Origin: Eutreptiella sp. 'Long Island Sound 2002'
Lineage: Eukaryota > Euglenozoa > Euglenophyceae > Eutreptiales > Eutreptiaceae
Direction of reading: 5' to 3'
Length of the DNA stretch: 64,000 bases
Assembly: GCA_964036045.1 (NCBI GenBank)
Contig: OZ038382.1
Coordinates: 111,808,578-111,872,577, forward strand
Shown here: positions 1 through 64,000 of the stretch, piece after piece
Layout: each line of letters starts with the position of its first letter
Position numbering within the stretch: position 1 is the stretch's first letter
Program-made: the position numbers and the translations under genes
The notes under the pieces: model-generated
The model's database searches: none
The model's input: the letters and a program-made list of their open reading frames with translations, nothing else
What the model was told of the DNA's origin: nothing

Positions 1-105
1 CAGGCTGAGAGGGGCCATTGGGGCGAGTGCTGCCAAGTTAGACTCATTGAGCGCTAGCGAGAGAAGGGGAGATAGACTTAGCTTTCAAGACGCTGGAAGA
101 TGCTA

Positions 106-510
106 TCAGTCAAGGCCAAAGGTCCCTGATGTCAAGAACATGGGCCCAGGTCGAGTTGCACCATATGCCAAGTGCGCAGACTCGTCTGACTGATATCTGA
201 CAAGCAAAAGGCCGGCCTGTTGGAAGGGCTGATGTGAATACACTGGGCTGCGGGTTGCGACTGATTTCAAGACGTCCGGCAGGGAGTACGCCGGGGAGAA
301 CCGCACAAGGGCGTGAGGTGGGTCAACAGTGCCAACGTCTCTAGCGTGGATCCGTTGTATTGTGACGCCCGATATTGCTATCATGTCTCCTAACTCTTCG
401 ATTTCCTGTATGGTGAGATGCAGGAGGATTTCCTCTCTCACCAAGACAGGCAGGTCATACTTTTTGAGTGCAAGAGCAAACTCCAGTTTCTTTGAGAGGT
501 CTGTGTTCAT
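106..510 (-). CDS. hypothetical protein, 134 codons, possibly one exon
   Basis: An ATG-started frame of 134 codons ends in TGA followed at once by TAG. The composition is balanced and protein-like: the first half is acidic and leucine-rich (LVREEILLHLTIQEIEELG) and a VDPPHALVRF segment follows, unlike the proline/arginine-rich shadow frames elsewhere. No family was recognised and no signal peptide or membrane segment is visible. The start codon sits on the boundary where a 65-bp repeat begins (about 508), so the upstream part of the gene may have been replaced by repeat DNA. It could be a real short gene, the first exon of a longer one, or a relic. Confidence 0.45.
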   Translation of the reverse strand: MNTDLSKKLEFALALKKYDLPVLVREEILLHLTIQEIEELGDMIAISGVTIQRIHARDVGTVDPPHALVRFSPAYSLPDVLKSVATRSPVYSHQPFQQAGLLLVRYQSDESAHLAYGATRPGPMFLTSGTFGLD

Positions 511-706
511 GGGGTATTGGTTCTTTCCTGTCCCTCGGCCGCCCTACGTGTGTGCAGTGTCCTGGGCCGCTGGGCTCCTGTTCACCGGTGTGCCCGCGCG
601 GTTTGCTGTGGTGCGTCTGCGGTGTCTTGGGCCAGCTGGCTCCTGTTCACCGGTGTGCTCGCTCGGTGTGTTGTGTTGCATGTGCGGTCCCCTGGGCCAC
701 TGGAAA
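508..706 (+). repeat. partial copy of repeat B (65-bp minisatellite part)
   Basis: From CATGGGG at about 508 the sequence matches the start of the minisatellite at 60462, including the TTCTTTCCTGTCCCTCGGCC segment, and then has about 2.5 units of the 65-bp TGTTCACCGGTGTGC repeat. Homology stops at about 706, where an A-rich stretch (aaaaaaaacaaagaaaaac) begins. The 3' body seen in the 54.4 and 59.9 kb copies is absent here. Confidence 0.8.
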
Positions 707-1106
707 AAAAACAAAGAAAAACAAAAAAGAGAAAAACAGGGGCGCGCGTACACTGCAGGCACAGGCACGGGCAGCTGGTGTGGCGGTGCAATAGCGTTGT
801 GTCCTCTGGCGTGTGTCGTCGGTGCTGTGGCGGCGGTCGCGCCCCAGGGGTGCGGCTCGTGCGTCCTGATGTACACGGGCTTGGGTCAGGGTGGGTTTGG
901 TGAGGTGTCTCTTTGCTTCTGGGTGGGTTTGGTTAGGAGTCAAGGGTTAGCGGTTTTGGGGTGTGGCTCGGGTTTGATTTGTGCTTGAGTTCTGGCTAGG
1001 TTAGGCGGTTGCGCGGGGCCGGGCGTGTGGGTAGCGGCGTCCACGGGGTCGTGCGCCCGAGGCGAGTGCGGGGTGGTGCGTGCGGGCCGGCCGTTGGCCG
1101 ATGGCC

Positions 1107-1589
1107 TCACTGGGAGTCCCACACGGAGGGGTCGACGGGCGCGCCGGGGGCGTACGCAGCGTGCAGGTTGGGCAGCAGCGGACGCACGTGCAGGGCGTCG
1201 GCGTGCCCGATGGGGACCTCACTGAGGACCGAGGGGTTGGCGGCAAGCAGTATGCGATGCCCGGGAGGGGTGGCGGCGAGGAGCGGGAGGATGTCTGCGG
1301 TCCGCGACGTGGGGGCGAACACGACGTGGGCCGGGTGCGGCCCCGGGAGCGGTGCTGGGGGGAGCGGGACCACAGGACGGCGGTCTACTGTGGGGTGCCA
1401 AGTGGCGCGATGGTGGAGGAGCCGGACTAGGGCGGTGCTGTGGCGCAGTGTGTGGGGCTGGGTGCTGGGCGGCGTGGGGACGTGCGGCGGGAGGGGGGGG
1501 GGGGCGGGGCGGTGGCGTAGGAGGGGGCAAAGCGGAGCAGTGACGTCAGTGACGTGTGTGTCGTGCTGAGGGTGGAGAGGAGCCCACAT
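1107..1589 (-). CDS. unidentified ORF downstream of Z in E1
   Basis: The first half is proline/histidine-rich and looks like composition. The second half (minus strand, about 1350-1120) looks like folded protein: FAPTSRTADILPLLAATPPG is followed by HRILLAANPSVL and HADALHVRPLLPNLHAAY. The frame ends in TGA. It lies 3' of ORF Z in the same orientation, so it may be the last coding part of E1. No equivalent was found at this place in E2 or E3. No function is assigned. Confidence 0.3.
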   Translation of the reverse strand: MWAPLHPQHDTHVTDVTAPLCPLLRHRPAPPPLPPHVPTPPSTQPHTLRHSTALVRLLHHRATWHPTVDRRPVVPLPPAPLPGPHPAHVVFAPTSRTADILPLLAATPPGHRILLAANPSVLSEVPIGHADALHVRPLLPNLHAAYAPGAPVDPSVWDSQ

Positions 1590-1732
1590 TATCGGGCCTG
1601 GGTTCCGCGCCTTTGGGCGTAGTGGTGCTCGTTGTCGTGTGCGTTGGCTTCCCTCGGCGTCTGGTTCGTTTGGTGACTTCTGGGCAGGGCTTGGCGTGGC
1701 GCCCTGTGGTGGTGGTGTGCTGAGTAACGGGG

Positions 1733-3481
1733 TTAGATGGCGGCGCCGCTGGCCGGGGGGTCAGGCGCGTCGTGTTGTGTGGCGCGCAGGGCTCCTGGGG
1801 TGCTGTGGGTGTCGCCGGTGTCGGTGCGCCGACGCTTGTGGGGTGGTGAGGGGGTGTGTGCGTGCGGGGCTGGGCTTTGGGTGATGTCCCACAGGCGGAT
1901 GCCGTCTCGCCGCGTTTCCTGGAGGGTCTCCCGCAGGCCCCTGAGGACATCCGGGTGGTCCTGGGGCGCGGGGAGGTTGCGGGGGTGGACTCCCAGGGGG
2001 TGGAGCGCATCGGCCAGCATGGCTTCCCATGCAGCCCGCGGCATCCACCCCCCCGCCGGCCGGAGGCGGCAGTTCTCCACCGACCCCTTGCGGGGCCGAT
2101 GGACCAGGCCCCCGAGGGAGGGCTCTCCCCGGGCCCATTTCCGCAGCTCCCAGACCTGCGTGTGGGTCCAGCGCTGCCACCACTGTTCCTGGGCGGGCCT
2201 GCGGTCTTGGGCGGAGGAGTGGGCGTGGGTGGGTGTGACGGGGTCGTGGGGACCGGCGGCGGTGGCGGGCCTGGGGGATTCTTCGTAGTCCTGTTCCGTG
2301 GGGGTGCGTGGGGAGTGGGAGTGCACGCGAATGTGGACCCGCGGGTGTGCGCGTACGGTCTCCGCCTCGGGGTTGGGCGGGGACTCGCGGCGGTAGTGGG
2401 GCATGCGTTGCATGTCGGCTGTCATCGGGGGCCGGTAGGGGGGCGGGGACGCTGCTGGTGGACCCTGGCGTTGTTCTGGCTTGGTCGGGAGCGGCCCGTG
2501 ACCTGGGGTGCGGGCTTTGAGAGGTGGCGGGACGAGGCGCGTCGCGCTTCGGCCGCGGCGCGCTCCGCCATGAAGGTGATGGCGGTGGCGTCGGTGACGG
2601 TGGGGGGGCGCCGCGCTGGGCGCTGCTGCCTTCCGGCCTGGGACGGCTGGGGCCGGATGTCGTAGAGGACATCCTCGGGGGGCCGGGCTCGCGCTGCCGT
2701 CGTGGCGCCGGGTTAGGGCTTGGGTTTGGGCTTGGCTGCGGGTTGCCGTTTGGCGGCGGTCTTGGGCTTCGGCTGGGTCGTGGGCGTGGGCTTCGTCGGG
2801 GCGTGGGCCTTGGCGGCGGCGGGGCTGCTCGCGGTGGGGGCGGGTTTGGAGGCCCGTTTGGGATGTGTCCCCCGCGGCCTGGGGGGTGGAGTGCTGGATG
2901 AGGACGTGGTGGTGGTGGTGGATGAGGTGGTCGTGGTGGTGGAGGTTGTGGAGTCGGAGGCGGAGGAGAGGGCTGCGGGAGACGGCGGAGGGTCCCGGGC
3001 CTCGGGGGCGGGCGTATGATGCTGGGTCCTGTAAGTAGCGAGAACGAGGGTGCAGGTTCGGGCATCGGGCGTGTGCGCGTGTTTTCCCTGGTGATCCGTG
3101 TGTGCTGGTGCTGGCGTGGCGGCGTTGTCTCGGCTGCGCGGGCACGTGGGTTACCCGGGGGGTGGCCATATCTGCTCCAGGACGTGGGGGTGTGTTTGCT
3201 GGAGGTAGTCGAGGGTCCGGAAGGAGCATCGCTGGATGCCGGGCATGTCCTCCTCTGTGAGGTGGGGGTAGTTTTGGGTGGGGGTGTGGGGGCCCGGCCA
3301 TAGCAGCGTCATGAGGCGGGCTGTCACCATGTACGGGCATAGTTGTAGGGTGGTGGGGCGTGGGGGGGTGGGTCCCCTGCGGTTTGGGGGGGCTTCCCTC
3401 TGCTGGGGGCGCAGCGTGACAACCCACACCCATCGGTCCGTGGGGATCCCCCAGGTCCGTTGGGTCCACTTGGCGAGGCAA
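1733..3481 (-). CDS. ORF Z of E1: proline-rich protein with conserved C-terminal W domain
   Basis: A 582-codon frame in the same frame register as pol and X. The N-terminal two thirds is proline/histidine/arginine-rich and may be partly non-coding overlap with Y. The C-terminal 180 residues hold the domain shared with E2 and E3: W-x3-VWELRKWARG, then MPRAAWEAMLADALHPLG, then a basic tail with KRRR. The conserved part maps to about 1890-2195. Position 3' of pol and Y is the same in all three elements. A gag-like or nucleic-acid-binding role is possible from the basic, low-complexity make-up, but this is inference. The true start is unclear, because the frame overlaps Y by 330 bases. Confidence 0.55.
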   Translation of the reverse strand: MPRQVDPTDLGDPHGPMGVGCHAAPPAEGSPPKPQGTHPPTPHHPTTMPVHGDSPPHDAAMAGPPHPHPKLPPPHRGGHARHPAMLLPDPRLPPANTPPRPGADMATPRVTHVPAQPRQRRHASTSTHGSPGKTRAHARCPNLHPRSRYLQDPASYARPRGPGPSAVSRSPLLRLRLHNLHHHDHLIHHHHHVLIQHSTPQAAGDTSQTGLQTRPHREQPRRRQGPRPDEAHAHDPAEAQDRRQTATRSQAQTQALTRRHDGSASPAPRGCPLRHPAPAVPGRKAAAPSAAPPHRHRRHRHHLHGGARRGRSATRLVPPPLKARTPGHGPLPTKPEQRQGPPAASPPPYRPPMTADMQRMPHYRRESPPNPEAETVRAHPRVHIRVHSHSPRTPTEQDYEESPRPATAAGPHDPVTPTHAHSSAQDRRPAQEQWWQRWTHTQVWELRKWARGEPSLGGLVHRPRKGSVENCRLRPAGGWMPRAAWEAMLADALHPLGVHPRNLPAPQDHPDVLRGLRETLQETRRDGIRLWDITQSPAPHAHTPSPPHKRRRTDTGDTHSTPGALRATQHDAPDPPASGAAI

Positions 3482-5370
3482 TACATTGCCCTACCAAGGC
3501 CCTGGTAGCCGCTGCGGATGGGGAGCAGCGTGTCCAGGGATTCGGGTTCCCACGTGCCCCAGATGTGGGGGTCGTCCGGGTCGTCCCCCCTGGCGTACGT
3601 GTCGGGGCCTGGGTTGTGTGTGGGGGGGGTGTAGTCGGCGGGGAGGAGGGAGTCGGTGCCGTGTACCACCCAGTGGTCTCTGGGTGCGTCGTAGGTGGTG
3701 GTGGAGAGGGTGTTGTGCAGATTGTACATGAGGGTCATGTACGTGGAGGGGGCTGGCTGCTGCTCGTCGGGGTTGGGGATGTCCCCCGGGACGTGGTGCC
3801 GGAAGTTGCTTAGGGAGGCCGTCTGGGCTACCCATGTTTCCCGCTCCCAGTCTTTGGTGCTGTCGGGGGTGGCGTCGGGTGAGGGGTGGGCCATGTTGGG
3901 CTCGCGGTAGCGGGTGCCGCCCTGGGTGCTGTCCCGCTCCGGCACGGGGTGTCCGACCAGGTGTCGCCCCCAGTCGATGGGGGGCACCCAGATCCGGCTC
4001 CCCGTGGGGGGCGGCCTCTCGCCGTCTGGGGTGGCGCGTTGGGGGCGCCCGTGTCGGGCGACGTGGAGGAAGGCGTCGAAGAGGAAGTCTCTGACGCCTT
4101 CCGCCAGGGTGGCCGCCTGGACCAGGGTGGCCGCCCGGATGGGGGTGCTGGTGCCGGAGGTGCGGAGGTACAGCACGACGTCCTGTTCCCCGAGTCCCCG
4201 GAGGTGCTGCCGTACCGCTGCGGGGTTGTGTAGGGCGTAGGGTTCGGCGGGTGCGGCGACTGGTGGTGCGGGGTGTGATGGGGGGGGGGTTGTGGGTTGG
4301 GGGGGGTGGTCGTCGTTGTCGCGCGTGGGGTCCGGTGATGGGGTCTCTCCTGGCGGTCGCGGGAGGGGGGATTCGCGGTGGCGTGTGTCGGCGGGGGTAT
4401 GGACGTCAATTGGCTGGTGCTGGCTGCCGCGTGTTGTGTCCGTGGCCTGGTCTCGGGGGGGCGGCGGGGGGGGTGGTGTGGGGGTGGTGCTGTTGGTGGT
4501 GGGGGGGGCGGGGGTGGGTGTTGTGCTGGCTGGGGGTCTGGGCGTCCCTGTGGGTCGTGTGGGTGTTTCGTGTGTGCGCCGTGCGGCCCTTGCGGTTCTT
4601 GACTGGTTGTGGTGCCGGGCTGTGGGTGGGAGGCGGCCGCATGGGCGTCCGGGTGGGGCTGTGGTCCGTATGTAATGGATGGCTGCTGGTGGATGGTGCT
4701 CGCTGGTATGGGGTGTGGGTGGGGGGGCTGCTGGTGGTGGTGGGGTGGGGGGGGCGGGGGTGGGTGTTCTGCTGGCTGGGGGTCTGGGCGTCCCTGTGGG
4801 TCGTGTGGGTGTTGCGTGTGTGCGCCGTGTGGCCCTTGCGGTTCTTGACTGGTTGTGGTGCCGGGGTGCGGGTGGGAGGCGACCGCATGAGCCCCCGGGT
4901 GGGGCTGTGGTCTGTATGTGATGGCCGGCTGCTGGTGGATGGTGCTCGCTGGTATGGGGTGTGGGAGGGGGGGCTGTTGGTGGTGGTGGGGCGCTCCTAC
5001 TAGGCCCTGGTGTTGCTGGTGTGCGTGCGCGGCTCCTCGCGGGTCCATGGGGGTGTACCGTGGCTCGTATGTCGTGGGCCCGTGTAGCGGGGGCGGCGGG
5101 TGGTGCTGGACCGCGTGGTGGTGGTGTGGAGGGTGTGCCGGTTGTGTGTGGTACACCGGCGTTGGTGGGTGTGGTGGCAGGGGCTGGTGGTGGTGGAATA
5201 CGTGATGGTGTGGTGCGGTGATGTGCGCTATGTGGGGTGGGTGGTTCGCGGGGCCTGGTTGTGCTGGGGCGTGGTGGGGATGTAGCTGGTTGTGGTCGCT
5301 GTAGCATGGGGGCATTAGGGGGTAGGGGTTGGGAGGGACGGGGGCGTGGTGGTGGTGTTGGTGGTGCCAT
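3151..5370 (-). CDS. ORF Y of E1: repeat-bearing N-terminus, conserved C-terminal domain
   Basis: A 739-codon frame overlapping the end of X by 56 bases and the start of Z by about 330 bases. The N-terminal 380 residues are P/T/H-rich and include two 81-residue tandem repeats (243-bp period at about 4500-4990) containing PPTPHTSEHHPPAA. The C-terminal half looks folded: SRIWVPPIDWGRHLVGHP, HWVVHGTDSLLP, GYQGLGRAMYCLAKWTQRTW. These motifs have counterparts in E3 (VWIPPLEWGQPL; GYHLRLAMLCLTNWIQRRW) at the same place 3' of pol, so the protein is under constraint in the family. No known family was recognised. The first ATG may not be used; frameshifting from X is an alternative. Confidence 0.6.
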   Translation of the reverse strand: MAPPTPPPRPRPSQPLPPNAPMLQRPQPATSPPRPSTTRPREPPTPHSAHHRTTPSRIPPPPAPATTPTNAGVPHTTGTPSTPPPRGPAPPAAPATRAHDIRATVHPHGPARSRARTPATPGPSRSAPPPPTAPPPTPHTSEHHPPAAGHHIQTTAPPGGSCGRLPPAPRHHNQSRTARATRRTHATPTRPTGTPRPPASRTPTPAPPTPPPPAAPPPTPHTSEHHPPAAIHYIRTTAPPGRPCGRLPPTARHHNQSRTARAARRTHETPTRPTGTPRPPASTTPTPAPPTTNSTTPTPPPPPPPRDQATDTTRGSQHQPIDVHTPADTRHRESPLPRPPGETPSPDPTRDNDDHPPQPTTPPPSHPAPPVAAPAEPYALHNPAAVRQHLRGLGEQDVVLYLRTSGTSTPIRAATLVQAATLAEGVRDFLFDAFLHVARHGRPQRATPDGERPPPTGSRIWVPPIDWGRHLVGHPVPERDSTQGGTRYREPNMAHPSPDATPDSTKDWERETWVAQTASLSNFRHHVPGDIPNPDEQQPAPSTYMTLMYNLHNTLSTTTYDAPRDHWVVHGTDSLLPADYTPPTHNPGPDTYARGDDPDDPHIWGTWEPESLDTLLPIRSGYQGLGRAMYCLAKWTQRTWGIPTDRWVWVVTLRPQQREAPPNRRGPTPPRPTTLQLCPYMVTARLMTLLWPGPHTPTQNYPHLTEEDMPGIQRCSFRTLDYLQQTHPHVLEQIWPPPG
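4500..4990 (-). repeat. two in-frame 243-bp tandem repeats inside ORF Y
   Basis: The segment beginning CTGGCTGGGGGTCTGGGCGT occurs at 4528 and again at 4771, a period of 243 bases, which is 81 codons, so the duplication keeps the Y reading frame. Confidence 0.75.
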
Positions 5371-6601
5371 GTCCCCTGGCTCTGCGCGTACGGTGGTCCT
5401 GGCATGGTGTGGACGTGTGTGGGCGGTGGTGGCTGACTGGGCTGCAGGGTTTGGGTGCTGCGGTACGGTGGTGGTGGTGGGCGCTGGCGGTGGTGGTGTT
5501 GTTGGTGTGCCCCGGGGGTCTGGGCGTGGGGCGGTGCGGTGTGGCTGGACCCGGGCCTTGGTCGGGGCGTCGCGCCCTGCTGGTGGGCGTGTTGGCGGGC
5601 CCCCTGACCTGCCTTGGTCTTCTTGGCCTGGTGGGTGTCGGGGTGGCGGGTGAACCCCCCTGTCCCCGTGGGGGCGACGGGGAGCGGGCGTGCCAGCGGT
5701 GTGCCTCTTGGAGGCTCGTCTTGAGGCCTCTGACGTAGGCTTCCTGGTCCGTGAGGCCCATCCGCGTGGCGGTGGCCTCGTCGGCGGCGGCCAGGTGGGC
5801 GTCCCGAAAAGACGCCCAGCCCTCCGGGGGCTTCTGTTGTGCGGGGTGGGGGTGGTGTGCCGGGTAGAGGAGTGCGCTGAGTGGGTAAGGTGTTCCTTGC
5901 CGTCGGCCGAGGGCGTGTTTGAACCGGCGGCAAGTGATTCGGAGGTAGGCTGCTATCTCCTCTGGTGCCGTGTCGGCCCACGCTTCTGGCGTCCGGGCTG
6001 CTGCTTGGGGGGCCGGGAGTTGTGGGTCTGGGAGGTGTAGGTCTCGGTGGTGGAGGTACAGGGCGAGGAGGATGTGGCGGGCCGCCACGTTCAAGCCGCC
6101 TCCGCTGTGGCGTAGCGGTGGGCTGTTGGGGGGCAGGGGTGTGTTGCCCGCGGCCACGGCTATGGTCCATGCGTGGTCCGCCGCGTCTGCCACGTAGTAC
6201 CCTGCCAGGTGGTCTCGGAGGGTGTCGGTGAGGAACCCGAAGAAGCTGGGGTGGCTGGCGGGGGGGGGTGCGGCTGGGGCCGCGGGCCGTTCGCGGTGGC
6301 GGGGGTTGAGGTCCCCGCAGTGGGGGCAGTGGGTGAGGCGGTGCGCGGCTCCCAGGGAGACCCAGTGGTCTGGGTTGCAGGGCAGGGCTGTCTGTGGTAG
6401 CCGCTGGCGAACGCAGAGGGGACATGCGGTGGCTGGTGGTTGGTGGTACCTGTGGACGGACGGCGGCGTGGGGGGATGGGGGCTGGTGGCGCGCGCATGC
6501 TGCTGGGAGCGTGTGTGGTGCCTGTGGCGCCCGTGTGTGCTGTGCCAGTGCTGTGCTCGGTGGATGGCGTGTAGACGTGGTGGGGATTCCGTGTTGGTAT
6601 A
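5315..6601 (-). CDS. ORF X of E1: zinc-ribbon protein with no upstream ATG
   Basis: Coordinates are stop to stop. The frame is the same as pol and is separated from it only by TGA (6617-6619), four codons and a second TGA (6602-6604). There is no ATG before the first domain, a zinc ribbon with ACPLCVRQRL, a downstream C and H, and HCPHCGDLNPRH, mapping to about 6440-6310. It is followed by FFGFLTDTLRDHLAGYYV, GGLNVAARHILLALYLHH and an alpha-helical region with EGWASFRDAHLAAADEATAT, then an arginine/proline-rich tail. A start inside the folded part (GTG at about 6193) is possible but would lose the ribbon. E3 lacks X. Function unknown; nucleic-acid binding is inferred from the zinc ribbon. Confidence 0.6.
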   Translation of the reverse strand, partial: YTNTESPPRLHAIHRAQHWHSTHGRHRHHTRSQQHARATSPHPPTPPSVHRYHQPPATACPLCVRQRLPQTALPCNPDHWVSLGAAHRLTHCPHCGDLNPRHRERPAAPAAPPPASHPSFFGFLTDTLRDHLAGYYVADAADHAWTIAVAAGNTPLPPNSPPLRHSGGGLNVAARHILLALYLHHRDLHLPDPQLPAPQAAARTPEAWADTAPEEIAAYLRITCRRFKHALGRRQGTPYPLSALLYPAHHPHPAQQKPPEGWASFRDAHLAAADEATATRMGLTDQEAYVRGLKTSLQEAHRWHARSPSPPRGQGGSPATPTPTRPRRPRQVRGPANTPTSRARRPDQGPGPATPHRPTPRPPGHTNNTTTASAHHHHRTAAPKPCSPVSHHRPHTSTPCQDHRTRRARGHGTTNTTTTPPSLPTPTP

Positions 6602-6619
6602 TCACGGGGTAGGTTCTCA
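6602..6619 (-). other. double in-frame TGA between pol and X
   Basis: On the minus strand the pol frame ends LLKLLFYQP-TGA, continues with four codons (E-P-T-P) and reaches a second TGA. The same frame is then open through X. The arrangement could be a readthrough signal, or two mutations in a once continuous pol-X polyprotein. Confidence 0.7.
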
Positions 6620-8866
6620 TGGTTGGTAGAACAGGAGTTTGAGGAGGTGGGCTTGGTCTGTTGGGGGCAGGGTTGCCGCATGCTGCAGGTATTTGTGGGT
6701 GCGGTATGTGAGCTGCTCAGCCGTCTTGGCAACGGCCGTCTGCTGCATGTGCGCCGCCGTGGCCTTGGGGTCCTCCGCGTGGGTGCGTAGCAAGGTGTAG
6801 ACGGCAGTGGGGACGAGTCCCCTGCGGACTGCCTCGAGCACCTCCGTCTGCTTGAGGACGCTGGTGAGTTGCTGGGTCGCCGGGGACTGCGCCAGCCATC
6901 CGGCGTGCTGTGCGATGGTGTGGGTTGGATTCCAGTCTGTGAGGGTGTCCAGTCCTCTGTACAGGGGGCAAGCCTTGAAGTGGTCCCATGTTTCTTCTTC
7001 CGCGTGGCTGCAGATGCATTTGGTGTGTCCTGCGGGGACGTGGATCGAGCGGCGCGTATACCATCGGTGGTATCGGGTGAAGAGGGGAAGTTGTTCGAGG
7101 GCGAGTTGGAGTCGGGGCTTTTGTAGGTGTGCTGAGAGGCTATCCGGGCGCAGGGCAGAGTAGTAGAGGGGGGTGTGGAAGGAGTCTTCGAGGCGTCGGA
7201 GGAGTTCGTTGTTCGCTGGGTGTCCCAGTGTGGTGGCCAGTTGCTGGATGGGTGTGGGGTAGTGGTACTGCTTGTCTCGATCCGTGTACGGCGTGTCCTC
7301 GGGCATCCATTGGGGGGGCTGTGTGGCCAGGGGTATCGGGAGCAGGTGCTGCAGGTGGCTGTGGTGTGGGGTGTCCAGTCGCACGCGTTCGTGCCCTGGG
7401 GTGTGGTTGGTGTTCTGGTGTTTGGCCTGCGTGTCTGCGCGTCCATTGCCGTATGCGTAGCGGTGTGACTCCTGCTTGACGATGTGTAGGGCGTCCTGGG
7501 GGTGCATGCCCTTGAAGGCCATCCATAGTCCCAACGCTTGTGTGGTGTGGCCGGACTCGAGTGCTTTGTGGAGGGGCAGGTCTGCAAGGCGCCTGGTGAG
7601 GTGGATGTCGACCGTGGCGTCCACGACTACCCAGATGTTGCGGGGCCGGACCGTCGTGGGTGGCGGTGTGGCGGTGACGGTGTCTGCCATGGTGCGCAGT
7701 TCGCCGTGGGAGGACGCCCCAAAGATGGTGGTCCCGGTGTGGTGTTCCACGTGGAGGCCGTCCGCGTGCCAGGTGATGCGCACGGAGGCGCAACCGACCG
7801 TGGGGGTGCGTTGCTGGGTGCCGGATGCGTCAGTGAAGTAGATGATGTCGGTGTCGCTGGGTATGGGTAGGCGGGCGATTGCTGTGGGGTGATAGACGTA
7901 GATGGGGTTCCCCTGGGTGGTTCTGGCGGTGATTTGCGTGGGTTGCAGTAGGGGCGCTGCATAGACGCCTATTCCCTGGGTGATGATGGCCTGGGCCCGT
8001 GGGGTGAGGCGGAGGAGGCCCCTGTCTGGGCGTCCCTGGGTGATATACGCGTACATCAGGTGGAAGAGGTATCCCGTATTGGGGTGGAACTTCTGGCACG
8101 TGATGGTCTGTCGCCGCTCCTTGTCGTCTTTGTCGCCGCGGAGGGTGGGGCATCTGTGCTGTAGGGGGCGCATGGGTGCCTCCTGAGGTCCTGCGCGGTG
8201 TGGGTCACAGCGGTCGTACTCCATGGCTACGCTGTCCGGGTCTGCCCGCTCGTTGGTGAACGTCCATGTCGCCGTGGGTGTTCGGGTCCAGGCTACGTGC
8301 GCCGGGTGGTCTGGGGGTACCGTGTGAAACCAGGGGGAGAGCCATGCCTGCTGGTCGGCGGTGGCGGCGGCGGTGGGGGTGCGGTAGTGGGTGGAGATGA
8401 GGTGCAGCAGGGGCCACGGAGTGTCGAGGGCTGCCGGGCCGCAGTGCCAGCACGTGCGTGGTATGCCCTGGTCACTGTGTCTGACTGGTGGTACATCGGT
8501 CTCCGGTGCATTGTGTTTGGGGATGGACCAGGGGGCATGGTGTCGCTGGACAGTGCGGGTAGCATGTTTGTGGCCGTTTGGTGCTAGTAGCAGGATGTAG
8601 GGTGGTGTCCAGCCTTCTGCTGACGGGGTGGGCTCCCCCTGCGTCGTGCCGCCGTCGTTGGGGGTCTCGTGCTCGCTCAGGCGGGGCCGGGGGTGCTGGC
8701 GCTGGAAGGCTATGTACGCCGTGTCGATGTCCTTGGGCCCCGGCATGTCGCGCCCTGCCTTCGTAGCACATGCGCGGAGGTACGCTTGGAAGACGTGGCG
8801 TGCTGGCCATTGTGGGTCGGAAAGGGACGGGGCGTGGTGGGCGTCGCATTGGGCCATGATCTTCAT
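6617..8866 (-). CDS. pol C-terminal part of E1: CCHH finger, RNase H, zinc-binding domain
   Basis: A 749-codon frame. Residues about 140-165 hold a C-x2-C-x12-H-x4-H finger (CWHC...PWPLLHLISTH). An RNase HI fold runs from about residue 340: the first Asp in YFTDASG (about 346), the Glu in SHGELRTMAD (about 388), the second Asp in VVVDATVD (about 416), and the final H and D in ESHRYAYGNGRAD (about 467-477), so all four catalytic acids plus the His are present. A C-x-C-x8-H-x4-C motif (CICSHAEEETWDHFKAC, about 615-632) matches the zinc-binding domain that follows RT/RNase H in many LINEs. The role would be removal of RNA during target-primed reverse transcription. It joins the upstream RT fragment in the same frame across one TAA. 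Without an RT palm the copy cannot be autonomous. Confidence 0.85.
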   Translation of the reverse strand: MKIMAQCDAHHAPSLSDPQWPARHVFQAYLRACATKAGRDMPGPKDIDTAYIAFQRQHPRPRLSEHETPNDGGTTQGEPTPSAEGWTPPYILLLAPNGHKHATRTVQRHHAPWSIPKHNAPETDVPPVRHSDQGIPRTCWHCGPAALDTPWPLLHLISTHYRTPTAAATADQQAWLSPWFHTVPPDHPAHVAWTRTPTATWTFTNERADPDSVAMEYDRCDPHRAGPQEAPMRPLQHRCPTLRGDKDDKERRQTITCQKFHPNTGYLFHLMYAYITQGRPDRGLLRLTPRAQAIITQGIGVYAAPLLQPTQITARTTQGNPIYVYHPTAIARLPIPSDTDIIYFTDASGTQQRTPTVGCASVRITWHADGLHVEHHTGTTIFGASSHGELRTMADTVTATPPPTTVRPRNIWVVVDATVDIHLTRRLADLPLHKALESGHTTQALGLWMAFKGMHPQDALHIVKQESHRYAYGNGRADTQAKHQNTNHTPGHERVRLDTPHHSHLQHLLPIPLATQPPQWMPEDTPYTDRDKQYHYPTPIQQLATTLGHPANNELLRRLEDSFHTPLYYSALRPDSLSAHLQKPRLQLALEQLPLFTRYHRWYTRRSIHVPAGHTKCICSHAEEETWDHFKACPLYRGLDTLTDWNPTHTIAQHAGWLAQSPATQQLTSVLKQTEVLEAVRRGLVPTAVYTLLRTHAEDPKATAAHMQQTAVAKTAEQLTYRTHKYLQHAATLPPTDQAHLLKLLFYQP

Positions 8867-8881
8867 CTGTGTTGGGGTGAT

Positions 8882-9685
8882 TTACATTATGGTGATGGTG
8901 GTCCCTACGAGGCGCAGGGTGTCCAACTCGCCTGCCGGGCGTCGGTGGATGTCGGTGTGTGTGGCCACGAGTGGCCCCTGTTGATCGCAGTGGTGGTTTG
9001 TTATGATGGCGTGTGTGTGGTGCGGTAGGAGGAGTTGTAGCTGGGCCCAGATGCCAGTGCCCACGGGGGTGGAGACGCCGTGTTGCGCCAGTATCCACCG
9101 GGGGCAGGTGTTGCGGGCCATTTGCGCTTCTTTTATGCGTATGGCTGCCGCCTCGCGAACTTCTGGTTGGTGGTTGTGTGTTACCCTGTGTAGGAGGTGT
9201 GCTGCGTGTTTGGCATAGGCCATGTCGACCAGGGCGCCCGTATTGTCTCCGTAGTAGCGCCAGTGGGCCATCATGGCCTCCTTGGGGAAAGACGTGGGCC
9301 AGCCTCCGTGTTGCGCCCATGCCTTCGTCACTTGCTGTCGAGCGTGGCGTAGTGCGTCTTGGGGGCGCGGGAGGGCCAGGGCTTGGTACCCGATGGCCGC
9401 GTTGAGCACTGCTTCCATGAAGTACGCCAGGCCCTGCGTAGACAGGAGGTCCCCCCTGGCAATTTTGGGTAGCCGGGCGAGGCGCTCTTCTAGCTTGCTT
9501 GGGAGTGTGATGTGGTGGTGCCGCGTGGCCTCTGTGACTCCCAGGTGGACTGTGGTGTCTTCCAGGTGTAGGGGTTCGCCTTTCCGGATGTGGGATGTGG
9601 GGCGTCCGCCAGCCCGACCGATTTGCGGGGGTGCACTAGGAGCTGGTGGGCGTCCAGGTAGGTTGTGGTGTGTGGATGCGTTTCG
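8882..9685 (-). pseudogene. 5'-truncated RT thumb/linker of E1 pol
   Basis: This continues the pol frame upstream of an in-frame TAA (8882-8884). The element-derived part starts with a segment equivalent to E3 residues just after FADD, in another frame (TTTYLDAHQLLVHPRKSVGL), so a frameshift lies near 9590. Then come EDTTVHLGVTEATRHHH, LSTQGLAYFMEAVLNAAIGY and HNHQPEVREAAAIRIKEAQM, which align with E3 and E2. RT motifs A to C are absent because the copy is truncated. In E3 the TAA position is a Tyr codon, so the stop is a mutation. Confidence 0.75.
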
Positions 9686-12580
9686 AAGTTTAATGTTACC
9701 TCCGGATTCCCCAATCTTGTGTCCGCCTTCGGCGGGCCATCCAAAATGGTGCATTGCGACTGACTCAGATGGCTCTTGACATCCCTTTTCTGAAGCATAC
9801 GCGCATAACAAGGGGTCATGAATAATGAACCGTTGGGACTGACTGAGATGGTGCATGACTCGCCTTGCCAATGTACATAGCACTGACAGAATGATACGCT
9901 CAAGCACACAGAGGGAGGCCATCAAGGCATCCTTGATTCAGAGCACTGCTGTCAATTGGCAGTCGCATACTATGTGCAACACTGTACGATGGGTTCCATG
10001 CACCAGCCAATTTGTGCACCTCTGAGTTCAGATACAACAGAACGAACTGGACCTGCTGCCAGCTATGACCTGATGTGCAGAATCCCTGTCGTTAAGCCCA
10101 GGTGATGACCCCAGTCCTCTGGAGCAAGTACAACCCCAGTCCTCTCCCCACGGCACTCCCCACAGAACGTCCAACTCGTGTTGACCACTGGGTGTTGTTA
10201 CTAGCCCAAGTCGTGTTGAGCTTTTGGCGATGTTGGCTGTTGAAACATGCAGGTAGAATCTCTGCAGGCAGAGAGAGAGCTAGCAGACTCTGGATAGGAG
10301 AGTCAAGCTTGCCTACCATCTGTTAGACTCTGCAATCCACGGGAGGGGGAAAATGTCATAGAAACCGCCATGGCGAGTACCCTCTGGATGTTGGGTAAGC
10401 GTCAGTATACCTGACAGCGAGTTTGCCGCATAGAACTCCCCCGAGAGTTTGCCGTCCGTGAGCCCTCTAATGTTGTGAAATGAGTGGCAGCGGTGTACAG
10501 CTGCAGGTGTGTTTTTCTCTGCCCATTGGCATAGGTACTGAGTTAACAACAGGGATATGTTGTCCTGCTACTTTACATTGAAGCCCACAGGGTTTTCTGA
10601 TGGACGTGCTGCAGGATATATAGCAACTGATCAACCTAGGATAGTCCATTGGTCTTTGGGATTAGCATGTATTAACCCTGTGTTTTGTGCCTGATGCCTT
10701 CTGCAAGTTTACCCCCATGTTGCCTTTTTGATGCATGGGGGTTGCCCCCCGGTGAGCATTACCCAAAGCAGCCTAACCACGGGCAAGAGCGTTCATGGCG
10801 TGCCGAAGTCCAAAGCAAGAAGAAGTATATATATACCCCCATGTTGCTTCCCGCTTACTCTCTCCGTTGAGGGTACTTTGAGCCGTGCGCTCAATTGGCA
10901 GGCTCAATTTGAATGAAAAAAGAGACGAGGAGGCTGGTGGATAGTAGAGTGAATACAGAGTCGACCGAGACCGGCGGGAGAAAATGTTTCCTTTGCCCTG
11001 TGCCGGCCGCAATTCAGGGGGAATAAGCTCTGCTTGGATCCATAAGTTGGCTCTTTACGGTCGTGTAGTATTTCCTCCCCTGCATAATGTCTTTGGTGCT
11101 GTCTTAGTTCTGATTTTGTGTGCTGACCTGAACAGCAAAAATTCAATTTACCTGATGTAGATGGTTAAGGTGATGGTAGCAATGATAAGCCTGGATTCAG
11201 GGCTGGAACTGAATCTTCTTGAGTGTTTTTGAATGGAATTGAATTTCTCTTGGAGTTACGTTTATCCTTGGAGTTCCCCCTGGCATGGGTGCCTCCTACC
11301 TTGCACGTGGGTTTTTTGAGCAGCCCCTGAATTTCATTTTGTTTCTATTTCCTTTTATTCAGCCTTGAGGAAGTTCGCCCTTCTGAGTGAGTGGGATACC
11401 TCAGGCAACACCCCAAGGATATGGGGTAGGTAAAATCCCTTCCTGCCTCTGTTTAGAGCGGTTTCTTGTGTTCTGCTGATACCCTGTGATGTACTCTGTG
11501 TAACCCTTTTTCCTGGATATCCAGGATAACTGTGAATTTCTTTGACAGTACTTAGACAGTCCTGAGTTTGTGGATGTACACTATGTTCGCATTCGAGGGT
11601 AACGCGAACCAAATGTCTGCACTCGGTTGGAATACTCGGTGTCTGCAACAACTCTTGGTGAATGCCTCCTCCCTTCCCCCACAGACAGAAGTCCTGAGCC
11701 AATATTCTGTCTGGGTACCTCTTTGTACGTTATTTACTCTGCTGATATTTTGTGTTGTATTGACTTCGCGCTTGCCCGACTTGCAAGCCTTATCATGTGC
11801 TCTGGTCAAGAGACATATTTTCTGATTTTGCAGCTGACCAGATGAGTCTAGCTGGACCTCTGCCTAACCTTATCTGTATCGCTCAGGGGCAGATTTCAGT
11901 TTTGTTCTTCTTCGTTTTCTATTTATGGATCTGCCAGAAATTTGTGTCTTCCTCGGATGTCCCATGTACTGTGTACAGTACTGAGGGAAGCCCGGGAGGG
12001 ACTTGGCTGCAGTTTTCATTTTTTTCCCCGTGGGCGAGACACCAATTACACACCACCACCTTCAGGTGTGCGTGTGGTCAGTACTTCAGGTGAGTTCAGA
12101 TTCAGATGTATTGCCCTGATAAGCTGTTGTTTTGCTGTTACTGCAAGGTGTACCAGGTGGGACCAGGTGCAGTTTCTGTGGTGACCTCTAGACAGGTTGT
12201 GTATGCAGTCTCCAGGAAGTGGGAGGGGGGGTCATTCAACCCCCAGGCAAAAGAATTCCGGATTTTCTGGTTCCGTACTGCTACTTATAACCTGAGGATG
12301 TTGTAACCTGGTGACCTTGCATGCCGCGTCTGCCTGCCATGTCTGCTCATTGTGTGCTGTCTAGCCCTCTGAGATTTTTCTTTCTTGCACTGCATGGAGC
12401 CAGTGAGTGTGCATAGGCGGCATGTGAAAAGGTGTCCCCCCTCAACACCCCCACTCGTGGTGTGTGGTCTGGGGGGGAGTAAGGAAAAGTCATTTTTCCC
12501 ATCACCTATGATTTTAGCAGCTGTTTTTTCCCAAAAATCAAATTTTCAGCAGAGGGAGGTTTTTCAAGGAAAATGACCTA
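9686..12580. other. intergenic DNA, no gene recognised
   Basis: AT-richer sequence with only short ATG frames of 60-115 codons that look random. Two short related segments (ATGGTGCATTGCGACTGACT at about 9750 and GGACTGACTGAGATGGTGCA at about 9836) sit next to the E1 boundary. No RNA gene, promoter or coding exon could be supported. Confidence 0.4.
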
Positions 12581-12589
12581 TTTTTTTGG

Positions 12590-12945
12590 TTTCTCGGGCC
12601 CCAAAAGGGAAAGGGGGGGGTTCCTTCTACCCGAGGTGTGTCCAAAAATATCACAAAATCTGAAATTTGGCCTATTTTGGGACATTTCTGCCTGCCCTGG
12701 GCTGGTCCTGCAGAATAGTGCTGCACACCAGTGTACCTGCCTATAGGCAGGAGAAACCCATGAAAGTAGGTTTTGTACCCAAAAAGACCGAGAGAAACCT
12801 TTCTTTTTAATTATACACCCCCAAAAAGGAGAGGGGGGTTCCTCCTACCCGACTGTTCTCGAAAAATTTCAAAAACCCCCAAATCTCGCATATTTGAGCG
12901 TATTGTGCCTGCTCCAGGCTGCTACTGCAGATTCTCAAAAATGTC
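12590..12945 (+). repeat. two diverged tandem copies of a ~185-bp sequence
   Basis: The string GGGGGGTTCCT(T/C)CTACCCGA followed by CAAAAA/CGAAAAAT...TCAAAA..C and then TGCCTGC(C/T)C(T/C)GGGCTG...CTGCAGA occurs at about 12615 and again at about 12828. No coding frame spans them. Confidence 0.5.
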
Positions 12946-13134
12946 CCCCTTGTTTTGCCTTCGGAAGTAGAGCACAGATCAATTTCTCGAAGTTTTCATT
13001 TAGTATGCCTGCAAGCAAAACATACCGTGCCAATGACGACTTAAAACAGTGCAGAAAACAAATGTCTGTCATGAAGGTTTGGTAATGTGTTGCCAATGTT
13101 TAAGAACAAAAACATTCTGAAAAAGGTGCAAACG

Positions 13135-13353
13135 TTTCGAACCAAGTGTATTGGGACGCCTTCTGTTGCTGCTCCTGTTTGTATTCTGTATTGTTCTGAT
13201 CTGTTACTGTCTTTGTATCTCGTTCCGAGATCTGCGATGGGCGGCAGTGCTTACGCAGTCCAGAATATTACAATTTCTCATCTTTTAATTTATTTTCCCA
13301 TCTCTGATTAGCTGGATTTTTTCTGTGCCTGACTAACCTAGACTCGCACGATT
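13135..13353 (+). repeat. dispersed repeat V, copy alpha (left part of V-U)
   Basis: Matches 23630-23888 in direct orientation, including TTCTGTTGCTGYTCCTSTTT, TTCTGATCTGTTACTGTCTT, GCAGTGCTTACGCAGTCCAG and CTGACTAACCTAGACT. Homology stops at the ATT (13351-13353) where the GTCAGG transposon begins. The U part resumes at 15019. Confidence 0.8.
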
Positions 13354-13375
13354 TGATTCGGGGCTGGCGACGTAA

Positions 13376-13690
13376 AGACGTCACGATGGCGTCAGGATTG
13401 CGTCAGGATAGCGTCAGGTTGGCGTCAGGATGGCGTCAGGATGGCGTCAGGATGCGTCACGATGGCTGTCAGGATGCGGTCAGGATGATGGGTAGTTTGG
13501 CGTCAGGATGGCGTCAGATTGCCTAAGGATGCGTCAGGATGGCGTCAGGGACACGCCACAATAGCGTCAGGATGGCGTTAGGGAGCATCAGAGTGGCGTC
13601 AGGATGGAGCGGGCTGGCGTCAGGATATTGTGGTGGCATCAGGATGGGGTCACGATAGCATCAGGATAGCGTCAGGATAGCGTCAGGATA
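13376..13690 (+). repeat. GCGTCAGGATGG minisatellite, block 1
   Basis: Degenerate 11-12 bp units of GCGTCAGGATG(G) with variants such as CATCAGGATGG and CGTCACGATGG fill the block. The TSD-bounded transposon contains it. Confidence 0.9.
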
Positions 13691-14159
13691 GCGCAACCCG
13701 GACCTGATGGCATCTCAGGGTGTCAATCAGGCCTCCGGGGTTGATACTTACCAGAAAAAGATTACACATAAAAGACAAAATGTTGTACAGGGTACAAACC
13801 TAATAGGAGTTTTGAACATTTTGTAGAAGGCTTTATGGCAGGGAATGCCGAAAATTGTTTTTTGAACAGAAAAATATCCTTTCTTTGTGAGATAAAGGTG
13901 GTTGATTTGAATAGCGGGTAGCGGGTACAACGGCAGCGAATCCCAAAAAGAAGAAAAACTTTTGCAAGAAAATTGTTGACAGGTATGCAAATTACAACTT
14001 TTCACAGATTATGTCCCCGCCATTTATACACAACGCCCATCATTGCTACAGTCAGAAACTTAATGAGGGAGGAAGAGTAAAGAAGTCGAAAAAGTGGGAA
14101 CAAGTTCATTCAGATCAAGCATGAGGTCACAATTTACCCGTAATCAGATTGTCCTGCGT

Positions 14160-14440
14160 TAGTCCAGGAGCGAATCATATCTATTGGTGTACACCGTGAC
14201 AGGGAAAAGGCAATGAGACAAGCCGCAGAATCTCAAGCCTCAATCTGGCAGGAAACTGAAAAAAAGATGCGTTGTGACTTACAACGTTTGCTGACGCAAG
14301 AAGAGCAAAGGAGGCGCGACGTCTAAATGGATAAGGCACACAACCAACGTCGAGCTGCTGAGGTGGATATGACTGAAGTGCAGTTGAGGCGCGAAGCGGA
14401 GCAAAAGCTATCCAAGGTATTGATGAGTGCGCTGTCTGTG
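14160..14440 (+). pseudogene. coiled-coil coding relic inside the DNA transposon
   Basis: One frame reads HRDREKAMRQAAESQASIW, then ETEKKMRCDLQRLLTQEEQR, a TAA, and then MDKAHNQRRAAEVDMTEVQL followed by RREAEQKLSKVLMSAL. The Q/E/R-rich heptad-like pattern on both sides of the TAA suggests one coiled-coil segment broken by a single stop. AAG|GTATTG after EQKLSK could be a 5' splice site. The gene of origin is unknown. Confidence 0.35.
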
Positions 14441-14496
14441 TGTCGTTTGTGAGTCAGTTTTTTTTGTTGAAATGGATAATGTTTGCAAAACTTGTA

Positions 14497-14515
14497 GGTA
14501 GGGTTAGGGTTAGGG
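14497..14515 (+). repeat. short TAGG/TTAGGG tract
   Basis: GTAGGTAGGGTTAGGGTTAGGG lies just before the second GTCAGG block. It has only two or three TTAGGG-like units, too few to call a telomere. Confidence 0.6.
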
Positions 14516-15000
14516 TGGCACCCAGGTACTCCAACTGGGCCTGGAGCTTCCAGGGCGGCACGGTGCGTCAGGAGCGCGTCAGCATGCGTCAGGATGCGTC
14601 AGGATGACGTCAGGATTGCGTCAGGATGGCGTCAGGATGGCGGCAGGATGACGTCAGGAATGTATTACGGATGGCGTCAGGTTGCGTCAGGATGCGTCAG
14701 GATGGCGTCAGGATGACGTCAGGAAAATGTCAAGACAGCGTCAGGATGGCATCAGGATGGCGTCAGGATGGCGTCAGGGAATGTCAAGATAGTCCAATGG
14801 CGTCAGGAATCTGTCAGGATTCGTCAGGATGGGGTCAGGATGGCGTCAAGAAGGCGTCAGGATGCGTCAGGATGGCGTCAGGCAAGCGTCAAATGTGTGT
14901 CGGGGTAGAGCTGTAGGCATCAGGAGCACGTCAGGATGCGTCAAGATGCGTCAAGAAGGCTTCAGGGTGGCGTAAAGGAGGCGTCAGGATGACGTGAAAC
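14516..15000 (+). repeat. GTCAGGATG minisatellite, block 2, with conserved leader
   Basis: A unique leader (CCAGGTACTCCAACTGGGCC, TGGAGCTTC, GGCGGCACGG) is followed by GCGTCAGGATG(G) repeats and GACGCGGGGCC. The same leader, repeats and end occur in inverted orientation at 57673-58200. Confidence 0.85.
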
Positions 15001-15018
15001 GACGCGGGGCCCGATTCA

Positions 15019-15285
15019 ATTAGGCCATGCCCGCCGTTTGTGTCGTCAGTTGGAGTCGATGTTGTGCACGACGCAACGTTTGATTAATTGTTATTGGTTG
15101 AAGCAACATCCGTCATGCATTCATTGCATTCATGCATGTGTCTCATTTCTCATATGTTGCGTAGCAAAGTGATCCAGATAGTACTTATGGAAGCATTGCA
15201 TTGTAGGATAACATAACATTGAGTGACGAGTGTATTCATACGATTGCCTTCTTCTTATTTCTTAGACACTATGCCGCGGTGATAG
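15019..15285 (+). repeat. dispersed repeat U, copy alpha (right part of V-U)
   Basis: Begins ATTAGGCCATGCCCGCCGTT and runs to CTTAGACACTATGCCGCGGTGAT. It matches 41147-41395 along nearly its whole length and 40211-40358 in part. Family A begins directly after it with a TAGG tail. Confidence 0.8.
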
Positions 15286-16640
15286 GTAGGTAGGGTAGGT
15301 CCTCTCGGGACTGGGGCTGCCCCCCAGGGCTGTCTTACCAAGGGGCTTTTGCTCACCCATCCACGGCCCTACTTCATGTGCTGCAACAAAGCGGCCCCCC
15401 CGCATTGGGGAAGAGCGCGGTCACCGCGAGCAGTACCCTACTGCGGATTCTACCCAGAGAGGTAACCCATGTTCGACCAAAGTCTCACATTCCTCTCCTT
15501 CGGGCGGATGATACGTGGGGTAGGGTCGCATCGCACATCCTCATCAACCTCCGGAGTCTGGGGCCCCGGTGCCCAGAGCCAGGCCACAGGCACTGTGCTG
15601 CAGGCACCCCCGCCTGGGTTTGTTTTGAGTAGGCGTGAGATGACTTGAAGAAGCCCGTGCTACGGGACTCGCATGCCGTGACGCGTACTCACGCCTCCTG
15701 ACTCGGTTGAGCTTGCGTCCTCCCCGGGGGCCGGGGGCTTGGTGCTGTTTGTCAATGTTAGCTGGGCTTTTGCGTAATCGTAGGGTTGCGGTGTTCTGTC
15801 GTGTCTATGGGTACCGTGGTCAGCGGGTGTGGCGCATCACGGTGTGGCCTACCCGTTTGACGCAATTCCTGTTTCGACCCGTGCACGCCTGGCTGGTTTA
15901 GTGTTGGCCGGATTGCGTGTGGTCTGTTTATGGGCAGGTCGAGGCTGCAGCTGCGGTGTGGTGGTGTGCGATGGTCTTGGCCGCCTCATGGTCGGTTTGG
16001 TTGGTTGGGGTTCCGATGTGCTGCTGCCGTAGTTGAATAGCCGGATGTTATTCGTGCAGCCGTGTCGTTTGCGTCGGCGCCGGTTTGTTGCATCTTGGGT
16101 CGTCCTATTGCAGCGTAGTGTAGTGTGTTTATGTTGGTCGGCCGGGTGTGTACTTGTAGAGTTGCGGTGTTCCGTCGTGTCCGTGGGCATGGTGGTCGGC
16201 GGGTGTGACGCACCATGTTATGTCCCACCCGTTTGACGCCGTTCCTGTTTCAACCCATGCACGCCTGGCTGGTTTAGTGTTGGCAGGCTCACGTGTGGTC
16301 TGTTTGTCGTCAAGTCGCGGCTGCAGCTGCGGTGTTGTTGGTGCGCGGTGGTCTTCCCCGCTCTATGGTCGGCTTGGTTAGCGTGGATTCCGTCCCTCTG
16401 CTTCCAGATATGGTTTCTGGTGCTGCTTTGTTCCTGCTGGTCCGTCCAATTGCAGTGTAGTGTAGTGTGGTAATGGTGGTAGGTCGGTTGCGTATTGGTG
16501 GAATTGCGGTGTGCTGTTGTGCTTGTGGGTGTGGTGGTTGGCGGGCGCGGCGCATCACGGTGTGGCCGGTGCGGCTGATTTGCGTGGGTTCCCTGTGTGT
16601 TTTGCCAGCCGCGTAGCTTGCTATGTGCTGCCTGGCTTCT
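15286..16640 (-). repeat. repeat family A with TAGG-type end and ~375-bp tandem units
   Basis: Starts AGGTAGGTAGGGTAGG, then a body matching the reverse complement of 40359-41146. From about 15780 it holds two-plus tandem units: CACGCCTGGCTGGTTTAGTG occurs at about 15885 and 16261 (period about 376) and GTTGCGGTGTTC at 15784 and 16163. If the tetranucleotide run is a 3' tail, the element points to the minus strand. No coding frame was recognised. Confidence 0.65.
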
Positions 16641-17149
16641 GGTTTTGACCCCTCCGTGACCCCTGCTGAGGGAAGTTTTGAAAATTGGTACGACATGCCC
16701 TGCCCCGCCCTGGAGCCGGCGTTACATGCACAACCCGTCATCTTGTACATCACGGTGCCCTTCGGATTCAGGTTCGGTCTCGCTTGTGCCGATCGTATGT
16801 ACATCCCCGTTGCTGGCAAAGCCCCTTCGCTTTGCTATCTTCTTCGCTGCATCTCCGTGTTCCCTATCGGAGCATCGGGGTGCTGTGCCTCCGTGGTGGT
16901 GTGGTGTTCGTGCTCGCATCCGCTGGCCAGTCGCATTGGCTCGGTTCGCGGGGTGCCGGTCTCGCTGTGCTCTGTGCCGTGCCGTGCTTCGCGGCTCTGG
17001 CGGCGTGTGCGTCGGTGTCTCATGGCGGTCGCCGGAGGTCAGGGTGCCTTGGCTTAGTGGCACACCGGCCTTTAGCGTGGGGTGGCGGTTCTCTGGCCCT
17101 CCCGTCGTAGTCGCCGCCACAAGCGTTCTGTAATCCGGTGCCCTGGTGT
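16641..17149. other. intergenic DNA, no gene recognised
   Basis: G/C- and T-rich sequence in which overlapping frames are open in several phases. None shows conserved motifs. Confidence 0.3.
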
Positions 17150-17985
17150 TCATATTTCTCGGAGGCCACGCGCATTGGTGCCGGTGTTACATTCGTCCCT
17201 CAGCCCCCTGCCCTTGGATATTATATGCTCTCATCTTGTGTGCTCTGACGTTGGGACCCCATGTTTGCTGCCATGGGCGCCCCTTGATCTGGTGCCCTAC
17301 TGTATAATTTTCTCGGAGGTCATGCGTGCCGGACGTACATTCGTCCCTGGACCCCCGCCCTGGGAGGTAACATTCTCAAGGCTGATGTGCTCTGGTGTCC
17401 GAGAAACCCGTATGGTGCGGCTGGCTGGGCTTGGCGTAAAATTCCCGTGTTCGCCGGCGTGGGTCCTGGGTTTTGGGCTGCATCCCCTGGCCCACCCCTT
17501 GTCTGGCTTGTGGGAAAGGGAGGTCAGGCAGAAGGATAGGTCACTATCAGGGCCCCTCTCTCGCTCCTTGACTCTGATAGCTTTCGCAGCTGCGGGGAAC
17601 GTGTCCCTCGCACAATCCTCGCAGGTTATGTGTGCTGAAGTTGCCCCAGTGGTGCCGCTGTGGGCGCCCTGTGACCTGGGGCCTTGGTGTATAACTTTCT
17701 CGGAGGTCATGCGTGTCGGCTCCGGTTCCACATTCGTCCCTTGATCCCCTGCCCTTGGAAGTAACATTCTCGAGGATTATGTGCTCTGACGTTGGGGGAT
17801 CCCGCACAGCGCGGCGGGCTGGCCTCGTCATAATATTCCCGTGTTTCGCCGCAGGTAGCCGGCGAGCCCGTGGGTCTCCTGTGTTGGGCTGCACCCCTTG
17901 GTCCACCTCGTGTCCGGCTTGTGAGAAAGGAAGGTCAGGAGGGAAGATAGGTCTGTGTCAGGGTTTTCTTCCCGTTCCCTGACGC
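17150..17985 (+). repeat. ~387-bp tandem repeat, two full units and one short one
   Basis: TTTCTCGGAGGTCATGCGTG occurs at about 17310 and 17697, with a variant at 17157. Each is followed by ACATTCGTCCCT, GGAGGTAACATTCTC, ATTCCCGTGTT, GGCTTGTG(G/A)GAAAG(G)GAGGTCAGG and GATAGGT. The first unit is shortened to about 150 bases. Confidence 0.7.
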
Positions 17986-18572
17986 TGATGGATATCGGGG
18001 CGGTCGGGAGCGTGGCCCCTGTCCAGGATACGTGGGAGGAATGGGCTCGGTGGGGCCATCGGGTTAGTGTCCGTGCTCTATAGCACGGGTTGTAGGGCTG
18101 CCGGAACTGGCCCGCATTCGCGGGCGCCCGCTGCAGGAGTCGGGTAGCCCAGTGCCACTCTCGCAGGTGCGCTCAATCGACAGGCGTCAGCGGGCTGCGC
18201 TGCGCGGCCGTGCGTCATCGGGTTTTGCGAGGGGCCCTCTCGGGCAAGGTTCGCCTGTCCGGGGTCGTCGCAGCTTATGGCTGGTCCCTCAGCCGCTGGT
18301 CTGACGCTCAACGGGTGGCCCACGCGGCGTCCGTGCCACGTGTGCGCGGCGCTGTGTCGTCTCATATCGGCCGCAGTGCCCCTCCCGTTCTTGGAGGCTC
18401 CTCTGGCCGGTCGGCACGACTTACGGGGCGTCGATAGCCGCCGACGTGGTGCCCTTCCACTGCCGGTGACCGGTTGCAGCGGGCAGGGCATGCGTGTGCG
18501 GTGTTGAGTGGGGCACCGCGGTTTTGATGGTGTATCCTCGCGTGTTCGTGGGGGCGAGTTCCCGGTTTCGGC

Positions 18573-19150
18573 TCATGGTGTGCTAGGGCCCTGGGGGGTT
18601 CCCCATACATCGCACAAGGGCACTGCGGAGGGCACTGAAGATCTCGTGAACAAGGGCTGCGTGCGCTGCTCGTGCTTCTGTCTCAGTGCGGATGGTGGGC
18701 AGCAGTTGTCTGCCCAGCGCCAGCGCCTGGATCTGGTGGATCGCGAAAAAGAGGGCACAGGTTTCCTGTAGCGGGGCTCTCCGTCGTTCGCTCGTGCAGG
18801 GGGATGGCCTCCAGTTGCTGTTGGCCGTCCCGGTGGAACCTCCACCTCGCCCACCAGTTGGTGTGCGGTCAGCAGCGCTGAGCCCACCGCCAGGGGAAGT
18901 AGAGGGCGTGCCCCGGGTGCCAGCTGCCGGCTTCTCGTGACACGACGGCCGTCAGGCAGTCTGGGGGCTGGTTTTGAGGCACGGGGCTGGGTCGGTCCGG
19001 CAGTGCTGCGCTTGCTGGGAGCATGGAGTCGACGACTTACAGGTTCCAGTGGCACTCCTGCGGATGCGGGGTGATCCGCACCTGGTAGTAGTGGCCACTT
19101 TCCAACACGATCATGGAGATGGTGCTGTGGTCATCATCACGTCGAGGGGG
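18573..19150 (-). pseudogene. relic of ORF Y (element E4)
   Basis: On the minus strand, after a DDDHSTISMIVLESGHYYQV segment, a broken reading continues with SWHPGHALYFPWRWAQR and, in another frame, HQIQALALGRQLLPTIRTET and HEIFSALRSALVRCMG. These resemble E3 Y in the same order: LERGHYYVV, then HAINRVLSRVGLSPELAYCL. At least one frameshift and several stops break it. No pol was seen next to it. Confidence 0.4.
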
Positions 19151-19464
19151 TCCCGCGCGTGCCGTCCCCGCCCCTCACCTAGGGTTTTTTGAGGTACCGG
19201 AATCCCGTGACTGAACCGTCCAATAACTGCCGCGATCGCGATTTACGGCCCGCTGCAACCCAATTTTGCTGAGGCTCTGGTGATTTGTGCCAAGTCTGTG
19301 CACATCTGCCCCGATTTAGATAGCGCAATCGCCAAAATACGACGTTATCTAGTTGCTGTATTGGAATCACGTCAATTGCATTCCTGGATGTCCAGATAAA
19401 CCCAAAATACGACCATTTTTGCCCATTTTTGCCACTTTTGGGCCATAAACGGTCATTTTGATGA

Positions 19465-20145
19465 TGTCCCTGTGGTGTCACGAGATTTCAAATTGAGCAT
19501 CTTTGTCTATAGTGCCCTGCGAGGCTAGGCAAGCAATGATTTGCGCCCGTGCCTGCCCTTTACCCAAGATGATAATCCGGAGGGTGCCAAAAAACGCCCA
19601 AAACAGCTATATTTGCACTTTTGAACACATTAATGTTGATTAAAGTGATACGGCCGTGCTTTCATGTGATTTCAAAGTAATCACATTTGTCGGCTGTGCT
19701 ACGTGAAGCCTGGCAAGCCATGATTTGTGCCCGTGCATGCCCTTTACCGAAGATGATAATCCGGAGGGTGCCAAAAAACGCCCAAAATAGTTATATTTGC
19801 ATTTTGAACACATAAATGATGATTATAGTGATACGGCCGTGCTTTTGTGTGATTTCAAATTGATCACGTTTGTCGCCTGTGCTACCTGAGGCTTGGCAAG
19901 CAACAGTTTGTGACCCTGCATGCCCTTTAGTCAAGGTTATGGCCCAGAGGGTGCCTAAAAAGGCCCCAAACAGCTATATTTGCCCTTTTGAACACAATAA
20001 TGTTGATTGAATTGATACGGTCGCGCTTTCGTGTGATTTCAAATTGATGAAATGTGTCCCTAGTGCTAGGTGAGGCTTGGCAAGCAATGATTTGTGCTGG
20101 TGTATGCCCTTTACCCAAGATAATAATCCGGAGGGTGCCAAAGAA
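19465..20145 (+). repeat. ~182-bp tandem repeat, about four units
   Basis: GATAATCCGGAGGGTGCCAA and GATACGG(C/T)CG(T/C)GCTTT recur at about 19570/19648, 19752/19828 and 20013/20123. AT-rich; no coding frame. Confidence 0.8.
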
Positions 20146-20565
20146 CGCCGGAAAACCGCCATCACCAAAATAACCGCATTTTTCCTCGCCAAAAGTGCCC
20201 CAAAAAAGCCATTTTTTGGCCTAAAACAGTGTTTTTGGGGCCTGGGTGGTCACAGGTAGGGCCCCATACCCTATTTTCAGGGTGCTGGACTCGGAAAGAC
20301 GTGTTTTGCAGTGTTTTGGAGCAAATGATCAAAGGCTCCGGGGCCACAATCACCAAAAAACTGCTTTTTTGCCCAAAAAATGCCAATTTTGTGGCTTAAA
20401 ACAGCATTTTTGGGGCATGAGTGGTCAGTTTCAGGGCCCCATACCTATTTTGAGTGTGGTGGACTCGGAAAACTCGTGTTTTGCAAGGTTTTGAAGCAAC
20501 GTATACAGTGTTTGGAGCCGCCATCACCAAAAAACCGTATTTCTTGCCAAAAACAAACATGTATG
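20146..20565 (+). repeat. ~187-bp tandem repeat, two-plus units
   Basis: CCATCACCAAAA..ACCGCATTTTT, TTTTTGGGGC(C/A)TG(G/A)GTGGTCA and GGACTCGGAAA(G/A)(A/C) recur with a period of about 187. The sequence directly follows the 182-bp array but is unrelated to it. Confidence 0.7.
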
Positions 20566-20706
20566 GTCTGAGCTATACAAAAGCTGCTATTCGCAACTAG
20601 GTGGTGAATGTCATTTTTCTCGGATACGGCCGATTTTAGATGGAATCAAGCCTGCATTGTCGATCTAGGGGCTGGGAAATCCCGAATTTGGAGAGTGCGG
20701 GGGGGG

Positions 20707-22850
20707 CTAAATCCGGAACATATGCTCTTTATGGTATAATTTGACGAAAGAAGTAGTATTTCTGACTGTAGCTGGTTTTGGGATTTTTTGGACCCCATAA
20801 AATCCTAGGTGTGGTGGGTATCGGTCCACCATGTCCCTGAGGTTGCGCTTCCTGTCGGGGGCTGTCCTGCTTTCCCAGTCCGCCAGACCATTGTACGGTG
20901 GGATGTTGAGGGCGTTAGCCCTCGGTTGTGGGGCGGCCAGTTCCCGGCCCCCCGTGCTTGGAGCGGGCCCAAGCTCCACCGGCGGCGCACTGAGCCCGTG
21001 CGCGCAGCCCAGGTGCCGGACCCACACGCGCTCCTTGTCCGGCTGATTGAAGTTGAACCACCAGATCCACGCGTCTACGAGGTCGTCCGCGATCTGCATC
21101 CCGGGGGTGACGAGTTCCTGGAGCTGCAGCACGGAGATGTCGGTGGATGCGGCTTGCGGCGGGCAGACCAAGTCGAAGAGCCTGTTTGGGTTGGGGTCTT
21201 CGAGGTGTCTCCGGAGGGCTGCCACCAGCCCGCATGGGGGTGTGTTGGCGTGGATGTTGTAGATTGCCTTCAGTCCCTCGCCCTCAAAGAGGTCCGTGTT
21301 CCTCCGCTGTCATGGTCTGGGGGGTGGGGGGGGCATAGTCTCTCGGTCCTGGTCCGGTGTGGTGCCAGTTGGGAAGGGGTGCCCTAGGGCGGTGTCAGAG
21401 TGTCCCTCAGGTACGCTCCCTGTGGAGGGCTCTTGTTGCGGGGACATCAAATGGCGCGTGGTGGTGGAAGGGGGCGGCCAGTGGACTCCTGAGGGCCGGA
21501 GGCCTCTGTCATTTCTTTGTCCGCTCCCGGGTCGCCTGCTTCCTGCCCCTTGCTGTTGTGGTGTGTCCTCCGTGTCCCGGTGGTTTGGCCGCATCACAGC
21601 CAGGGTTGGGAGCCCCGTGGCGCATTGGCCCGGTTGGTCGGGTGGCCCGTGTCCGTGTCCGGGGCTGGTGCTGTCACGCGCGGAGTGCGGGGGGGGGCTT
21701 TGAGGGGTTCGTCCCCCCACCCCCTGTTGGGGTTGCTGGTCTGCTGCGGGTCCCCTTGGCCGCGCGTCCGCGGTGTTCTGTCCCCTCGGCGGCAGAGCGG
21801 CCGCTGATGCTGGGAGGGAGGGGGCGGACGAGCTGGATGCACCGTCTGTTGCCTGGTGGGGGCCCGTGTGCAGCGCTGCCTGTCGCGCACGCTCGGCTGG
21901 CGTCGGAATGGTGGGCATGTGCGTCCGGTCAGTTGGTGGCCTCTTGGATCGGCGCCGCGGATCGGCGGCAGGTGATGTCTGTCGGTCCGGCGGGTCGTTG
22001 GGGCTTCCAAGGTCTCTGTCCGCACCCTCGTGGAAGACGACTCGCCGCGCCGCGGGGGCTGGCGTGCGGCTGCGGCGCAAGGATCGGTCAGGGTTCCTTG
22101 CTTCCTGGTGCCGGTCTGGCGTCCGGAACGCGGGCGCCCCGCCCTTCATCCCCGGGACGTGCAGGCTGCCTTGGTCCCACTACGGTGCGAATGGTCGGAG
22201 GGGGCTTCCGTGTTGGCCAGAGGGGAAACCCACACTGGGTGGTGGCCCCTGGTTGCGTTCCGGGGAGTCATGGCGTGCAGTTTGCCTTGGGAGCTCCGGG
22301 ACCTCTTCGAACTGTGGTCGCCGGTATCCCGGGGCGTATCGCTGGGAGCCCGGGGACCCAGGGATGGTCCAGATGTTGTGCCTTTGCATTGCTGCACGGA
22401 TGCGGAGGGCCGCGCGTTGGTGCCAGCGCCAGTGAAGCCGGTTCATTTCATCCCGGCTCCAGGTCCCCATATGCGCCATGAGCCGGGTGGCCACGTAGTG
22501 CCACTGGCTGGGGTGGTCCATGGTGGTGGGGCTGGTGTGCGGTGCTGCCCGATGGCCGAAGGCGAAATCTGCCATGGTGCGGGTTCCATCCTGGAGGTGG
22601 CGAGAAGTAAGCAGCCATCGGATGCTGACTCCCAGAACAAGCCGCTCCCCTGTGGTGATCCTGATGATCCACAGGTCCAGGTCTTGGGCCGCCGCCTGTT
22701 CCGTGTGGGCGTTGGGGCGGGGGGCGTCGCCTTCCGAGCGCGCGTGGGTCAGATGCCCCTGCTTCGAGGCTGGGGTGGCCCACCACGGTGTTGGTGCCCG
22801 TCTTCATACGCGTTCCGCTCCCTTGGGCGCTGTGCCGAGGTGGTTCGTCG
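20707..22850 (-). pseudogene. fused ORF with possible Ulp1/C48-like C-terminal domain
   Basis: One frame is open from about 22850 to 20707 apart from TAG (22180-22182) and TGA (21310-21312). The N-terminal part is tryptophan-rich (DLDLWIIRITTGERLVLG, WHYVATRLMAHMGTWSRDEM, LHWRWHQRAALRIRAAMQR). A proline/arginine-rich linker follows. The C-terminal part reads LFEGEGLKAIYNIHANTPPC, LQLQELVTPGMQIADDLVDA, WIWWFNFN and IPPYNGLADWESR. The L-x-PG-x-x-x-DD-x-x-x-A-W-x-W pattern resembles the N-terminal half of Ulp1-type cysteine proteases, which some LINE clades (NeSL, Utopia) encode. The catalytic His, Asp and Cys could not be placed, so the assignment is weak. Confidence 0.35.
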
Positions 22851-23066
22851 GGGGTCTGGTCCGCTGCCCTGCTTGCAGTCGCGTGCCCGTCAGCCTAAGC
22901 GGCGGTGAATTCAGTCCTCGCCCCCGGGGCTGCGTAATCACGCTGGAGGTGTGCCTGGCGGGACACCGCGGGGCGTTCCCTCGTGGGGTCCCGTGCAGGT
23001 TCTGTATGGTCGCCTCGTGGCTCCGGGTAGCTGCGCGGGGCAGTCAGCGCTGGGTCCGTTTGGTAG

Positions 23067-23381
23067 GATCGAATCGAATCGGCCTGCCATCAGGTCCCTT
23101 GCGCTTTAGTCCACCTGATAGAATTTCTCGAAGAGAATAACTTCCAACATCAATTCAGCATGACCGAAGACACTCTTCCACAGGGAATCAACTTTGTTAT
23201 CCGGATGCATCGTGAAATCTGTCGAGTTCAAGAATTGATTCGAGTTATCAACGCAATTGACTTGGCCTTTCGATACGGACATCATTGGACAGAGTTCCGA
23301 ATGTATCGAGAAGCACTGGTAGGTATTTCCTACCTTGGACTATTTCCAGACCTCAAGGACATCTGCAAGGATGACAACTAG
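23067..23381 (+). CDS. hypothetical protein, probable exon or small gene
   Basis: The first ATG is at 23160, giving 73 codons ending in TAG; the frame is open upstream to 23067 and its protein-like character (HLIEFLEENNFQHQ) starts before the ATG. The product is helical with many hydrophobic and charged residues (GINFVIRMHREICRVQELIR, REALVGISYLGLFPDLKDIC). AT-balanced codon use separates it from the GC-rich retroelements on both sides. No family was recognised. It may be a 3' exon. Confidence 0.5.
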   Translation, partial: DRIESACHQVPCALVHLIEFLEENNFQHQFSMTEDTLPQGINFVIRMHREICRVQELIRVINAIDLAFRYGHHWTEFRMYREALVGISYLGLFPDLKDICKDDN

Positions 23382-23629
23382 CTGATTGAGGATCAAGCGC
23401 CCTCGCTGTGGTAAAAGCCCAGCTGCTTCTTAGTACGCATCATCCTCCAATCGGCACATTTCAATCAGGCTACTAGAAATACCAGTGCGCCCCCGCTCGA
23501 TTGGAGGACTTGATGGTTCAGTCGTAGCCGTTCGCTAAGTTTTGACAACTGAACACGTACTCGCAGGGTTGGACTGGCGTGTACAATGTGGTTGCCCCGA
23601 GCGCACACATCAACCAATAAGAAAAGGGC

Positions 23630-23888
23630 ATTTTTCCCATTGGGACGCTTTCTGTTGCTGTTCCTCTTTGTATTCTGTATTGTTCTGATCTGTTACTGTC
23701 TTCCGATCTGTGTCCTGAGATCTGCGATTGGCTGCGATCTGTAGAACTATTGTGCCGCAATCTGTGATGTGCAGCAGTGCTTACGCAGTCCAGAAAGTTC
23801 CAAATTTTCCTCTTTTCATTTATTTTCCGATCTCTGATGTGCTGGATTATCTTAATCCTGACTAACCTAGACTTGCATGATTAGGCCA
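23630..23888 (+). repeat. dispersed repeat V, copy beta, interrupted by E2
   Basis: Direct match to 13135-13353. The last 13 bases (23876-23888) are the left target-site duplication of E2. The repeat resumes as U at 40211. Confidence 0.8.
23876..23888 (+). repeat. target-site duplication of E2, left copy
   Basis: CATGATTAGGCCA, identical to 40211-40223; the bases next to both copies differ, so the duplication is 13 bp. Confidence 0.9.
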
Positions 23889-23906
23889 GTAAGTAAGTAA
23901 GTAAGG
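23889..23906 (-). repeat. (TTAC)n 3' tail of E2
   Basis: GTAAGTAAGTAAGTAAG on the plus strand directly abuts the left target-site duplication. It is the 3' end of the minus-strand element. Confidence 0.85.
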
Positions 23907-26900
23907 GCGGCCGCGCCCGCAGCCTCATCTGACACTTCCTTGTTTGTTTTACATGGTGGCCGCCTCTGGCAGGAAGGAGAGCTCTCCACCATCAGTTCTC
24001 CTGGCGACCCCTGTCTCACATCACCGCCGAGAATTTCAACCAGGTTCCCTTGGGGCATGACCGGCGGTAGGTTCCCTTCAGTCGCTGCTCTCACGGTTTC
24101 AGCTTCTTCCGGTCACCCTTTGAAGAATCCCTCAGCCTTCCCCCCCTAGCACAGCCTTTTGGGCGCCTGCGGGCGGGTTTCCTGTGGATAGCCCTCGCCG
24201 AAAGCAGAGCATTTCTCTCTGTCAAGCACATTCCACCACTCCCCTTCCCTCACGGGTTGGAGTACCCACTCGGCTCCTGGATGCACTTGGGTGTCAACCA
24301 TCCACGGCTGGAGGCCAGGGGGCGACCCTTTCCACGTTTCCCCTGGTCCCGCTCACGCGTGAACCCACGTGTACTCAGGCCGTTGACCCAGGGGATCTCA
24401 AGGTCAACCCTCACCCCTGCTGACACCTCAATGGCCGTCCCGGAGTTCAGGGCATTTTCCCGACTTCCTGTGGTCAGGTTCCCCATGGTTAACCCATGGT
24501 TCACCACTCCATGGCAACTGGTTTCACGCTCCCACAGGGCTGTTGCTTGGCGCTTCCGGTCTCCCTGCCCGTCCAACGTCCCATTCCCCTTTGCCACATC
24601 CCGGCACCGGCCCGTTCCCAGCGATCGTGGACTCCCTACCCTGTCGGGCCGTTGTGTGGCCCTAGCCACAAGCCCTTCTCCGTCCCGTCCCCTTTTCCCA
24701 TCATCCCGTGTTTATACCCCACCAGGTCGCCAGCAACTCTGTGGCGCGGGCCCACTGGATCCTCTTCCATCCGGGGACCGTTTCGTGCGCCTAGCACGGG
24801 TCGCTCCCTTCCCGCCCCCGCCCCTCTCCCCTGTGCTGCGGCCCCGGCCTAATCCCCTTGGCTGTTGCGCGGCCCCATCCCATCCCTCATCCCGTGTTTA
24901 TACCCCACCAGGCCGCCAGCAACCCTGTGGCCTGGGCCCACTGGATCCTCATCCATCTGGGGACACTTTTGTGCGCCTAGCACTGGTCGCTCCCCTCCTG
25001 CCCCCGCCCCTCACTCTTGTGCCGCCTCCCATGCTGTCCTAGTCCCCTGGGGCCGTCGCATGGCCCTAGCCACACGCCCTTTTCTGTCCCCTCCCCTTCT
25101 GGTGCTGTGGGGTGTCGTTCGCGTTTTTTCTTTTCGCCGTGTTTTCTTCCGCGTGGTTCCCTCCTCCCTGCATGCATGCACAACAACACTGCATCGCCAT
25201 CTGTCTCGGTTCCGTTTGGTGCTCACGTCCAGTCCCAACGCCATCCTGTGGCGCGGCCCTTGGCAGTCCCCGGCCATGCCAGGTGGGCGCCCATCCCTTG
25301 CGACCCAGTCATTTTTGCCTACGTTGAAGTTAATCTTCTTTCTCTCCTCTCCACCCTCCCCTCCCCTCTGTCTCCTGCCCGCCAACTGAGTGTTGTTCTC
25401 CTGCTCCGTGTGCTCGCCGCTGGTCGTCCCCGCGCCAGGGTTGTATCTCGCGCGCTCTCACACGCCTCAGGGCTTCCGCCCTGTCTTTCGACCTGTAAGC
25501 CGACCTGGGCGGCCTCCCCAGACACCCCTTCAGGGGGACTCCCCCATCGTCCTCCCCCGCCGGCCGCCCCTCCATCAGTTCCCTGATGGTCGGGCGGGGC
25601 GGCCGGTACGGCTCAATGCGGGTCTTCGGTATGGTGTTTCTCTGAGAGAGACATCGTGTTCTTTTGCGCCCTTGTTGGCCCCCGGTTCCCCCTCCTCCCA
25701 CGCCCTGCCTCCTCTACGTGTCCTTCCTGTGTGTCCGCCTGTTCTGCAGTTGTTTTTTTTGTCCCCATATTCGCGCTCTCCGCTGCTGCCGCGCGCCCTG
25801 CGTGTGCCCCTTGCTCTTCTCCCTGCTACCCTTGTCCCGCAGCCCCGCGCCTCCTCACTCGCCCGTCTCCCCTCCCATTCTCCTTCTCGCAGGCGAACCT
25901 GCCTGTACATCTGCCCTCCCTGTCTGAGCCGCGCTGTCACTCGTGTGTGCCACCCTCGTGCCCTACCCCTGCGCCTCTCCGTCGCCCCTACCCTTTTCCC
26001 TGGGGTCTCCCCCACCCTAGTGTTCCCTCTGTCCCCGTCTCTCACCCCATCCTGGTTGCCTTGTGCCCTGTGCGGGGTGGGGGGGGTGTATCTGCGGACT
26101 GGACTGTGGCCCCGCCCGAGGACTGGCATGGCCGTTGGGTTCCTACGCACCATGAGCCACCGCATCTTCCGAAGGAACACACGAGAACGACAGTGAGACA
26201 CTTGTCGAATTCCCTTCGCTGCATTTGCACTGTGGAGCTCAGGCGCAGAGACCAGCTGCGGCGATGCTGTACGGGGCTATTCCAATCGGACCTGAGCCCC
26301 CAGTCGGACCCGGCGTGGTCACCAAAGGCTCACACTCCATTGCACATCGCAGGTGTCCCATGGCGACGACGGCCACCAAGGCCTGGCATGGTCAACCCCT
26401 CAGAGCAGGGCACGCGTAAGTCCAATGTTTTCAATGCAGCACCATCTTGCCTTGCAGAGGGCTTTGCTGCCATGTAGCAAGTCAGCAGATAGCCCACACA
26501 CTCCTGCCGCCAGTCCACAGGGGCACCACCGAGGTGTGTCTCCGCAGCACCGGACTCGAGTACACAAGCGCTGCCACCTGCCCGTCCCAGCAATCTCTCT
26601 GAGGACGCGTTCTGACCGCCATCAGGCAAGACCCTGGCGGCAACGCGTCATAACATTGGATTCGTCTGCCTGTTCGCCTCTCCTGCAAGGCAGAGCCCTG
26701 GCACCGTGCTTCACCCGAAGGGCACAGCGCTGCTCCACGCCATCCCCAGCTGTTCTCGTTGGTCACGACCTTGTGCTCTGCTCTGTCACAGTACCCCTTT
26801 CCATCACTGCATCCCGTCGGCTTCTCGTTCTGCCCCACACTGCTCGCCTTACCAACGATACGTCTCGCGTCCCACTGCCCGGCTGCTCCCTCCGCACCTG

Positions 26901-27010
26901 CCTGCGCCCCCGTACTCCGCCGCCCCATCTTCCCTCCCCCCCGCCGCTGGCCCTGTGCCCTCCGCTTGGGGTTCTCTCTGCGTCCGCCTTCACCACATCC
27001 CCCTCCACCT
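23907..27010 (-). other. 3' region of E2, no gene recognised
   Basis: Strongly C/T-rich on the plus strand (G/A-rich on the element's strand), so long frames are open by composition in several phases. None shows a recognisable motif. A 186-bp tandem duplication lies within it. It may be a long 3' UTR. Confidence 0.4.
24700..25075. repeat. 186-bp tandem duplication in the E2 3' region
   Basis: CATCCCGTGTTTATACCCCA starts at about 24703 and 24889; both are followed by CGCCAGCAAC, GGGCCCACTGGATCCTC and GTGCGCCTAGCAC. Confidence 0.75.
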
Positions 27011-27224
27011 TCAGCCGTGTCCCTGCCCTTCCCTGCGTACATGCACCTCTCCGCTCCCTTTCCCCTTCTCATCGTGTCTGTCACATCCCCCCCTCACCCT
27101 CCTCCACCTCTGCCGACCCCCCGCGTCCGCCTCCCCGCATCCCGTCTGCCCGTCCCTCGGCACGCCCCTGACCCCCGGCCCCTGGCACTTCCCGGTCCTG
27201 CTCCTGCCCTGCCCTACGTGTCGC

Positions 27225-28398
27225 CATGGTACCGCCCCTCCCGCTGCAAAAGCTCTCGCAGCATCTGAACCCTGGGCTTCTTCCCCTTCTCCTGGGGACA
27301 GTCCAGGCTCAGGCCCGGGAGCGCCTCTCACAGCATCCTCCTCCACCGCCCCTTATCCATCTCCGGCCCCTCTTCCCTTGGCCTCCCTGCCCTGCCGACC
27401 AAGTCGCTGAAGGGGCGGGTCCCCCTCTTCTCCCGCCTTCTACTCGTCTTCGCCGCCCACTTCACGTAGCGGACCAGCTCCGCCACCTCCCCCGCTGTCC
27501 ACCCCGCGACTGCCCCGGGTCCCCTCCGCACCGGCGGCGGCGCATACTGCCGCGGCGGCGGCGACTCCGAGTCCCAGTCCGTCGGCGTTGGCTCTGGGCT
27601 GGGGCTGCCCGGCCGCGGCGCCCCCTCCGCCTCCCCTGCCCCTCGCTCCTCCCCCCTGCGCCGCTTCCCCCTTTCCTGCCCCGCCTCTTCCTTCTCCTCC
27701 CTGGCCCTTTTCCCTGACAGCGACCGCCCCTCCACATCCGTGGAGGGGGTGTCACCTTCCGGATCCGGGAGGACCCGGTGGGCCCCCTGGGCCACCGCCT
27801 CCTCCTCCTCCCGCACCCTGCGCTCCCGCGCTGCCACCTCCCTGTCCCTTTCTGCCAGCCTCGCCGCCTCCCCCCTGATCCGCCTCCATGCCCTCTCTCG
27901 CATCTCTCCCTCCTGCTCCGGCTGGATAGCCGGCTGTCGGAACGGCACCAGTAGGGTACCCTCCCGCCCTCTTCCCTCCTCTTGTCGTCCTCCCTCCCGT
28001 TCCGCCCTCTCAACCCCCTCCTGCCTTCTCCGAAGGTCCGCCCACGCCCTCTGCAGCTCCTCCACTGCCTGTGCTTCCCTTCCCTGCGGCCTGTCGGTCC
28101 CTGCTGTCCTCTCCTCCTCCGCCCCGGCAGCCTCACCCTTGACCCTCACCTCCCTCTCCCTCAGGCTCCTCTCCGCCTCCCCTAACCTCTCCCACGCCCT
28201 CCTGTGATCTTCTCCCTTCCCTTCCTGCGCCCCCCACGCTGTCCCACTGGCCTGCGGGCGCTGCTGCACGTGCGCCTGTGGCTGCATGCCCTGGTATGCC
28301 GGCGGGGGCGGGAATGGTGGGACGATTGGTGGGACAGCTGGCGGGACTACACCTCCCCACCATCCCAATCCCTTCCCTGGGAACACCGGCGAGCTCAC
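27225..28398 (-). pseudogene. ORF Z of E2: coiled-coil protein with interrupted W domain
   Basis: A 356-codon frame ends at TGA (27328-27330) but the domain continues beyond it in frame to about 27225. Residues about 75-215 are a charged coiled coil (ERLGEAERSLREREVRVKGE, ERDREVAARERRVREEEEAV). Next come a KR-rich stretch (GKRAREEKEEAGQERGKRRR) and the conserved W-x2-x-E-(V/A)ELVRYVKWAA motif. After the stop the frame reads EALPGLSLDCPQEKGKKPRV and QMLRELLQREG, matching the second half of the domain in E1 and E3. The stop sits where E3 has Arg, consistent with CGA to TGA. The position 3' of pol is the same as in E1 and E3. Confidence 0.6.
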
Positions 28399-30084
28399 GC
28401 ACCCATGGCCACTCCCCCTCCCCTGCTCTTTGCTTTGTCACCCCTCTCCCCTGTGTCCCTTGCCGCCTACTCGTTGGAGTCCCGCCTTCCCTTGTCCCTT
28501 CCCTCGGAGCCCTTCTTACCTCGCACCTTTCACCTGCCTGCCCTTGCCGCCTTCTACTTGTCCCGCACCACTGCCCTGCACCGCTGCACTGCTCTGTTCT
28601 GCCTGCTGTGCCCCCCTCCGCATCCCGGTCCTCCCCGGCTCCATCTCCAACCGGTAGATGGTGTCCGGTCCCTGCTCCGGGGGCTGGCGGCGACAGCACT
28701 GGTGCTCCACGTGCGCCAGCGCCTCGTAACGTGCCGCCTGCTGGCGGCGCACCTCCCTCCCCTCCTCCGCCCTTACTGCCGCACTGAGCTGTGGGGGCGA
28801 CCCCGGCGGTGACTGCCTGAACGAGCGTTGGGGCTGTGGCCACTGTCGCCCCCGTCCACTCCCTTTTCCCCCCTTCCCTGCAAGGTGTCACTTTGCGTGC
28901 ACAGCCCCCGACGTCCCCGCCTGCCCTTTCCCTCCCTTGCCAAACCGCCCTCTCCCTCCAGCGCTTACGCTGCTGTCTCCGCTCCCTGCCGCTCCCGCCT
29001 CTGGCTGCCCTCTCCCGCCCTTGCCTTCCTCATGCCTCGGCACTTCCGGGAGGATCGACTTCATGGCAGCGGCCGGCACATTAGGCGCGGACGGCTGCCC
29101 TGGGCCTCCCTCCACCGCCATCCTCTCGCCCCCTCCCCCTCATCTTCCGTCACCTCGAGGATGTCGGCGACTACCGACTTCCTCCGACCCCTCTACTCCC
29201 TCCTCCTCATATCCACGCCCGCCTTCACATCCGCAATGTTTAATGGGTCCGCCCGTGGCCCTTCCGCCGCCCTTTGCCCCTGCCCCTCCCCTTGCCCCTC
29301 AGCCCCTGCCGCCAACCCCTCTGCCCTGTCCCTCCCCGCCTCTGCCTGTCCTCCCTTGTCCCCTCCCTCTCCCTTCCCAGCAACGGCTCCTTCCCCGCTC
29401 TGCCACCATGCCGCCCCAGGCCCTTCCCTCCTGACCGTCTCCGGGCTCTCCGGAGACGAGGGCGACGACACCTCCGCAGATGTCGCCGAGGACGCCGGCG
29501 CGGGGGGTTGCGGGGCTGCGCCCGGCTGCATGCGGGCGACCTCGGCCCTCACTGCTGGCGGCTGGCTGGGCTTCGGGTCAGGCTTGAGGGAGATTGCGCT
29601 GCACACATGGAATTGCGCCCGAGCCCTGAGCCCTGTCGCCACTTCCTCCACCACCCACGCCCTTTACCCCCTCCGTTTGCGCGCCCTACGTGTGTTGTGC
29701 TCTTGGTACACCGCGGCTCCTCTCCCCCGTCTACTCCCCCGCGTTCTGTGGCCCTTGCCTGGCGGCCGTCGGCCTCGTTCTGGTCCGCACTGCCGTCGTC
29801 CTCGTCCCCGCACCCCCGGCCTCGCTCCTCTTGTCCGCTTGCGTCTCTTGGTACCCACCCCTGCTTCCCGCCCGGCGATCCCCGTGTTCGTGCCCGCTTT
29901 GCTTTCCCCTCGTTACATCACCCCGGTCCGCTCCCCCCTGGCCTGGGTCTTGTTGCGCCCTATGACTCAGTGTGCCCAGTCCCGGACGCTCCAGTCCATG
30001 TGACGGGCGCCACTGCTGCCCCTTTCCCTCCGGTCCCCTTACAGACGTCCCCCTGCGCGGTGACACCGTACACCCGTCCTGCCC
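28399..30084 (-). other. E2 region in the Y position, poorly conserved
   Basis: Several G/A-rich minus frames are open. Fragments with some protein character are VVADILEVTEDEGEGAR (about 29170), DTIYRLEMEPGRTGMRRGAQ (about 28670) and AQFHVCSAISLKPDPKPSQP (about 29600). Their position between pol and Z is that of Y, but no convincing match to E1 or E3 Y could be made. Confidence 0.3.
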
Positions 30085-30552
30085 TCATATCTGCCGGATT
30101 CTCCTTCGTCCGCGTGCCATCAGGTGTTCCCTCTGCTCTTCGCTGCCTCCGTCTTCCACTCCCGTCTCTCCCCCTGACCGCCTTGGTCGCCAATCTGGCT
30201 GCTTCCGCACTTCCATCTCCGTGATTTTTGGGTTGTACCTGATCAACGCCATCTCCACCCTTTTGGTGACCGGATCACCCATGTCTTCCGCCCGTGCCTC
30301 CAACTGCGTCTCTCTGCACGCCATGCGCTCCTGGAGATGCTCCACCATACGCCTCAACAGCCTGTGTGCCATGGCCTCCGGCGCCACCGTGTGTTCCTGG
30401 AGTGCCCGCCACAGCGACTTCACTATCACCATGTGAGGTTTGAGGTTTTGAGGTTTGATTTTGCGGGTACTAGACGCCTTTCGGCCCCGAGGGGCCACCT
30501 GGTCGGGCCAGGTGATATCCCTTCCACCGAGTCCTAGTTGGGGGCCCTCCAA
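30085..30552 (-). pseudogene. second copy of the E2 pol C-terminal segment
   Basis: The minus frame reads VKSLWRALQEHTVAPEAMAH, RLLRRMVEHLQERMACRETQ and TKRVEMALIRYNPKITEMEV. The same segment is the C-terminus of the pol frame at 37386-37640, with a short deletion (ETQLEA missing) there. The two copies flank the satellite array in direct orientation, about 270 bp each. Confidence 0.8.
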
Positions 30553-31097
30553 GACGCACCTCCTGCCTGGTGGCGGAGTCCCCCGGGTTCACAGGGCTCG
30601 GAGCCCCGTCCCTCCCCGGCTTCTCCGTTTCGCCACTCCCCGGTCAGTGCATCAATTCGCAGCCGTGGCTGCGGGCGCTTACCAACTGCGTCGCCCCCCT
30701 AATGCGTGGTCGCCCGGGGCGCCGGTGCCGCTGGGCCCGTGCTACTGGCTTGTCGCCAGTGGGACCCCCTTGGGCTGGCGCGGAGGCTGCCTAGCCTAGG
30801 GGTTGGGGCTTGGCAGGTGCAGTGCCCCGTCCGTGTGTGCGCGGCGCTCGCGGCCGGTTCGGGGGGCTTAGGGCGGTACCTTGTGTTGTGTCTCTCCCGT
30901 TTCCCCCTTCCCGGCCCGCGTGTCCCGCGCTGCGTGTGGCGGGCCGTCCTGTCCGGGTGTCCCTTACCCTCGCTCGCCGGTACGCCATTCCGGGCTGTCT
31001 GTGCGTTCCGCGAGCTCGGTCCGGTTGCCCTTCTGGTAATCCCCGCGTGCTCTTTGCATGTGTGTGCGCTCGCGCTCCTGCGGCGTCCGCTCTCCCC
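30553..31097. other. unique spacer between the pol duplicate and the satellite
   Basis: GC-rich sequence without a motif I could place. Includes GTTTGAGGTTTTGAGGTTTG just before it (30436) and a TTTCGGCCCCGAGGGGCCAC palindromic stretch (about 30478). Confidence 0.35.
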
Positions 31098-34000
31098 CCC
31101 AGCACCGGCCCCACAGCATGCGCCCTTGCGGGCCGGCGTTGCTCGCTGAGGGGGTGGCGGAAGGGCGTCCCCGGGGGGGGTGCCTTCCACCCTTGTGAGG
31201 GGCGTCTGAGGTCAGGCGCTCCCCCTCCCCCGACTGCCCGCCCACTGGGCGGGCTGTTGGGGTCCGCCACCCACGTGCTGTGGGCGCGGGTGTGTTCGTG
31301 TGGGGGCCCAACACTGTTTCCTTGGCCTGCATGCCCTGTAGGGGCTGCGTGCCGCGGGGGTGGTGGGGGGCCGTCCCCGGGGGGGGTGGCCTGCCACCGT
31401 TGTGAGGGGCGTCTGGTGTCACGCGCTGTCCCTCCCCCCGCCACCTGTCCTCTGGGGCGGGCAGCCGGGGTTCCGCGACCCGTGTGTCCCAGGTGCGGTC
31501 GCTGCAGGCGTGGGGACCCAGCACCGTCCCCACAGTGTGTGCCCTTGCGGGCCGGCGTTGCTCGCTGTGGGGGTGGCGGAAGGGCGTCAACCAGGGGGGG
31601 TGCCTTCCACCTTTCTGAGGGGCGTCTGAGGTCAGGCGCTCCGCCTCCCCCGACTGCCCGCCCACTGGGCGGGTTGTTGGGGTCCGTCACCCGCATGCTG
31701 CGGGCGTGGGCGTGTGGGTGTGGGGGCCCATCACTGTCCCCTTGGCCTGCAAGCCCTGTGGGGGCTGCATGCCGCGGGGGTGGTGGGGGGCTGTCCCCGG
31801 GGGGGGTGTCCTGCCACCGTTGTGAGGGGCGTCTGGTGTCAGGCGCTGTCCCTCCTCCGGTCCCCCGTCCTCTTGGCCGGGCGGCGGGGGTTTCGCGACC
31901 CGTGTGTCACGGGTGCGGTCGGTGCGGGCGTGGGACTCAGCACCAGCTCCACAGCGTGCGCCCTTGCGGGCCGGCGTTGCTCGCTGTGGGAGTGGCGGAA
32001 TGGCGTCCTCGCGGGGGGTGCCGTCCACCGTCATGAGGGGCGTCTGAGGTCAGGCGCTCCCCCTCCCCCGACTGCACGCGCACCGGGCGGGTTGTTGGGG
32101 CCCGTCACCTGCGTGCTGCGGGCGCGGGCGTGTGGGTGTGGAGGCCCATCACTGTCTACTTGGCCTGCAAGCCCTGTGGGGGCTGCGTGCCGCGGGGCTG
32201 GTGGGGGGCCGTCCCCGGGGGGGGGTGGCCCGCCACTGTTGTGAGGGGCGTCTGGTGTCAGGCGCTGTCCCTCCCCCGGCCGCCCGTCCTCTGGGCCGGG
32301 CAGCCGGGGTCCCGCGACCCGTGTCTCCCGGGTGCGGTCGCTGCAGGCGTGGGGACCCAGCACCGGCCCCACAGTGTGCGCCCTTGCGGGCCGGCGTTGC
32401 TCGCTGTGGGGGTGGCGGAAGGGCGTCAACCGGGGGGGTGCCTACCACCTTTGTGAGGGGCGTCTGAGGTCAGGCGCGCCCCCTCCCCCGACTGCCCGCC
32501 CACTGGGCGGGCTGTTGGGTTCCGCCACCCACGTGCTGTGGGCGCAGGTGCGTGGATGTGGGGGCCCAACACTGTCCCCTTGGCCTGCATGCCCTGTGGG
32601 GGCTGCATGCCGCGGGGGTGGTGGGGGCCTGTCCCCGGGGGGGGTGGCCTGCCACCGTTGTGAGGGGCGTCTGGTGTCAGGCGCTGTCCCTCCCCCGTCC
32701 GCCCGTCCTCTGGGGCGGGCAGCCGGGGTTCCGCGACCCGTGTGTCCCGGGTGCGGTCGGTGCGGGCGTGGGGACCCAGCACCGGCCCCACAGCGTGCGC
32801 CCTTGCAGGCCGGCGTTGCTCGCTGTGGGAGTGGCGGAATGGCGTCCTCGCGGGGGGTGCCTTCCACAATCATGAGGGGCGTCTGAGGTCAGGCGCTCCG
32901 CCGCCCCCGACTGCCCGCCCACTGGGCGGGCTGTTGGGGTCCGTCACCCGCATGCTGCGGGCGCGGGCGTGTGGGTGTGGGGGCCCATCACTGTCCCCTT
33001 GGCCTGCAAGCCCTGTGGGGGCTGCGTGCCGCGGGGGTGGTGGGAGGCCGTCCCTGGGGGGGGGTGGCCCGCCAGCGTTGTGAGGGGCGTCTGGTGTCAG
33101 GCGCTGTCCCTCCTCCGGCCGCCCGTCCTCTTGGCCGGGCGGCCGGGGTTCCGCGACCCGTGTGTCCCGGGTGCGGTCGGTGCGGGCGTGGGACTCAGCA
33201 CCGGCTCCACAGCGTGCGCCCTTGCGGGCCGGCGTTGCTCGCTGTGGGAGTGGCGGAAGAGCGTCCTCGCGGGGGGTGCCGTCCACCGTCATGAGGGGCG
33301 TCTGAGGTCAGGCGCCCCCCCTCCCCCGACTGCACGCGCACTGGGCGGGTTGTTGGGGTCCGTCACCTGCGTGCTGCGGGCGCGGGCGTGTGGGTGTGGA
33401 GGCCCATCACTGTCTACTTGGCCTGCAAGCCCTGTGGGGGCTGCGTGCCGCGGGTCTGGTGGGGGGCCGTCACCGGGGGGGGTTGGCCCGCCACTGTTGT
33501 GAGGGGCATCTGGTGTCAGGCACTGTCCCTCCCCCGGCCGCCCGTCCTCTGGGCCGGGCAGCCGGGGGTCCGCGACCCGTGTGTCCCGGGTGCGGTCGGT
33601 GCGGGCATGGGACTCAGCACCGGCTCCACAGCCTGCGCCCTTGCAGGCCGGCGTTGCTCGCTGTGGGGGTGGCGGAAGGGCGTTCCCGGGGGGGTGCAAT
33701 CCACCGTTGTGAGGGGCGTCTGTGGTCAGGCGCTCCCCCTCCCCGAACTGCCCGCCCACTTGGCGGGCTGTTGGAGTCCGCCACCCACGTGCTCTGGGCG
33801 CGGGCGTGTGGGTGTGGGGGCCCAACACTGTCCCCTTGGCCTGCATGCCCTGTGGGGGCTGCGTGCCGCGGGGCTGGCCTGCCACCGTTGTGAGGGGCGT
33901 CTGGTGCCAGGCGCTGTCCCTCCCCCGGCCGCCCGTCCTCTGGGGCGGGCAGCCGGGGTTCCGCGACCCGTGTATCCCGGGTGCGGTCGGTGCGGGCGTG

Positions 34001-37000
34001 GGGACTCAGCACCGGCCTCACAGGGTGCGCCCTTGCGGGCCGGCGTTGCTCGCTGTGGAAGTGGCGGAATGGCGTCCTCGCGTGGGGTGCCTTCCACCGT
34101 CATGAGGGGCGTCTGAGGTCAGGCGCTCCGCCTCCGCCGACTGCCCGCCCACTGGGCGGGTTGTCTGGGTCCGTCACCCGCGTGCTGCGGGCGCGGGCGT
34201 GTTGGTGTGGGGGCCCATCACTGTCCCCTTGGCCTGCAAGCCCTGTGGGGGCTGCGTGCCCCGGGGGTGGTGGGGGGCCGTCCCCGGGGGGGGGGGTGGC
34301 CCGCCACCGTTCTGAGGGGCGTCTGGTGTCAGGCGCTGTCCCTCCACCAGCCGCCCGTCCTCTGGGGCGGGCAGCCGGGGTTCCGCAACCCGTGTGTCCC
34401 GGTTGCGGTCGGTGCGGGCGTGGGGACCCAGCACCGGCCCCACAGCGTGCGCCCTTGCGGGCCGGCCTTGCTCGCTGTGGAGATGGCGGAAGGGCATCAC
34501 AGGGGGGGGGGCTTCCACCGTTGTGAGGGGCGTCTGAGGTCAGGCGCTCCCCATCTTCCGACTGCCCGCCCACTGGGCGGGCCTTTGGGGTCCGCCACCC
34601 ACGTGCTGTGGGCGCGGGTGTGTGGGTGTGGGGGCCCAACACTGTCCCCCTGGCCGGCATGCCCTGTGGGGGCTGCGTGCTGTGAAGGTGGTGGGGGCCC
34701 GTCCCCGGAGGGGGGTGGCCTGCCACCGTTGTGAGGGGCGTCTGGTGTTAGGCGCTGTCCCTCCCCCGGCCGCCCGTCCTCTGAGGCGGGCAGCCGGGGT
34801 TCCGCGACCCTTGTGTCCCGGGTGCGGTCGGTGCAGGCGTGGGGACCCAGCACCGGCCCCACAGTGTGCGCCCTTGCGGGCTGGCGTTGTTCGCTGTTGG
34901 GGTGGCGGAAGGGCGTCCCAGGGGGGGGGTGCCTTCCACCGTTGTGAGGGGCGTCTGAGGTCAGGCGCTCCCCCTCCCCCGACTGCACGCGCACTGGGCG
35001 GGCTGTTGGGGTCCGCCACCCACGTGCTGTGGGCGCGGTTGTGTTGATGTGGGGGCCCAACACTGTCCCCTTGGCCTGCATGCTCTGTGGGGGCTGCGTG
35101 CCGCGGGGCTGGTGGGGGGCCGTCTCCGGGGGGGGTGGCCTGCCACTGTTGTGAGGGGCGTCTGGTGTCAGGCGCTGTCCCTCCCCCGGCCCCCCGTCCT
35201 CTGGGGCGGGCAGCCGGGTTTCCGCAACCCGTGTGTCCCGGGTGCGGTCGGTGCGGGCGTGGGGACCCAGCACCTGCCCCAGAGCGTGCCCCCTTGCGGG
35301 CCGGCCTTGCTCGCTGTCGGGGTGGCGGAGGGGCGTCCCAGGGAGGGCCGCCTTCCACCGTTGTGAGGGGCGTCTGAGGTCAGGCGCTCCCCCTCCCCCG
35401 ACTGCCCGCCCACTGGGCGGGCTGTTGGGGTCCGCCACCCACGTGCTGTGGGCGCGGGTGTGTTGGTGTGGGGGCCCAACACTGTCCCACTGGCCTGCAT
35501 GCCCTGTGGGGGCTGCGTGCCGCGAGGGTAGTGGGGGGCCGTCCCCGGGGGGGGTGGCCCGCCACCGTTGTGGGGGGCGTCTGGTGTCAGGCTGTGTCCC
35601 TCCCCCGGCTGCCCGTCCTCTGAACCGGGCGGCCGGGGTTCCGCGACCCGTGTGTCCCAGGCGCGGTCGGTGCGGGCGTGAGACCCAGCACCGGCTCCAC
35701 AGTGTGCGCCCTTGCGGGCCGGCGTTGCTTGCTGTGGGGGTGGCGTACGGGCGTTCCCGGAGGGGTGCCTTCCACCGTTGTGAGGGGAGTCTGTGGTCAG
35801 GCGCTCCCCCTCCCAGAACTGCCCGCCCACTGGGCGGGCTGTTGGGGTCCGCCACCCACATGCTGTGGGCGCGGGCGTGTGGGTGTGGGGGCCCAACACT
35901 GTCCCCTTGGCCTGCATGCCCTGTGGGGGGTGCGTGCCTCGGGGGTGGTGGGGGGCCGTCCCTTGGGGGGGTGGCCTGCTACCCCTGTGAGGGGTGTCTG
36001 GTGTCAGGCGCTGTCCCTCCACCAGCCGCCCGTCCTCTGGGGCGGGCATCCGGGTTCCGCGACTCGGTTGTCCCGGGTTCGGTCGGTGCGGGCGTGGGGA
36101 CCCATCACCGGCCGCACAGCGTGCGCCCTTGCGGGCCGGCCTTGCTCGCTGTGGGGCTGGCGGAAGGGCGTCCGCGGGGGGGGGCCTTCCACCGTTGTGA
36201 GGGGCGTCTGAGGTCAGGCGCTCCCCCTCCCCCGCCTGCCCGCCCACTGGGCGGGCTGTTTGGGTCCGGCACCCACGTGCTCTGGGCACGGGTGTGTGGG
36301 TGTGGGGGCCCAACACTGTCCCCTTGGCCTGCATGCCCTGTGGGGGCTGCATGCCGTGGGGGTGGTGGGGGGCTGTCCCCAGGGGGGGTGGCCTGCCACC
36401 GTTGTGAGGGGCGTCTGATGTCAGGCGCTGTCCACTCCCCCGGCCGCCCGTCCTCTGGGGCGGGCGGTCAGGGTTCCGGAACCCGTGTGTCCCGGGCGCG
36501 GTCGGTGCGGGCGTGGGACCCAGCACCAGCCCCACAGCGTGCGCCCTTGCGGGCCGGCGTTGATCACTGTGGGGGTGGCAGAAGGGCATCCCCGGGGGGG
36601 GGGGGCTTCCATCGGTGTGAGGGGCGTCTGAGGTCAGGCGTTCCCCCTACCTCGACTGCCCGCCCACTGGGCGGGCTGTCCGGGTCCGCCTCCCACGTGC
36701 TGCGGGCGCGGGCTTGTGGGGGTGAGGGCCCATCACGGTCCCCTTGGCCTGCATGCCCTGTGGGGGCTGCGTGCCGTGGTGGTGGTGGGGGGCCTTCACC
36801 GGGGGGGGTGGCCCGCCACCGTTGTGAGGGGCGTCTGGTGTCAGGCGCTGTCCCTCCCCCGGCCGTCCGTCCTCTGGGGCGGGCAGCCGGGGTTCCGCGA
36901 CCCATGTGTCCCGGGTGCGGTCGGTGCGGGCGTGGGGACCCAGCACCAGCGCCACAGCGTGCGCCCTTTGCGGGCCGGCGTTGCTCGCAGTGGCAGTGGC

Positions 37001-37384
37001 GGAAGGGCATCCCTCGGGGGGGTGCCTTCCACCGTTGTGAGGGGCGTCTGAGGTCAGGCGCTCCCCCTCCCCCGACTGCCCGCCCACTGGGCGGGCTGTT
37101 GGGGTCCGCCACCCACGTGCTGTGGGCACAGGTGTGTGGGTGTGGGGGCCAAACACTGTCCCCTTGGCCTGCATGCCCTGTGAGGGCTGCGTGCCGTGGG
37201 GTTGGTGGGGGGCCGTCCCCGGGGGGGGGGGCCTGCCACCGTTGTGAGGGGCGTCTGGTGTCAGGCGCTGTCCCTCCCCCAGCTGCCCGTCCTCACGGGC
37301 GGTCAGCCGGGGTTCCGCGACCCGTGTGTCCCGGGTGCGGACGATGCGGGCGTGGGGACCAGCACCGGCCCCACAGCGTGCTCC
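31098..37384. repeat. satellite array of ~420-bp dimeric units, about 15 copies
   Basis: GTGAGGGGCGTCTGAGGTCA marks unit starts at about 31195, 31617, 32035, 32455, 32873, 33294, 33715, 34105, 34527, 34946, 35365, 35780, 36197, 36619 and 37038: spacing 415-422 except one of 390. Each unit is two related ~210-bp halves, both beginning CCACCGTTGTGAGGGGCGTC, the first going on as TGAGGTCAGGCGCTCC, the second as TGGTGTCAGGCGCTGT. The first half holds a GCCCGCCC-ACT-GGGCGGGC hairpin. Because 420 is a multiple of three, long frames run through on both strands, including a 737-codon plus frame; I do not regard these as genes. Confidence 0.9.
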
Positions 37385-40210
37385 CGTCTCTCCCTCTGAC
37401 CGCCTTGGTCGCCAATCTGGCTGCTTCCGCACTTCCATCTCCGTGATTTTTCGATTGTACCTGATCAACGCCATCTCCACCCTTTTGGTGACCTGATCAC
37501 CCATGTCTTCCGCCCTGCACGCCATGCGCTCCTGGAGATGCTCCACCATACGCCTCAACAGCCTGTGTGCCATGGCCTCCGGCGGCATCGTATGTTTCTG
37601 GAGTGCCCGCCACAGCGACTTCACCATCACCATGTGCCACAGTCCCTTGCGGTGCCCTTCTTTCCCCAGCTCTCTCTCCACCGCGCTTCTGCCTCTCGCA
37701 CCCTTCTTGAGCAACGGGACGTCCTGATCCCGAACCAGCGGTTCCTCCATCCTCTTATACTGTTCACACCACATGAAGTGCTCGTCTGTTTCTTGCCCTC
37801 GGCCACAGTGGCATCTCATGTACTCCTCCGGGAGGTCCATACCCTTAAATCTGTACCACCTCATGATTGTCTCCCGCACCGGCACCTGCCCCGTGATTGC
37901 CTGCAGCCTTCTGGTTTGCCGCCTTTTGGGCAGCGTTTCCGGCCGCAGCACACTGGGGTAGTGGGCCCGCTGTCCTACCTTGCCCTCCAGGTACTCGTTC
38001 AGCTCTACCACCTCCGGCCCCCCTCGTACTTGAGCTAGCATGTGTACCGGCTGTCGATACACCCTTAGCTCCTGCTTGCCTCTGTCCTCCTCCACCACCC
38101 ACCTGGCCTTCTTCTCGTCCCCGACCCTCGGAGGTATATGCACCACGTGGAGGTGCTCCTTTCTCTCTGGCACCCTCCATTCTGGCTCCTGCTCCTTATC
38201 CACTGCCTGCGCCGCCCCATCCGCCTCATGATTCCCCACTCCCGCCCTGTGTGATTCCTGTTTCAGGGAGTATATGATCAGGGGCACTTTCTTCATCTCC
38301 AGCCCGTGCCAAATCGCGTACACCTGCGACGCCAGCCCCGTGCCCAGGGCCTCATGCAGCGGCCTGCTGGGCAGCATCCTGAGGGATGCCATGTCCGCTT
38401 CTGCATCCACAACCATCCACACCTCCCGTACTTCCTCTCCTATCTCCCCAACCACGTCTGCCACCGCCTGCACCTCGCCATGGGACGCCGCTCCGTACCC
38501 CATCTTTTCCACCACGCCCTCCGTCACCTGTCCCACCCCCCTGACCCTTACTGCCGCAGCCCCCGCCTTGGGTGGTTGTTCTTCCAATCCGGACCCATCC
38601 AGAAAGAGCACCACCCTCTCCTCCGTGGGCTCCGGTATGCGCACTACCTCCCCCGGGTAGTGGCAGTACACTTTGTGCCTCCCAATGCCATACTCTCGTA
38701 CCCCATCCCCGATGCTTAGTTCTTTTACCCCTCTGTACACTGCCCATTTATTGTCCGTCCTGGCCTTCCATCCCTTCGTCACCACCACTCCAAAAAACCA
38801 TGCCCTGTCCCCTTTTGCCCTGCCCTGCTCCAGGTATGCCTGTACCAGAACCAAGTACCATACCCTGTCCTCTGGCAACCCGTGGACCGTCAGCGTGATC
38901 CTCCTCGCACTCTCTCCACACTTGTGGTCCACGGGCACTATGAGCGCTTCCTCGTCGGGCCTCCCCGACCCCGTCATCCAGAAACTCACTGCCACTCCAT
39001 CGTCCTCTTCCTGCAGTCCCCGCACTGTGTCCCACCCCAACCGGACTCCTGTCCTCTTCTCCTCCTGTCCCTCTCCCCACCAGACCTCTGCCTCTCCCTG
39101 TGCTTCCTCATCCTCCCGCATTGCCTTGGGCAGCCGCAGCAGCGGCCCCCACCACTGCCCCCTGGCGTCCGTAGTTCGCATGGTCGCGTTCGGGAACGCC
39201 CATGCCGTCATTTGTAGGCCTCGCCACGGGACGTGCCCTGCCTCCTTGGTGCACCTCCAGCACTGGTCCCCCTGTCCCGCCCCTTCCGGGATGTTGTCTT
39301 TCCGGAACATATCTGCATGGACATCATACGACTGCCCGGTCGCACTCTGTACCTTCCCCCTCGGCCCTTTGAGTCCCAGCGGCGCACACAACAGTATGCC
39401 CGGTCTGGCCCTGTCCCTCTCCCCCCTGTCCAGCACCTCTCTCTCTTGCTGCGCCCCCTCTCCCTTCCCGCATCTTGGTTTCCTCTTCTGAATCTCCCAC
39501 AGCGCCACCCACTCGTTCCACATCTTGCGCATCCTCCTGCTCCACCTTGTGCGGTCCTCTTGTCCTCGTGCTCTCCTCATCATCCACCTGTATACATCCC
39601 GTTCAACCACCCGGGTGTCGCGATAGAGCTCCGCATGGTGCAGCCCCGCCATCTTGTATTCCTTCATATCCTTCCTGCCCACGTGCAGCACCTCCATGTC
39701 CACTCCTTCCTTCCTGATCCACCGTACAGTCCCATGCGCTGCCCCCCCGAAGTCCGTGTCCAGAACCAGGATTGGTCCCCGCCTACCGCACGTCCTGTTG
39801 GTTGCCAGCATGTGCTCTTCCCCTGGCAACACCGCCTGTAGGGCGCGCCAGTTGCGTTCCTTCTTCCCCGCCGCCAACCGCCTTCGCCGGTGCCACACAT
39901 GTTCTCCTCCTTCTGCACCTTTGCGACCGCGTGAAAACACACCCGTCTCACCACCTCTTCCTGGTTGTGGTACATCCTGCTCAGCGCCCTCGCCGTGTGT
40001 GCCCTGTACGCCTCCCCCGTCGTGGGCATCCCTTCTCCATAGTAGGCCGTCGGTGACCGCAACACGCACCACGGTACCTCTGTGGGTATCTCCTGTGATA
40101 CCCTCTGATGAGCCTCCGCACTTCCAGTACGGGAGGTGCATCCCCTGGTACCCTATCGCCGCATTGAGCACCGCCCGCAGATAGTACAGGGTTGTCTGCA
40201 CTGACAGGGA
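37385..40210 (-). pseudogene. 5'-truncated pol of E2: linker, RNase H, zinc finger
   Basis: Starts in the RT thumb (LYYLRAVLNAAIGYQGMHLP). The segment at about 40065-39890 is in the wrong frame in the long ORF; the correct reading (YYGEGMPTTGEAYRAHTARA, LSRMYHNQEEVVRRVCFHAV) lies in another phase, so two compensating frameshifts are present. The linker finger has CWRC but lacks the two His found in E1 and E3. RNase H residues: D in LFLDGSG (about 539), E in SHGEVQAVAD (about 580), D in MVVDAEAD (about 603), H/D in ESHRAGVGNHEADG (about 655-667). The zinc motif is CHCGRGQETDEHFMWC (about 798-813). The frame then enters the array at 37385. Confidence 0.8.
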
Positions 40211-40223
40211 CATGATTAGGCCA
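40211..40223 (+). repeat. target-site duplication of E2, right copy
   Basis: CATGATTAGGCCA, identical to 23876-23888. Confidence 0.9.
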
Positions 40224-40358
40224 TCCTGGTGGTTTGTTTCGTCAGTTTGAGTAGATGTTCTGCACGAAGCATAGTTTGATTATTTATTATCGTTTGAAGC
40301 AACACCCGTCATGCATTCATTGCATTCATGCATGTGTCTCATTTCTCATACGTTGCCT
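40224..40358 (+). repeat. dispersed repeat U, copy beta, truncated by family A
   Basis: Continues V copy beta across E2: GGTGGTTTGTTTCGTCAGTT through to CTCATACGTTG, where the family A copy begins. Confidence 0.75.
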
Positions 40359-41146
40359 CCTCACAACAACCCGAGAAGACAACAAAGACAACATCCGCCT
40401 ACACTGGCGCGGGCTGCAGCGCAATCGACCCCACAACGCACTAGCCGACCATAAGGCGGCTAACAACCAAACTGCTGCAGAAAAAACGACCCGACAATAA
40501 ACAGACCGCACGCAAGCCGGCCAACACCAAACCAGCCAGGCATGCAAGGATCCAAACTGGAACGGCGTACCATGGGTTGGCGACACCATGGTGTGCGACG
40601 CCTGCCGAAGACAATACCCCCGAACGCACCACTACGCCGAGATTCTACCATTAAATAACCAACCAACCAACCGCACCAACCTACTTCGAAATCCCGGGGC
40701 CCTGGGAGAGCGCAAGCTCGACCGAGTCAGGAGGCGTGAGTACGCGCCACGGCATGCGAGTCCTGTAGCATGTGCTTCTTCAAGTCGTCTCACGCCTAGT
40801 GAAAATCAACCCAGGTGGGGGTGCCTGCAGGACAGGGCCTTTAACCTGGCTCCGGGCCACTCGGCCACGAAACCCGGAGGTTGATGAGGATGTGCGATGC
40901 GACCCTCCCCCACGTATCATCCGCCTGAAGAGAGGAATGTGAGACTTCGGTCGAACATGGGTTACCTCTCTGGGCGAAACCCGCGGTAGGGTACTGCTCG
41001 CGGCGACCACGCCCTTCCCTCATGTGGGAAAGCCGCTTTGTGGAGGCACGTGCAGTAGGGCCCTGGCTGGGTGAGCAAACGCCCCTTGGTGAGACTTTCC
41101 TGGGGGGCAACCCCAGTCCTGAGAGGACCTACCCTACCTACCGGGT
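40359..41146 (+). repeat. repeat family A, inverted copy
   Basis: Reverse complement of 15286 onward: ends ...GGCAACCCCAGTCCTGAGAG followed by GACCTACCCTACCTACC. It is flanked by two copies of a U segment (40226-40358 and 41147-41275) that differ at roughly one base in ten, too diverged and long for a simple target-site duplication. Confidence 0.7.
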
Positions 41147-41395
41147 GGTTTGTGTCGTCAGTTTGAGTCGATGTTGTGCACAAAGCATAGTTTGATTATT
41201 TGTTATCGGTTGAAGCATCATCCGTCATGCATCCATTGCATTCATGCATGTGTCTCATTTTTCATACGTTGCGTAGCAGATTGATCTAGATAATACTTAT
41301 GGAAGCATTGCATTGTAGGATAGCATAACATTGAGTGATGAGTGTATTCATACGATTGCCTTCTTCTTGTTTCTTAGACACTATGCCGTGGTGAG
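41147..41395 (+). repeat. dispersed repeat U, copy gamma
   Basis: Matches 15030-15285 from GGTTTGTGTCGTCAGTT to CTTAGACACTATGCCG(T/C)GGTGA. Confidence 0.8.
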
Positions 41396-41598
41396 CCCCG
41401 CCGACGTTCAACCAGGTTTGGCATAGAGAAGGAAGATGCACTTGTGCCATACTCAGCAGTGTGTTACCTCAATTGGATCTTGCTTTGTGCTTTGCTTCAC
41501 TTGCGTGTAGTTGTGTTTGTGTTTGTTCGTTTCGTTTGCGGGTATGACCCTAGGAGTATTTTGAATTGAAATGTTTTTATGCAAACAATCACATGAAA

Positions 41599-41610
41599 TG
41601 TTTTAGGTAA
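41599..41610 (+). repeat. target-site duplication of E3, left copy
   Basis: TGTTTTAGGTAA, identical to 53108-53119; neighbouring bases differ on both sides. Confidence 0.88.
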
Positions 41611-41625
41611 GGTAGGTAGGTAGGT
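41611..41625 (-). repeat. (CCTA)n 3' tail of E3
   Basis: GGTAGGTAGGTAGGT on the plus strand directly next to the left target-site duplication. Confidence 0.8.
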
Positions 41626-44290
41626 GCACTCGGTCTTGGAGAGGCGCCGCATGGTTCCCGCTGGCGTTGCCGCGGTGACGAACAGGAAGAGGCTCCAGGT
41701 TCGAAGAGGGGAGGCGGCATACGTCCCGCTAGACCTGACAGGTGGCCCCCAACAAAGCGGCCCCGGGCAACACCTGGAGGGCTGATCGCCGCCAGCGTGA
41801 CGTGCTTGTCTCGCCGGGAGGGTGTGCCCCCGTGCTTGCGCACGTTACCTGCTTTGGGCAGAACCCTAGAGGTTCACCGGACTTCTTGGCGTATCCCGTT
41901 CCCAGGGCTTGCATGCATGTTCTTGGTACTGGGTTTCCGAGGCGCTTGGGCGTCGCACGCTCCGCCTCAAGTCCCAATACAGCGCAGGCCTTAGGATGCA
42001 GCCTTACCCCCGGGCTCCGGATCTTGTTTGGCCGGGTCACTTGCATGGCACGGGCTGCCTCAGTGCCCGGGCTATGGACACTGGGTTTCCTACTGTTGTG
42101 TGGTGTTTGTGCTTGGGTCCGGGATGTGCTTGGGTTTGGGTTTCTGTAACCCCGCCACCCCTGGCTGGGGTCTTGGCTGGGTGTGTTTGGGTACGGTTTG
42201 TGGTCTCGCCCCTCTTTGCCCCGCTGGGGTTCGCCGTGTTTGCGGTTGAGCTTGGGTTTTGGCCTGCACCCCACCTGTCCTGGTTACGGTTTTCGGACGT
42301 GCCTGGCTGTGTGCGCGCTCCTGCTGCTCCCCGCCGTTCCCGGTTCTGGTGTGAGGTGTGGGCGTGTGTGTTGGGGTCCAGGTGTCGGCTGCGCCCCGCC
42401 TCTCCTTGAGAAGGTGTTGTGGGTGTGTGTGTGCGGTCGTGCGTGTGCCCCGCTTGCCCCCACGCTTCCCTCGGGGGCCGCCTGTGGCGCGGGGGTGTGC
42501 GGGTGTTGCTGTTGGTGGGGTGTGCCCCCCCCCGTCCCCTTTGGTTTTTTTTCTTTTTTTTGAGCGGGGGGCTTCGTGGTGTCGGTCGCTGGTTGTCCTG
42601 GTCTGGTGTGTCGTTGTCTCTGTTCCCCCATCCCTTCTCTTCCAGGCCGCATTGTTTGCTGTTTGTGTTTTTTTTTCCAGCGCGGTGTGTGTCTGCGTGT
42701 TTTGGGTGTCCCTTCTCGCAGTGGGCTGCTGCACTCGGCTTGGTGTTGCCGGTTTTGGCTTGTTGGTCCCCCGGCGCCCCCTTGGGGGGTCTTGTTGTCG
42801 GTGCCGTCTGGGTGGGGGGTTTGGCTTCCTCTTGTGGTGTTGGTGGGCGGCGTGGTGGCTGTGGGTCGTTCTCGCGCCCCCTCCCCCCTGATTTTTTCTT
42901 TTTGGGGGGGGGGTCTGCCTGTTCCTCCCTCTGCCTTCCCTGGGCTGGCGCACGCACTGGTCGGCATTCTGTGTGGCCTTCCTCTTTGCTGTTGGTGGTT
43001 GCGTTTTGCCAGGTAGTGCCCCAGCTCCATGGGTCGGGTGGGTTATGTACACGTTGGGCTCGGCACCCCTTCCTGCCGGGTTAGATTCTGTCTCTGCCGG
43101 GTGGGCAGTTGCGCCAGGCGGCTTCGTGTGGCCCTGGGTTAGCCGTGTCCTTTCGTCTCTGCGGTGCCGGTGTTCACTTTCCGGCGGTGGCTTGTGTGGG
43201 TGGACCACCACCATTGTTGCCGGGCGTGCAGTGGCCCTTTGCTGGTGTGTGGCGGGCTGGTGCGCTTCCTTCTGGGCTTTATGGTGGCTTGATTTGGTTG
43301 GATTCTCGGTTAGCGTCCCTTGCTTGGTGTTGTGGTGTGTTGTTGTGCGCCGTGCTGCGTTGTTTCGTGTCTTGACGTGCTGCGTCGTGTTGGTCTGTGC
43401 TGTGTTGCGGTGCGCCTTGCTGGGCCGCGCCGTGTTTTGGCCGTGCCACGCCGTGGTGTGCCGCTTTGTGCCGCGTCGCGTCGCATCATGGTGTGGTGTG
43501 TTGTGCTATGGGGTGCCTTGTCGTGTTGCCCTCCACTGTGGTGCGCTGCAGTGTGGTGTACCGTGCTGCCTCGTGTTGTGCCGTGGTGGTTCGCTGGAGG
43601 TTAGTCTGGCCCGTGTCGTGGTGCGGAGTGCGGGTCGGACCGTGGCTGGTTGGTGGCTGGGGGGTGCGGTCAGGTGAGGGTGGCTCACTGGGTCCGTGCT
43701 GTGGGGGTCTGGCTGTGCCGCTCGGGCTGGTGGGTCGGGTAGGCGTCCGTGGAGTTGCCCTCCCTGGGCGCCTGTGACGTGGTACCGTGTCCTCTGGGGG
43801 TCCCGGTTCCTAGCCTTGGGTGCTGTGGCCGTGCCTTCGTCCTCTTCTGGTGCCTGTGAGGTGGCCCTTGTGGTGGCCGGGGTCGTCGCCTGGCGGTGAG
43901 GGCGTGGTGGTGGGCTGCGCGGCGGTGTTCCCAATGGCTTCTCTTGTGGGTGTAGCTCGTTCTCCCCGTGCAGGTGTGCCCTCCCTCCCCTGTGTGGTTT
44001 CTGGTGGCTGGTGGGCGTGTGCCGGTGTGATTCGTATGGCGTCCGATTCGCGCTTCGGCGGCGTGTGTTGGGGGCGTGCGTTCCCGGGGGTCGTGTGGTG
44101 TCCGCTTGGGGTGGGGGGGCGCTGGTCCCTCCGTCGTGGTATGCCCTTCCTGCGAGTGGGTCCTGGTGCCCGCCGTGATGTCCTCTTTCCCTGGGCCCCG
44201 GTCCCTGTTCCCTCCCCTTTCCTGGCCCTTGAGTGGTTTTCTGCTCCCACGCTGTGTCGCTCCCGGTGCCCTGTCCCTATGCGCGCCTGC
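41626..44290 (-). other. 3' region of E3, no gene recognised
   Basis: G/T-rich on the plus strand, giving lysine/threonine/proline-rich minus frames (one of 374 codons at 42090-43214) that look like composition. Contains a run of GTGTTGTG-type simple sequence at about 43330-43580. Confidence 0.4.
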
Positions 44291-44293
44291 CTG

Positions 44294-45100
44294 TCACCTT
44301 GGGCGCTTCCGTGCCCCCTTGCCGGAGTGTCCCTCTCTGCCCCTTGGCCCCCCCCTGCCCGTGTCCTTTCCCTTCCCGGTGTGGTGGTGCTGGGGTGGGG
44401 GGGGGGCGCCAATGGCCCAGGCCTGGGGGTGGGTGTCCTCGAGCCATTGGCGGAGGGTTCGGGGGGTGTAGGGGGGGCGGAGGCCCTGGACCGCGTCCCG
44501 GAGGAGGGCCTCCCATGCCGCCTGCGGCATGATGGCCTCCGGGACGGCCTTGTTGGGGTCAGCGGGGTCTCGCCTTCCCGCTCCCCTGGCCCACTTCACC
44601 CAGCAGCGGAGCTCCTGCAAAGCAGGGGCAGACCACCAGGCGAGGTGGGCGGGGGCCTGGGGGGGGAAGGGGTCCGAGCTTGAGGTCCTGGAGTGGTGGG
44701 AGGAGGACGTGGACATGCGGCGGTGGCGGGCATGGAGGCGCCTGGGGGAGCGGGAGCGGCGGTGGCGGGGGATCGGGGTGGAGGACGGGTACCTGCAACG
44801 GGGGGAGCAGAAAGCCCAGGGGGGTGTGTCGGGGGAGGGGGTGGTGGACATGGGGCGGCGGTGGTGTGCTTGGGGGCGCCTGGGGGAGCGGGAGCGGCGG
44901 TGGCAGGGACTGGGGGGGGGTCGCGTACGGTCGGAGGGGGAACAGGAAGCCCGGTGGGGCTCGTGGGGAGAGGGGGTGGTTGACATGGGGCGGCGGTGGC
45001 GCGCGTGCTGGCGCCTGGGGGAGCGGGAGCGGCGGGAGCAGGGCCCTGGGTGGTCATGGTGGCGCCTCCGGGAGCGGGAGCGGCGCGAGTGAGTGGTTGA
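44294..45100 (-). CDS. ORF Z of E3: SR-type repeats plus conserved W domain
   Basis: The frame is open upstream of its first ATG (44986) to beyond 45100. Three to four repeats of about 43 residues carry (H/S)RRSRSPRR followed by HARHRRPMSTTPSP. The C-terminal domain then reads LAWWSAPALQELRCWVKWAR, IMPQAAWEALLRDAVQGLRP and a final HHHTGKGKD. The domain matches E1 and E2 Z; the SR repeats are unique to this copy among the three. SR-like tracts usually bind RNA or phospho-dependent partners, so an RNA-binding gag-like role is a reasonable inference. It is one of the few E3 frames without stops. Confidence 0.55.
   Translation of the reverse strand, partial: STTHSRRSRSRRRHHDHPGPCSRRSRSPRRQHARHRRPMSTTPSPHEPHRASCSPSDRTRPPPSPCHRRSRSPRRPQAHHRRPMSTTPSPDTPPWAFCSPRCRYPSSTPIPRHRRSRSPRRLHARHRRMSTSSSHHSRTSSSDPFPPQAPAHLAWWSAPALQELRCWVKWARGAGRRDPADPNKAVPEAIMPQAAWEALLRDAVQGLRPPYTPRTLRQWLEDTHPQAWAIGAPPPPQHHHTGKGKDTGRGGPRGREGHSGKGARKRPR
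44735..45095 (-). repeat. ~125-bp tandem repeats encoding SR motifs
   Basis: GGCGCCTGGGGGAGCGGGAG occurs at about 44746, 44876 and 45010, with a variant at 45063. On the minus strand it codes for RRSRSPRR. Confidence 0.75.
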
Positions 45101-45413
45101 GGGGCGGTCGCGGTGTGGGGAGCGTCAGCACCGGGGGTGGGTGGGCCGTGCGGGGGGGGAGCGGGAGCGCCGCCGTTTGCGGGACCGGGCCTTGTTGCTC
45201 GGGTCGAGCCAGTCAGAAGTTGTCGGCCGGTCCTGGGGGGCCTCGCGCGGCGCCGACTTGTACTTGGGGGGGGGGGGGGGTCACCCGCTCTCCACTGATC
45301 CGCCGCGTAGGGGTGCGACGGCGGCAGTGGCTGATGGTACGGGTAGAGTGACTGTCCCTGGTGGGGTTGGGCCCGGGGGGCACCTTCGGCGTGGACGATG
45401 TCGCCGGGGGGAT

Positions 45414-45765
45414 TCAGTGCCTGGTACGGGGGGGTGGCCCCTGGTGGTAGGTGGGGTATGGGGGTGGAGCGCCTGGTGGCTGCCAACCCACGCGCTTGTG
45501 CTGCTCGTGCACGGGGGGTTCTGGCCCGGTGGGGTAGGATGGTGGGCAGTGGTAGTGGTGGGGGTGGTGTTGGTGGTGATGGTGGTGGGGCCGCTGGTGC
45601 AGGTGGCGCTGGTAGTGGTGGGGACCCCTTTGTAGATATTCCTGTCGCCCTGTTGGGGGTGGGGGGTCGAGCATCGTGTGTAGTGCCTGGGGCCGTACTG
45701 TTTGGTGGGCGGCGGGGGCGGGTCGGGGGCCGGGCTTCACAGTGATTGTGGTCGAGGGGTCCCAA
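45414..45765 (-). other. His/Pro-rich low-complexity stretch of E3
   Basis: (GGTGGT)-type DNA codes for a poly-His/Gln run on the minus strand (HQRPHHHHHQHHPHH). It sits between Y and the SR repeats of Z; no other motif. Confidence 0.4.
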
Positions 45766-46267
45766 GTCCCTTTGTCGGTCTGGCCGGCGGCGGTGGGCGG
45801 TTGTGGGGGATGGATGACGGGACGCTTGGAGATCGGGATGTTGACGAGGGTTTGGACGGGGTCGTGTTGGGTGGCCGCCTCCGTGGTGGCGGCGGCCGCT
45901 GAGGGGAGGGGGGCGTGGGTTGTGGTTGCTGGGGGGTCCTTGCTTGGGTGAGGGTTCGGTTTAGGGCGGTGTCGCTTTGGTTTGTGTCGTTGCGTTTGTG
46001 GTGTTGTGGGCTGCGTGGCGTGGTGTTTGTGGTGGTGCTGTTGCTGGTGGTGCGCTCGTTTGGGTGCCGGCTTGGGTTTGGGGACGGGCCTTGGTTTGGA
46101 GTCCGGTTCGAGGTTGAGGAGGACCTCGGTCCGGAGGTGCGTGGGCGCCGATGCTGGGTGGGGGAGTTTCCCGGTGTGCTGCAGGGGTGCCTGGGTTTCT
46201 TTTTGGTGGTTGGAGGGTCCCCGGTAGTCTGGCCTGCGGTCGCAGCTTTGGCTTTTGCCGTGGCCTT

Positions 46268-48293
46268 TCAGATGAGGTCGGCGGGGAGGAGGGGGTCAGT
46301 AGCTGATGTGGAGGACGTCGATGAGGCTGAGGACGAGGCGGAGGTGGTGGTTTTGGGGGACGCGGGTTGCGCTGTGATGCGGGCGCTCGCGGGTTTGTGG
46401 GGGCCAGCTTCTGCTGCTGCCACGGCGCAGAGGATGGAGGGCATGTCCTTAGGCTGTAGGTTGGGGATGGGTGGCTGGGGGGGCCCGGCCGTGCCCTGGC
46501 GGCCCGGCGGGCCGATCTGGTTGGGAGCGGTAGGGGAGGGAGGCGCGGGGCTGTGGTCGTCTCCTTCTGGGCTTGGCTTGGCCGGGGTCCTGCAATGTGT
46601 GAGGCTGTGTGGGTTGGCGTCCGCGGGGGGGACCAGTTCGCGCGGGCTGCATTCGGGGGCCGGGAGAGGTGGGCCTGGGTTTTCTGTGGTGTGCGCGGGG
46701 GGCGTGTGCGGACCACTGGGCAGGGTGGGCGTGCTGCGGGGCGTGGCTCTCCATTCGGTGGGTGTGTGGGGGTTTTCGAGTGCCGGGGGTGCTGAGGGGT
46801 GTAAGGCGGGTGGGACCGTGGCGGGCGTGTGCTGTTGTTTGGGCGGGTGGGGGAGGCCCGTGTCGCGGGGCCCGGGGGTGCGCGCGAACGTGGGCGTGTG
46901 TGGGTCTCCGGGTGGGCAGCGAGAGGGGAGGGACATGGGCGGAGATTGCCCGGTGGGGTGTGTTGTGTCGGTGTATGTGTTCGCTCGCAGCAGCGCGCTT
47001 GCGTGGTTACTTGTAGGCCGGGCGGTTTGGAGGAGAAGCATGCCGTCTTCTGCTGCAGCGGCAAGGAATTTGCAGACGAGCTTGCGTATTTGGTGGACCA
47101 CTTGGTCAGTGGTGGGAAGGCAATATGCTAGCTCTGGGCTAAGACCCACGCGGCTGAGGACCCTGTTGATGGCGTGGTACCCGCCAGTGAGGGAGTGCTG
47201 TGGTCTGGTGGGGGTTTTGCCGCGTGTCCGGGCCATCGTCGATTTGTGTGTGGGCGCTGGGGATGGCCAAAACTCAGGGCACGGTCCCCGTGGATGGCCA
47301 GCGGCGCTGGATCCAATTGGTCAGGCAGAGCATGGCCAGTCTGAGGTGGTAACCTGCTTGCGCTGAGGTGATTTGGGCCAGGGCGCCAGCTGGGGGCTTG
47401 TCTCCTGTCTGGAGGACGCCCTTGAGGACCCTTTGCGGGGTCCTGGGGTCCCCTACTGCCCCTGGTCAGCCGGTCCCTGGGGTAAGCATGGTGTCTGTCT
47501 CTTTGACGAGCCATTGCGGGACAAGGGACGTAGCTGTAGCGGCCACTACGTAGTAGTGCCCGCGCTCGAGGACTGTACACCAGACCTCCGGCAGGGGGTG
47601 GTCACTGTCTGTAGGTGGGGGAGGGAGGTCGTCGTCTGCGGTGCGGAGGCCAGCAGCGCGGAGGGCGGTGTCGCGGGTTGGTGCGGTGGCCTGTTCTTAT
47701 TGCTCCGGGTGGTTCGGGTCCGCTGGGTGGTCCTTCTCAGCTGGGGCTCATTGTAGGCGTATGGTCCCTCGACGTGTGACGTTGGTGCTGGTGTCGTGTA
47801 TCAGGGGCTGGCCCCACTCGAGGGGGGGGATCCACACGTGCTGGCCCTCGGTGTGTTTGCGGGCTCGCCAGAGGACGAGGTCTGCTATGGCCTCGTGGAG
47901 GCCGTTGCCTGGGGTGGTCAGGTCCCGGAGGGCTTTGGCGGTGAGCTTGGTCTAGTCCCCTTGTAGGCGGTACCAGCCCAGGGGAGTGCTCAGGGCCCTG
48001 CCTTGGAGGGCTGCTCGGAGGAGGTCGGAGTCGCGGATGGTGGTCGGTGTGAGGGGGGGGTGCCCCGGGTCCGGGGGTGGCGGGCTCGGTTGGTTGCCGG
48101 GGTCCTGCGCGTCCACCTGGACGTATGGTTGGGCCTGGTTGGGCTCGGCGGGGCTTGGCGGTGTCGGGCGGCTTCGTGGGTGAGAGGTGGACTTTGGGGT
48201 GCTTTGGTGGTGTCTTGGAGGCCTGCGGATGGAGATGGAGGGCGTGTGCGGGGTGCGGAGTGGGTTAGTGGACGTCTGGGTCATGCACGGCAT
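46268..48293 (-). pseudogene. ORF Y of E3, broken by stops and frameshifts
   Basis: The first part (about 48050-47760) reads LLRAALQGRALSTPLGWYRL, a TAG, then LTAKALRDLTTPGNGLHEAI and HVWIPPLEWGQPLIHDTSTN, matching E1 Y around WVPPIDWGRHL. A second part (about 47570-47300) reads LERGHYYVVAATATSLVPQW, a TGA, and AGYHLRLAMLCLTNWIQRRW, then TGA. A third part (47236-46990) reads GGYHAINRVLSRVGLSPELA and VHQIRKLVCKFLAAAAEDGM. The rest is serine/proline-rich. Placed directly 3' of pol; X is missing. Confidence 0.6.
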
Positions 48294-51066
48294 GGTAATG
48301 GATGAGACGCTGCATGTGTTCCCTGGTAGTGGGGTCGGTGAGCTGTTCCGTGTGTGTTAACAGGAGGTGTTTGCGGTGTACCATTTAGGCCGCTCCTCTG
48401 CAGACTGCTTCCAGCTGGAGGTGCGCTGCTGCCTCCATGGGGCTTTTTGTGTGGTTGGCGAGGTGTCGCTGTAGGGCCTGTGTCACCGCTCCTCTCATGG
48501 TGGCTTCCTAGACGTGGGGATCCCTGAAGAGGTGTTCAGTGGCTTGGTGTGCCTGGCTGTGGGTTGGCTAGCCTTCGTGTTGTCGTAGGGTTTCTGCCGG
48601 GGACCAGCGCACTAGCGTGTCCCTGCCTGTATGGGGGGGGCATTTGTTGAAGTGTTCCCAATCCTCCGGGGTGGTGTGGTCGCACGGGCAATGGGTGTGT
48701 TCTTCCGGGACGTGGATGTGCTTGCGGACGAGCCATCTGGCGACCATGGTGAGCAATGGTAGTTGCTCCCTCAGGAGCTGGATGCGTCGTTTTTGGGGGT
48801 GGGCCGGGACTTGTGCTGGGCGCAGTGCTGAGTGGTAGACGGGGATTTGCAGTTTCCCCTGGAGCTCCTGGATGTGTGCCCGGCTGTCCGTGTCGCCGAG
48901 CACGCGGGCGAGATGTTGAATGGGGTTGGGGTAGTGGTATGCTCTGTCGTGGGAAGAATAGGGGGCGTCCTCTGGTACCCAGTCCGGGGTCTGACGGGGC
49001 TCCGGTCTGGAGGGTTTGTGTTGGAGATGTGTGTGGTTTCGCCAAGATTGGGCACCTGGAGGGTTGACAAGTGCGTTCTGCGCTGGTGTACTGCCTGGTT
49101 GTCGACCTTACCATTTCCGTATTGGTGCCTGTGGGACTCCTGTTTCATGATGCGGAGTTGGACGTAGGGGGGAAGGCTGCAAAGAGCCTTCCAGAGCAGC
49201 AGTGCCTGGGTGCCGAGGCTCCTCGCGGTGGCTTTGTGGAGTGGTTGCCTTGCTATGCGGAGGAGCAGGTGTGTGACGACGGTGGCGTCTACCACGAACC
49301 AGACCCGGACGATGTGCGGGAGGTGGGCGGGTAGGTGGGCCGCGATTTCGGCGATGGCGTCCGCCATGGCCCCCAGCCCCCCGTGGGAGGAGGCCCTGTA
49401 GGTGGTGTGGCCCGTGTGGTGGTCCATGTGGTAGTGTCCCCCGGTGTGGGTTAGCTGCAAGGTGGCCCCCCCGGTGATGGGCGTGAGGGCGGACTCGCCT
49501 GAGGCGTCGGTAAAGAAGAGCCGGTCCACCGGTGATGGTTGTTGGAGGCGGCATGGGTTTATGCGCAGGTAGGCGTATATGGCGAGGCCCATGGTGAGGT
49601 GGGCCACCGGGGTTGTGGGCTGCAGGACGGGGGTGGCGTACACCCCTATTCCTTTGGAGATGATCTGTTTCCCTTTGGGGGTCATGGCTATGAGTCCCTG
49701 TTCCGGCTGTCCTTGTGTGAGGTAGGAGTAGATGTAGTGGAGGATGTAGGCTGTGTCTGGGTTTGGGTCGTGGCATGTGAGGGTTTGTGTTCGGTGCTCC
49801 GGTGTGTGGCAGGAGTGGTGGAGCGGATAGTAGGAGTGCTCGTGCTTGCCCGTTCTGCCTGGTTGGTACATGCTGTAACGGATGGCGACCCCTGCTGGGT
49901 CGGGGCGGGGCCAGGTGGGCATAGTGGTGAAGAGACATAGGGGTGTGTGGTCGGGGTTCCACGCTACCCCGGGGTTCGCGTCGGTGCGGTCGAATCATGG
50001 GGCTACCCATGCGTAGGCTTATGGTTGTAGGTGGGTTGTGGGGTGGATGTGGTGGCGTGCTATGAGGTGCAATACGGGCCATGGCGTGGTGGGTGACTCG
50101 GGGTCACAGGCCCAACATGTGCGGCGCATGCTCTGGGAGCCATGTGGGACCTTTCGTAGGTCTTGGGCGGCCATGTGGTGCTTCGGTATGCGCCATTTTG
50201 CCCCGTGGTGGATGACGGTGGTCTGCGTGGGTTTGGCTTCATTCGGGGCCAATAGTAGGGTTAGTGGTGGGACTTGGCCCGTCACCGGGGGGACGGGTTT
50301 GTGTTCCGAGCCGGTGGGTGCGTAGGGCGGTGTCACTGGGATGGGTCGGGGGTGCTGCTTTTTGAAGTCCAGGTAGGCTGCTCACATGTCCGTGCTTCCT
50401 GGCAGAGTGTCCCCCACTGCTCGTGCCGTCTGCGTGAGGTACTGGTGGAAGAGGCGGTATTGCGGCCATTCAGGAACTTGTAGGAAGGGGGTGTGGTGTG
50501 CTCCGCTGTGGTGAAGGACCCGCATTTGTGAGAGGGTGACGTATACTACGGTGATGGAGTCCCCGACAAGCTCTATGGTGTTGATGGTGCCCTTGGGGTG
50601 ATGGTGCGGGTGCCCGCCGAAAACCGCCAGAGGCCCTTCGTCCCGGCACGTGTGGTTGGTGAGTATGGCGTGGTGTGGGGATGGGAGGAGAAGCTGCAGG
50701 TGGTTCCACAGGCGCTTGTTCATGTCGGCAGGTAATGCCCGTCTGGTGGAGTATCCAGCGTGGGGATTTGTTGCGGGCCTGTTGTGCGGCTTGGAGGCCG
50801 ATTGTGGCGACCTGGCGGACCTCCGGCGAGTGGTTGTGGGTCATGCGGTGAAGGACGAGGGCGTTGTGTCTGGTGTAGGCCGCTTTCACCTCGTCCCCTA
50901 TGGCGTCCCAATTGTGGGGCCATGCCGCCCGGATGGCGCGGGTCGGTATGGAGGTGGGCCGGTTCCCGTGTGCTGCCCATGCCTTGGTGACGGCGCGTGT
51001 GGTCGGTTGGAGGGCGGTGGTGGGGTGTGTCAGGTGGAGTGCCTGGAAGCCTATGGAGGCGTTCAA
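48294..51066 (-). pseudogene. pol middle and C-terminal part of E3: thumb, CCHH finger, RNase H, zinc finger
   Basis: The thumb reads YLTGVLNASIGFQALHLTHP after a TAG, then HNHSPEVRQVATIGLQAAQQ. The linker finger is CWACDPESPTTPWPVLHLIARHH (C-x2-C-x12-H-x4-H). RNase H: D in FTDASGESAL, E in SHGGLGAMAD is replaced by Gly, D in FVVDATVVT, H/D in ESHRHQYGNGKVDN. So the second catalytic acid is missing. The zinc motif is CPCDHTTPEDWEHFNKC. Stops interrupt at sites where E1 has Trp, Gln or Leu (for example P-TGA-F against PWF at about 50000). RNase H and the zinc finger are in different frames. Confidence 0.75.
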
Positions 51067-51081
51067 GACCCCGGTGAGGTA

Positions 51082-52686
51082 CTACGCCAGACTCTGGTGG
51101 GACAGGGAGAGGGCCTTGGTGGTCGGGGACGCATATCTGGGGAGATGGGCGAGGTGTGACTGCAACGTGGGAGGGAGCGTGGCGTCCTCAGGGTTGGTGG
51201 CCTGGATTACCCCCAGGTGGGTGGTGGTTGTCACGACTTTCAGTCCTTGTGGCCCCAGGGTGGGGGGCGTGGCAGACCCCTTGATCATGGCCACTGACTT
51301 TATTGGGGGGACGATGGGGTTGTTGCGGGAGAGGTAGGAGATGGTCACATCCAGTAAGGTGCTGGCCTGCTGGGTGACCGTTGGCCCGGGGTCTGGGGTG
51401 TTGGGTTCGTGTGGGCCGTGTGCAACCGTGAGGTTGGTGTCGTCCGCGAAGCCCACCAGGGGGGAGAGGAGGGGGTAGGGTGCGTAGGCCGGGTAATCCT
51501 GCTCGACTGTGAGGGCCAGGGGGAGCGTCAGGAGGAGGTACAGCAAGGGGCCCTCTGCTCCTCCTTGAAGGACCCCGCTGCCTGGCTCCAGGAAGGGGGT
51601 GGGGCCTGCTCCAGTGCGGACCGTGTACTTGCGGGTGCGGATGTAGCCGGAGGCGAAGTTGTAGAAGTGGAGGCCCAGGCGTTTCCACACCGCTCCCAGA
51701 AGGAGCCAGGGGGTGTTCGGGAAGGCTCCCTTGACGTCGAGGAAGGCGATGATGAGGTCTACCGGGTCCCTGTCGTCGATGGTGTCCTGGAGGAGGATGG
51801 CCTCATGTGGGGACCGGCCTGGGATGGCCCCCCAGAGGCTGGCGGGTAAGTGGGGGTCAGGTTGGGGGCGGATGCGGCGTAGGAGGACGGTCCAGACGAT
51901 TTTGACCTCCGTGACTGCACAGACTATGGGGTGCCAGTTGTCCGGGTTGGCCCAGTCCCCCTTTTTGTAGAGGGGGCGGACAGCGTTTGGCCAGTCTGGT
52001 GGTAGGGGGGTTTGCCCCCTGACGATGTCCCAGAGGCGGTGGGCGAGGATGCAGAGGAGGTGGGCGGGGAGGTGGTAGTATGCCTCTGCAGGGAGGCCGT
52101 CGTAGCCTGGGGTTTTGTGTTGCCGGAGACTGTGGATGGCCCTCCGGATTTCGTGGATTGTGAAGGGGCGCTTTTCAAGTTGCCTCCTCTGGGCGTGGTT
52201 GAAGAGCTGAGTGAGGCGGTCAATTTTGGCCTGGGTGTCCGTGTCCAGTGTGTCTCTGGTGGGCGTGTGTTGTTGGAAGAAGCTGTCTTGGGTGGCCTGG
52301 AGCACGGTGGCGGGGTCGTTGCTCAGGGAGCCGTCCTCCTGTCTGACCGTGGTGATGGTGCAGTGGCCGGTGTCGGTCATGGCGTCGTTGAGGTGGCGGA
52401 TGGCCTTGTAGAAGAGTTCATGTTGCGCATACCGTTCGTGTTCTTGGGCGATTCGCTGTTTCCTGTGGATGTGCCACTGCTGCAGGTCTGCCCTGATGTG
52501 GGCTATCTGCGTCCTGCAGTGGTGGATGTGTTGGCTCCTTCGGGGGGTGTCGTTGTGGAGGAGGGTCGCCAGTTGTTGCTTTGCATGCCAGAGGTCATGG
52601 AGCATGTCCTCTAGGGCCGTGGGTGGTCCGTCAACGTCGGTGTGGGGATGTTGCTGGAAGCCGCGGGCGACGGTGGCCGTGCGCAT
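51082..52686 (-). CDS. reverse transcriptase domain of E3
   Basis: A 534-codon frame. The N-terminal 120 residues are the helical linker after the endonuclease. RT motifs in order: RPLYKKGDWANPDNWHPI (about 235-252), motif A IAFLDVKGAFPN with the first catalytic Asp (about 311-322), motif B GVLQGGAEGPLLY (about 370-382), motif C VGFADDTNLTV with the catalytic Asp pair (about 408-418), and HLGV after it. The PGYDGLPAE motif of LINE RTs is present at about 190. Upstream, HDKQA-TGA separates it from the endonuclease. The palm itself has no stop. It would copy element RNA at the nicked target. Confidence 0.92.
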   Translation of the reverse strand: MRTATVARGFQQHPHTDVDGPPTALEDMLHDLWHAKQQLATLLHNDTPRRSQHIHHCRTQIAHIRADLQQWHIHRKQRIAQEHERYAQHELFYKAIRHLNDAMTDTGHCTITTVRQEDGSLSNDPATVLQATQDSFFQQHTPTRDTLDTDTQAKIDRLTQLFNHAQRRQLEKRPFTIHEIRRAIHSLRQHKTPGYDGLPAEAYYHLPAHLLCILAHRLWDIVRGQTPLPPDWPNAVRPLYKKGDWANPDNWHPIVCAVTEVKIVWTVLLRRIRPQPDPHLPASLWGAIPGRSPHEAILLQDTIDDRDPVDLIIAFLDVKGAFPNTPWLLLGAVWKRLGLHFYNFASGYIRTRKYTVRTGAGPTPFLEPGSGVLQGGAEGPLLYLLLTLPLALTVEQDYPAYAPYPLLSPLVGFADDTNLTVAHGPHEPNTPDPGPTVTQQASTLLDVTISYLSRNNPIVPPIKSVAMIKGSATPPTLGPQGLKVVTTTTHLGVIQATNPEDATLPPTLQSHLAHLPRYASPTTKALSLSHQSLA

Positions 52687-52734
52687 GGCTGTGAGTAGGT
52701 CGGTGGGGACCGGTTGGATGCGCCGGGCGCGGTC

Positions 52735-53107
52735 TATGGCCCTGTGATATTGGGATCAGGCCTGTTTGTCGTGCAGTGAAGGCATCTGCAGGGAGGGTGG
52801 TACGCCCTGGTCCGCATCCTCTGGGGTGCTGGGGGGAAGGTTGGGGATGGTGAGGCGGATGTGCAGGAAGCTATGGCCTGTGGGTCCCAGCGAGAGGGGC
52901 CCATATCGGGCCTCCGCCTAGATGATGGTGGTGGGGTCGCCATAGCATAAGTCGATGCGGGAGGGGGCGGCATCTGCTTGGTGGGAGAGGTGGGATGGTT
53001 GGCCTCCGAGGTTGGCCGTCAGGTCCACGAGCAACAGCATTTCGATGGTGTCGCGGACTGCATGGTTCTGGGGTGTGGCCTGTCCCCCTCGGTCCGCCAG
53101 GGTGGGG
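52735..53107 (-). pseudogene. C-terminal fragment of an AP-like endonuclease of E3
   Basis: Minus frame: HPTLADRGGQATPQNHAVRD, LGGQPSHLSHQADAAPSRID, LCYGDPTTII, a TAG, then ARYGPLSLGPTGHSFLHIRL. The SRID-LCYGDP and TGHSFLHI strings are in the places of the conserved S-R-I-D-x-(I/V) and (S)DH motifs that end exonuclease/endonuclease/phosphatase domains; here the D of DH is G. The N-terminal catalytic part is missing because the element is truncated at 53107. Confidence 0.65.
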
Positions 53108-53119
53108 TGTTTTAGGTAA
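53108..53119 (+). repeat. target-site duplication of E3, right copy
   Basis: TGTTTTAGGTAA, identical to 41599-41610. Confidence 0.88.
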
Positions 53120-53388
53120 ATTCTTGCTGGCGTGCCACCCTCCCAACAATTATGTAGTTTTGTGAGACCATTTTTTAAATCATGTTTTCCAGGTTTTGCT
53201 AACCATTGAGTAGTTGAAATATAAGCATTTCGGGGATACCTTGAAGCAAGTCGTAACTTACTACGGAGTCAAGTAGTGCTCCTTCTCTTTCTCGACCTGA
53301 TCCAGCTGAGTACAACCTATCCAGCTCGACTCGAAGAGCGGTACCAAGACGTCCATGCCATCATCCAGCGGGAGGCAGATTCAGTGGG

Positions 53389-54415
53389 ATGTCGGGTTGT
53401 CAAGAGTATATCGAGCACAGCGAACTCCTCCTCCTAGAGGGGGCAGGTGACCTCATCAAGCGCATGGGAACATCAAAACATCTTACGGCTCAAGTCAGGA
53501 CTGCCTATCAACGAGGAACACAATGGACTAGGAATATCGAATTTCGAAGATACAAGTATGTGGACGCAGACGAGGATCTTCGCCGCAACGACTCTCCGGC
53601 CACTAACCCGTTTGATCCCGACCCTCTCGATGTTGGATACTTCCCTTCCGATTCCAATGCACCTCAACACCATTTCAACGTTCCGATGGCCAAGTACCTT
53701 ACTCGACTCCAACCTGCCTACGAAGATGCGCACCGGAAAAATGTACGCAGCAGACATTATCCAGACCTCGACGTCAATATTGCTGACACGGCACCGAGTC
53801 CTGTATCGGCAGAAGCGGTTCGATTCGCCCTGGAACGCACACTCTCTGAAGTTAATTCAGTCGATCAGGACCTTGGCTGACTGCAACACGACTCTGGAAC
53901 AGAGATGCTGGACATTAGGGAATGGTATGGCCATGTGCACAACACCAAGAAAGTGAATGTGGTCATCAATGTTCGAAGGTTATCAATTGCCGATACTCCA
54001 TGCTGGCGAGTCCATGCCAGGAGCAGATGGATCTTCTTCCATGATGATGTCGGCTATTCAACCAACAAACAGTTTTGAAAGAGTCCATGCTAGGATTGAG
54101 GCTCTCACGCCTTTCAGTCTGCGACTCGCTCTGGCATCCAGAACAACAAAGCGTGGGTCCCGTCGAACCTTTGGTGTTTCTATGCCAAGCGGTCCCAGGC
54201 ATTTCTGGGAGTTGGGTAGCATCGACCCATGGGACAAGAACCTGTCATTGCTTACGAATACAAGGTGCCCATGGAAGGTAGGAGTGGTGACCAGAATCTT
54301 TGGTTGGTGTTCCACCCAGTAGGACTCCTTGGAGAGAAACGCGCGCTCGAGAACCAAGTTTGTCGACATTACATTTATCGATGGACAGCATGTACGATGG
54401 CAAAAGGTAGGTAGG
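53389..54415 (+). pseudogene. broken unidentified gene
   Basis: The frame starting at 53389 has an RNY codon pattern and acidic composition (RRYKYVDADEDLRRNDSPAT, HHFNVPMAKYLTRLQPAYED, SAEAVRFALERTLSEVNSVD). A TGA (53878-53880) interrupts it, but the same frame continues with LQHDSGTEMLDIREWYGHVH, NTKKVNVVINVRRLSIADTP and SRWIFFHDDVGYSTNKQF before a second TGA. Shifted frames then carry further protein-like text, including PVIAYEYKVPMEG and NLWLVFHPVGLLGEKR (about 54235-54350). So this is one gene with a nonsense change and at least one frameshift. Codon use is AT/GC-balanced, unlike the LINEs. A competing 169-codon frame (53447) is probably a shadow. Family unknown. Confidence 0.5.
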
Positions 54416-55090
54416 TGGGTATTATCGGGGGCTCGGCATGCCTCTCTTGACAATGCAGGAAGAAGGTCTCAACAAGGGAACGTCCTGTCCTTCCGACAGC
54501 CCTAGGTCAGGTGCCCCTTGAGCCGCTTCAGCAGGCCCTTGGGAAGGCATTGTGCCGGCCACCGGGCCCCATGTGTCCCAGGTGGCAGGGGGTCTCCACA
54601 TGTGTCCGTGGGTAGGGCGACATGTCCCCTCGGTTGGGCGGTAGCTCTGGGAGGCTGCCCAGCCGTGTCGAGTATCTCTCCTCATAGAAGGCATTGCTGC
54701 TGCCAGTCTACAGTACGACCGCCTCACCCCTGTGGCTCGACTTTACGGGGCCTCGCTGCTTGGCAGGCAACCACCTCGTGCACTGTGAACCAGGTCGCCT
54801 GTCACCGGCTGCTGCTATGGCTCCGGGTGAAGTTTGCCATGGTCCCCGATGCAGCCTGACCGAGCTCAGACGTGGGGCCTTTGGGTACCGCCCCTGCTGC
54901 TGGTGCCGTGGGTTGGCTGGGTTACCCCAGTGCGTCCCACGGGTCAGGTGTTGTTTGCTGTTACCTATCCCTCGGCCGCCCTAGGTGCGCACGTGTGTGC
55001 CGTCCCCATGACCCCTTGGTGCTTGTTCGCCGGTGTGCACGCCCGCTGTGTGGTGTGTGCAGTGTCCTCGGCCTCCTGGCACTTGCTTGC
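54405..55090 (-). repeat. repeat B, copy 1
   Basis: Starts GGTAGGTAGGTGGG, then GGCTCGGCATGCCTCTCTTG and some 500 bp matching 59931-60520, ending after part of one minisatellite unit (GCAGTGTCCTCGGCCTCCTG). A weak candidate duplication is ATGGCAAAA before it and ATGGTCAAA after it. Confidence 0.8.
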
Positions 55091-55720
55091 ATGGTCAAAT
55101 TGGGCTGGGCGAATGTCACCATTGACGCCCCCTTTCAGGCCAAGGTTTGGAAACATAATTTTCCTTCCGACAAGTGGTCCTCTAGAGGGTAGTCCTCTAT
55201 GGCACACTGGACCCAAATAAATATGGCACAAAAATTTCTCCAACTGAGGAACCCCCCCTATGTGCTACATTTTTGAGTGTCAATAACGAATTTTGTTTTT
55301 GGCTGATTTTTGTTGCTTCATATGAAAAGTGTTGTTTATCGCAAAAACAATAACGCAACAGCAGCATGTACGCCAATGTTTGTTGATCTCAGATCCTAAG
55401 AACTGGCCTCTCGTCCAAGATTTTCTGCTTCTTGCATATTCCCCCATTGCCTTCCTCTATGCAAACAACTTAGAAACGACTTGGTCTAACGAAGCCAAGA
55501 TTTGTAGCATGATGTGTTGCCCAAGCGATGAAATTTAAAGCTACCCTTGAGGGTAATAATATCTTTCTCTTACAGTTCATGTGTATGAGACTCGTGGGAT
55601 TTGAATGAATATCAATAGGTGAACTAAGTAGATACATTCACAATTGCACAAGTAGAAACACGAAAGAGAGCCCAACATGCACAGGCTCCAAGGACTCTCT
55701 AATGATAATGCAACGTGTTT
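55091..55720. other. intergenic DNA, nothing recognised
   Basis: AT-rich, with no frame, repeat or RNA gene that can be supported. Confidence 0.4.
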
Positions 55721-57310
55721 ATCAAATCTTGGCCCGTTTGGGCCAAGATGCAAACGTCTCTAGCTAAATGGTAACTCTAAAGCCATTGAGCAGTGGTAGG
55801 GGACAAGCATGTTTATGACTCACACTGTAAGGTTGAAGATCAATAAAGATTTCCTACTACGTTATGGACAAAATAGAACCCCTTGGCCCATGCTGGCCAA
55901 GCATCTTTGGCCAATTCCAACCAAGGACGTTGCTAGATGCAAGGTTGAAATCAATTTGTTCCATGTAAGGTCCACTTTGCGATAGGGGACGGTCTTGGCC
56001 GGTTCTGGCCCAACAGCCTTGACGGAATGGTGAAATCTTTGACGAAGAACATGCAATGGATGCCAAGGCTACAGCATGGACACTGGCTGTGAAACGTTCT
56101 GATCTACTGGGGAGCTGCTGCCGACATTCCCAACTGCGGCGTGCGCACAGTGAATTGGAATTCCGATACTTATTAGCGATGCTACAAAGCTTCAGGCAAC
56201 AAATCAACATCAATTCTTCAATACAGTCTCATGTCAACCATTCTGAAACGTCGTTGTCGTTCTGGTGACAGCTGGTGACGGTTTTGTTCACTATAGTGGG
56301 ATTTACCTATGATGCCTTGCATAGACTTGAGTCGCAATCTTGTGAAAGGTTGAAATGGACCAGTCTTGGCCGGGAGGTTTAGGTCTCAGCCTTTTTGATG
56401 TCGTTTTGGGCAGAACGGGATATTGTTTGTAGTTTTCATTGGGTCTGGCCTACCCTTGTTGTATATCACTCCCTAAAGGTTCCTCCAAGGAGGTGGAGGG
56501 AAGGTTCATACTTGTGCCGTACTTGTTCGCCTTCATAAGGGGACTCCCCTGGCTGTTTTGTCACGCTAGTTCACTACTTTCATGTCAGCCTCTTTGGTGA
56601 TATAATCTTAGACTAAGGTTTGCTCATCCCCATTGTGACGGGACCTTTGGTATGTAGTTCATGTTGCTCCACTGAGTGCATGAGCAATGATGGTACAAGC
56701 CTTCAGGAGTTATCCGCACAAATCACGTCTCATGATTCGAACCTTTGAAGCTTTGAGGATGGAAATCAAAGAGTTTTGGGGGGGAAAGCCTATCCGGCGA
56801 ACCTACTGATCGACGAACCCATTTGGTTACTTCATATTTGAATTTCCCGCGTGCTTTTTCACTATAATTCACAAAGAAAGCTGAGAAATCGTTAATTTTC
56901 TACGCTGACGGCGGCACGCCACAGGGCCGCCGACGCGACAATTGATTCAAGTCTTGGCCGGTTTCGGGCCAGATTCTCGACAGTAGGCTGAGGGGACTTC
57001 AGGTTGTTAGATGCCGTTTGGCCGGAGCCCCTAAACAGGTCTTCGTCTGCAGTTTCCTACTAACATAGAAGAAACACACTTCAGTGTTTCCCGTACATCA
57101 CTTTTTGCCGGAATCGGCCAAGGTGACATGGCCGGCATTCGCCAAGAAGGTCTGTTTCCACTGTAGTGGCCAGGGGCATAGCAACATTCATTGTCAATGC
57201 TAAAATGCTGAAGACATGAATACGCATCACCTAATGCCCGAAGATGGATATGGTCGTCCCTATATATACAGCACCACCCTATCCATCTTGGCCTGGACCG
57301 GCCAAGGTTC
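55721..57310. repeat. region with recurrent CTTGGCC...GGCCAAG hairpins
   Basis: Clear inverted repeats: CTTGGCCC-GTTT-GGGCCAAG (55728-55747), CTTGGCC-N6-GGCCAAG (55882-55901 and 57287-57306). Weaker or half copies lie near 55905, 55994, 56364, 56953 and 57107-57154. The arms are the same each time and the loops differ. No gene was recognised; the frame at 57031-57438 (-) is not convincing. Confidence 0.55.
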
Positions 57311-57672
57311 AAAAAGCATGTTGATTCCTCACTCTTTGCTCCTTGAATCATGAGGCTAATGGAAACCTTTTGTGTTTGTAGGAGTGCACAGATAGCAACA
57401 TGTCCTTTGCTGTACATACAATTGCCATTGAAGTACAAATCGTCAAATTACTTTGTACTACAAGGGTTACACATCATCCAAGGACGTCTACAACTTGCAT
57501 TTCTTTGTGTCAAAACATTATGAGTTCATCCAACTGTCTCTAGAAGGCTGTTAGCTATTACTTGAAAGTTCATCAAGTTGACCAATATGGTCTACCACAA
57601 GTCAAAATGGGGATCCGATACAAAATGTCAAATTGTAACATTGAAAAAGATGGCCTTAGATGGATGGGCAAT

Positions 57673-58200
57673 TGATTCCGGCCCCGCGTCGTTTGACGTC
57701 ATCCTGACGCCAACCTGACGCTAAATTATCCTGACACCTTCCTGACGCCACCCTGACGCCTTCCTGACGCATCCTGACGCATCCTGCCGCGCTCCTGACG
57801 CCTACACCTCTACCCTGACACACATTTGACGCTTGCCTGACGCCATCCAGACGCATCCTGACGCCCTCCCGACGCCATCCTGACGCCATCCTGACGCATC
57901 CTGACGCATTTTTGACGCCATTGGACTATACTGACATTCCCTGACGCCATCTTGACGCCATCCTGACGCCATCCTGACGCTGTCTTGACATTTTCCTGAC
58001 GTCTTCTGAAGCCATCCTGACGCATCTCAACACAACCTGACGCCATCCGTGATACATTCCTGACGTCATCCTGACGCCATCCTGACGCCATTCTGACGCA
58101 GTCCCGACGTCATCCTGACGCATCCCGACGCATCCTGACGCCTTCCCCACACGCCGTGCCGCCCTTGAAGCTCCAGGCCCAGTTGGAGTACCTGGGGGCC
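57673..58200 (-). repeat. inverted partial copy of the GTCAGG transposon end
   Basis: Reverse complement of about 14514-15018: TGATTCCGGCCCCGCGTCGT, then TCCTGACGCCA repeats, then CCGTGCCGCCC, GAAGCTCCAGGCCCAGTTGG and AGTACCTGGG. The transposon's other end is not present beyond 58200. Confidence 0.85.
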
Positions 58201-58329
58201 ATCCTAATCAAGAATGAATATCCGGACCGAGTTGTTGGGGGAGGGAACATCAGCAATGACTGGTGAGGGACATCAAGGATGATTCACACATTGATGGCTC
58301 TTGACAAAGTGAAATCAGCTTGCAAGTGA

Positions 58330-59130
58330 ACCCCATCACCACGAGGCCCACTTTCAAGGCTTTTTGGACTTCTGAATGCCAAAATCCCCCAAAATGGGCT
58401 CAAAATGGGCTCATTTTACCCGTTTGTGCACCCCAAATGGTCCAGGATGAGGTTTGGAAAAATGTGTTTTTGACCCACTTTTGACCCATTTTGGTCCCAA
58501 AACAGCCCATTTTCAAGGCATTTTGGGACTTTAGGACCAAAATGGGCCACCACAAGCCCAAAACAGTCGAAAAACACTTGTTTTACAGTCGCACATGGTC
58601 TAGGATCATTTTTGAAAAAAGTCATCTTTTTGCCCCTACTAGACCCTGTTGACCCATTTGGGCACCCACCTGTTTGGGCTTGGGCTTGCAGCTTGCCGCA
58701 GCCTAGTGGGCCTAGGTATTGGGGTCTAGGTGTCTGTTTGGGCAATTCTGAGTGGTGGAAACCACAAAAAGTGGAGGGTTGCGGGTGGAGTAGGTGCCGT
58801 CGGAATCGCATTTTGAGCCATGTAGCCAAAGATATGGCCTATTCTTGGTTTGTGGCTGTCGGCATTTGGAGCTTCTGGGGCCCTTTTTGGGCCGTTTCCG
58901 GGATATATCATGGATTTAGAGGGCTGCAAAGAGCTCGTTGACACGGGGAAGTCAAGCCGCATGTGTAGTGACCCACTGTTTTTCTTCGTTTGGCCGTTTG
59001 GAATGGGTCCCAGGGCTTTTTTGGCCCAAAAATGGCTGTTTTTGGCGCTAAACTGCAGCTTTTGAAACCGAGGTCCGCCACTTGCGAATCCTGTTCCTGG
59101 CTGCCACCGTTGAGTTTCTGGCTCATACTT
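58330..59130. other. low-complexity AAAATGGG/CCCATTTT-rich DNA
   Basis: Short phrases such as CCCAAAATGGGCTC, GACCCATTTTGG and TTTTTGGCCCAAAAATGG recur irregularly. Open frames on either strand look compositional. Confidence 0.4.
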
Positions 59131-59245
59131 CGTGCGGTTGTCGCTCACACCCATAGGTATCATCCATCAAAATCCCCAGTCGAATCCGGTGCACCACGAC
59201 GGAGGTCTGATTTTTACCCATTTCGCGCGTGCTGCTTGCTGCTTG

Positions 59246-59269
59246 CTGCTGCTGCTGCTGCTGCTGCTA
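59246..59269 (+). repeat. (CTG)n microsatellite
   Basis: About eight GCT/CTG units, preceded by GCTGCTTGCTGCTTGCTG. Confidence 0.9.
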
Positions 59270-59279
59270 AACCTGGTAG

Positions 59280-59917
59280 GTCCACCCTAGACCCTAAAAA
59301 GGGTTATAAAGTCAAGACTGGTTCCACCAGCTCGGTGACCCCAACCCTACCTACAATTGTTGCAAAAATCATCCCCTTCAACAAAAAAAACAGTTCTGCG
59401 CACCATTGCACCTACCCTTACCCAATAAGGCAATGTAGCATGCAACCAAAACACTTCAAATCCTCAAACAAAATCTTTAGAGTAAATTGCAAACCATCAT
59501 TGTTAGCAAAAATGGACCTTTCTTATCTTTGCACTTTCCTTACAGTGCCATTCCGCAAAAACACGTTTTCCCCCTGAATGGCCGGCACCGGGCAATCATG
59601 CTTAGGCGGCTCAAGTTGCATGGTCAAAAACGAAGGAAAAGAAAGGAAAATGACAGGTTTCCAAAGGCATCAAAAAATAGTTGTTTTGATGGATATTTCA
59701 AAACCGTCGCAAACAAGTACGACGAAATAAATACTTCTATAAGAATAACGTGTCCCATGGGTGAGACAGGGGCAAGTATTGTTTTGTGGCCTCGCGCAAA
59801 GACGTTCATTTCTGTCACATTAATGTACTACAGCACGACGCATTAGGCAGGTTGTCGAAAAATGGAAACCTGTCGTATTTGGTACCATTATCAGGATTGC
59901 GTGATAGAGATGGATCT
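59280..59917. other. intergenic DNA, nothing recognised
   Basis: AT-rich; short frames only, no motif or repeat that can be supported. Confidence 0.4.
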
Positions 59918-59930
59918 ATTAACGAATAAA
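59918..59930 (+). repeat. target-site duplication of repeat B copy 2, left
   Basis: ATTAACGAATAAA, 12 of 13 identical to 62297-62309 (ATTAACAAATAAA). Confidence 0.75.
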
Positions 59931-62296
59931 GTTAGGTAGGTAGGTATCTTCGGGAGCTCGGGATGCCTCCCTTGACATTGCAGGAAGAAGGTACTACCAA
60001 GGGGACGTCCTGTCCCTCCCACTGCCCTATGTCAGGTGCCTCTTGAGCCGCTCTCGCATGTGCTTGGGAAGGCGTTGTCGCGGCCACCCAGTCCATGTGT
60101 CTCAGGTGGGAGGGTGTCCCCACATGTGTCCATGGGTAGGGCCACATGCCCCCTCCTTTGGACGGCAGCTCTGGGGGCTGCCCAGCCGTGTGGAGTATCT
60201 CTCACCACAAGGGATATTGTTCCCGCTAGTCTACGGTACGACCGCCTCACCCTTGTGGCTTGAGTTGCAGGGCCACTCTGCTCCGCAGGCGACCCCCTCC
60301 TGGACTGTGTACCGGCTCGCCTGTCACCGGTTGCTTCCATGGCTCTGGGTGACGTTCGCCATGGTCCCCGATGCAGCCTGGCCGGGCTCGGACCAGTGGC
60401 CTTGAAGTACTGCTCCTGCCACTGGCCCGGTGGGTCGGCTGGGTCGCCCCAGTGCGTCCGACCCATGGGGTGTTGGTTCTTTCCTGTCCCTCGGCCGCCC
60501 TACGTGTGTGCAGTGTCCTGGGCTGCTTGGCTCCTGTTCACCGGTGTGCCCGCGCGGTTTGTTGTGTTGCGTCTGCGGTGTCCTGGGCCACTTGGCTCCC
60601 GTTCACCGGTGTGCTCGCTCGGTGTGTTGTGTTGCGTGTGCGCTGTCCTGGGCCACTTGGCTCCCGTTCACCGGTGCGCCCGCTGGGTGTGTTGTGTTGC
60701 GTGTGTGGTGTCCCGGGCCACTTGGCTCTTGTTCACCAGTGCGCCCGCTCAGTGTGTTGCTTTGCGTGTGCGGTGTTCCGGGCCACTTGGCTCCTGTTCA
60801 CCGGTGTGCCAGCTCGGGTGTGTTGTGTTGCGTGTGCGGTGTCCTGGGCAGCTTGGCTCCTGTTCACCGGTGTGCCCGCTCGGTGTGTTGTGTTGTGTGT
60901 GCGGTGTACTAGGCCACTTGGCTCCTGTTCACCGGTGTGCTCGCCCGGTGTGTTGTGTTGCGTGTGCGGTGTCCTTGGCCACTTGGCTCCTGTTCTCCGG
61001 TGCGCCCGCTGGGTGTGTTGTAGTGTGTGCGGAGTCCTGGGGCACTTGGCTCCTGTTCACCGGTGCGCCTGCTCGGTGTGTTGCTTTGCGTGTGCGGTGT
61101 CCTGGGCCACTTGGCTTCCTGTTCACCGGTGTGCCCGCTCCGTTGGTTGTGTTGCGTGTGCGGTGTCCTGGGCTACTTGGCTCCTGTTCAGCGATGTGCC
61201 CGCTCGGTGTGTTGTGTTGTGCATGCGGTGTCCTGGGCCACCTGGCTCCTGTTCACCGGTGTGCCCGCTCGTTGCGTTGTGTTGTATGTGCGGTGTCCTG
61301 GGACACTTGGCTCCTGTTCACCTGTGCGCCCGCTCGGTGTGTTGCTTTGCATGTGCGGCGTCCTGGGCCCCTTGGCTCCTGTTCACGGGTGTGCCCACTC
61401 CATGTGTTGTTTTGCGTGTGCGGTGTCCTGGGCCACTTGGCTCCTGTTCACCGGTGCGCCCGCTCTGTCTTCTGCTTTGCTCGTGCGGTGTCCTGGGCCA
61501 CTTGGCTCCTGTTCAGCGATGTGCCCGCTCGGTGTGTTGTTTTGCATGTGCGGTGTCCTGGGCCACTTGGCTCCTGTTCACCGGTGTGCCTGCTCGGTGT
61601 GTTGTGTTGCGTGTGCGGTGTCTTGGGCCACTTGGCTCCTGTTCACCAGTGTGCTCGCTCGGTGTGTTGTTTCGCGTGTGCGGTGTCCAGGGCCTCGTGG
61701 CTCCTGTTACCCGGTGTGCCTGCTCGGTGTGTTGTGTTGCGTGTGCGGTGTCCTGGGCCACTTGGCTCCTGTTCACCGGTGCGCCCGCTCCGTCCTTTGC
61801 TTTGCTCGTGCGGTGTCCTGGGCTACGTGGCTCCTGTTCACCGGTGTGCCTGCTCGCTGTGTAGTTTTGCGTGTGCAGTGTCCTGGGCCAGTTGGCTCCT
61901 GTTCACCGCTGTGCCCGCTCGGTGTGCTGTGTTGTGTGTACGGTGTCCTGGGCCACTTGGCTCATGTTCACCGGTGCGCCAGCTCCGTCCTTTGCTTTGC
62001 TCTTGCGGTGTTCTGCGCCACCTGGCTCCTGTTCCCCGGTGTGTCCGCTCAGTGTGTTGTTTTGCGTGTGCAGTTTCCTGGGCCACCTGGCTCCTGTTCA
62101 CCGGTGTGCTCGCTCGGTGTGTTGTGTTGCGTGTGCGGTGTCGTGAGCCACTTGGCTCCTGTTCACCGGTGCCCCCGCTCGGTGAGTTGTGTTGCGTGTA
62201 CGGTGTCCTGGGCCGCTTGGCTCTTGTACACCGGTGTGCTCGCTCTGTGTGCTGTGCTTTGGGTTGCGCGTGTGGTGTTGTGTGGGCGGGGCGTCG
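59931..62296 (-). mobile_element. repeat B copy 2: 2.4-kb retroelement-like insertion
   Basis: Flanked by a 13-bp near-perfect duplication. At the left it starts GTTAGGTAGGTAGGTA, which would be a CCTA-type 3' tail if the element points to the minus strand, followed by about 530 bp shared with 54405-55090 and then the 65-bp minisatellite up to the right duplication. No enzyme is encoded, so it would be mobilised in trans, perhaps by the E-type LINEs, which have similar tails. Confidence 0.65.
60490..62290 (+). repeat. 65-bp minisatellite, about 27 units
   Basis: Unit: TGTTCACCGGTGTGCCCGCT, CGGTGTGTTGTGTTGCGTGT, GCGGTGTCCTGGGCCACTTG, GCTCC. The period of 65 (occasionally 64 or 66) is not a multiple of three, so successive units change frame, yet all three plus frames stay open for long distances (666, 497 and 424 codons). 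The encoded Cys/Val/Leu-rich text (LLFTGVPARCVVLRVRC) is probably not a protein. Confidence 0.92.
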
Positions 62297-62309
62297 ATTA
62301 ACAAATAAA
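62297..62309 (+). repeat. target-site duplication of repeat B copy 2, right
   Basis: ATTAACAAATAAA, 12 of 13 identical to 59918-59930. Confidence 0.75.
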
Positions 62310-62375
62310 CTTCAACAATGGTGTACCCAAGAATCTTGAAAAGTACAACTTCTCCAGAACAAACTGCAGTTTCAA

Positions 62376-62391
62376 GCGCGAGGCCTCGCGC
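62376..62391. repeat. palindrome 1, GCGCGAGGCCTCGCGC
   Basis: A perfect 16-bp palindrome; the same core recurs 58 bases on. Confidence 0.85.
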
Positions 62392-62430
62392 ATGGAACGG
62401 AGCATGAGAAACATTAAAGTTTCGGGCATC

Positions 62431-62452
62431 ATTGCGCGAGGCCTCGCGCAAT
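62431..62452. repeat. palindrome 2, 22 bp perfect
   Basis: The same GCGCGAGGCCTCGCGC core extended by ATT/AAT to 22 bp of perfect symmetry. Confidence 0.85.
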
Positions 62453-62867
62453 GGATCTCATAAGCGCTCATAGAAACCAAAAATGGAACAGATCCACCAA
62501 CTAGACAGCATGTGCACTCCCTTGATGCGGCGCTGCTGCATGGGTGCCCACACAGGTCCCGCCGGCATCTCCAGTTTTCATACTGTGGTCACCGCTGGCC
62601 TCACTGCCCAACAGCGATGGTAGCGCGCCGCAACTGGCTACCGCAATCAGGATTAACCAGTCAAATCTGGGATCACCAGACAGTTACAGTTAACCGAAAA
62701 TGGTGCATGCAACAGGCGAATGACAGAAGTATTGGTCGCGCAAAAACTGTGTGACAGGTTGATGTTTCAAATCAAGAAAGTTTTTCAAACAGCGATAGAT
62801 ACAGTTACGCAATTATTTTTCACAGCAACAATGCCCCTGCAGAAAAGAGGTGGACCTTGAGTAGACA

Positions 62868-64000
62868 GTGGACGCAGCATCTGGAGTTTTCCGCGATGTG
62901 TCCTCAGAGGAACTGCCGTACCACACGGCAGAAAAACTGTGGGAAGGGCTAAAACAGGGGGACGAGGGCGCGCGATTGTTGTTTGTGTTTTTTCTGCGTC
63001 TGCGCGAAAACGAACGGACGTGTTGCAGCGTTGAAAAGGCGATTGCGGCAGAAGGCAAGAGATGGGTTGGTGTTTTGATAGAGGAGGCCTGGTGCCTTTA
63101 TTTGCTGATGCGCCACCGCGCAATTTCATACAAGGGAAAACCAAGGTCAGTTGTTGCGGTAGAGGGAAGTAGGGCGCAGCGTCGCATTTTAGCAAGGTCA
63201 GGTCTGGTGCGATACAGCGCACCTTGGCTGATAGAGAAGGCCGCAGTCAGGTTACAGACTACATGGAACCAATACACCAGCAGTGGGTTGTGTTATGGAT
63301 GGACAACTGGTACAACAAACAGTTTACCACAAGTCCTGACAAGAACGACAGAAGCCTGAACGCAACAGCGTTGGCTGTGTTGCTACTGAGGGATGCACCG
63401 TGCTACTGGCATGGTCATCCTAGCCTGGAGGAGCTTCAACGGTGTGTTCCTGTTGTTGCACGCATGCTGGGGAACACAGAGGGAACATTTGCACGTATCC
63501 TGCTTGATCTAGGATTTGCAAGCACGCGGCCTGTTGTTCGAAACATTAGGGCGCCGCTTGACATTATTCGCCCTGTACCTGTCAAGAGACCACATTGGCG
63601 ACCCCTTTGTCTAAGCAAAGAAAAGGTGGGCGGCAACGTCTTGCTGCTCAATCTATTGCAATTCACTAGGGAATTTGCGCAGCGCACTTGACCATTTGTG
63701 CCTGTTTTATGTGATGAGAACATCCATTACGACATTTGTAAGATGATGTACGGTGAAAAAACAACGGGTTGGAGTGTCCGGCTTTTCTTGCGGTCACACC
63801 CTATATTGTATGGTTTCTCGCAAGCGTACAAGTTTTGTGTTACACAAACATATCGCTCATTTTGGCCGATCGTGACTTTCTTCTGTAAAGGTTTGTTGGG
63901 CAGCGGTGACACCGTCCGCTGTTTTCCGAGGCTGATCACAATGGAGATAAGTGTTGGCGCACTGCTGTTGGGTATGGGCCTGGCCTGGCTGACACGTACA
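62868..64000 (+). pseudogene. broken unidentified gene running off the window
   Basis: No ATG is seen near the start; 62868 is a GTG, so the 5' end may be an exon boundary or missing. The first frame gives SSEELPYHTAEKLWEGLKQG, RLLFVFFLRLRENERTCCSV and WVGVLIEEAWCLYLLMRHRA. Near 63225 it shifts by one base to DREGRSQVTDYMEPIHQQWV, VLWMDNWYNKQFTTSP, SLNATALAVLLLRDAPCYWH and LLNLLQFTREFAQRT, then TGA (63689-63691). The same frame goes on: PFVPVLCDENIHYDICKMMY, WSVRLFLRSHPILYGFSQAY, FWPIVTFFCKGLLGSGDTV and MEISVGALLLGMGLAWLTRT at the edge. One frameshift and one TGA therefore break a protein of more than 370 residues. The DNWYNKQF and DENIHY motifs recall transposase-like proteins, but I cannot assign a family. 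Confidence 0.55.

Follow-up and report, generated by a model that had tools for sequence, protein, structure and literature searches.

Three genuine LINE copies, E1, E2 and E3, lie on the minus strand of the window, the whole stretch of 64,000 nucleotides analysed from contig OZ038382.1 of Eutreptiella sp. 'Long Island Sound 2002' (Table 1). Each copy is 5′-truncated within pol: E3 inside the endonuclease, E2 past the core of the reverse transcriptase (RT) and E1 near the RT end. Exact target-site duplications (TSDs) enclose E2 (13 bp, CATGATTAGGCCA, at 23876–23888 and 40211–40223) and E3 (12 bp, TGTTTTAGGTAA, at 41599–41610 and 53108–53119). As an earlier note on this DNA had recognised, these TSDs enclose pol together with the part downstream of it, and in both copies pol homology begins right at the TSD edge. 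Among random pairs of 50-bp windows placed 9–17 kb apart, 12 bp were common to one pair in 3,000 and 13 bp to none in 3,000. A TSD was looked for around E1, and none was detectable. E1 (about 715–9,669) falls outside positions 23889..53107, to which the earlier note referred. The tandem array within E2 is bordered by 96–97% copies of the pol 3′ end, at 30159–30435 and 37381–37636.

Table 1. Positions of the LINE copies in the window and of their recognisable parts.
Feature	Position	Strand	Remarks
E1, LINE copy of another subfamily	715..9669	-	5′-truncated near RT end; ends approximate
E1 Z domain	1811..2206	-	in ORF following Y
E1 Y domain	3154..4161	-	
E1 X domain (CPLC...CPHC)	5612..6451	-	62–68% identity to P0026, P0131
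E1 pol remnant	6617..9669	-	stop TGA 6617–6619 overlaps ATG (ATGA)
E2, 5′-truncated LINE copy	23889..40210	-	16.3 kb including satellite array; tail (TTAC)n; exact 13-bp TSD
E2 probable Z domain	27180..27501	-	from Smith–Waterman comparison
E2 tandem array within element	31098..37385	-	419-bp unit, 15 copies
E2 pol remnant (RT end, probable RNase H, zinc finger)	37381..40210	-	
E3, 5′-truncated LINE copy	41611..53107	-	11.5 kb; 3′ tail (TACC)n; exact 12-bp TSD
E3 Z domain of ORF3	44345..44770	-	
E3 Y domain of ORF3	47295..47975	-	decayed; 5 in-frame stops in stretch compared
E3 pol C-terminal part, probable RNase H and CxC..H..C zinc finger	48265..49994	-	stop codon 48265–48267
E3 reverse transcriptase	51082..52755	-	RVT_1 E=9.2e-9
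E3 C-terminal remnant of APE-type endonuclease	52756..53107	-	match to P0147 from TSD edge on

The pol frame of E3-type copies comprises 1,782 aa, spanning the endonuclease, the RT, a probable RNase H and a zinc finger, and is found in 50 of the best-scoring 78 genome matches. Pfam searches placed the endonuclease (PF03372) above cut-off in P0134, P0136, P0150 and L019 and did not report it for P0147; RVT_1 is present in E3, P0134, P0147, P0136 and P0150. The PDB chains nearest to the RT, among the LINE RTs held there, are L1 ORF2p (E=1e-8) and then R2 (0.35), and 76 of the best-scoring 78 genome matches to the E3 RT lack an internal stop. An RNase H domain probably follows the RT, judging from its sequence: the D-E-D-D acidic residues are conserved in all four pieces compared, one of which gives a weak match to PF00075 (E=0.0074), and a PDB search with these pieces returned no relevant match. 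The zinc finger of E3 is a motif recognised by eye. The pol remnants of E1 and E2 match E3 pol at the protein level, that of E2 with 25–28% identity over 738–996 aa to P0147, P0002 and P0134. The E1-type and E3-type subfamilies are about 45% identical in pol.

Downstream of pol, the minus strand of E3 carries Y and then Z, and that of E1 carries X, Y and Z in succession. The earlier note had given the order as RT, RNase H, zinc finger, Y and Z; the placement of Y and Z behind pol stands, but the RT is not first in the element and the RNase H is only probable. Recurrent orders on other contigs are pol followed in frame by X (P0026), X followed by Y (P0131) and Y followed by Z (P0130). A Y profile built without E3 detected the E3 domain in one of six frames (E=2.4e-7; runner-up, 0.16). 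The E1 and E3 domains align with a Smith–Waterman (SW) score of 166, equalled by none of 500 shuffles, and with identities of 0.45, 0.54 and 0.36 by codon position, so that the claimed retention of Y in both copies is borne out. Internal stops are absent from 107 of the best-scoring 116 genome matches to E1 Y. Within ORF3, Y is the part for which purifying selection is demonstrated: across eight E1-type copies its pN/pS is 0.47 in frame, and the other frames give 1.06 and 1.44. An AlphaFold model of Y had a mean pLDDT of 35 and was unusable.

Z is present in E1 and E3 (SW 88, with none of 2,000 shuffles as good; blastp E=0.017). Its conservation in all three copies, likewise claimed, is only probable for E2, because unrelated frames attain SW scores of up to 61; the comparison of E3 with E2 gave 68 (0/2,000 shuffles as good) and that of E1 with E2 gave 56 (1/2,000). 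A Z profile made from E1-type sequences alone missed Z in E3 and gave a marginal result on intact E3-type ORF3 (best iE 0.13). X was not found in a search of E3 and of E3-type ORF3. Pfam searches of X, Y, Z, ORF1 and ORF3 gave no match above the curated cut-off, Rfam gave none at gathering scores, and the viral contigs scanned held no relative.

A search for copies covered the host genome (2.28 Gb). Close copies of the E3 type extend further upstream than E3, and two of them, C2 and C3, have a common 5′ end (TCCCATATTT.TTCCTCCATA). C2 measures 25,102 bp and is flanked by a 17-bp repeat, in which as many as 7 bases at the edges may come from the tail or the element; C3 measures 24,548 bp, and no flanking repeat was found for it. 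Two 5′-truncated copies, L027 and L029, have 15-bp TSDs, the shared flanks overall being 12, 13, 15, 15 and 17 bp long; three of six copies tested had no convincing TSD. E3 matches a full-length copy piecewise, from end to end, at 76–91% identity, with two 3′-UTR stretches lacking a match and one stretch lying outside the comparison. Many copies are nearly identical: nine of the ten compared are about 97–99% identical over their longest pieces, and several distinct 5′ ends occur among the ten. Mapping the ORFs of full-length copies, as the earlier note had suggested, gave the order ORF1–pol–ORF3 for the E3 type. The complete succession is a 5′ UTR of about 8.7 kb with tandem repeats, ORF1, UGA-CGG, pol, ORF3, a 3′ UTR and an (ACCT)n tail; LTRs are absent. 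The 5′ UTR also has a conserved frame of about 650 aa; considered as an 'ORF0', it was not supported as coding (pN/pS 1.05 in its frame).

ORF1 (1,295 aa) lies directly upstream of pol and in the same frame in E3-type copies. It is open over 1,411 aa from stop to stop in three of the seven copies reaching its start (L019, L023 and L025), and purifying selection is demonstrated by its pN/pS of 0.57, the other frames giving 1.07 and 1.43 (seven copies). A homologue precedes pol in the E1-type P0139 (34% over 244 aa, E=7e-32). By sequence profiles, ORF1 fits no known type (RRM+CCHC, L1 trimer or esterase); its best Pfam match (E=0.28) is unrelated, and the PDB gave none. A UGA precedes CGGGGCAAGGGCC at 11 of 11 sites, with at least one site in each of 10 loci, and the surroundings of UGA-CGG agree with the readthrough context as defined in PMC11166343. 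In L013, a 60-nt stretch starting at the stop folds with a z of −2.6, but the stem begins 4 nt past the stop. An ORF1–pol fusion through readthrough of UGA-CGG is likely, since the N-terminal strand of the endonuclease (VNLLDLNHPAVTYS) sits between the UGA and the first in-frame ATG of pol, in the ORF1 frame, and the UGA is kept throughout. The ENA gene calls for pol start at an internal ATG (MAQGPG or MPGPHP).

ORF3 comprises 1,362–1,368 aa from its ATG, which overlaps the pol end in all ten E3-type copies examined, five of which have ORF3 open. It contains both Y (E=3.4e-18 with a profile made without E3-type sequences) and Z (SW 84, 0/2000 shuffles as good). In a comparison of 170 proteins, pol ends at one common place in 22 E1-type and 8 E3-type proteins, and ORF3 is for this reason regarded as a separate ORF. 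Y and Z belong to the element: the claim that the downstream ORFs travelled with pol is upheld by their union in one ORF3 and by the 17-bp repeat around a near-complete copy.

Taken alone, E1–E3 have nothing preceding pol, and the earlier note had read them as a lineage that has pol as its first ORF, with Y and Z, and sometimes X, downstream in place of ORF1. As all three are 5′-truncated and full-length E3-type copies have ORF1 immediately before pol, that reading is refuted for the E3 type and, on the protein evidence from P0139, for the E1 type; it is now highly improbable. Still less chance can be given to the idea that pol and Z come from neighbouring head-to-tail elements joined by chance inside the TSDs, an outcome that the note had itself named beforehand as fatal to its reading. 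One such junction exists elsewhere, at P0082, where an E3-type 3′ end and tail run into an E1-type pol, and L029 is located within another pol. However, no tail-like repeat (CCTA or CTTA) of three or more units separates pol from Z in E2 or E3, the pol–ORF3 order is constant in 10/10 E3-type copies, and the 17-bp repeat encloses one whole copy. A tandem or composite origin is thus rejected for E2 and E3 and refuted for the E3 type.

Long downstream frames could also arise from base composition in a GC-rich, functionless 3′ UTR. All frames of these skewed sequences hold long open frames, and pN/pS over the whole of ORF3 is 0.84; against this, Y is conserved in a single frame between the two divergent subfamilies and nearly all of its best-scoring matches lack stops, and pN/pS is low in E1-type Y and in the first 400 codons of ORF3 (0.49) relative to 1.06–1.44 in other frames. 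Composition is accordingly an unlikely explanation. Under the same anatomy, pol might instead be translated by reinitiation at a start of its own, or a spliced RNA might serve as its template, with no readthrough. SART1 and L1 use reinitiation (PMC5972666), and the ENA calls favour an internal start, but the endonuclease N-terminus would then be left between the UGA and that ATG, in the ORF1 frame, and the UGA is retained at every site; translation of this kind is possible, though doubtful.

The reading best matched to these observations, and one held with good confidence, is that E1–E3 belong, as 5′-truncated copies, to a giant APE-type LINE family with three ORFs, about 25 kb long in its full E3-type form. 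In the mechanism proposed, E3-type LINEs would be mobilised by target-primed reverse transcription: the endonuclease would nick the target, the RT would copy the element RNA starting at the tail, and copies stopping early would be left 5′-truncated between TSDs. Pol would be made as an ORF1–pol fusion by readthrough, and ORF3 by termination–reinitiation at the ATG overlapping the pol end. ORF3 may be an RNP or accessory protein, added to ORF1 rather than having displaced it. Evenly poised is the broader proposal that these elements, although not viruses, form a LINE lineage of their own whose 25-kb genome has three ORFs and a gag–pol–accessory-like plan, in which ORF1–pol is read through, ORF3 is reinitiated, and X, Y and Z are shuffled between subfamilies and needed for mobility, with at least two divergent, highly repeated subfamilies in the 2.28-Gb genome.

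LINEs are usually compact, with one or two ORFs and a length of 4–8 kb, and an RNase H follows the RT in the clades I, R1, Tad1, Loa and others. With the two-ORF APE-type LINEs (L1, I, CR1, Jockey and kin) this family has in common the APE endonuclease, the RT, TSDs, 5′ truncation and an ORF1 before pol. It differs from them in its length, in an ORF1 without a Pfam match, in having ORF1 and pol in a single frame across a UGA, and in a third large ORF after pol, where the two-ORF plan has none. Dualen/RandI elements of green algae have a large LINE pol with an RNase H and a second, restriction-like endonuclease at the C-terminus; in this family, no second endonuclease was recognised and no significant Pfam match follows the RT, although Pfam may hold no model for such an endonuclease. 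Coupled translation, with a downstream ORF start overlapping or close behind the preceding end, is described for SART1 and human LINE-1 in PMC5972666. The overlapping junction here is similar to those, but it joins pol to ORF3, and the ORF1–pol junction resembles readthrough. Large retroelements carrying extra ORFs beside pol are also described from bdelloids, namely elements with additional ORF3s and Terminons, up to 40 kb long (PMC5408684). Those, however, belong to the LTR elements and to the Penelope-like Athena elements, with ORF3s that are esterases, DEDDy exonucleases, env-like proteins and others, whereas the ORF3 of this LINE matches no Pfam family. Literature searches, which covered open-access text, brought up no description of an element of this kind.

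The case is a caution that ORF order can be misread from 5′-truncated copies. A recently amplified 25-kb LINE tests the limit of RNA length in target-primed reverse transcription, and the presence of a third ORF downstream of pol prompts one to ask what, besides ORF1 and pol, a LINE requires. With a conserved UGA-CGG at the ORF1–pol junction, LINEs would have a control of protein ratio like that of gag and pol.

The E3-type element, known from E3 in the window and from copies at other loci, carries an ORF ahead of pol as well as one behind it (see the table). A genome search with the E3 RT yielded 15,974 first-look candidates, of which the best 78 were scored; 76 of these best 78 matches were stop-free within the match, and a 1,782-aa open frame contained 50 of them (one with a TAG inside the match). 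The comparison sample consisted of ten plus-strand copies. Nine were about 97–99% identical over their longest pieces (94–96% in single pieces), and the remaining C27 copy (loci L011/L012) matched these nine at 73–94% by piece. At L013, L017, L019, L021 and L025 homology extended to the upstream edge of the 9.5-kb stretch, and two further stretches, holding the C2 and C3 copies, extended to one common 5′ end. The C2 copy spans 25,102 bp and is flanked on each side by the same 17-bp repeat, in which as many as 7 edge bases could be part of the tail or of the element itself; the C3 copy spans 24,548 bp, and no target-site duplication (TSD) was found around it. The 5′-truncated copies at L027 and L029 each have a 15-bp TSD, and none that was convincing was found at L011 (7 bp only) or L015. 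At about position 7564 of L029, a copy has apparently inserted into the pol of a same-family copy, with a 15-bp TSD. Pieces of E3, the outermost of them reaching both its ends, matched the C3 copy at 76–91% identity; two stretches of the E3 3′ part, plus one stretch outside the compared sequence, were unmatched.

Organisation of the E3-type element and location of the three LINE copies in the window
Feature	Position or length	Strand	Remarks
5′ UTR	about 8.7 kb		contains 157-bp array, 11.8 copies
ORF1	1,295 aa counted from Met		ahead of pol
UGA stop	between ORF1 and pol		
pol	after UGA		same frame as ORF1
ORF3	1,362–1,368 aa counted from ATG		contains Y and Z
3′ UTR	2.5–2.9 kb		then (ACCT)n
E1 LINE copy	about 715–9,669	minus	
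E2 LINE copy	23,889–40,210	minus	13-bp TSD
E3 LINE copy	41,611–53,107	minus	12-bp TSD, RVT_1

The ORF1 region was an intact 1,411-aa frame in three of the seven copies that reach its start (L019, L023 and L025). ORF3 was open in five of ten copies, and its ATG lay within the last codons of pol in all ten. Searches with ORF1 and ORF3 gave nothing above cut-off in Pfam (best E=0.28) and no match below E=0.7 in PDB.

The earlier note had placed pol first in this family on the evidence of E1, E2 and E3, a reading now abandoned: all three copies are 5′-truncated, and full-length E3-type copies carry ORF1 ahead of pol. Homology to the related protein P0147 begins at the TSD in both E3 and E2, within the endonuclease in the former and downstream of the RT core in the latter, and E1 begins close to the RT end. 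The first ORF of the element therefore cannot be inferred from these copies. The TSDs of E2 and E3 are exact and lie beside the tetranucleotide tail; among 3,000 random window pairs, 12 bp were common in one and 13 bp in none. No TSD was found around E1. The RVT_1 match in the RT of E3 has E=9.2e-9. The pol regions of E1 and E3 are 37–51% identical by piece, and that of E2 is 26–33% identical to those of E1 and E3.

The window also holds several repeats. After pol, E2 contains a 419-bp tandem array of 15 copies (window 31098–37385), flanked on both sides by duplicates from the 3′ end of pol (96–97% identical); P0073 and P0027 weakly match repeats similar to this array, adjoining pol. A 65-bp minisatellite is common to window 551–703, where it adjoins the E1 3′ end, and 60506–62256, and P0106 links pol to it. 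Tracts of (AGGT)n or (TAGG)n resembling the tail of E3 also occur at 15283, 54405 and 59933, and are perhaps the 3′ ends of further copies. Diverged inverted copies of a different repeat (15286–16721 and 40463–41195) adjoin the 5′ flank of E2; a 132-bp direct repeat lies at 40225 and 41141, and 11-bp repeat arrays of the CGTCAGGATGG type occupy 13379–14995 and 57694–58146 on opposite strands.

The earlier note had also described Y (E1, E3) and Z (all three) as conserved, and this stands for E1 and E3. A Y profile built without E3 found one E3 frame at E=2.4e-7 (next frame 0.16), the E1–E3 alignment score of 166 was equalled by none of 500 shuffles, and conservation was highest at codon position 2 and lowest at position 3, as in pol. 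For Z, E1–E3 scored 88 (0/2,000 shuffles), E3–E2 68 (0/2,000) and E1–E2 56 (1/2,000), against a background in which unrelated frames score up to 61; Z is thus only probable in E2. A Z profile from E1-type sequences alone missed the Z of E3. In intact E3-type ORF3 it hit the correct place, but with an iE no better than 0.13; E1 Z aligned pairwise to that place with a score of 84 (0/2,000). In the L014 ORF3, Y lies at 148–382 (E=3.4e-18) and Z at 1200–1349 (E=3.4e-21, the Z of E3 itself being part of the profile). The X domain of E1 is located after pol and ahead of Y, and was not found in E3 or E3-type ORF3.

That conserved ORFs follow pol was borne out beyond the window. Among 170 related proteins, 157 contained pol, 22 matched what lies downstream of pol in E1 or E3, and nine contained both; the E2 downstream region was matched by none of the 170. 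Pol came first in eight of the nine, seven of which match the E1 downstream region and one (P0085) that of E3. In P0026 pol continues in frame into X; in P0011, P0013, P0015, P0028 and P0035 the post-pol sequence is matched in a different frame, and P0036 matches the linker behind X. The ninth protein, P0082, has an E3-type 3′ end and tail followed by a truncated E1-type pol, and is an insertion beside another copy. The order X, Y recurs in P0131 and Y, Z in P0130.

ORF1 extends to the E1-type. P0139 carries a homologue of ORF1 residues 853–1084 (34% over 244 aa, E=7e-32), N-terminal to its endonuclease; in P0169 the piece is shorter and shifted (blastp E=2e-8), and in P0140 the end of ORF1 runs on into pol. 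E1-type Y was stop-free in 107 of the best 116 matches (of 11,732 candidates). A stop follows Y in all eight E1-type loci, L033–L040 (TAA in seven, TGA in one), and Z lies in an ORF separate from Y, which at L034, L037 and L039 begins directly after the Y stop in the same frame.

In the endonuclease, the N-terminal strand (VNLLDLNHPAVTYS) is encoded downstream of the UGA and upstream of the first in-frame ATG, so an enzyme started at that ATG would be without it. A scan of ten upstream loci for CGGGGCAAGGGCC gave 11 sites, at least one per locus, and TGA directly precedes all 11; UGA-CGG is described in PMC11166343 as the viral type II readthrough signal. The fold of the 60 nt from the stop has z −2.6 in L013; a 100-nt stretch gives −2.8 there and −1.4 in L019. 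In the E1-type, P0139 and P0169 contain the peptide PDG[T/A]RAG in a different frame, compatible with cCTGACGGGGc at the ORF1–pol junction, and P0140 has W-R there, as if TGG-CGG; these codons are predicted from amino acids only. Pol would most likely be made as ORF1–pol by UGA readthrough, a route favoured with somewhat better than even confidence. ORF3 may be translated by reinitiation at its ATG, which suits the overlap with the pol end in the E3-type and the ATGA overlap in E1, and resembles the reinitiation of the downstream ORF in SART1 and L1 described in PMC5972666. A role for ORF3 in RNA binding or RNP work is a guess.

For ORF1, pN/pS was 0.57 in the true frame and 1.07 and 1.43 in the other two (seven copies), and mean dN/dS among three intact ORF1s was 0.41. 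The whole of ORF3 gave 0.84 (others 1.02 and 0.95; eight copies), with a mean dN/dS of 0.85 among five intact ORF3s; its first 400 codons, including Y, gave 0.49 (others 1.08 and 1.29), and E1-type Y 0.47 (others 1.06 and 1.44; eight copies). On these values ORF1 and Y are under constraint, a claim that excludes the rest of ORF3. Coding by a frame of ~650 aa in the 5′ UTR was unsupported (pN/pS 1.05).

The element is a LINE, as shown by its RT and endonuclease, its TSDs, its truncation and its tail. Extra ORFs in large retroelements are already known from bdelloid Penelope-like elements (PMC5408684). Compared with the two-ORF LINE plan, the element is larger, its ORF1 is without a recognised domain and is separated from pol by a UGA, and it has a third ORF.
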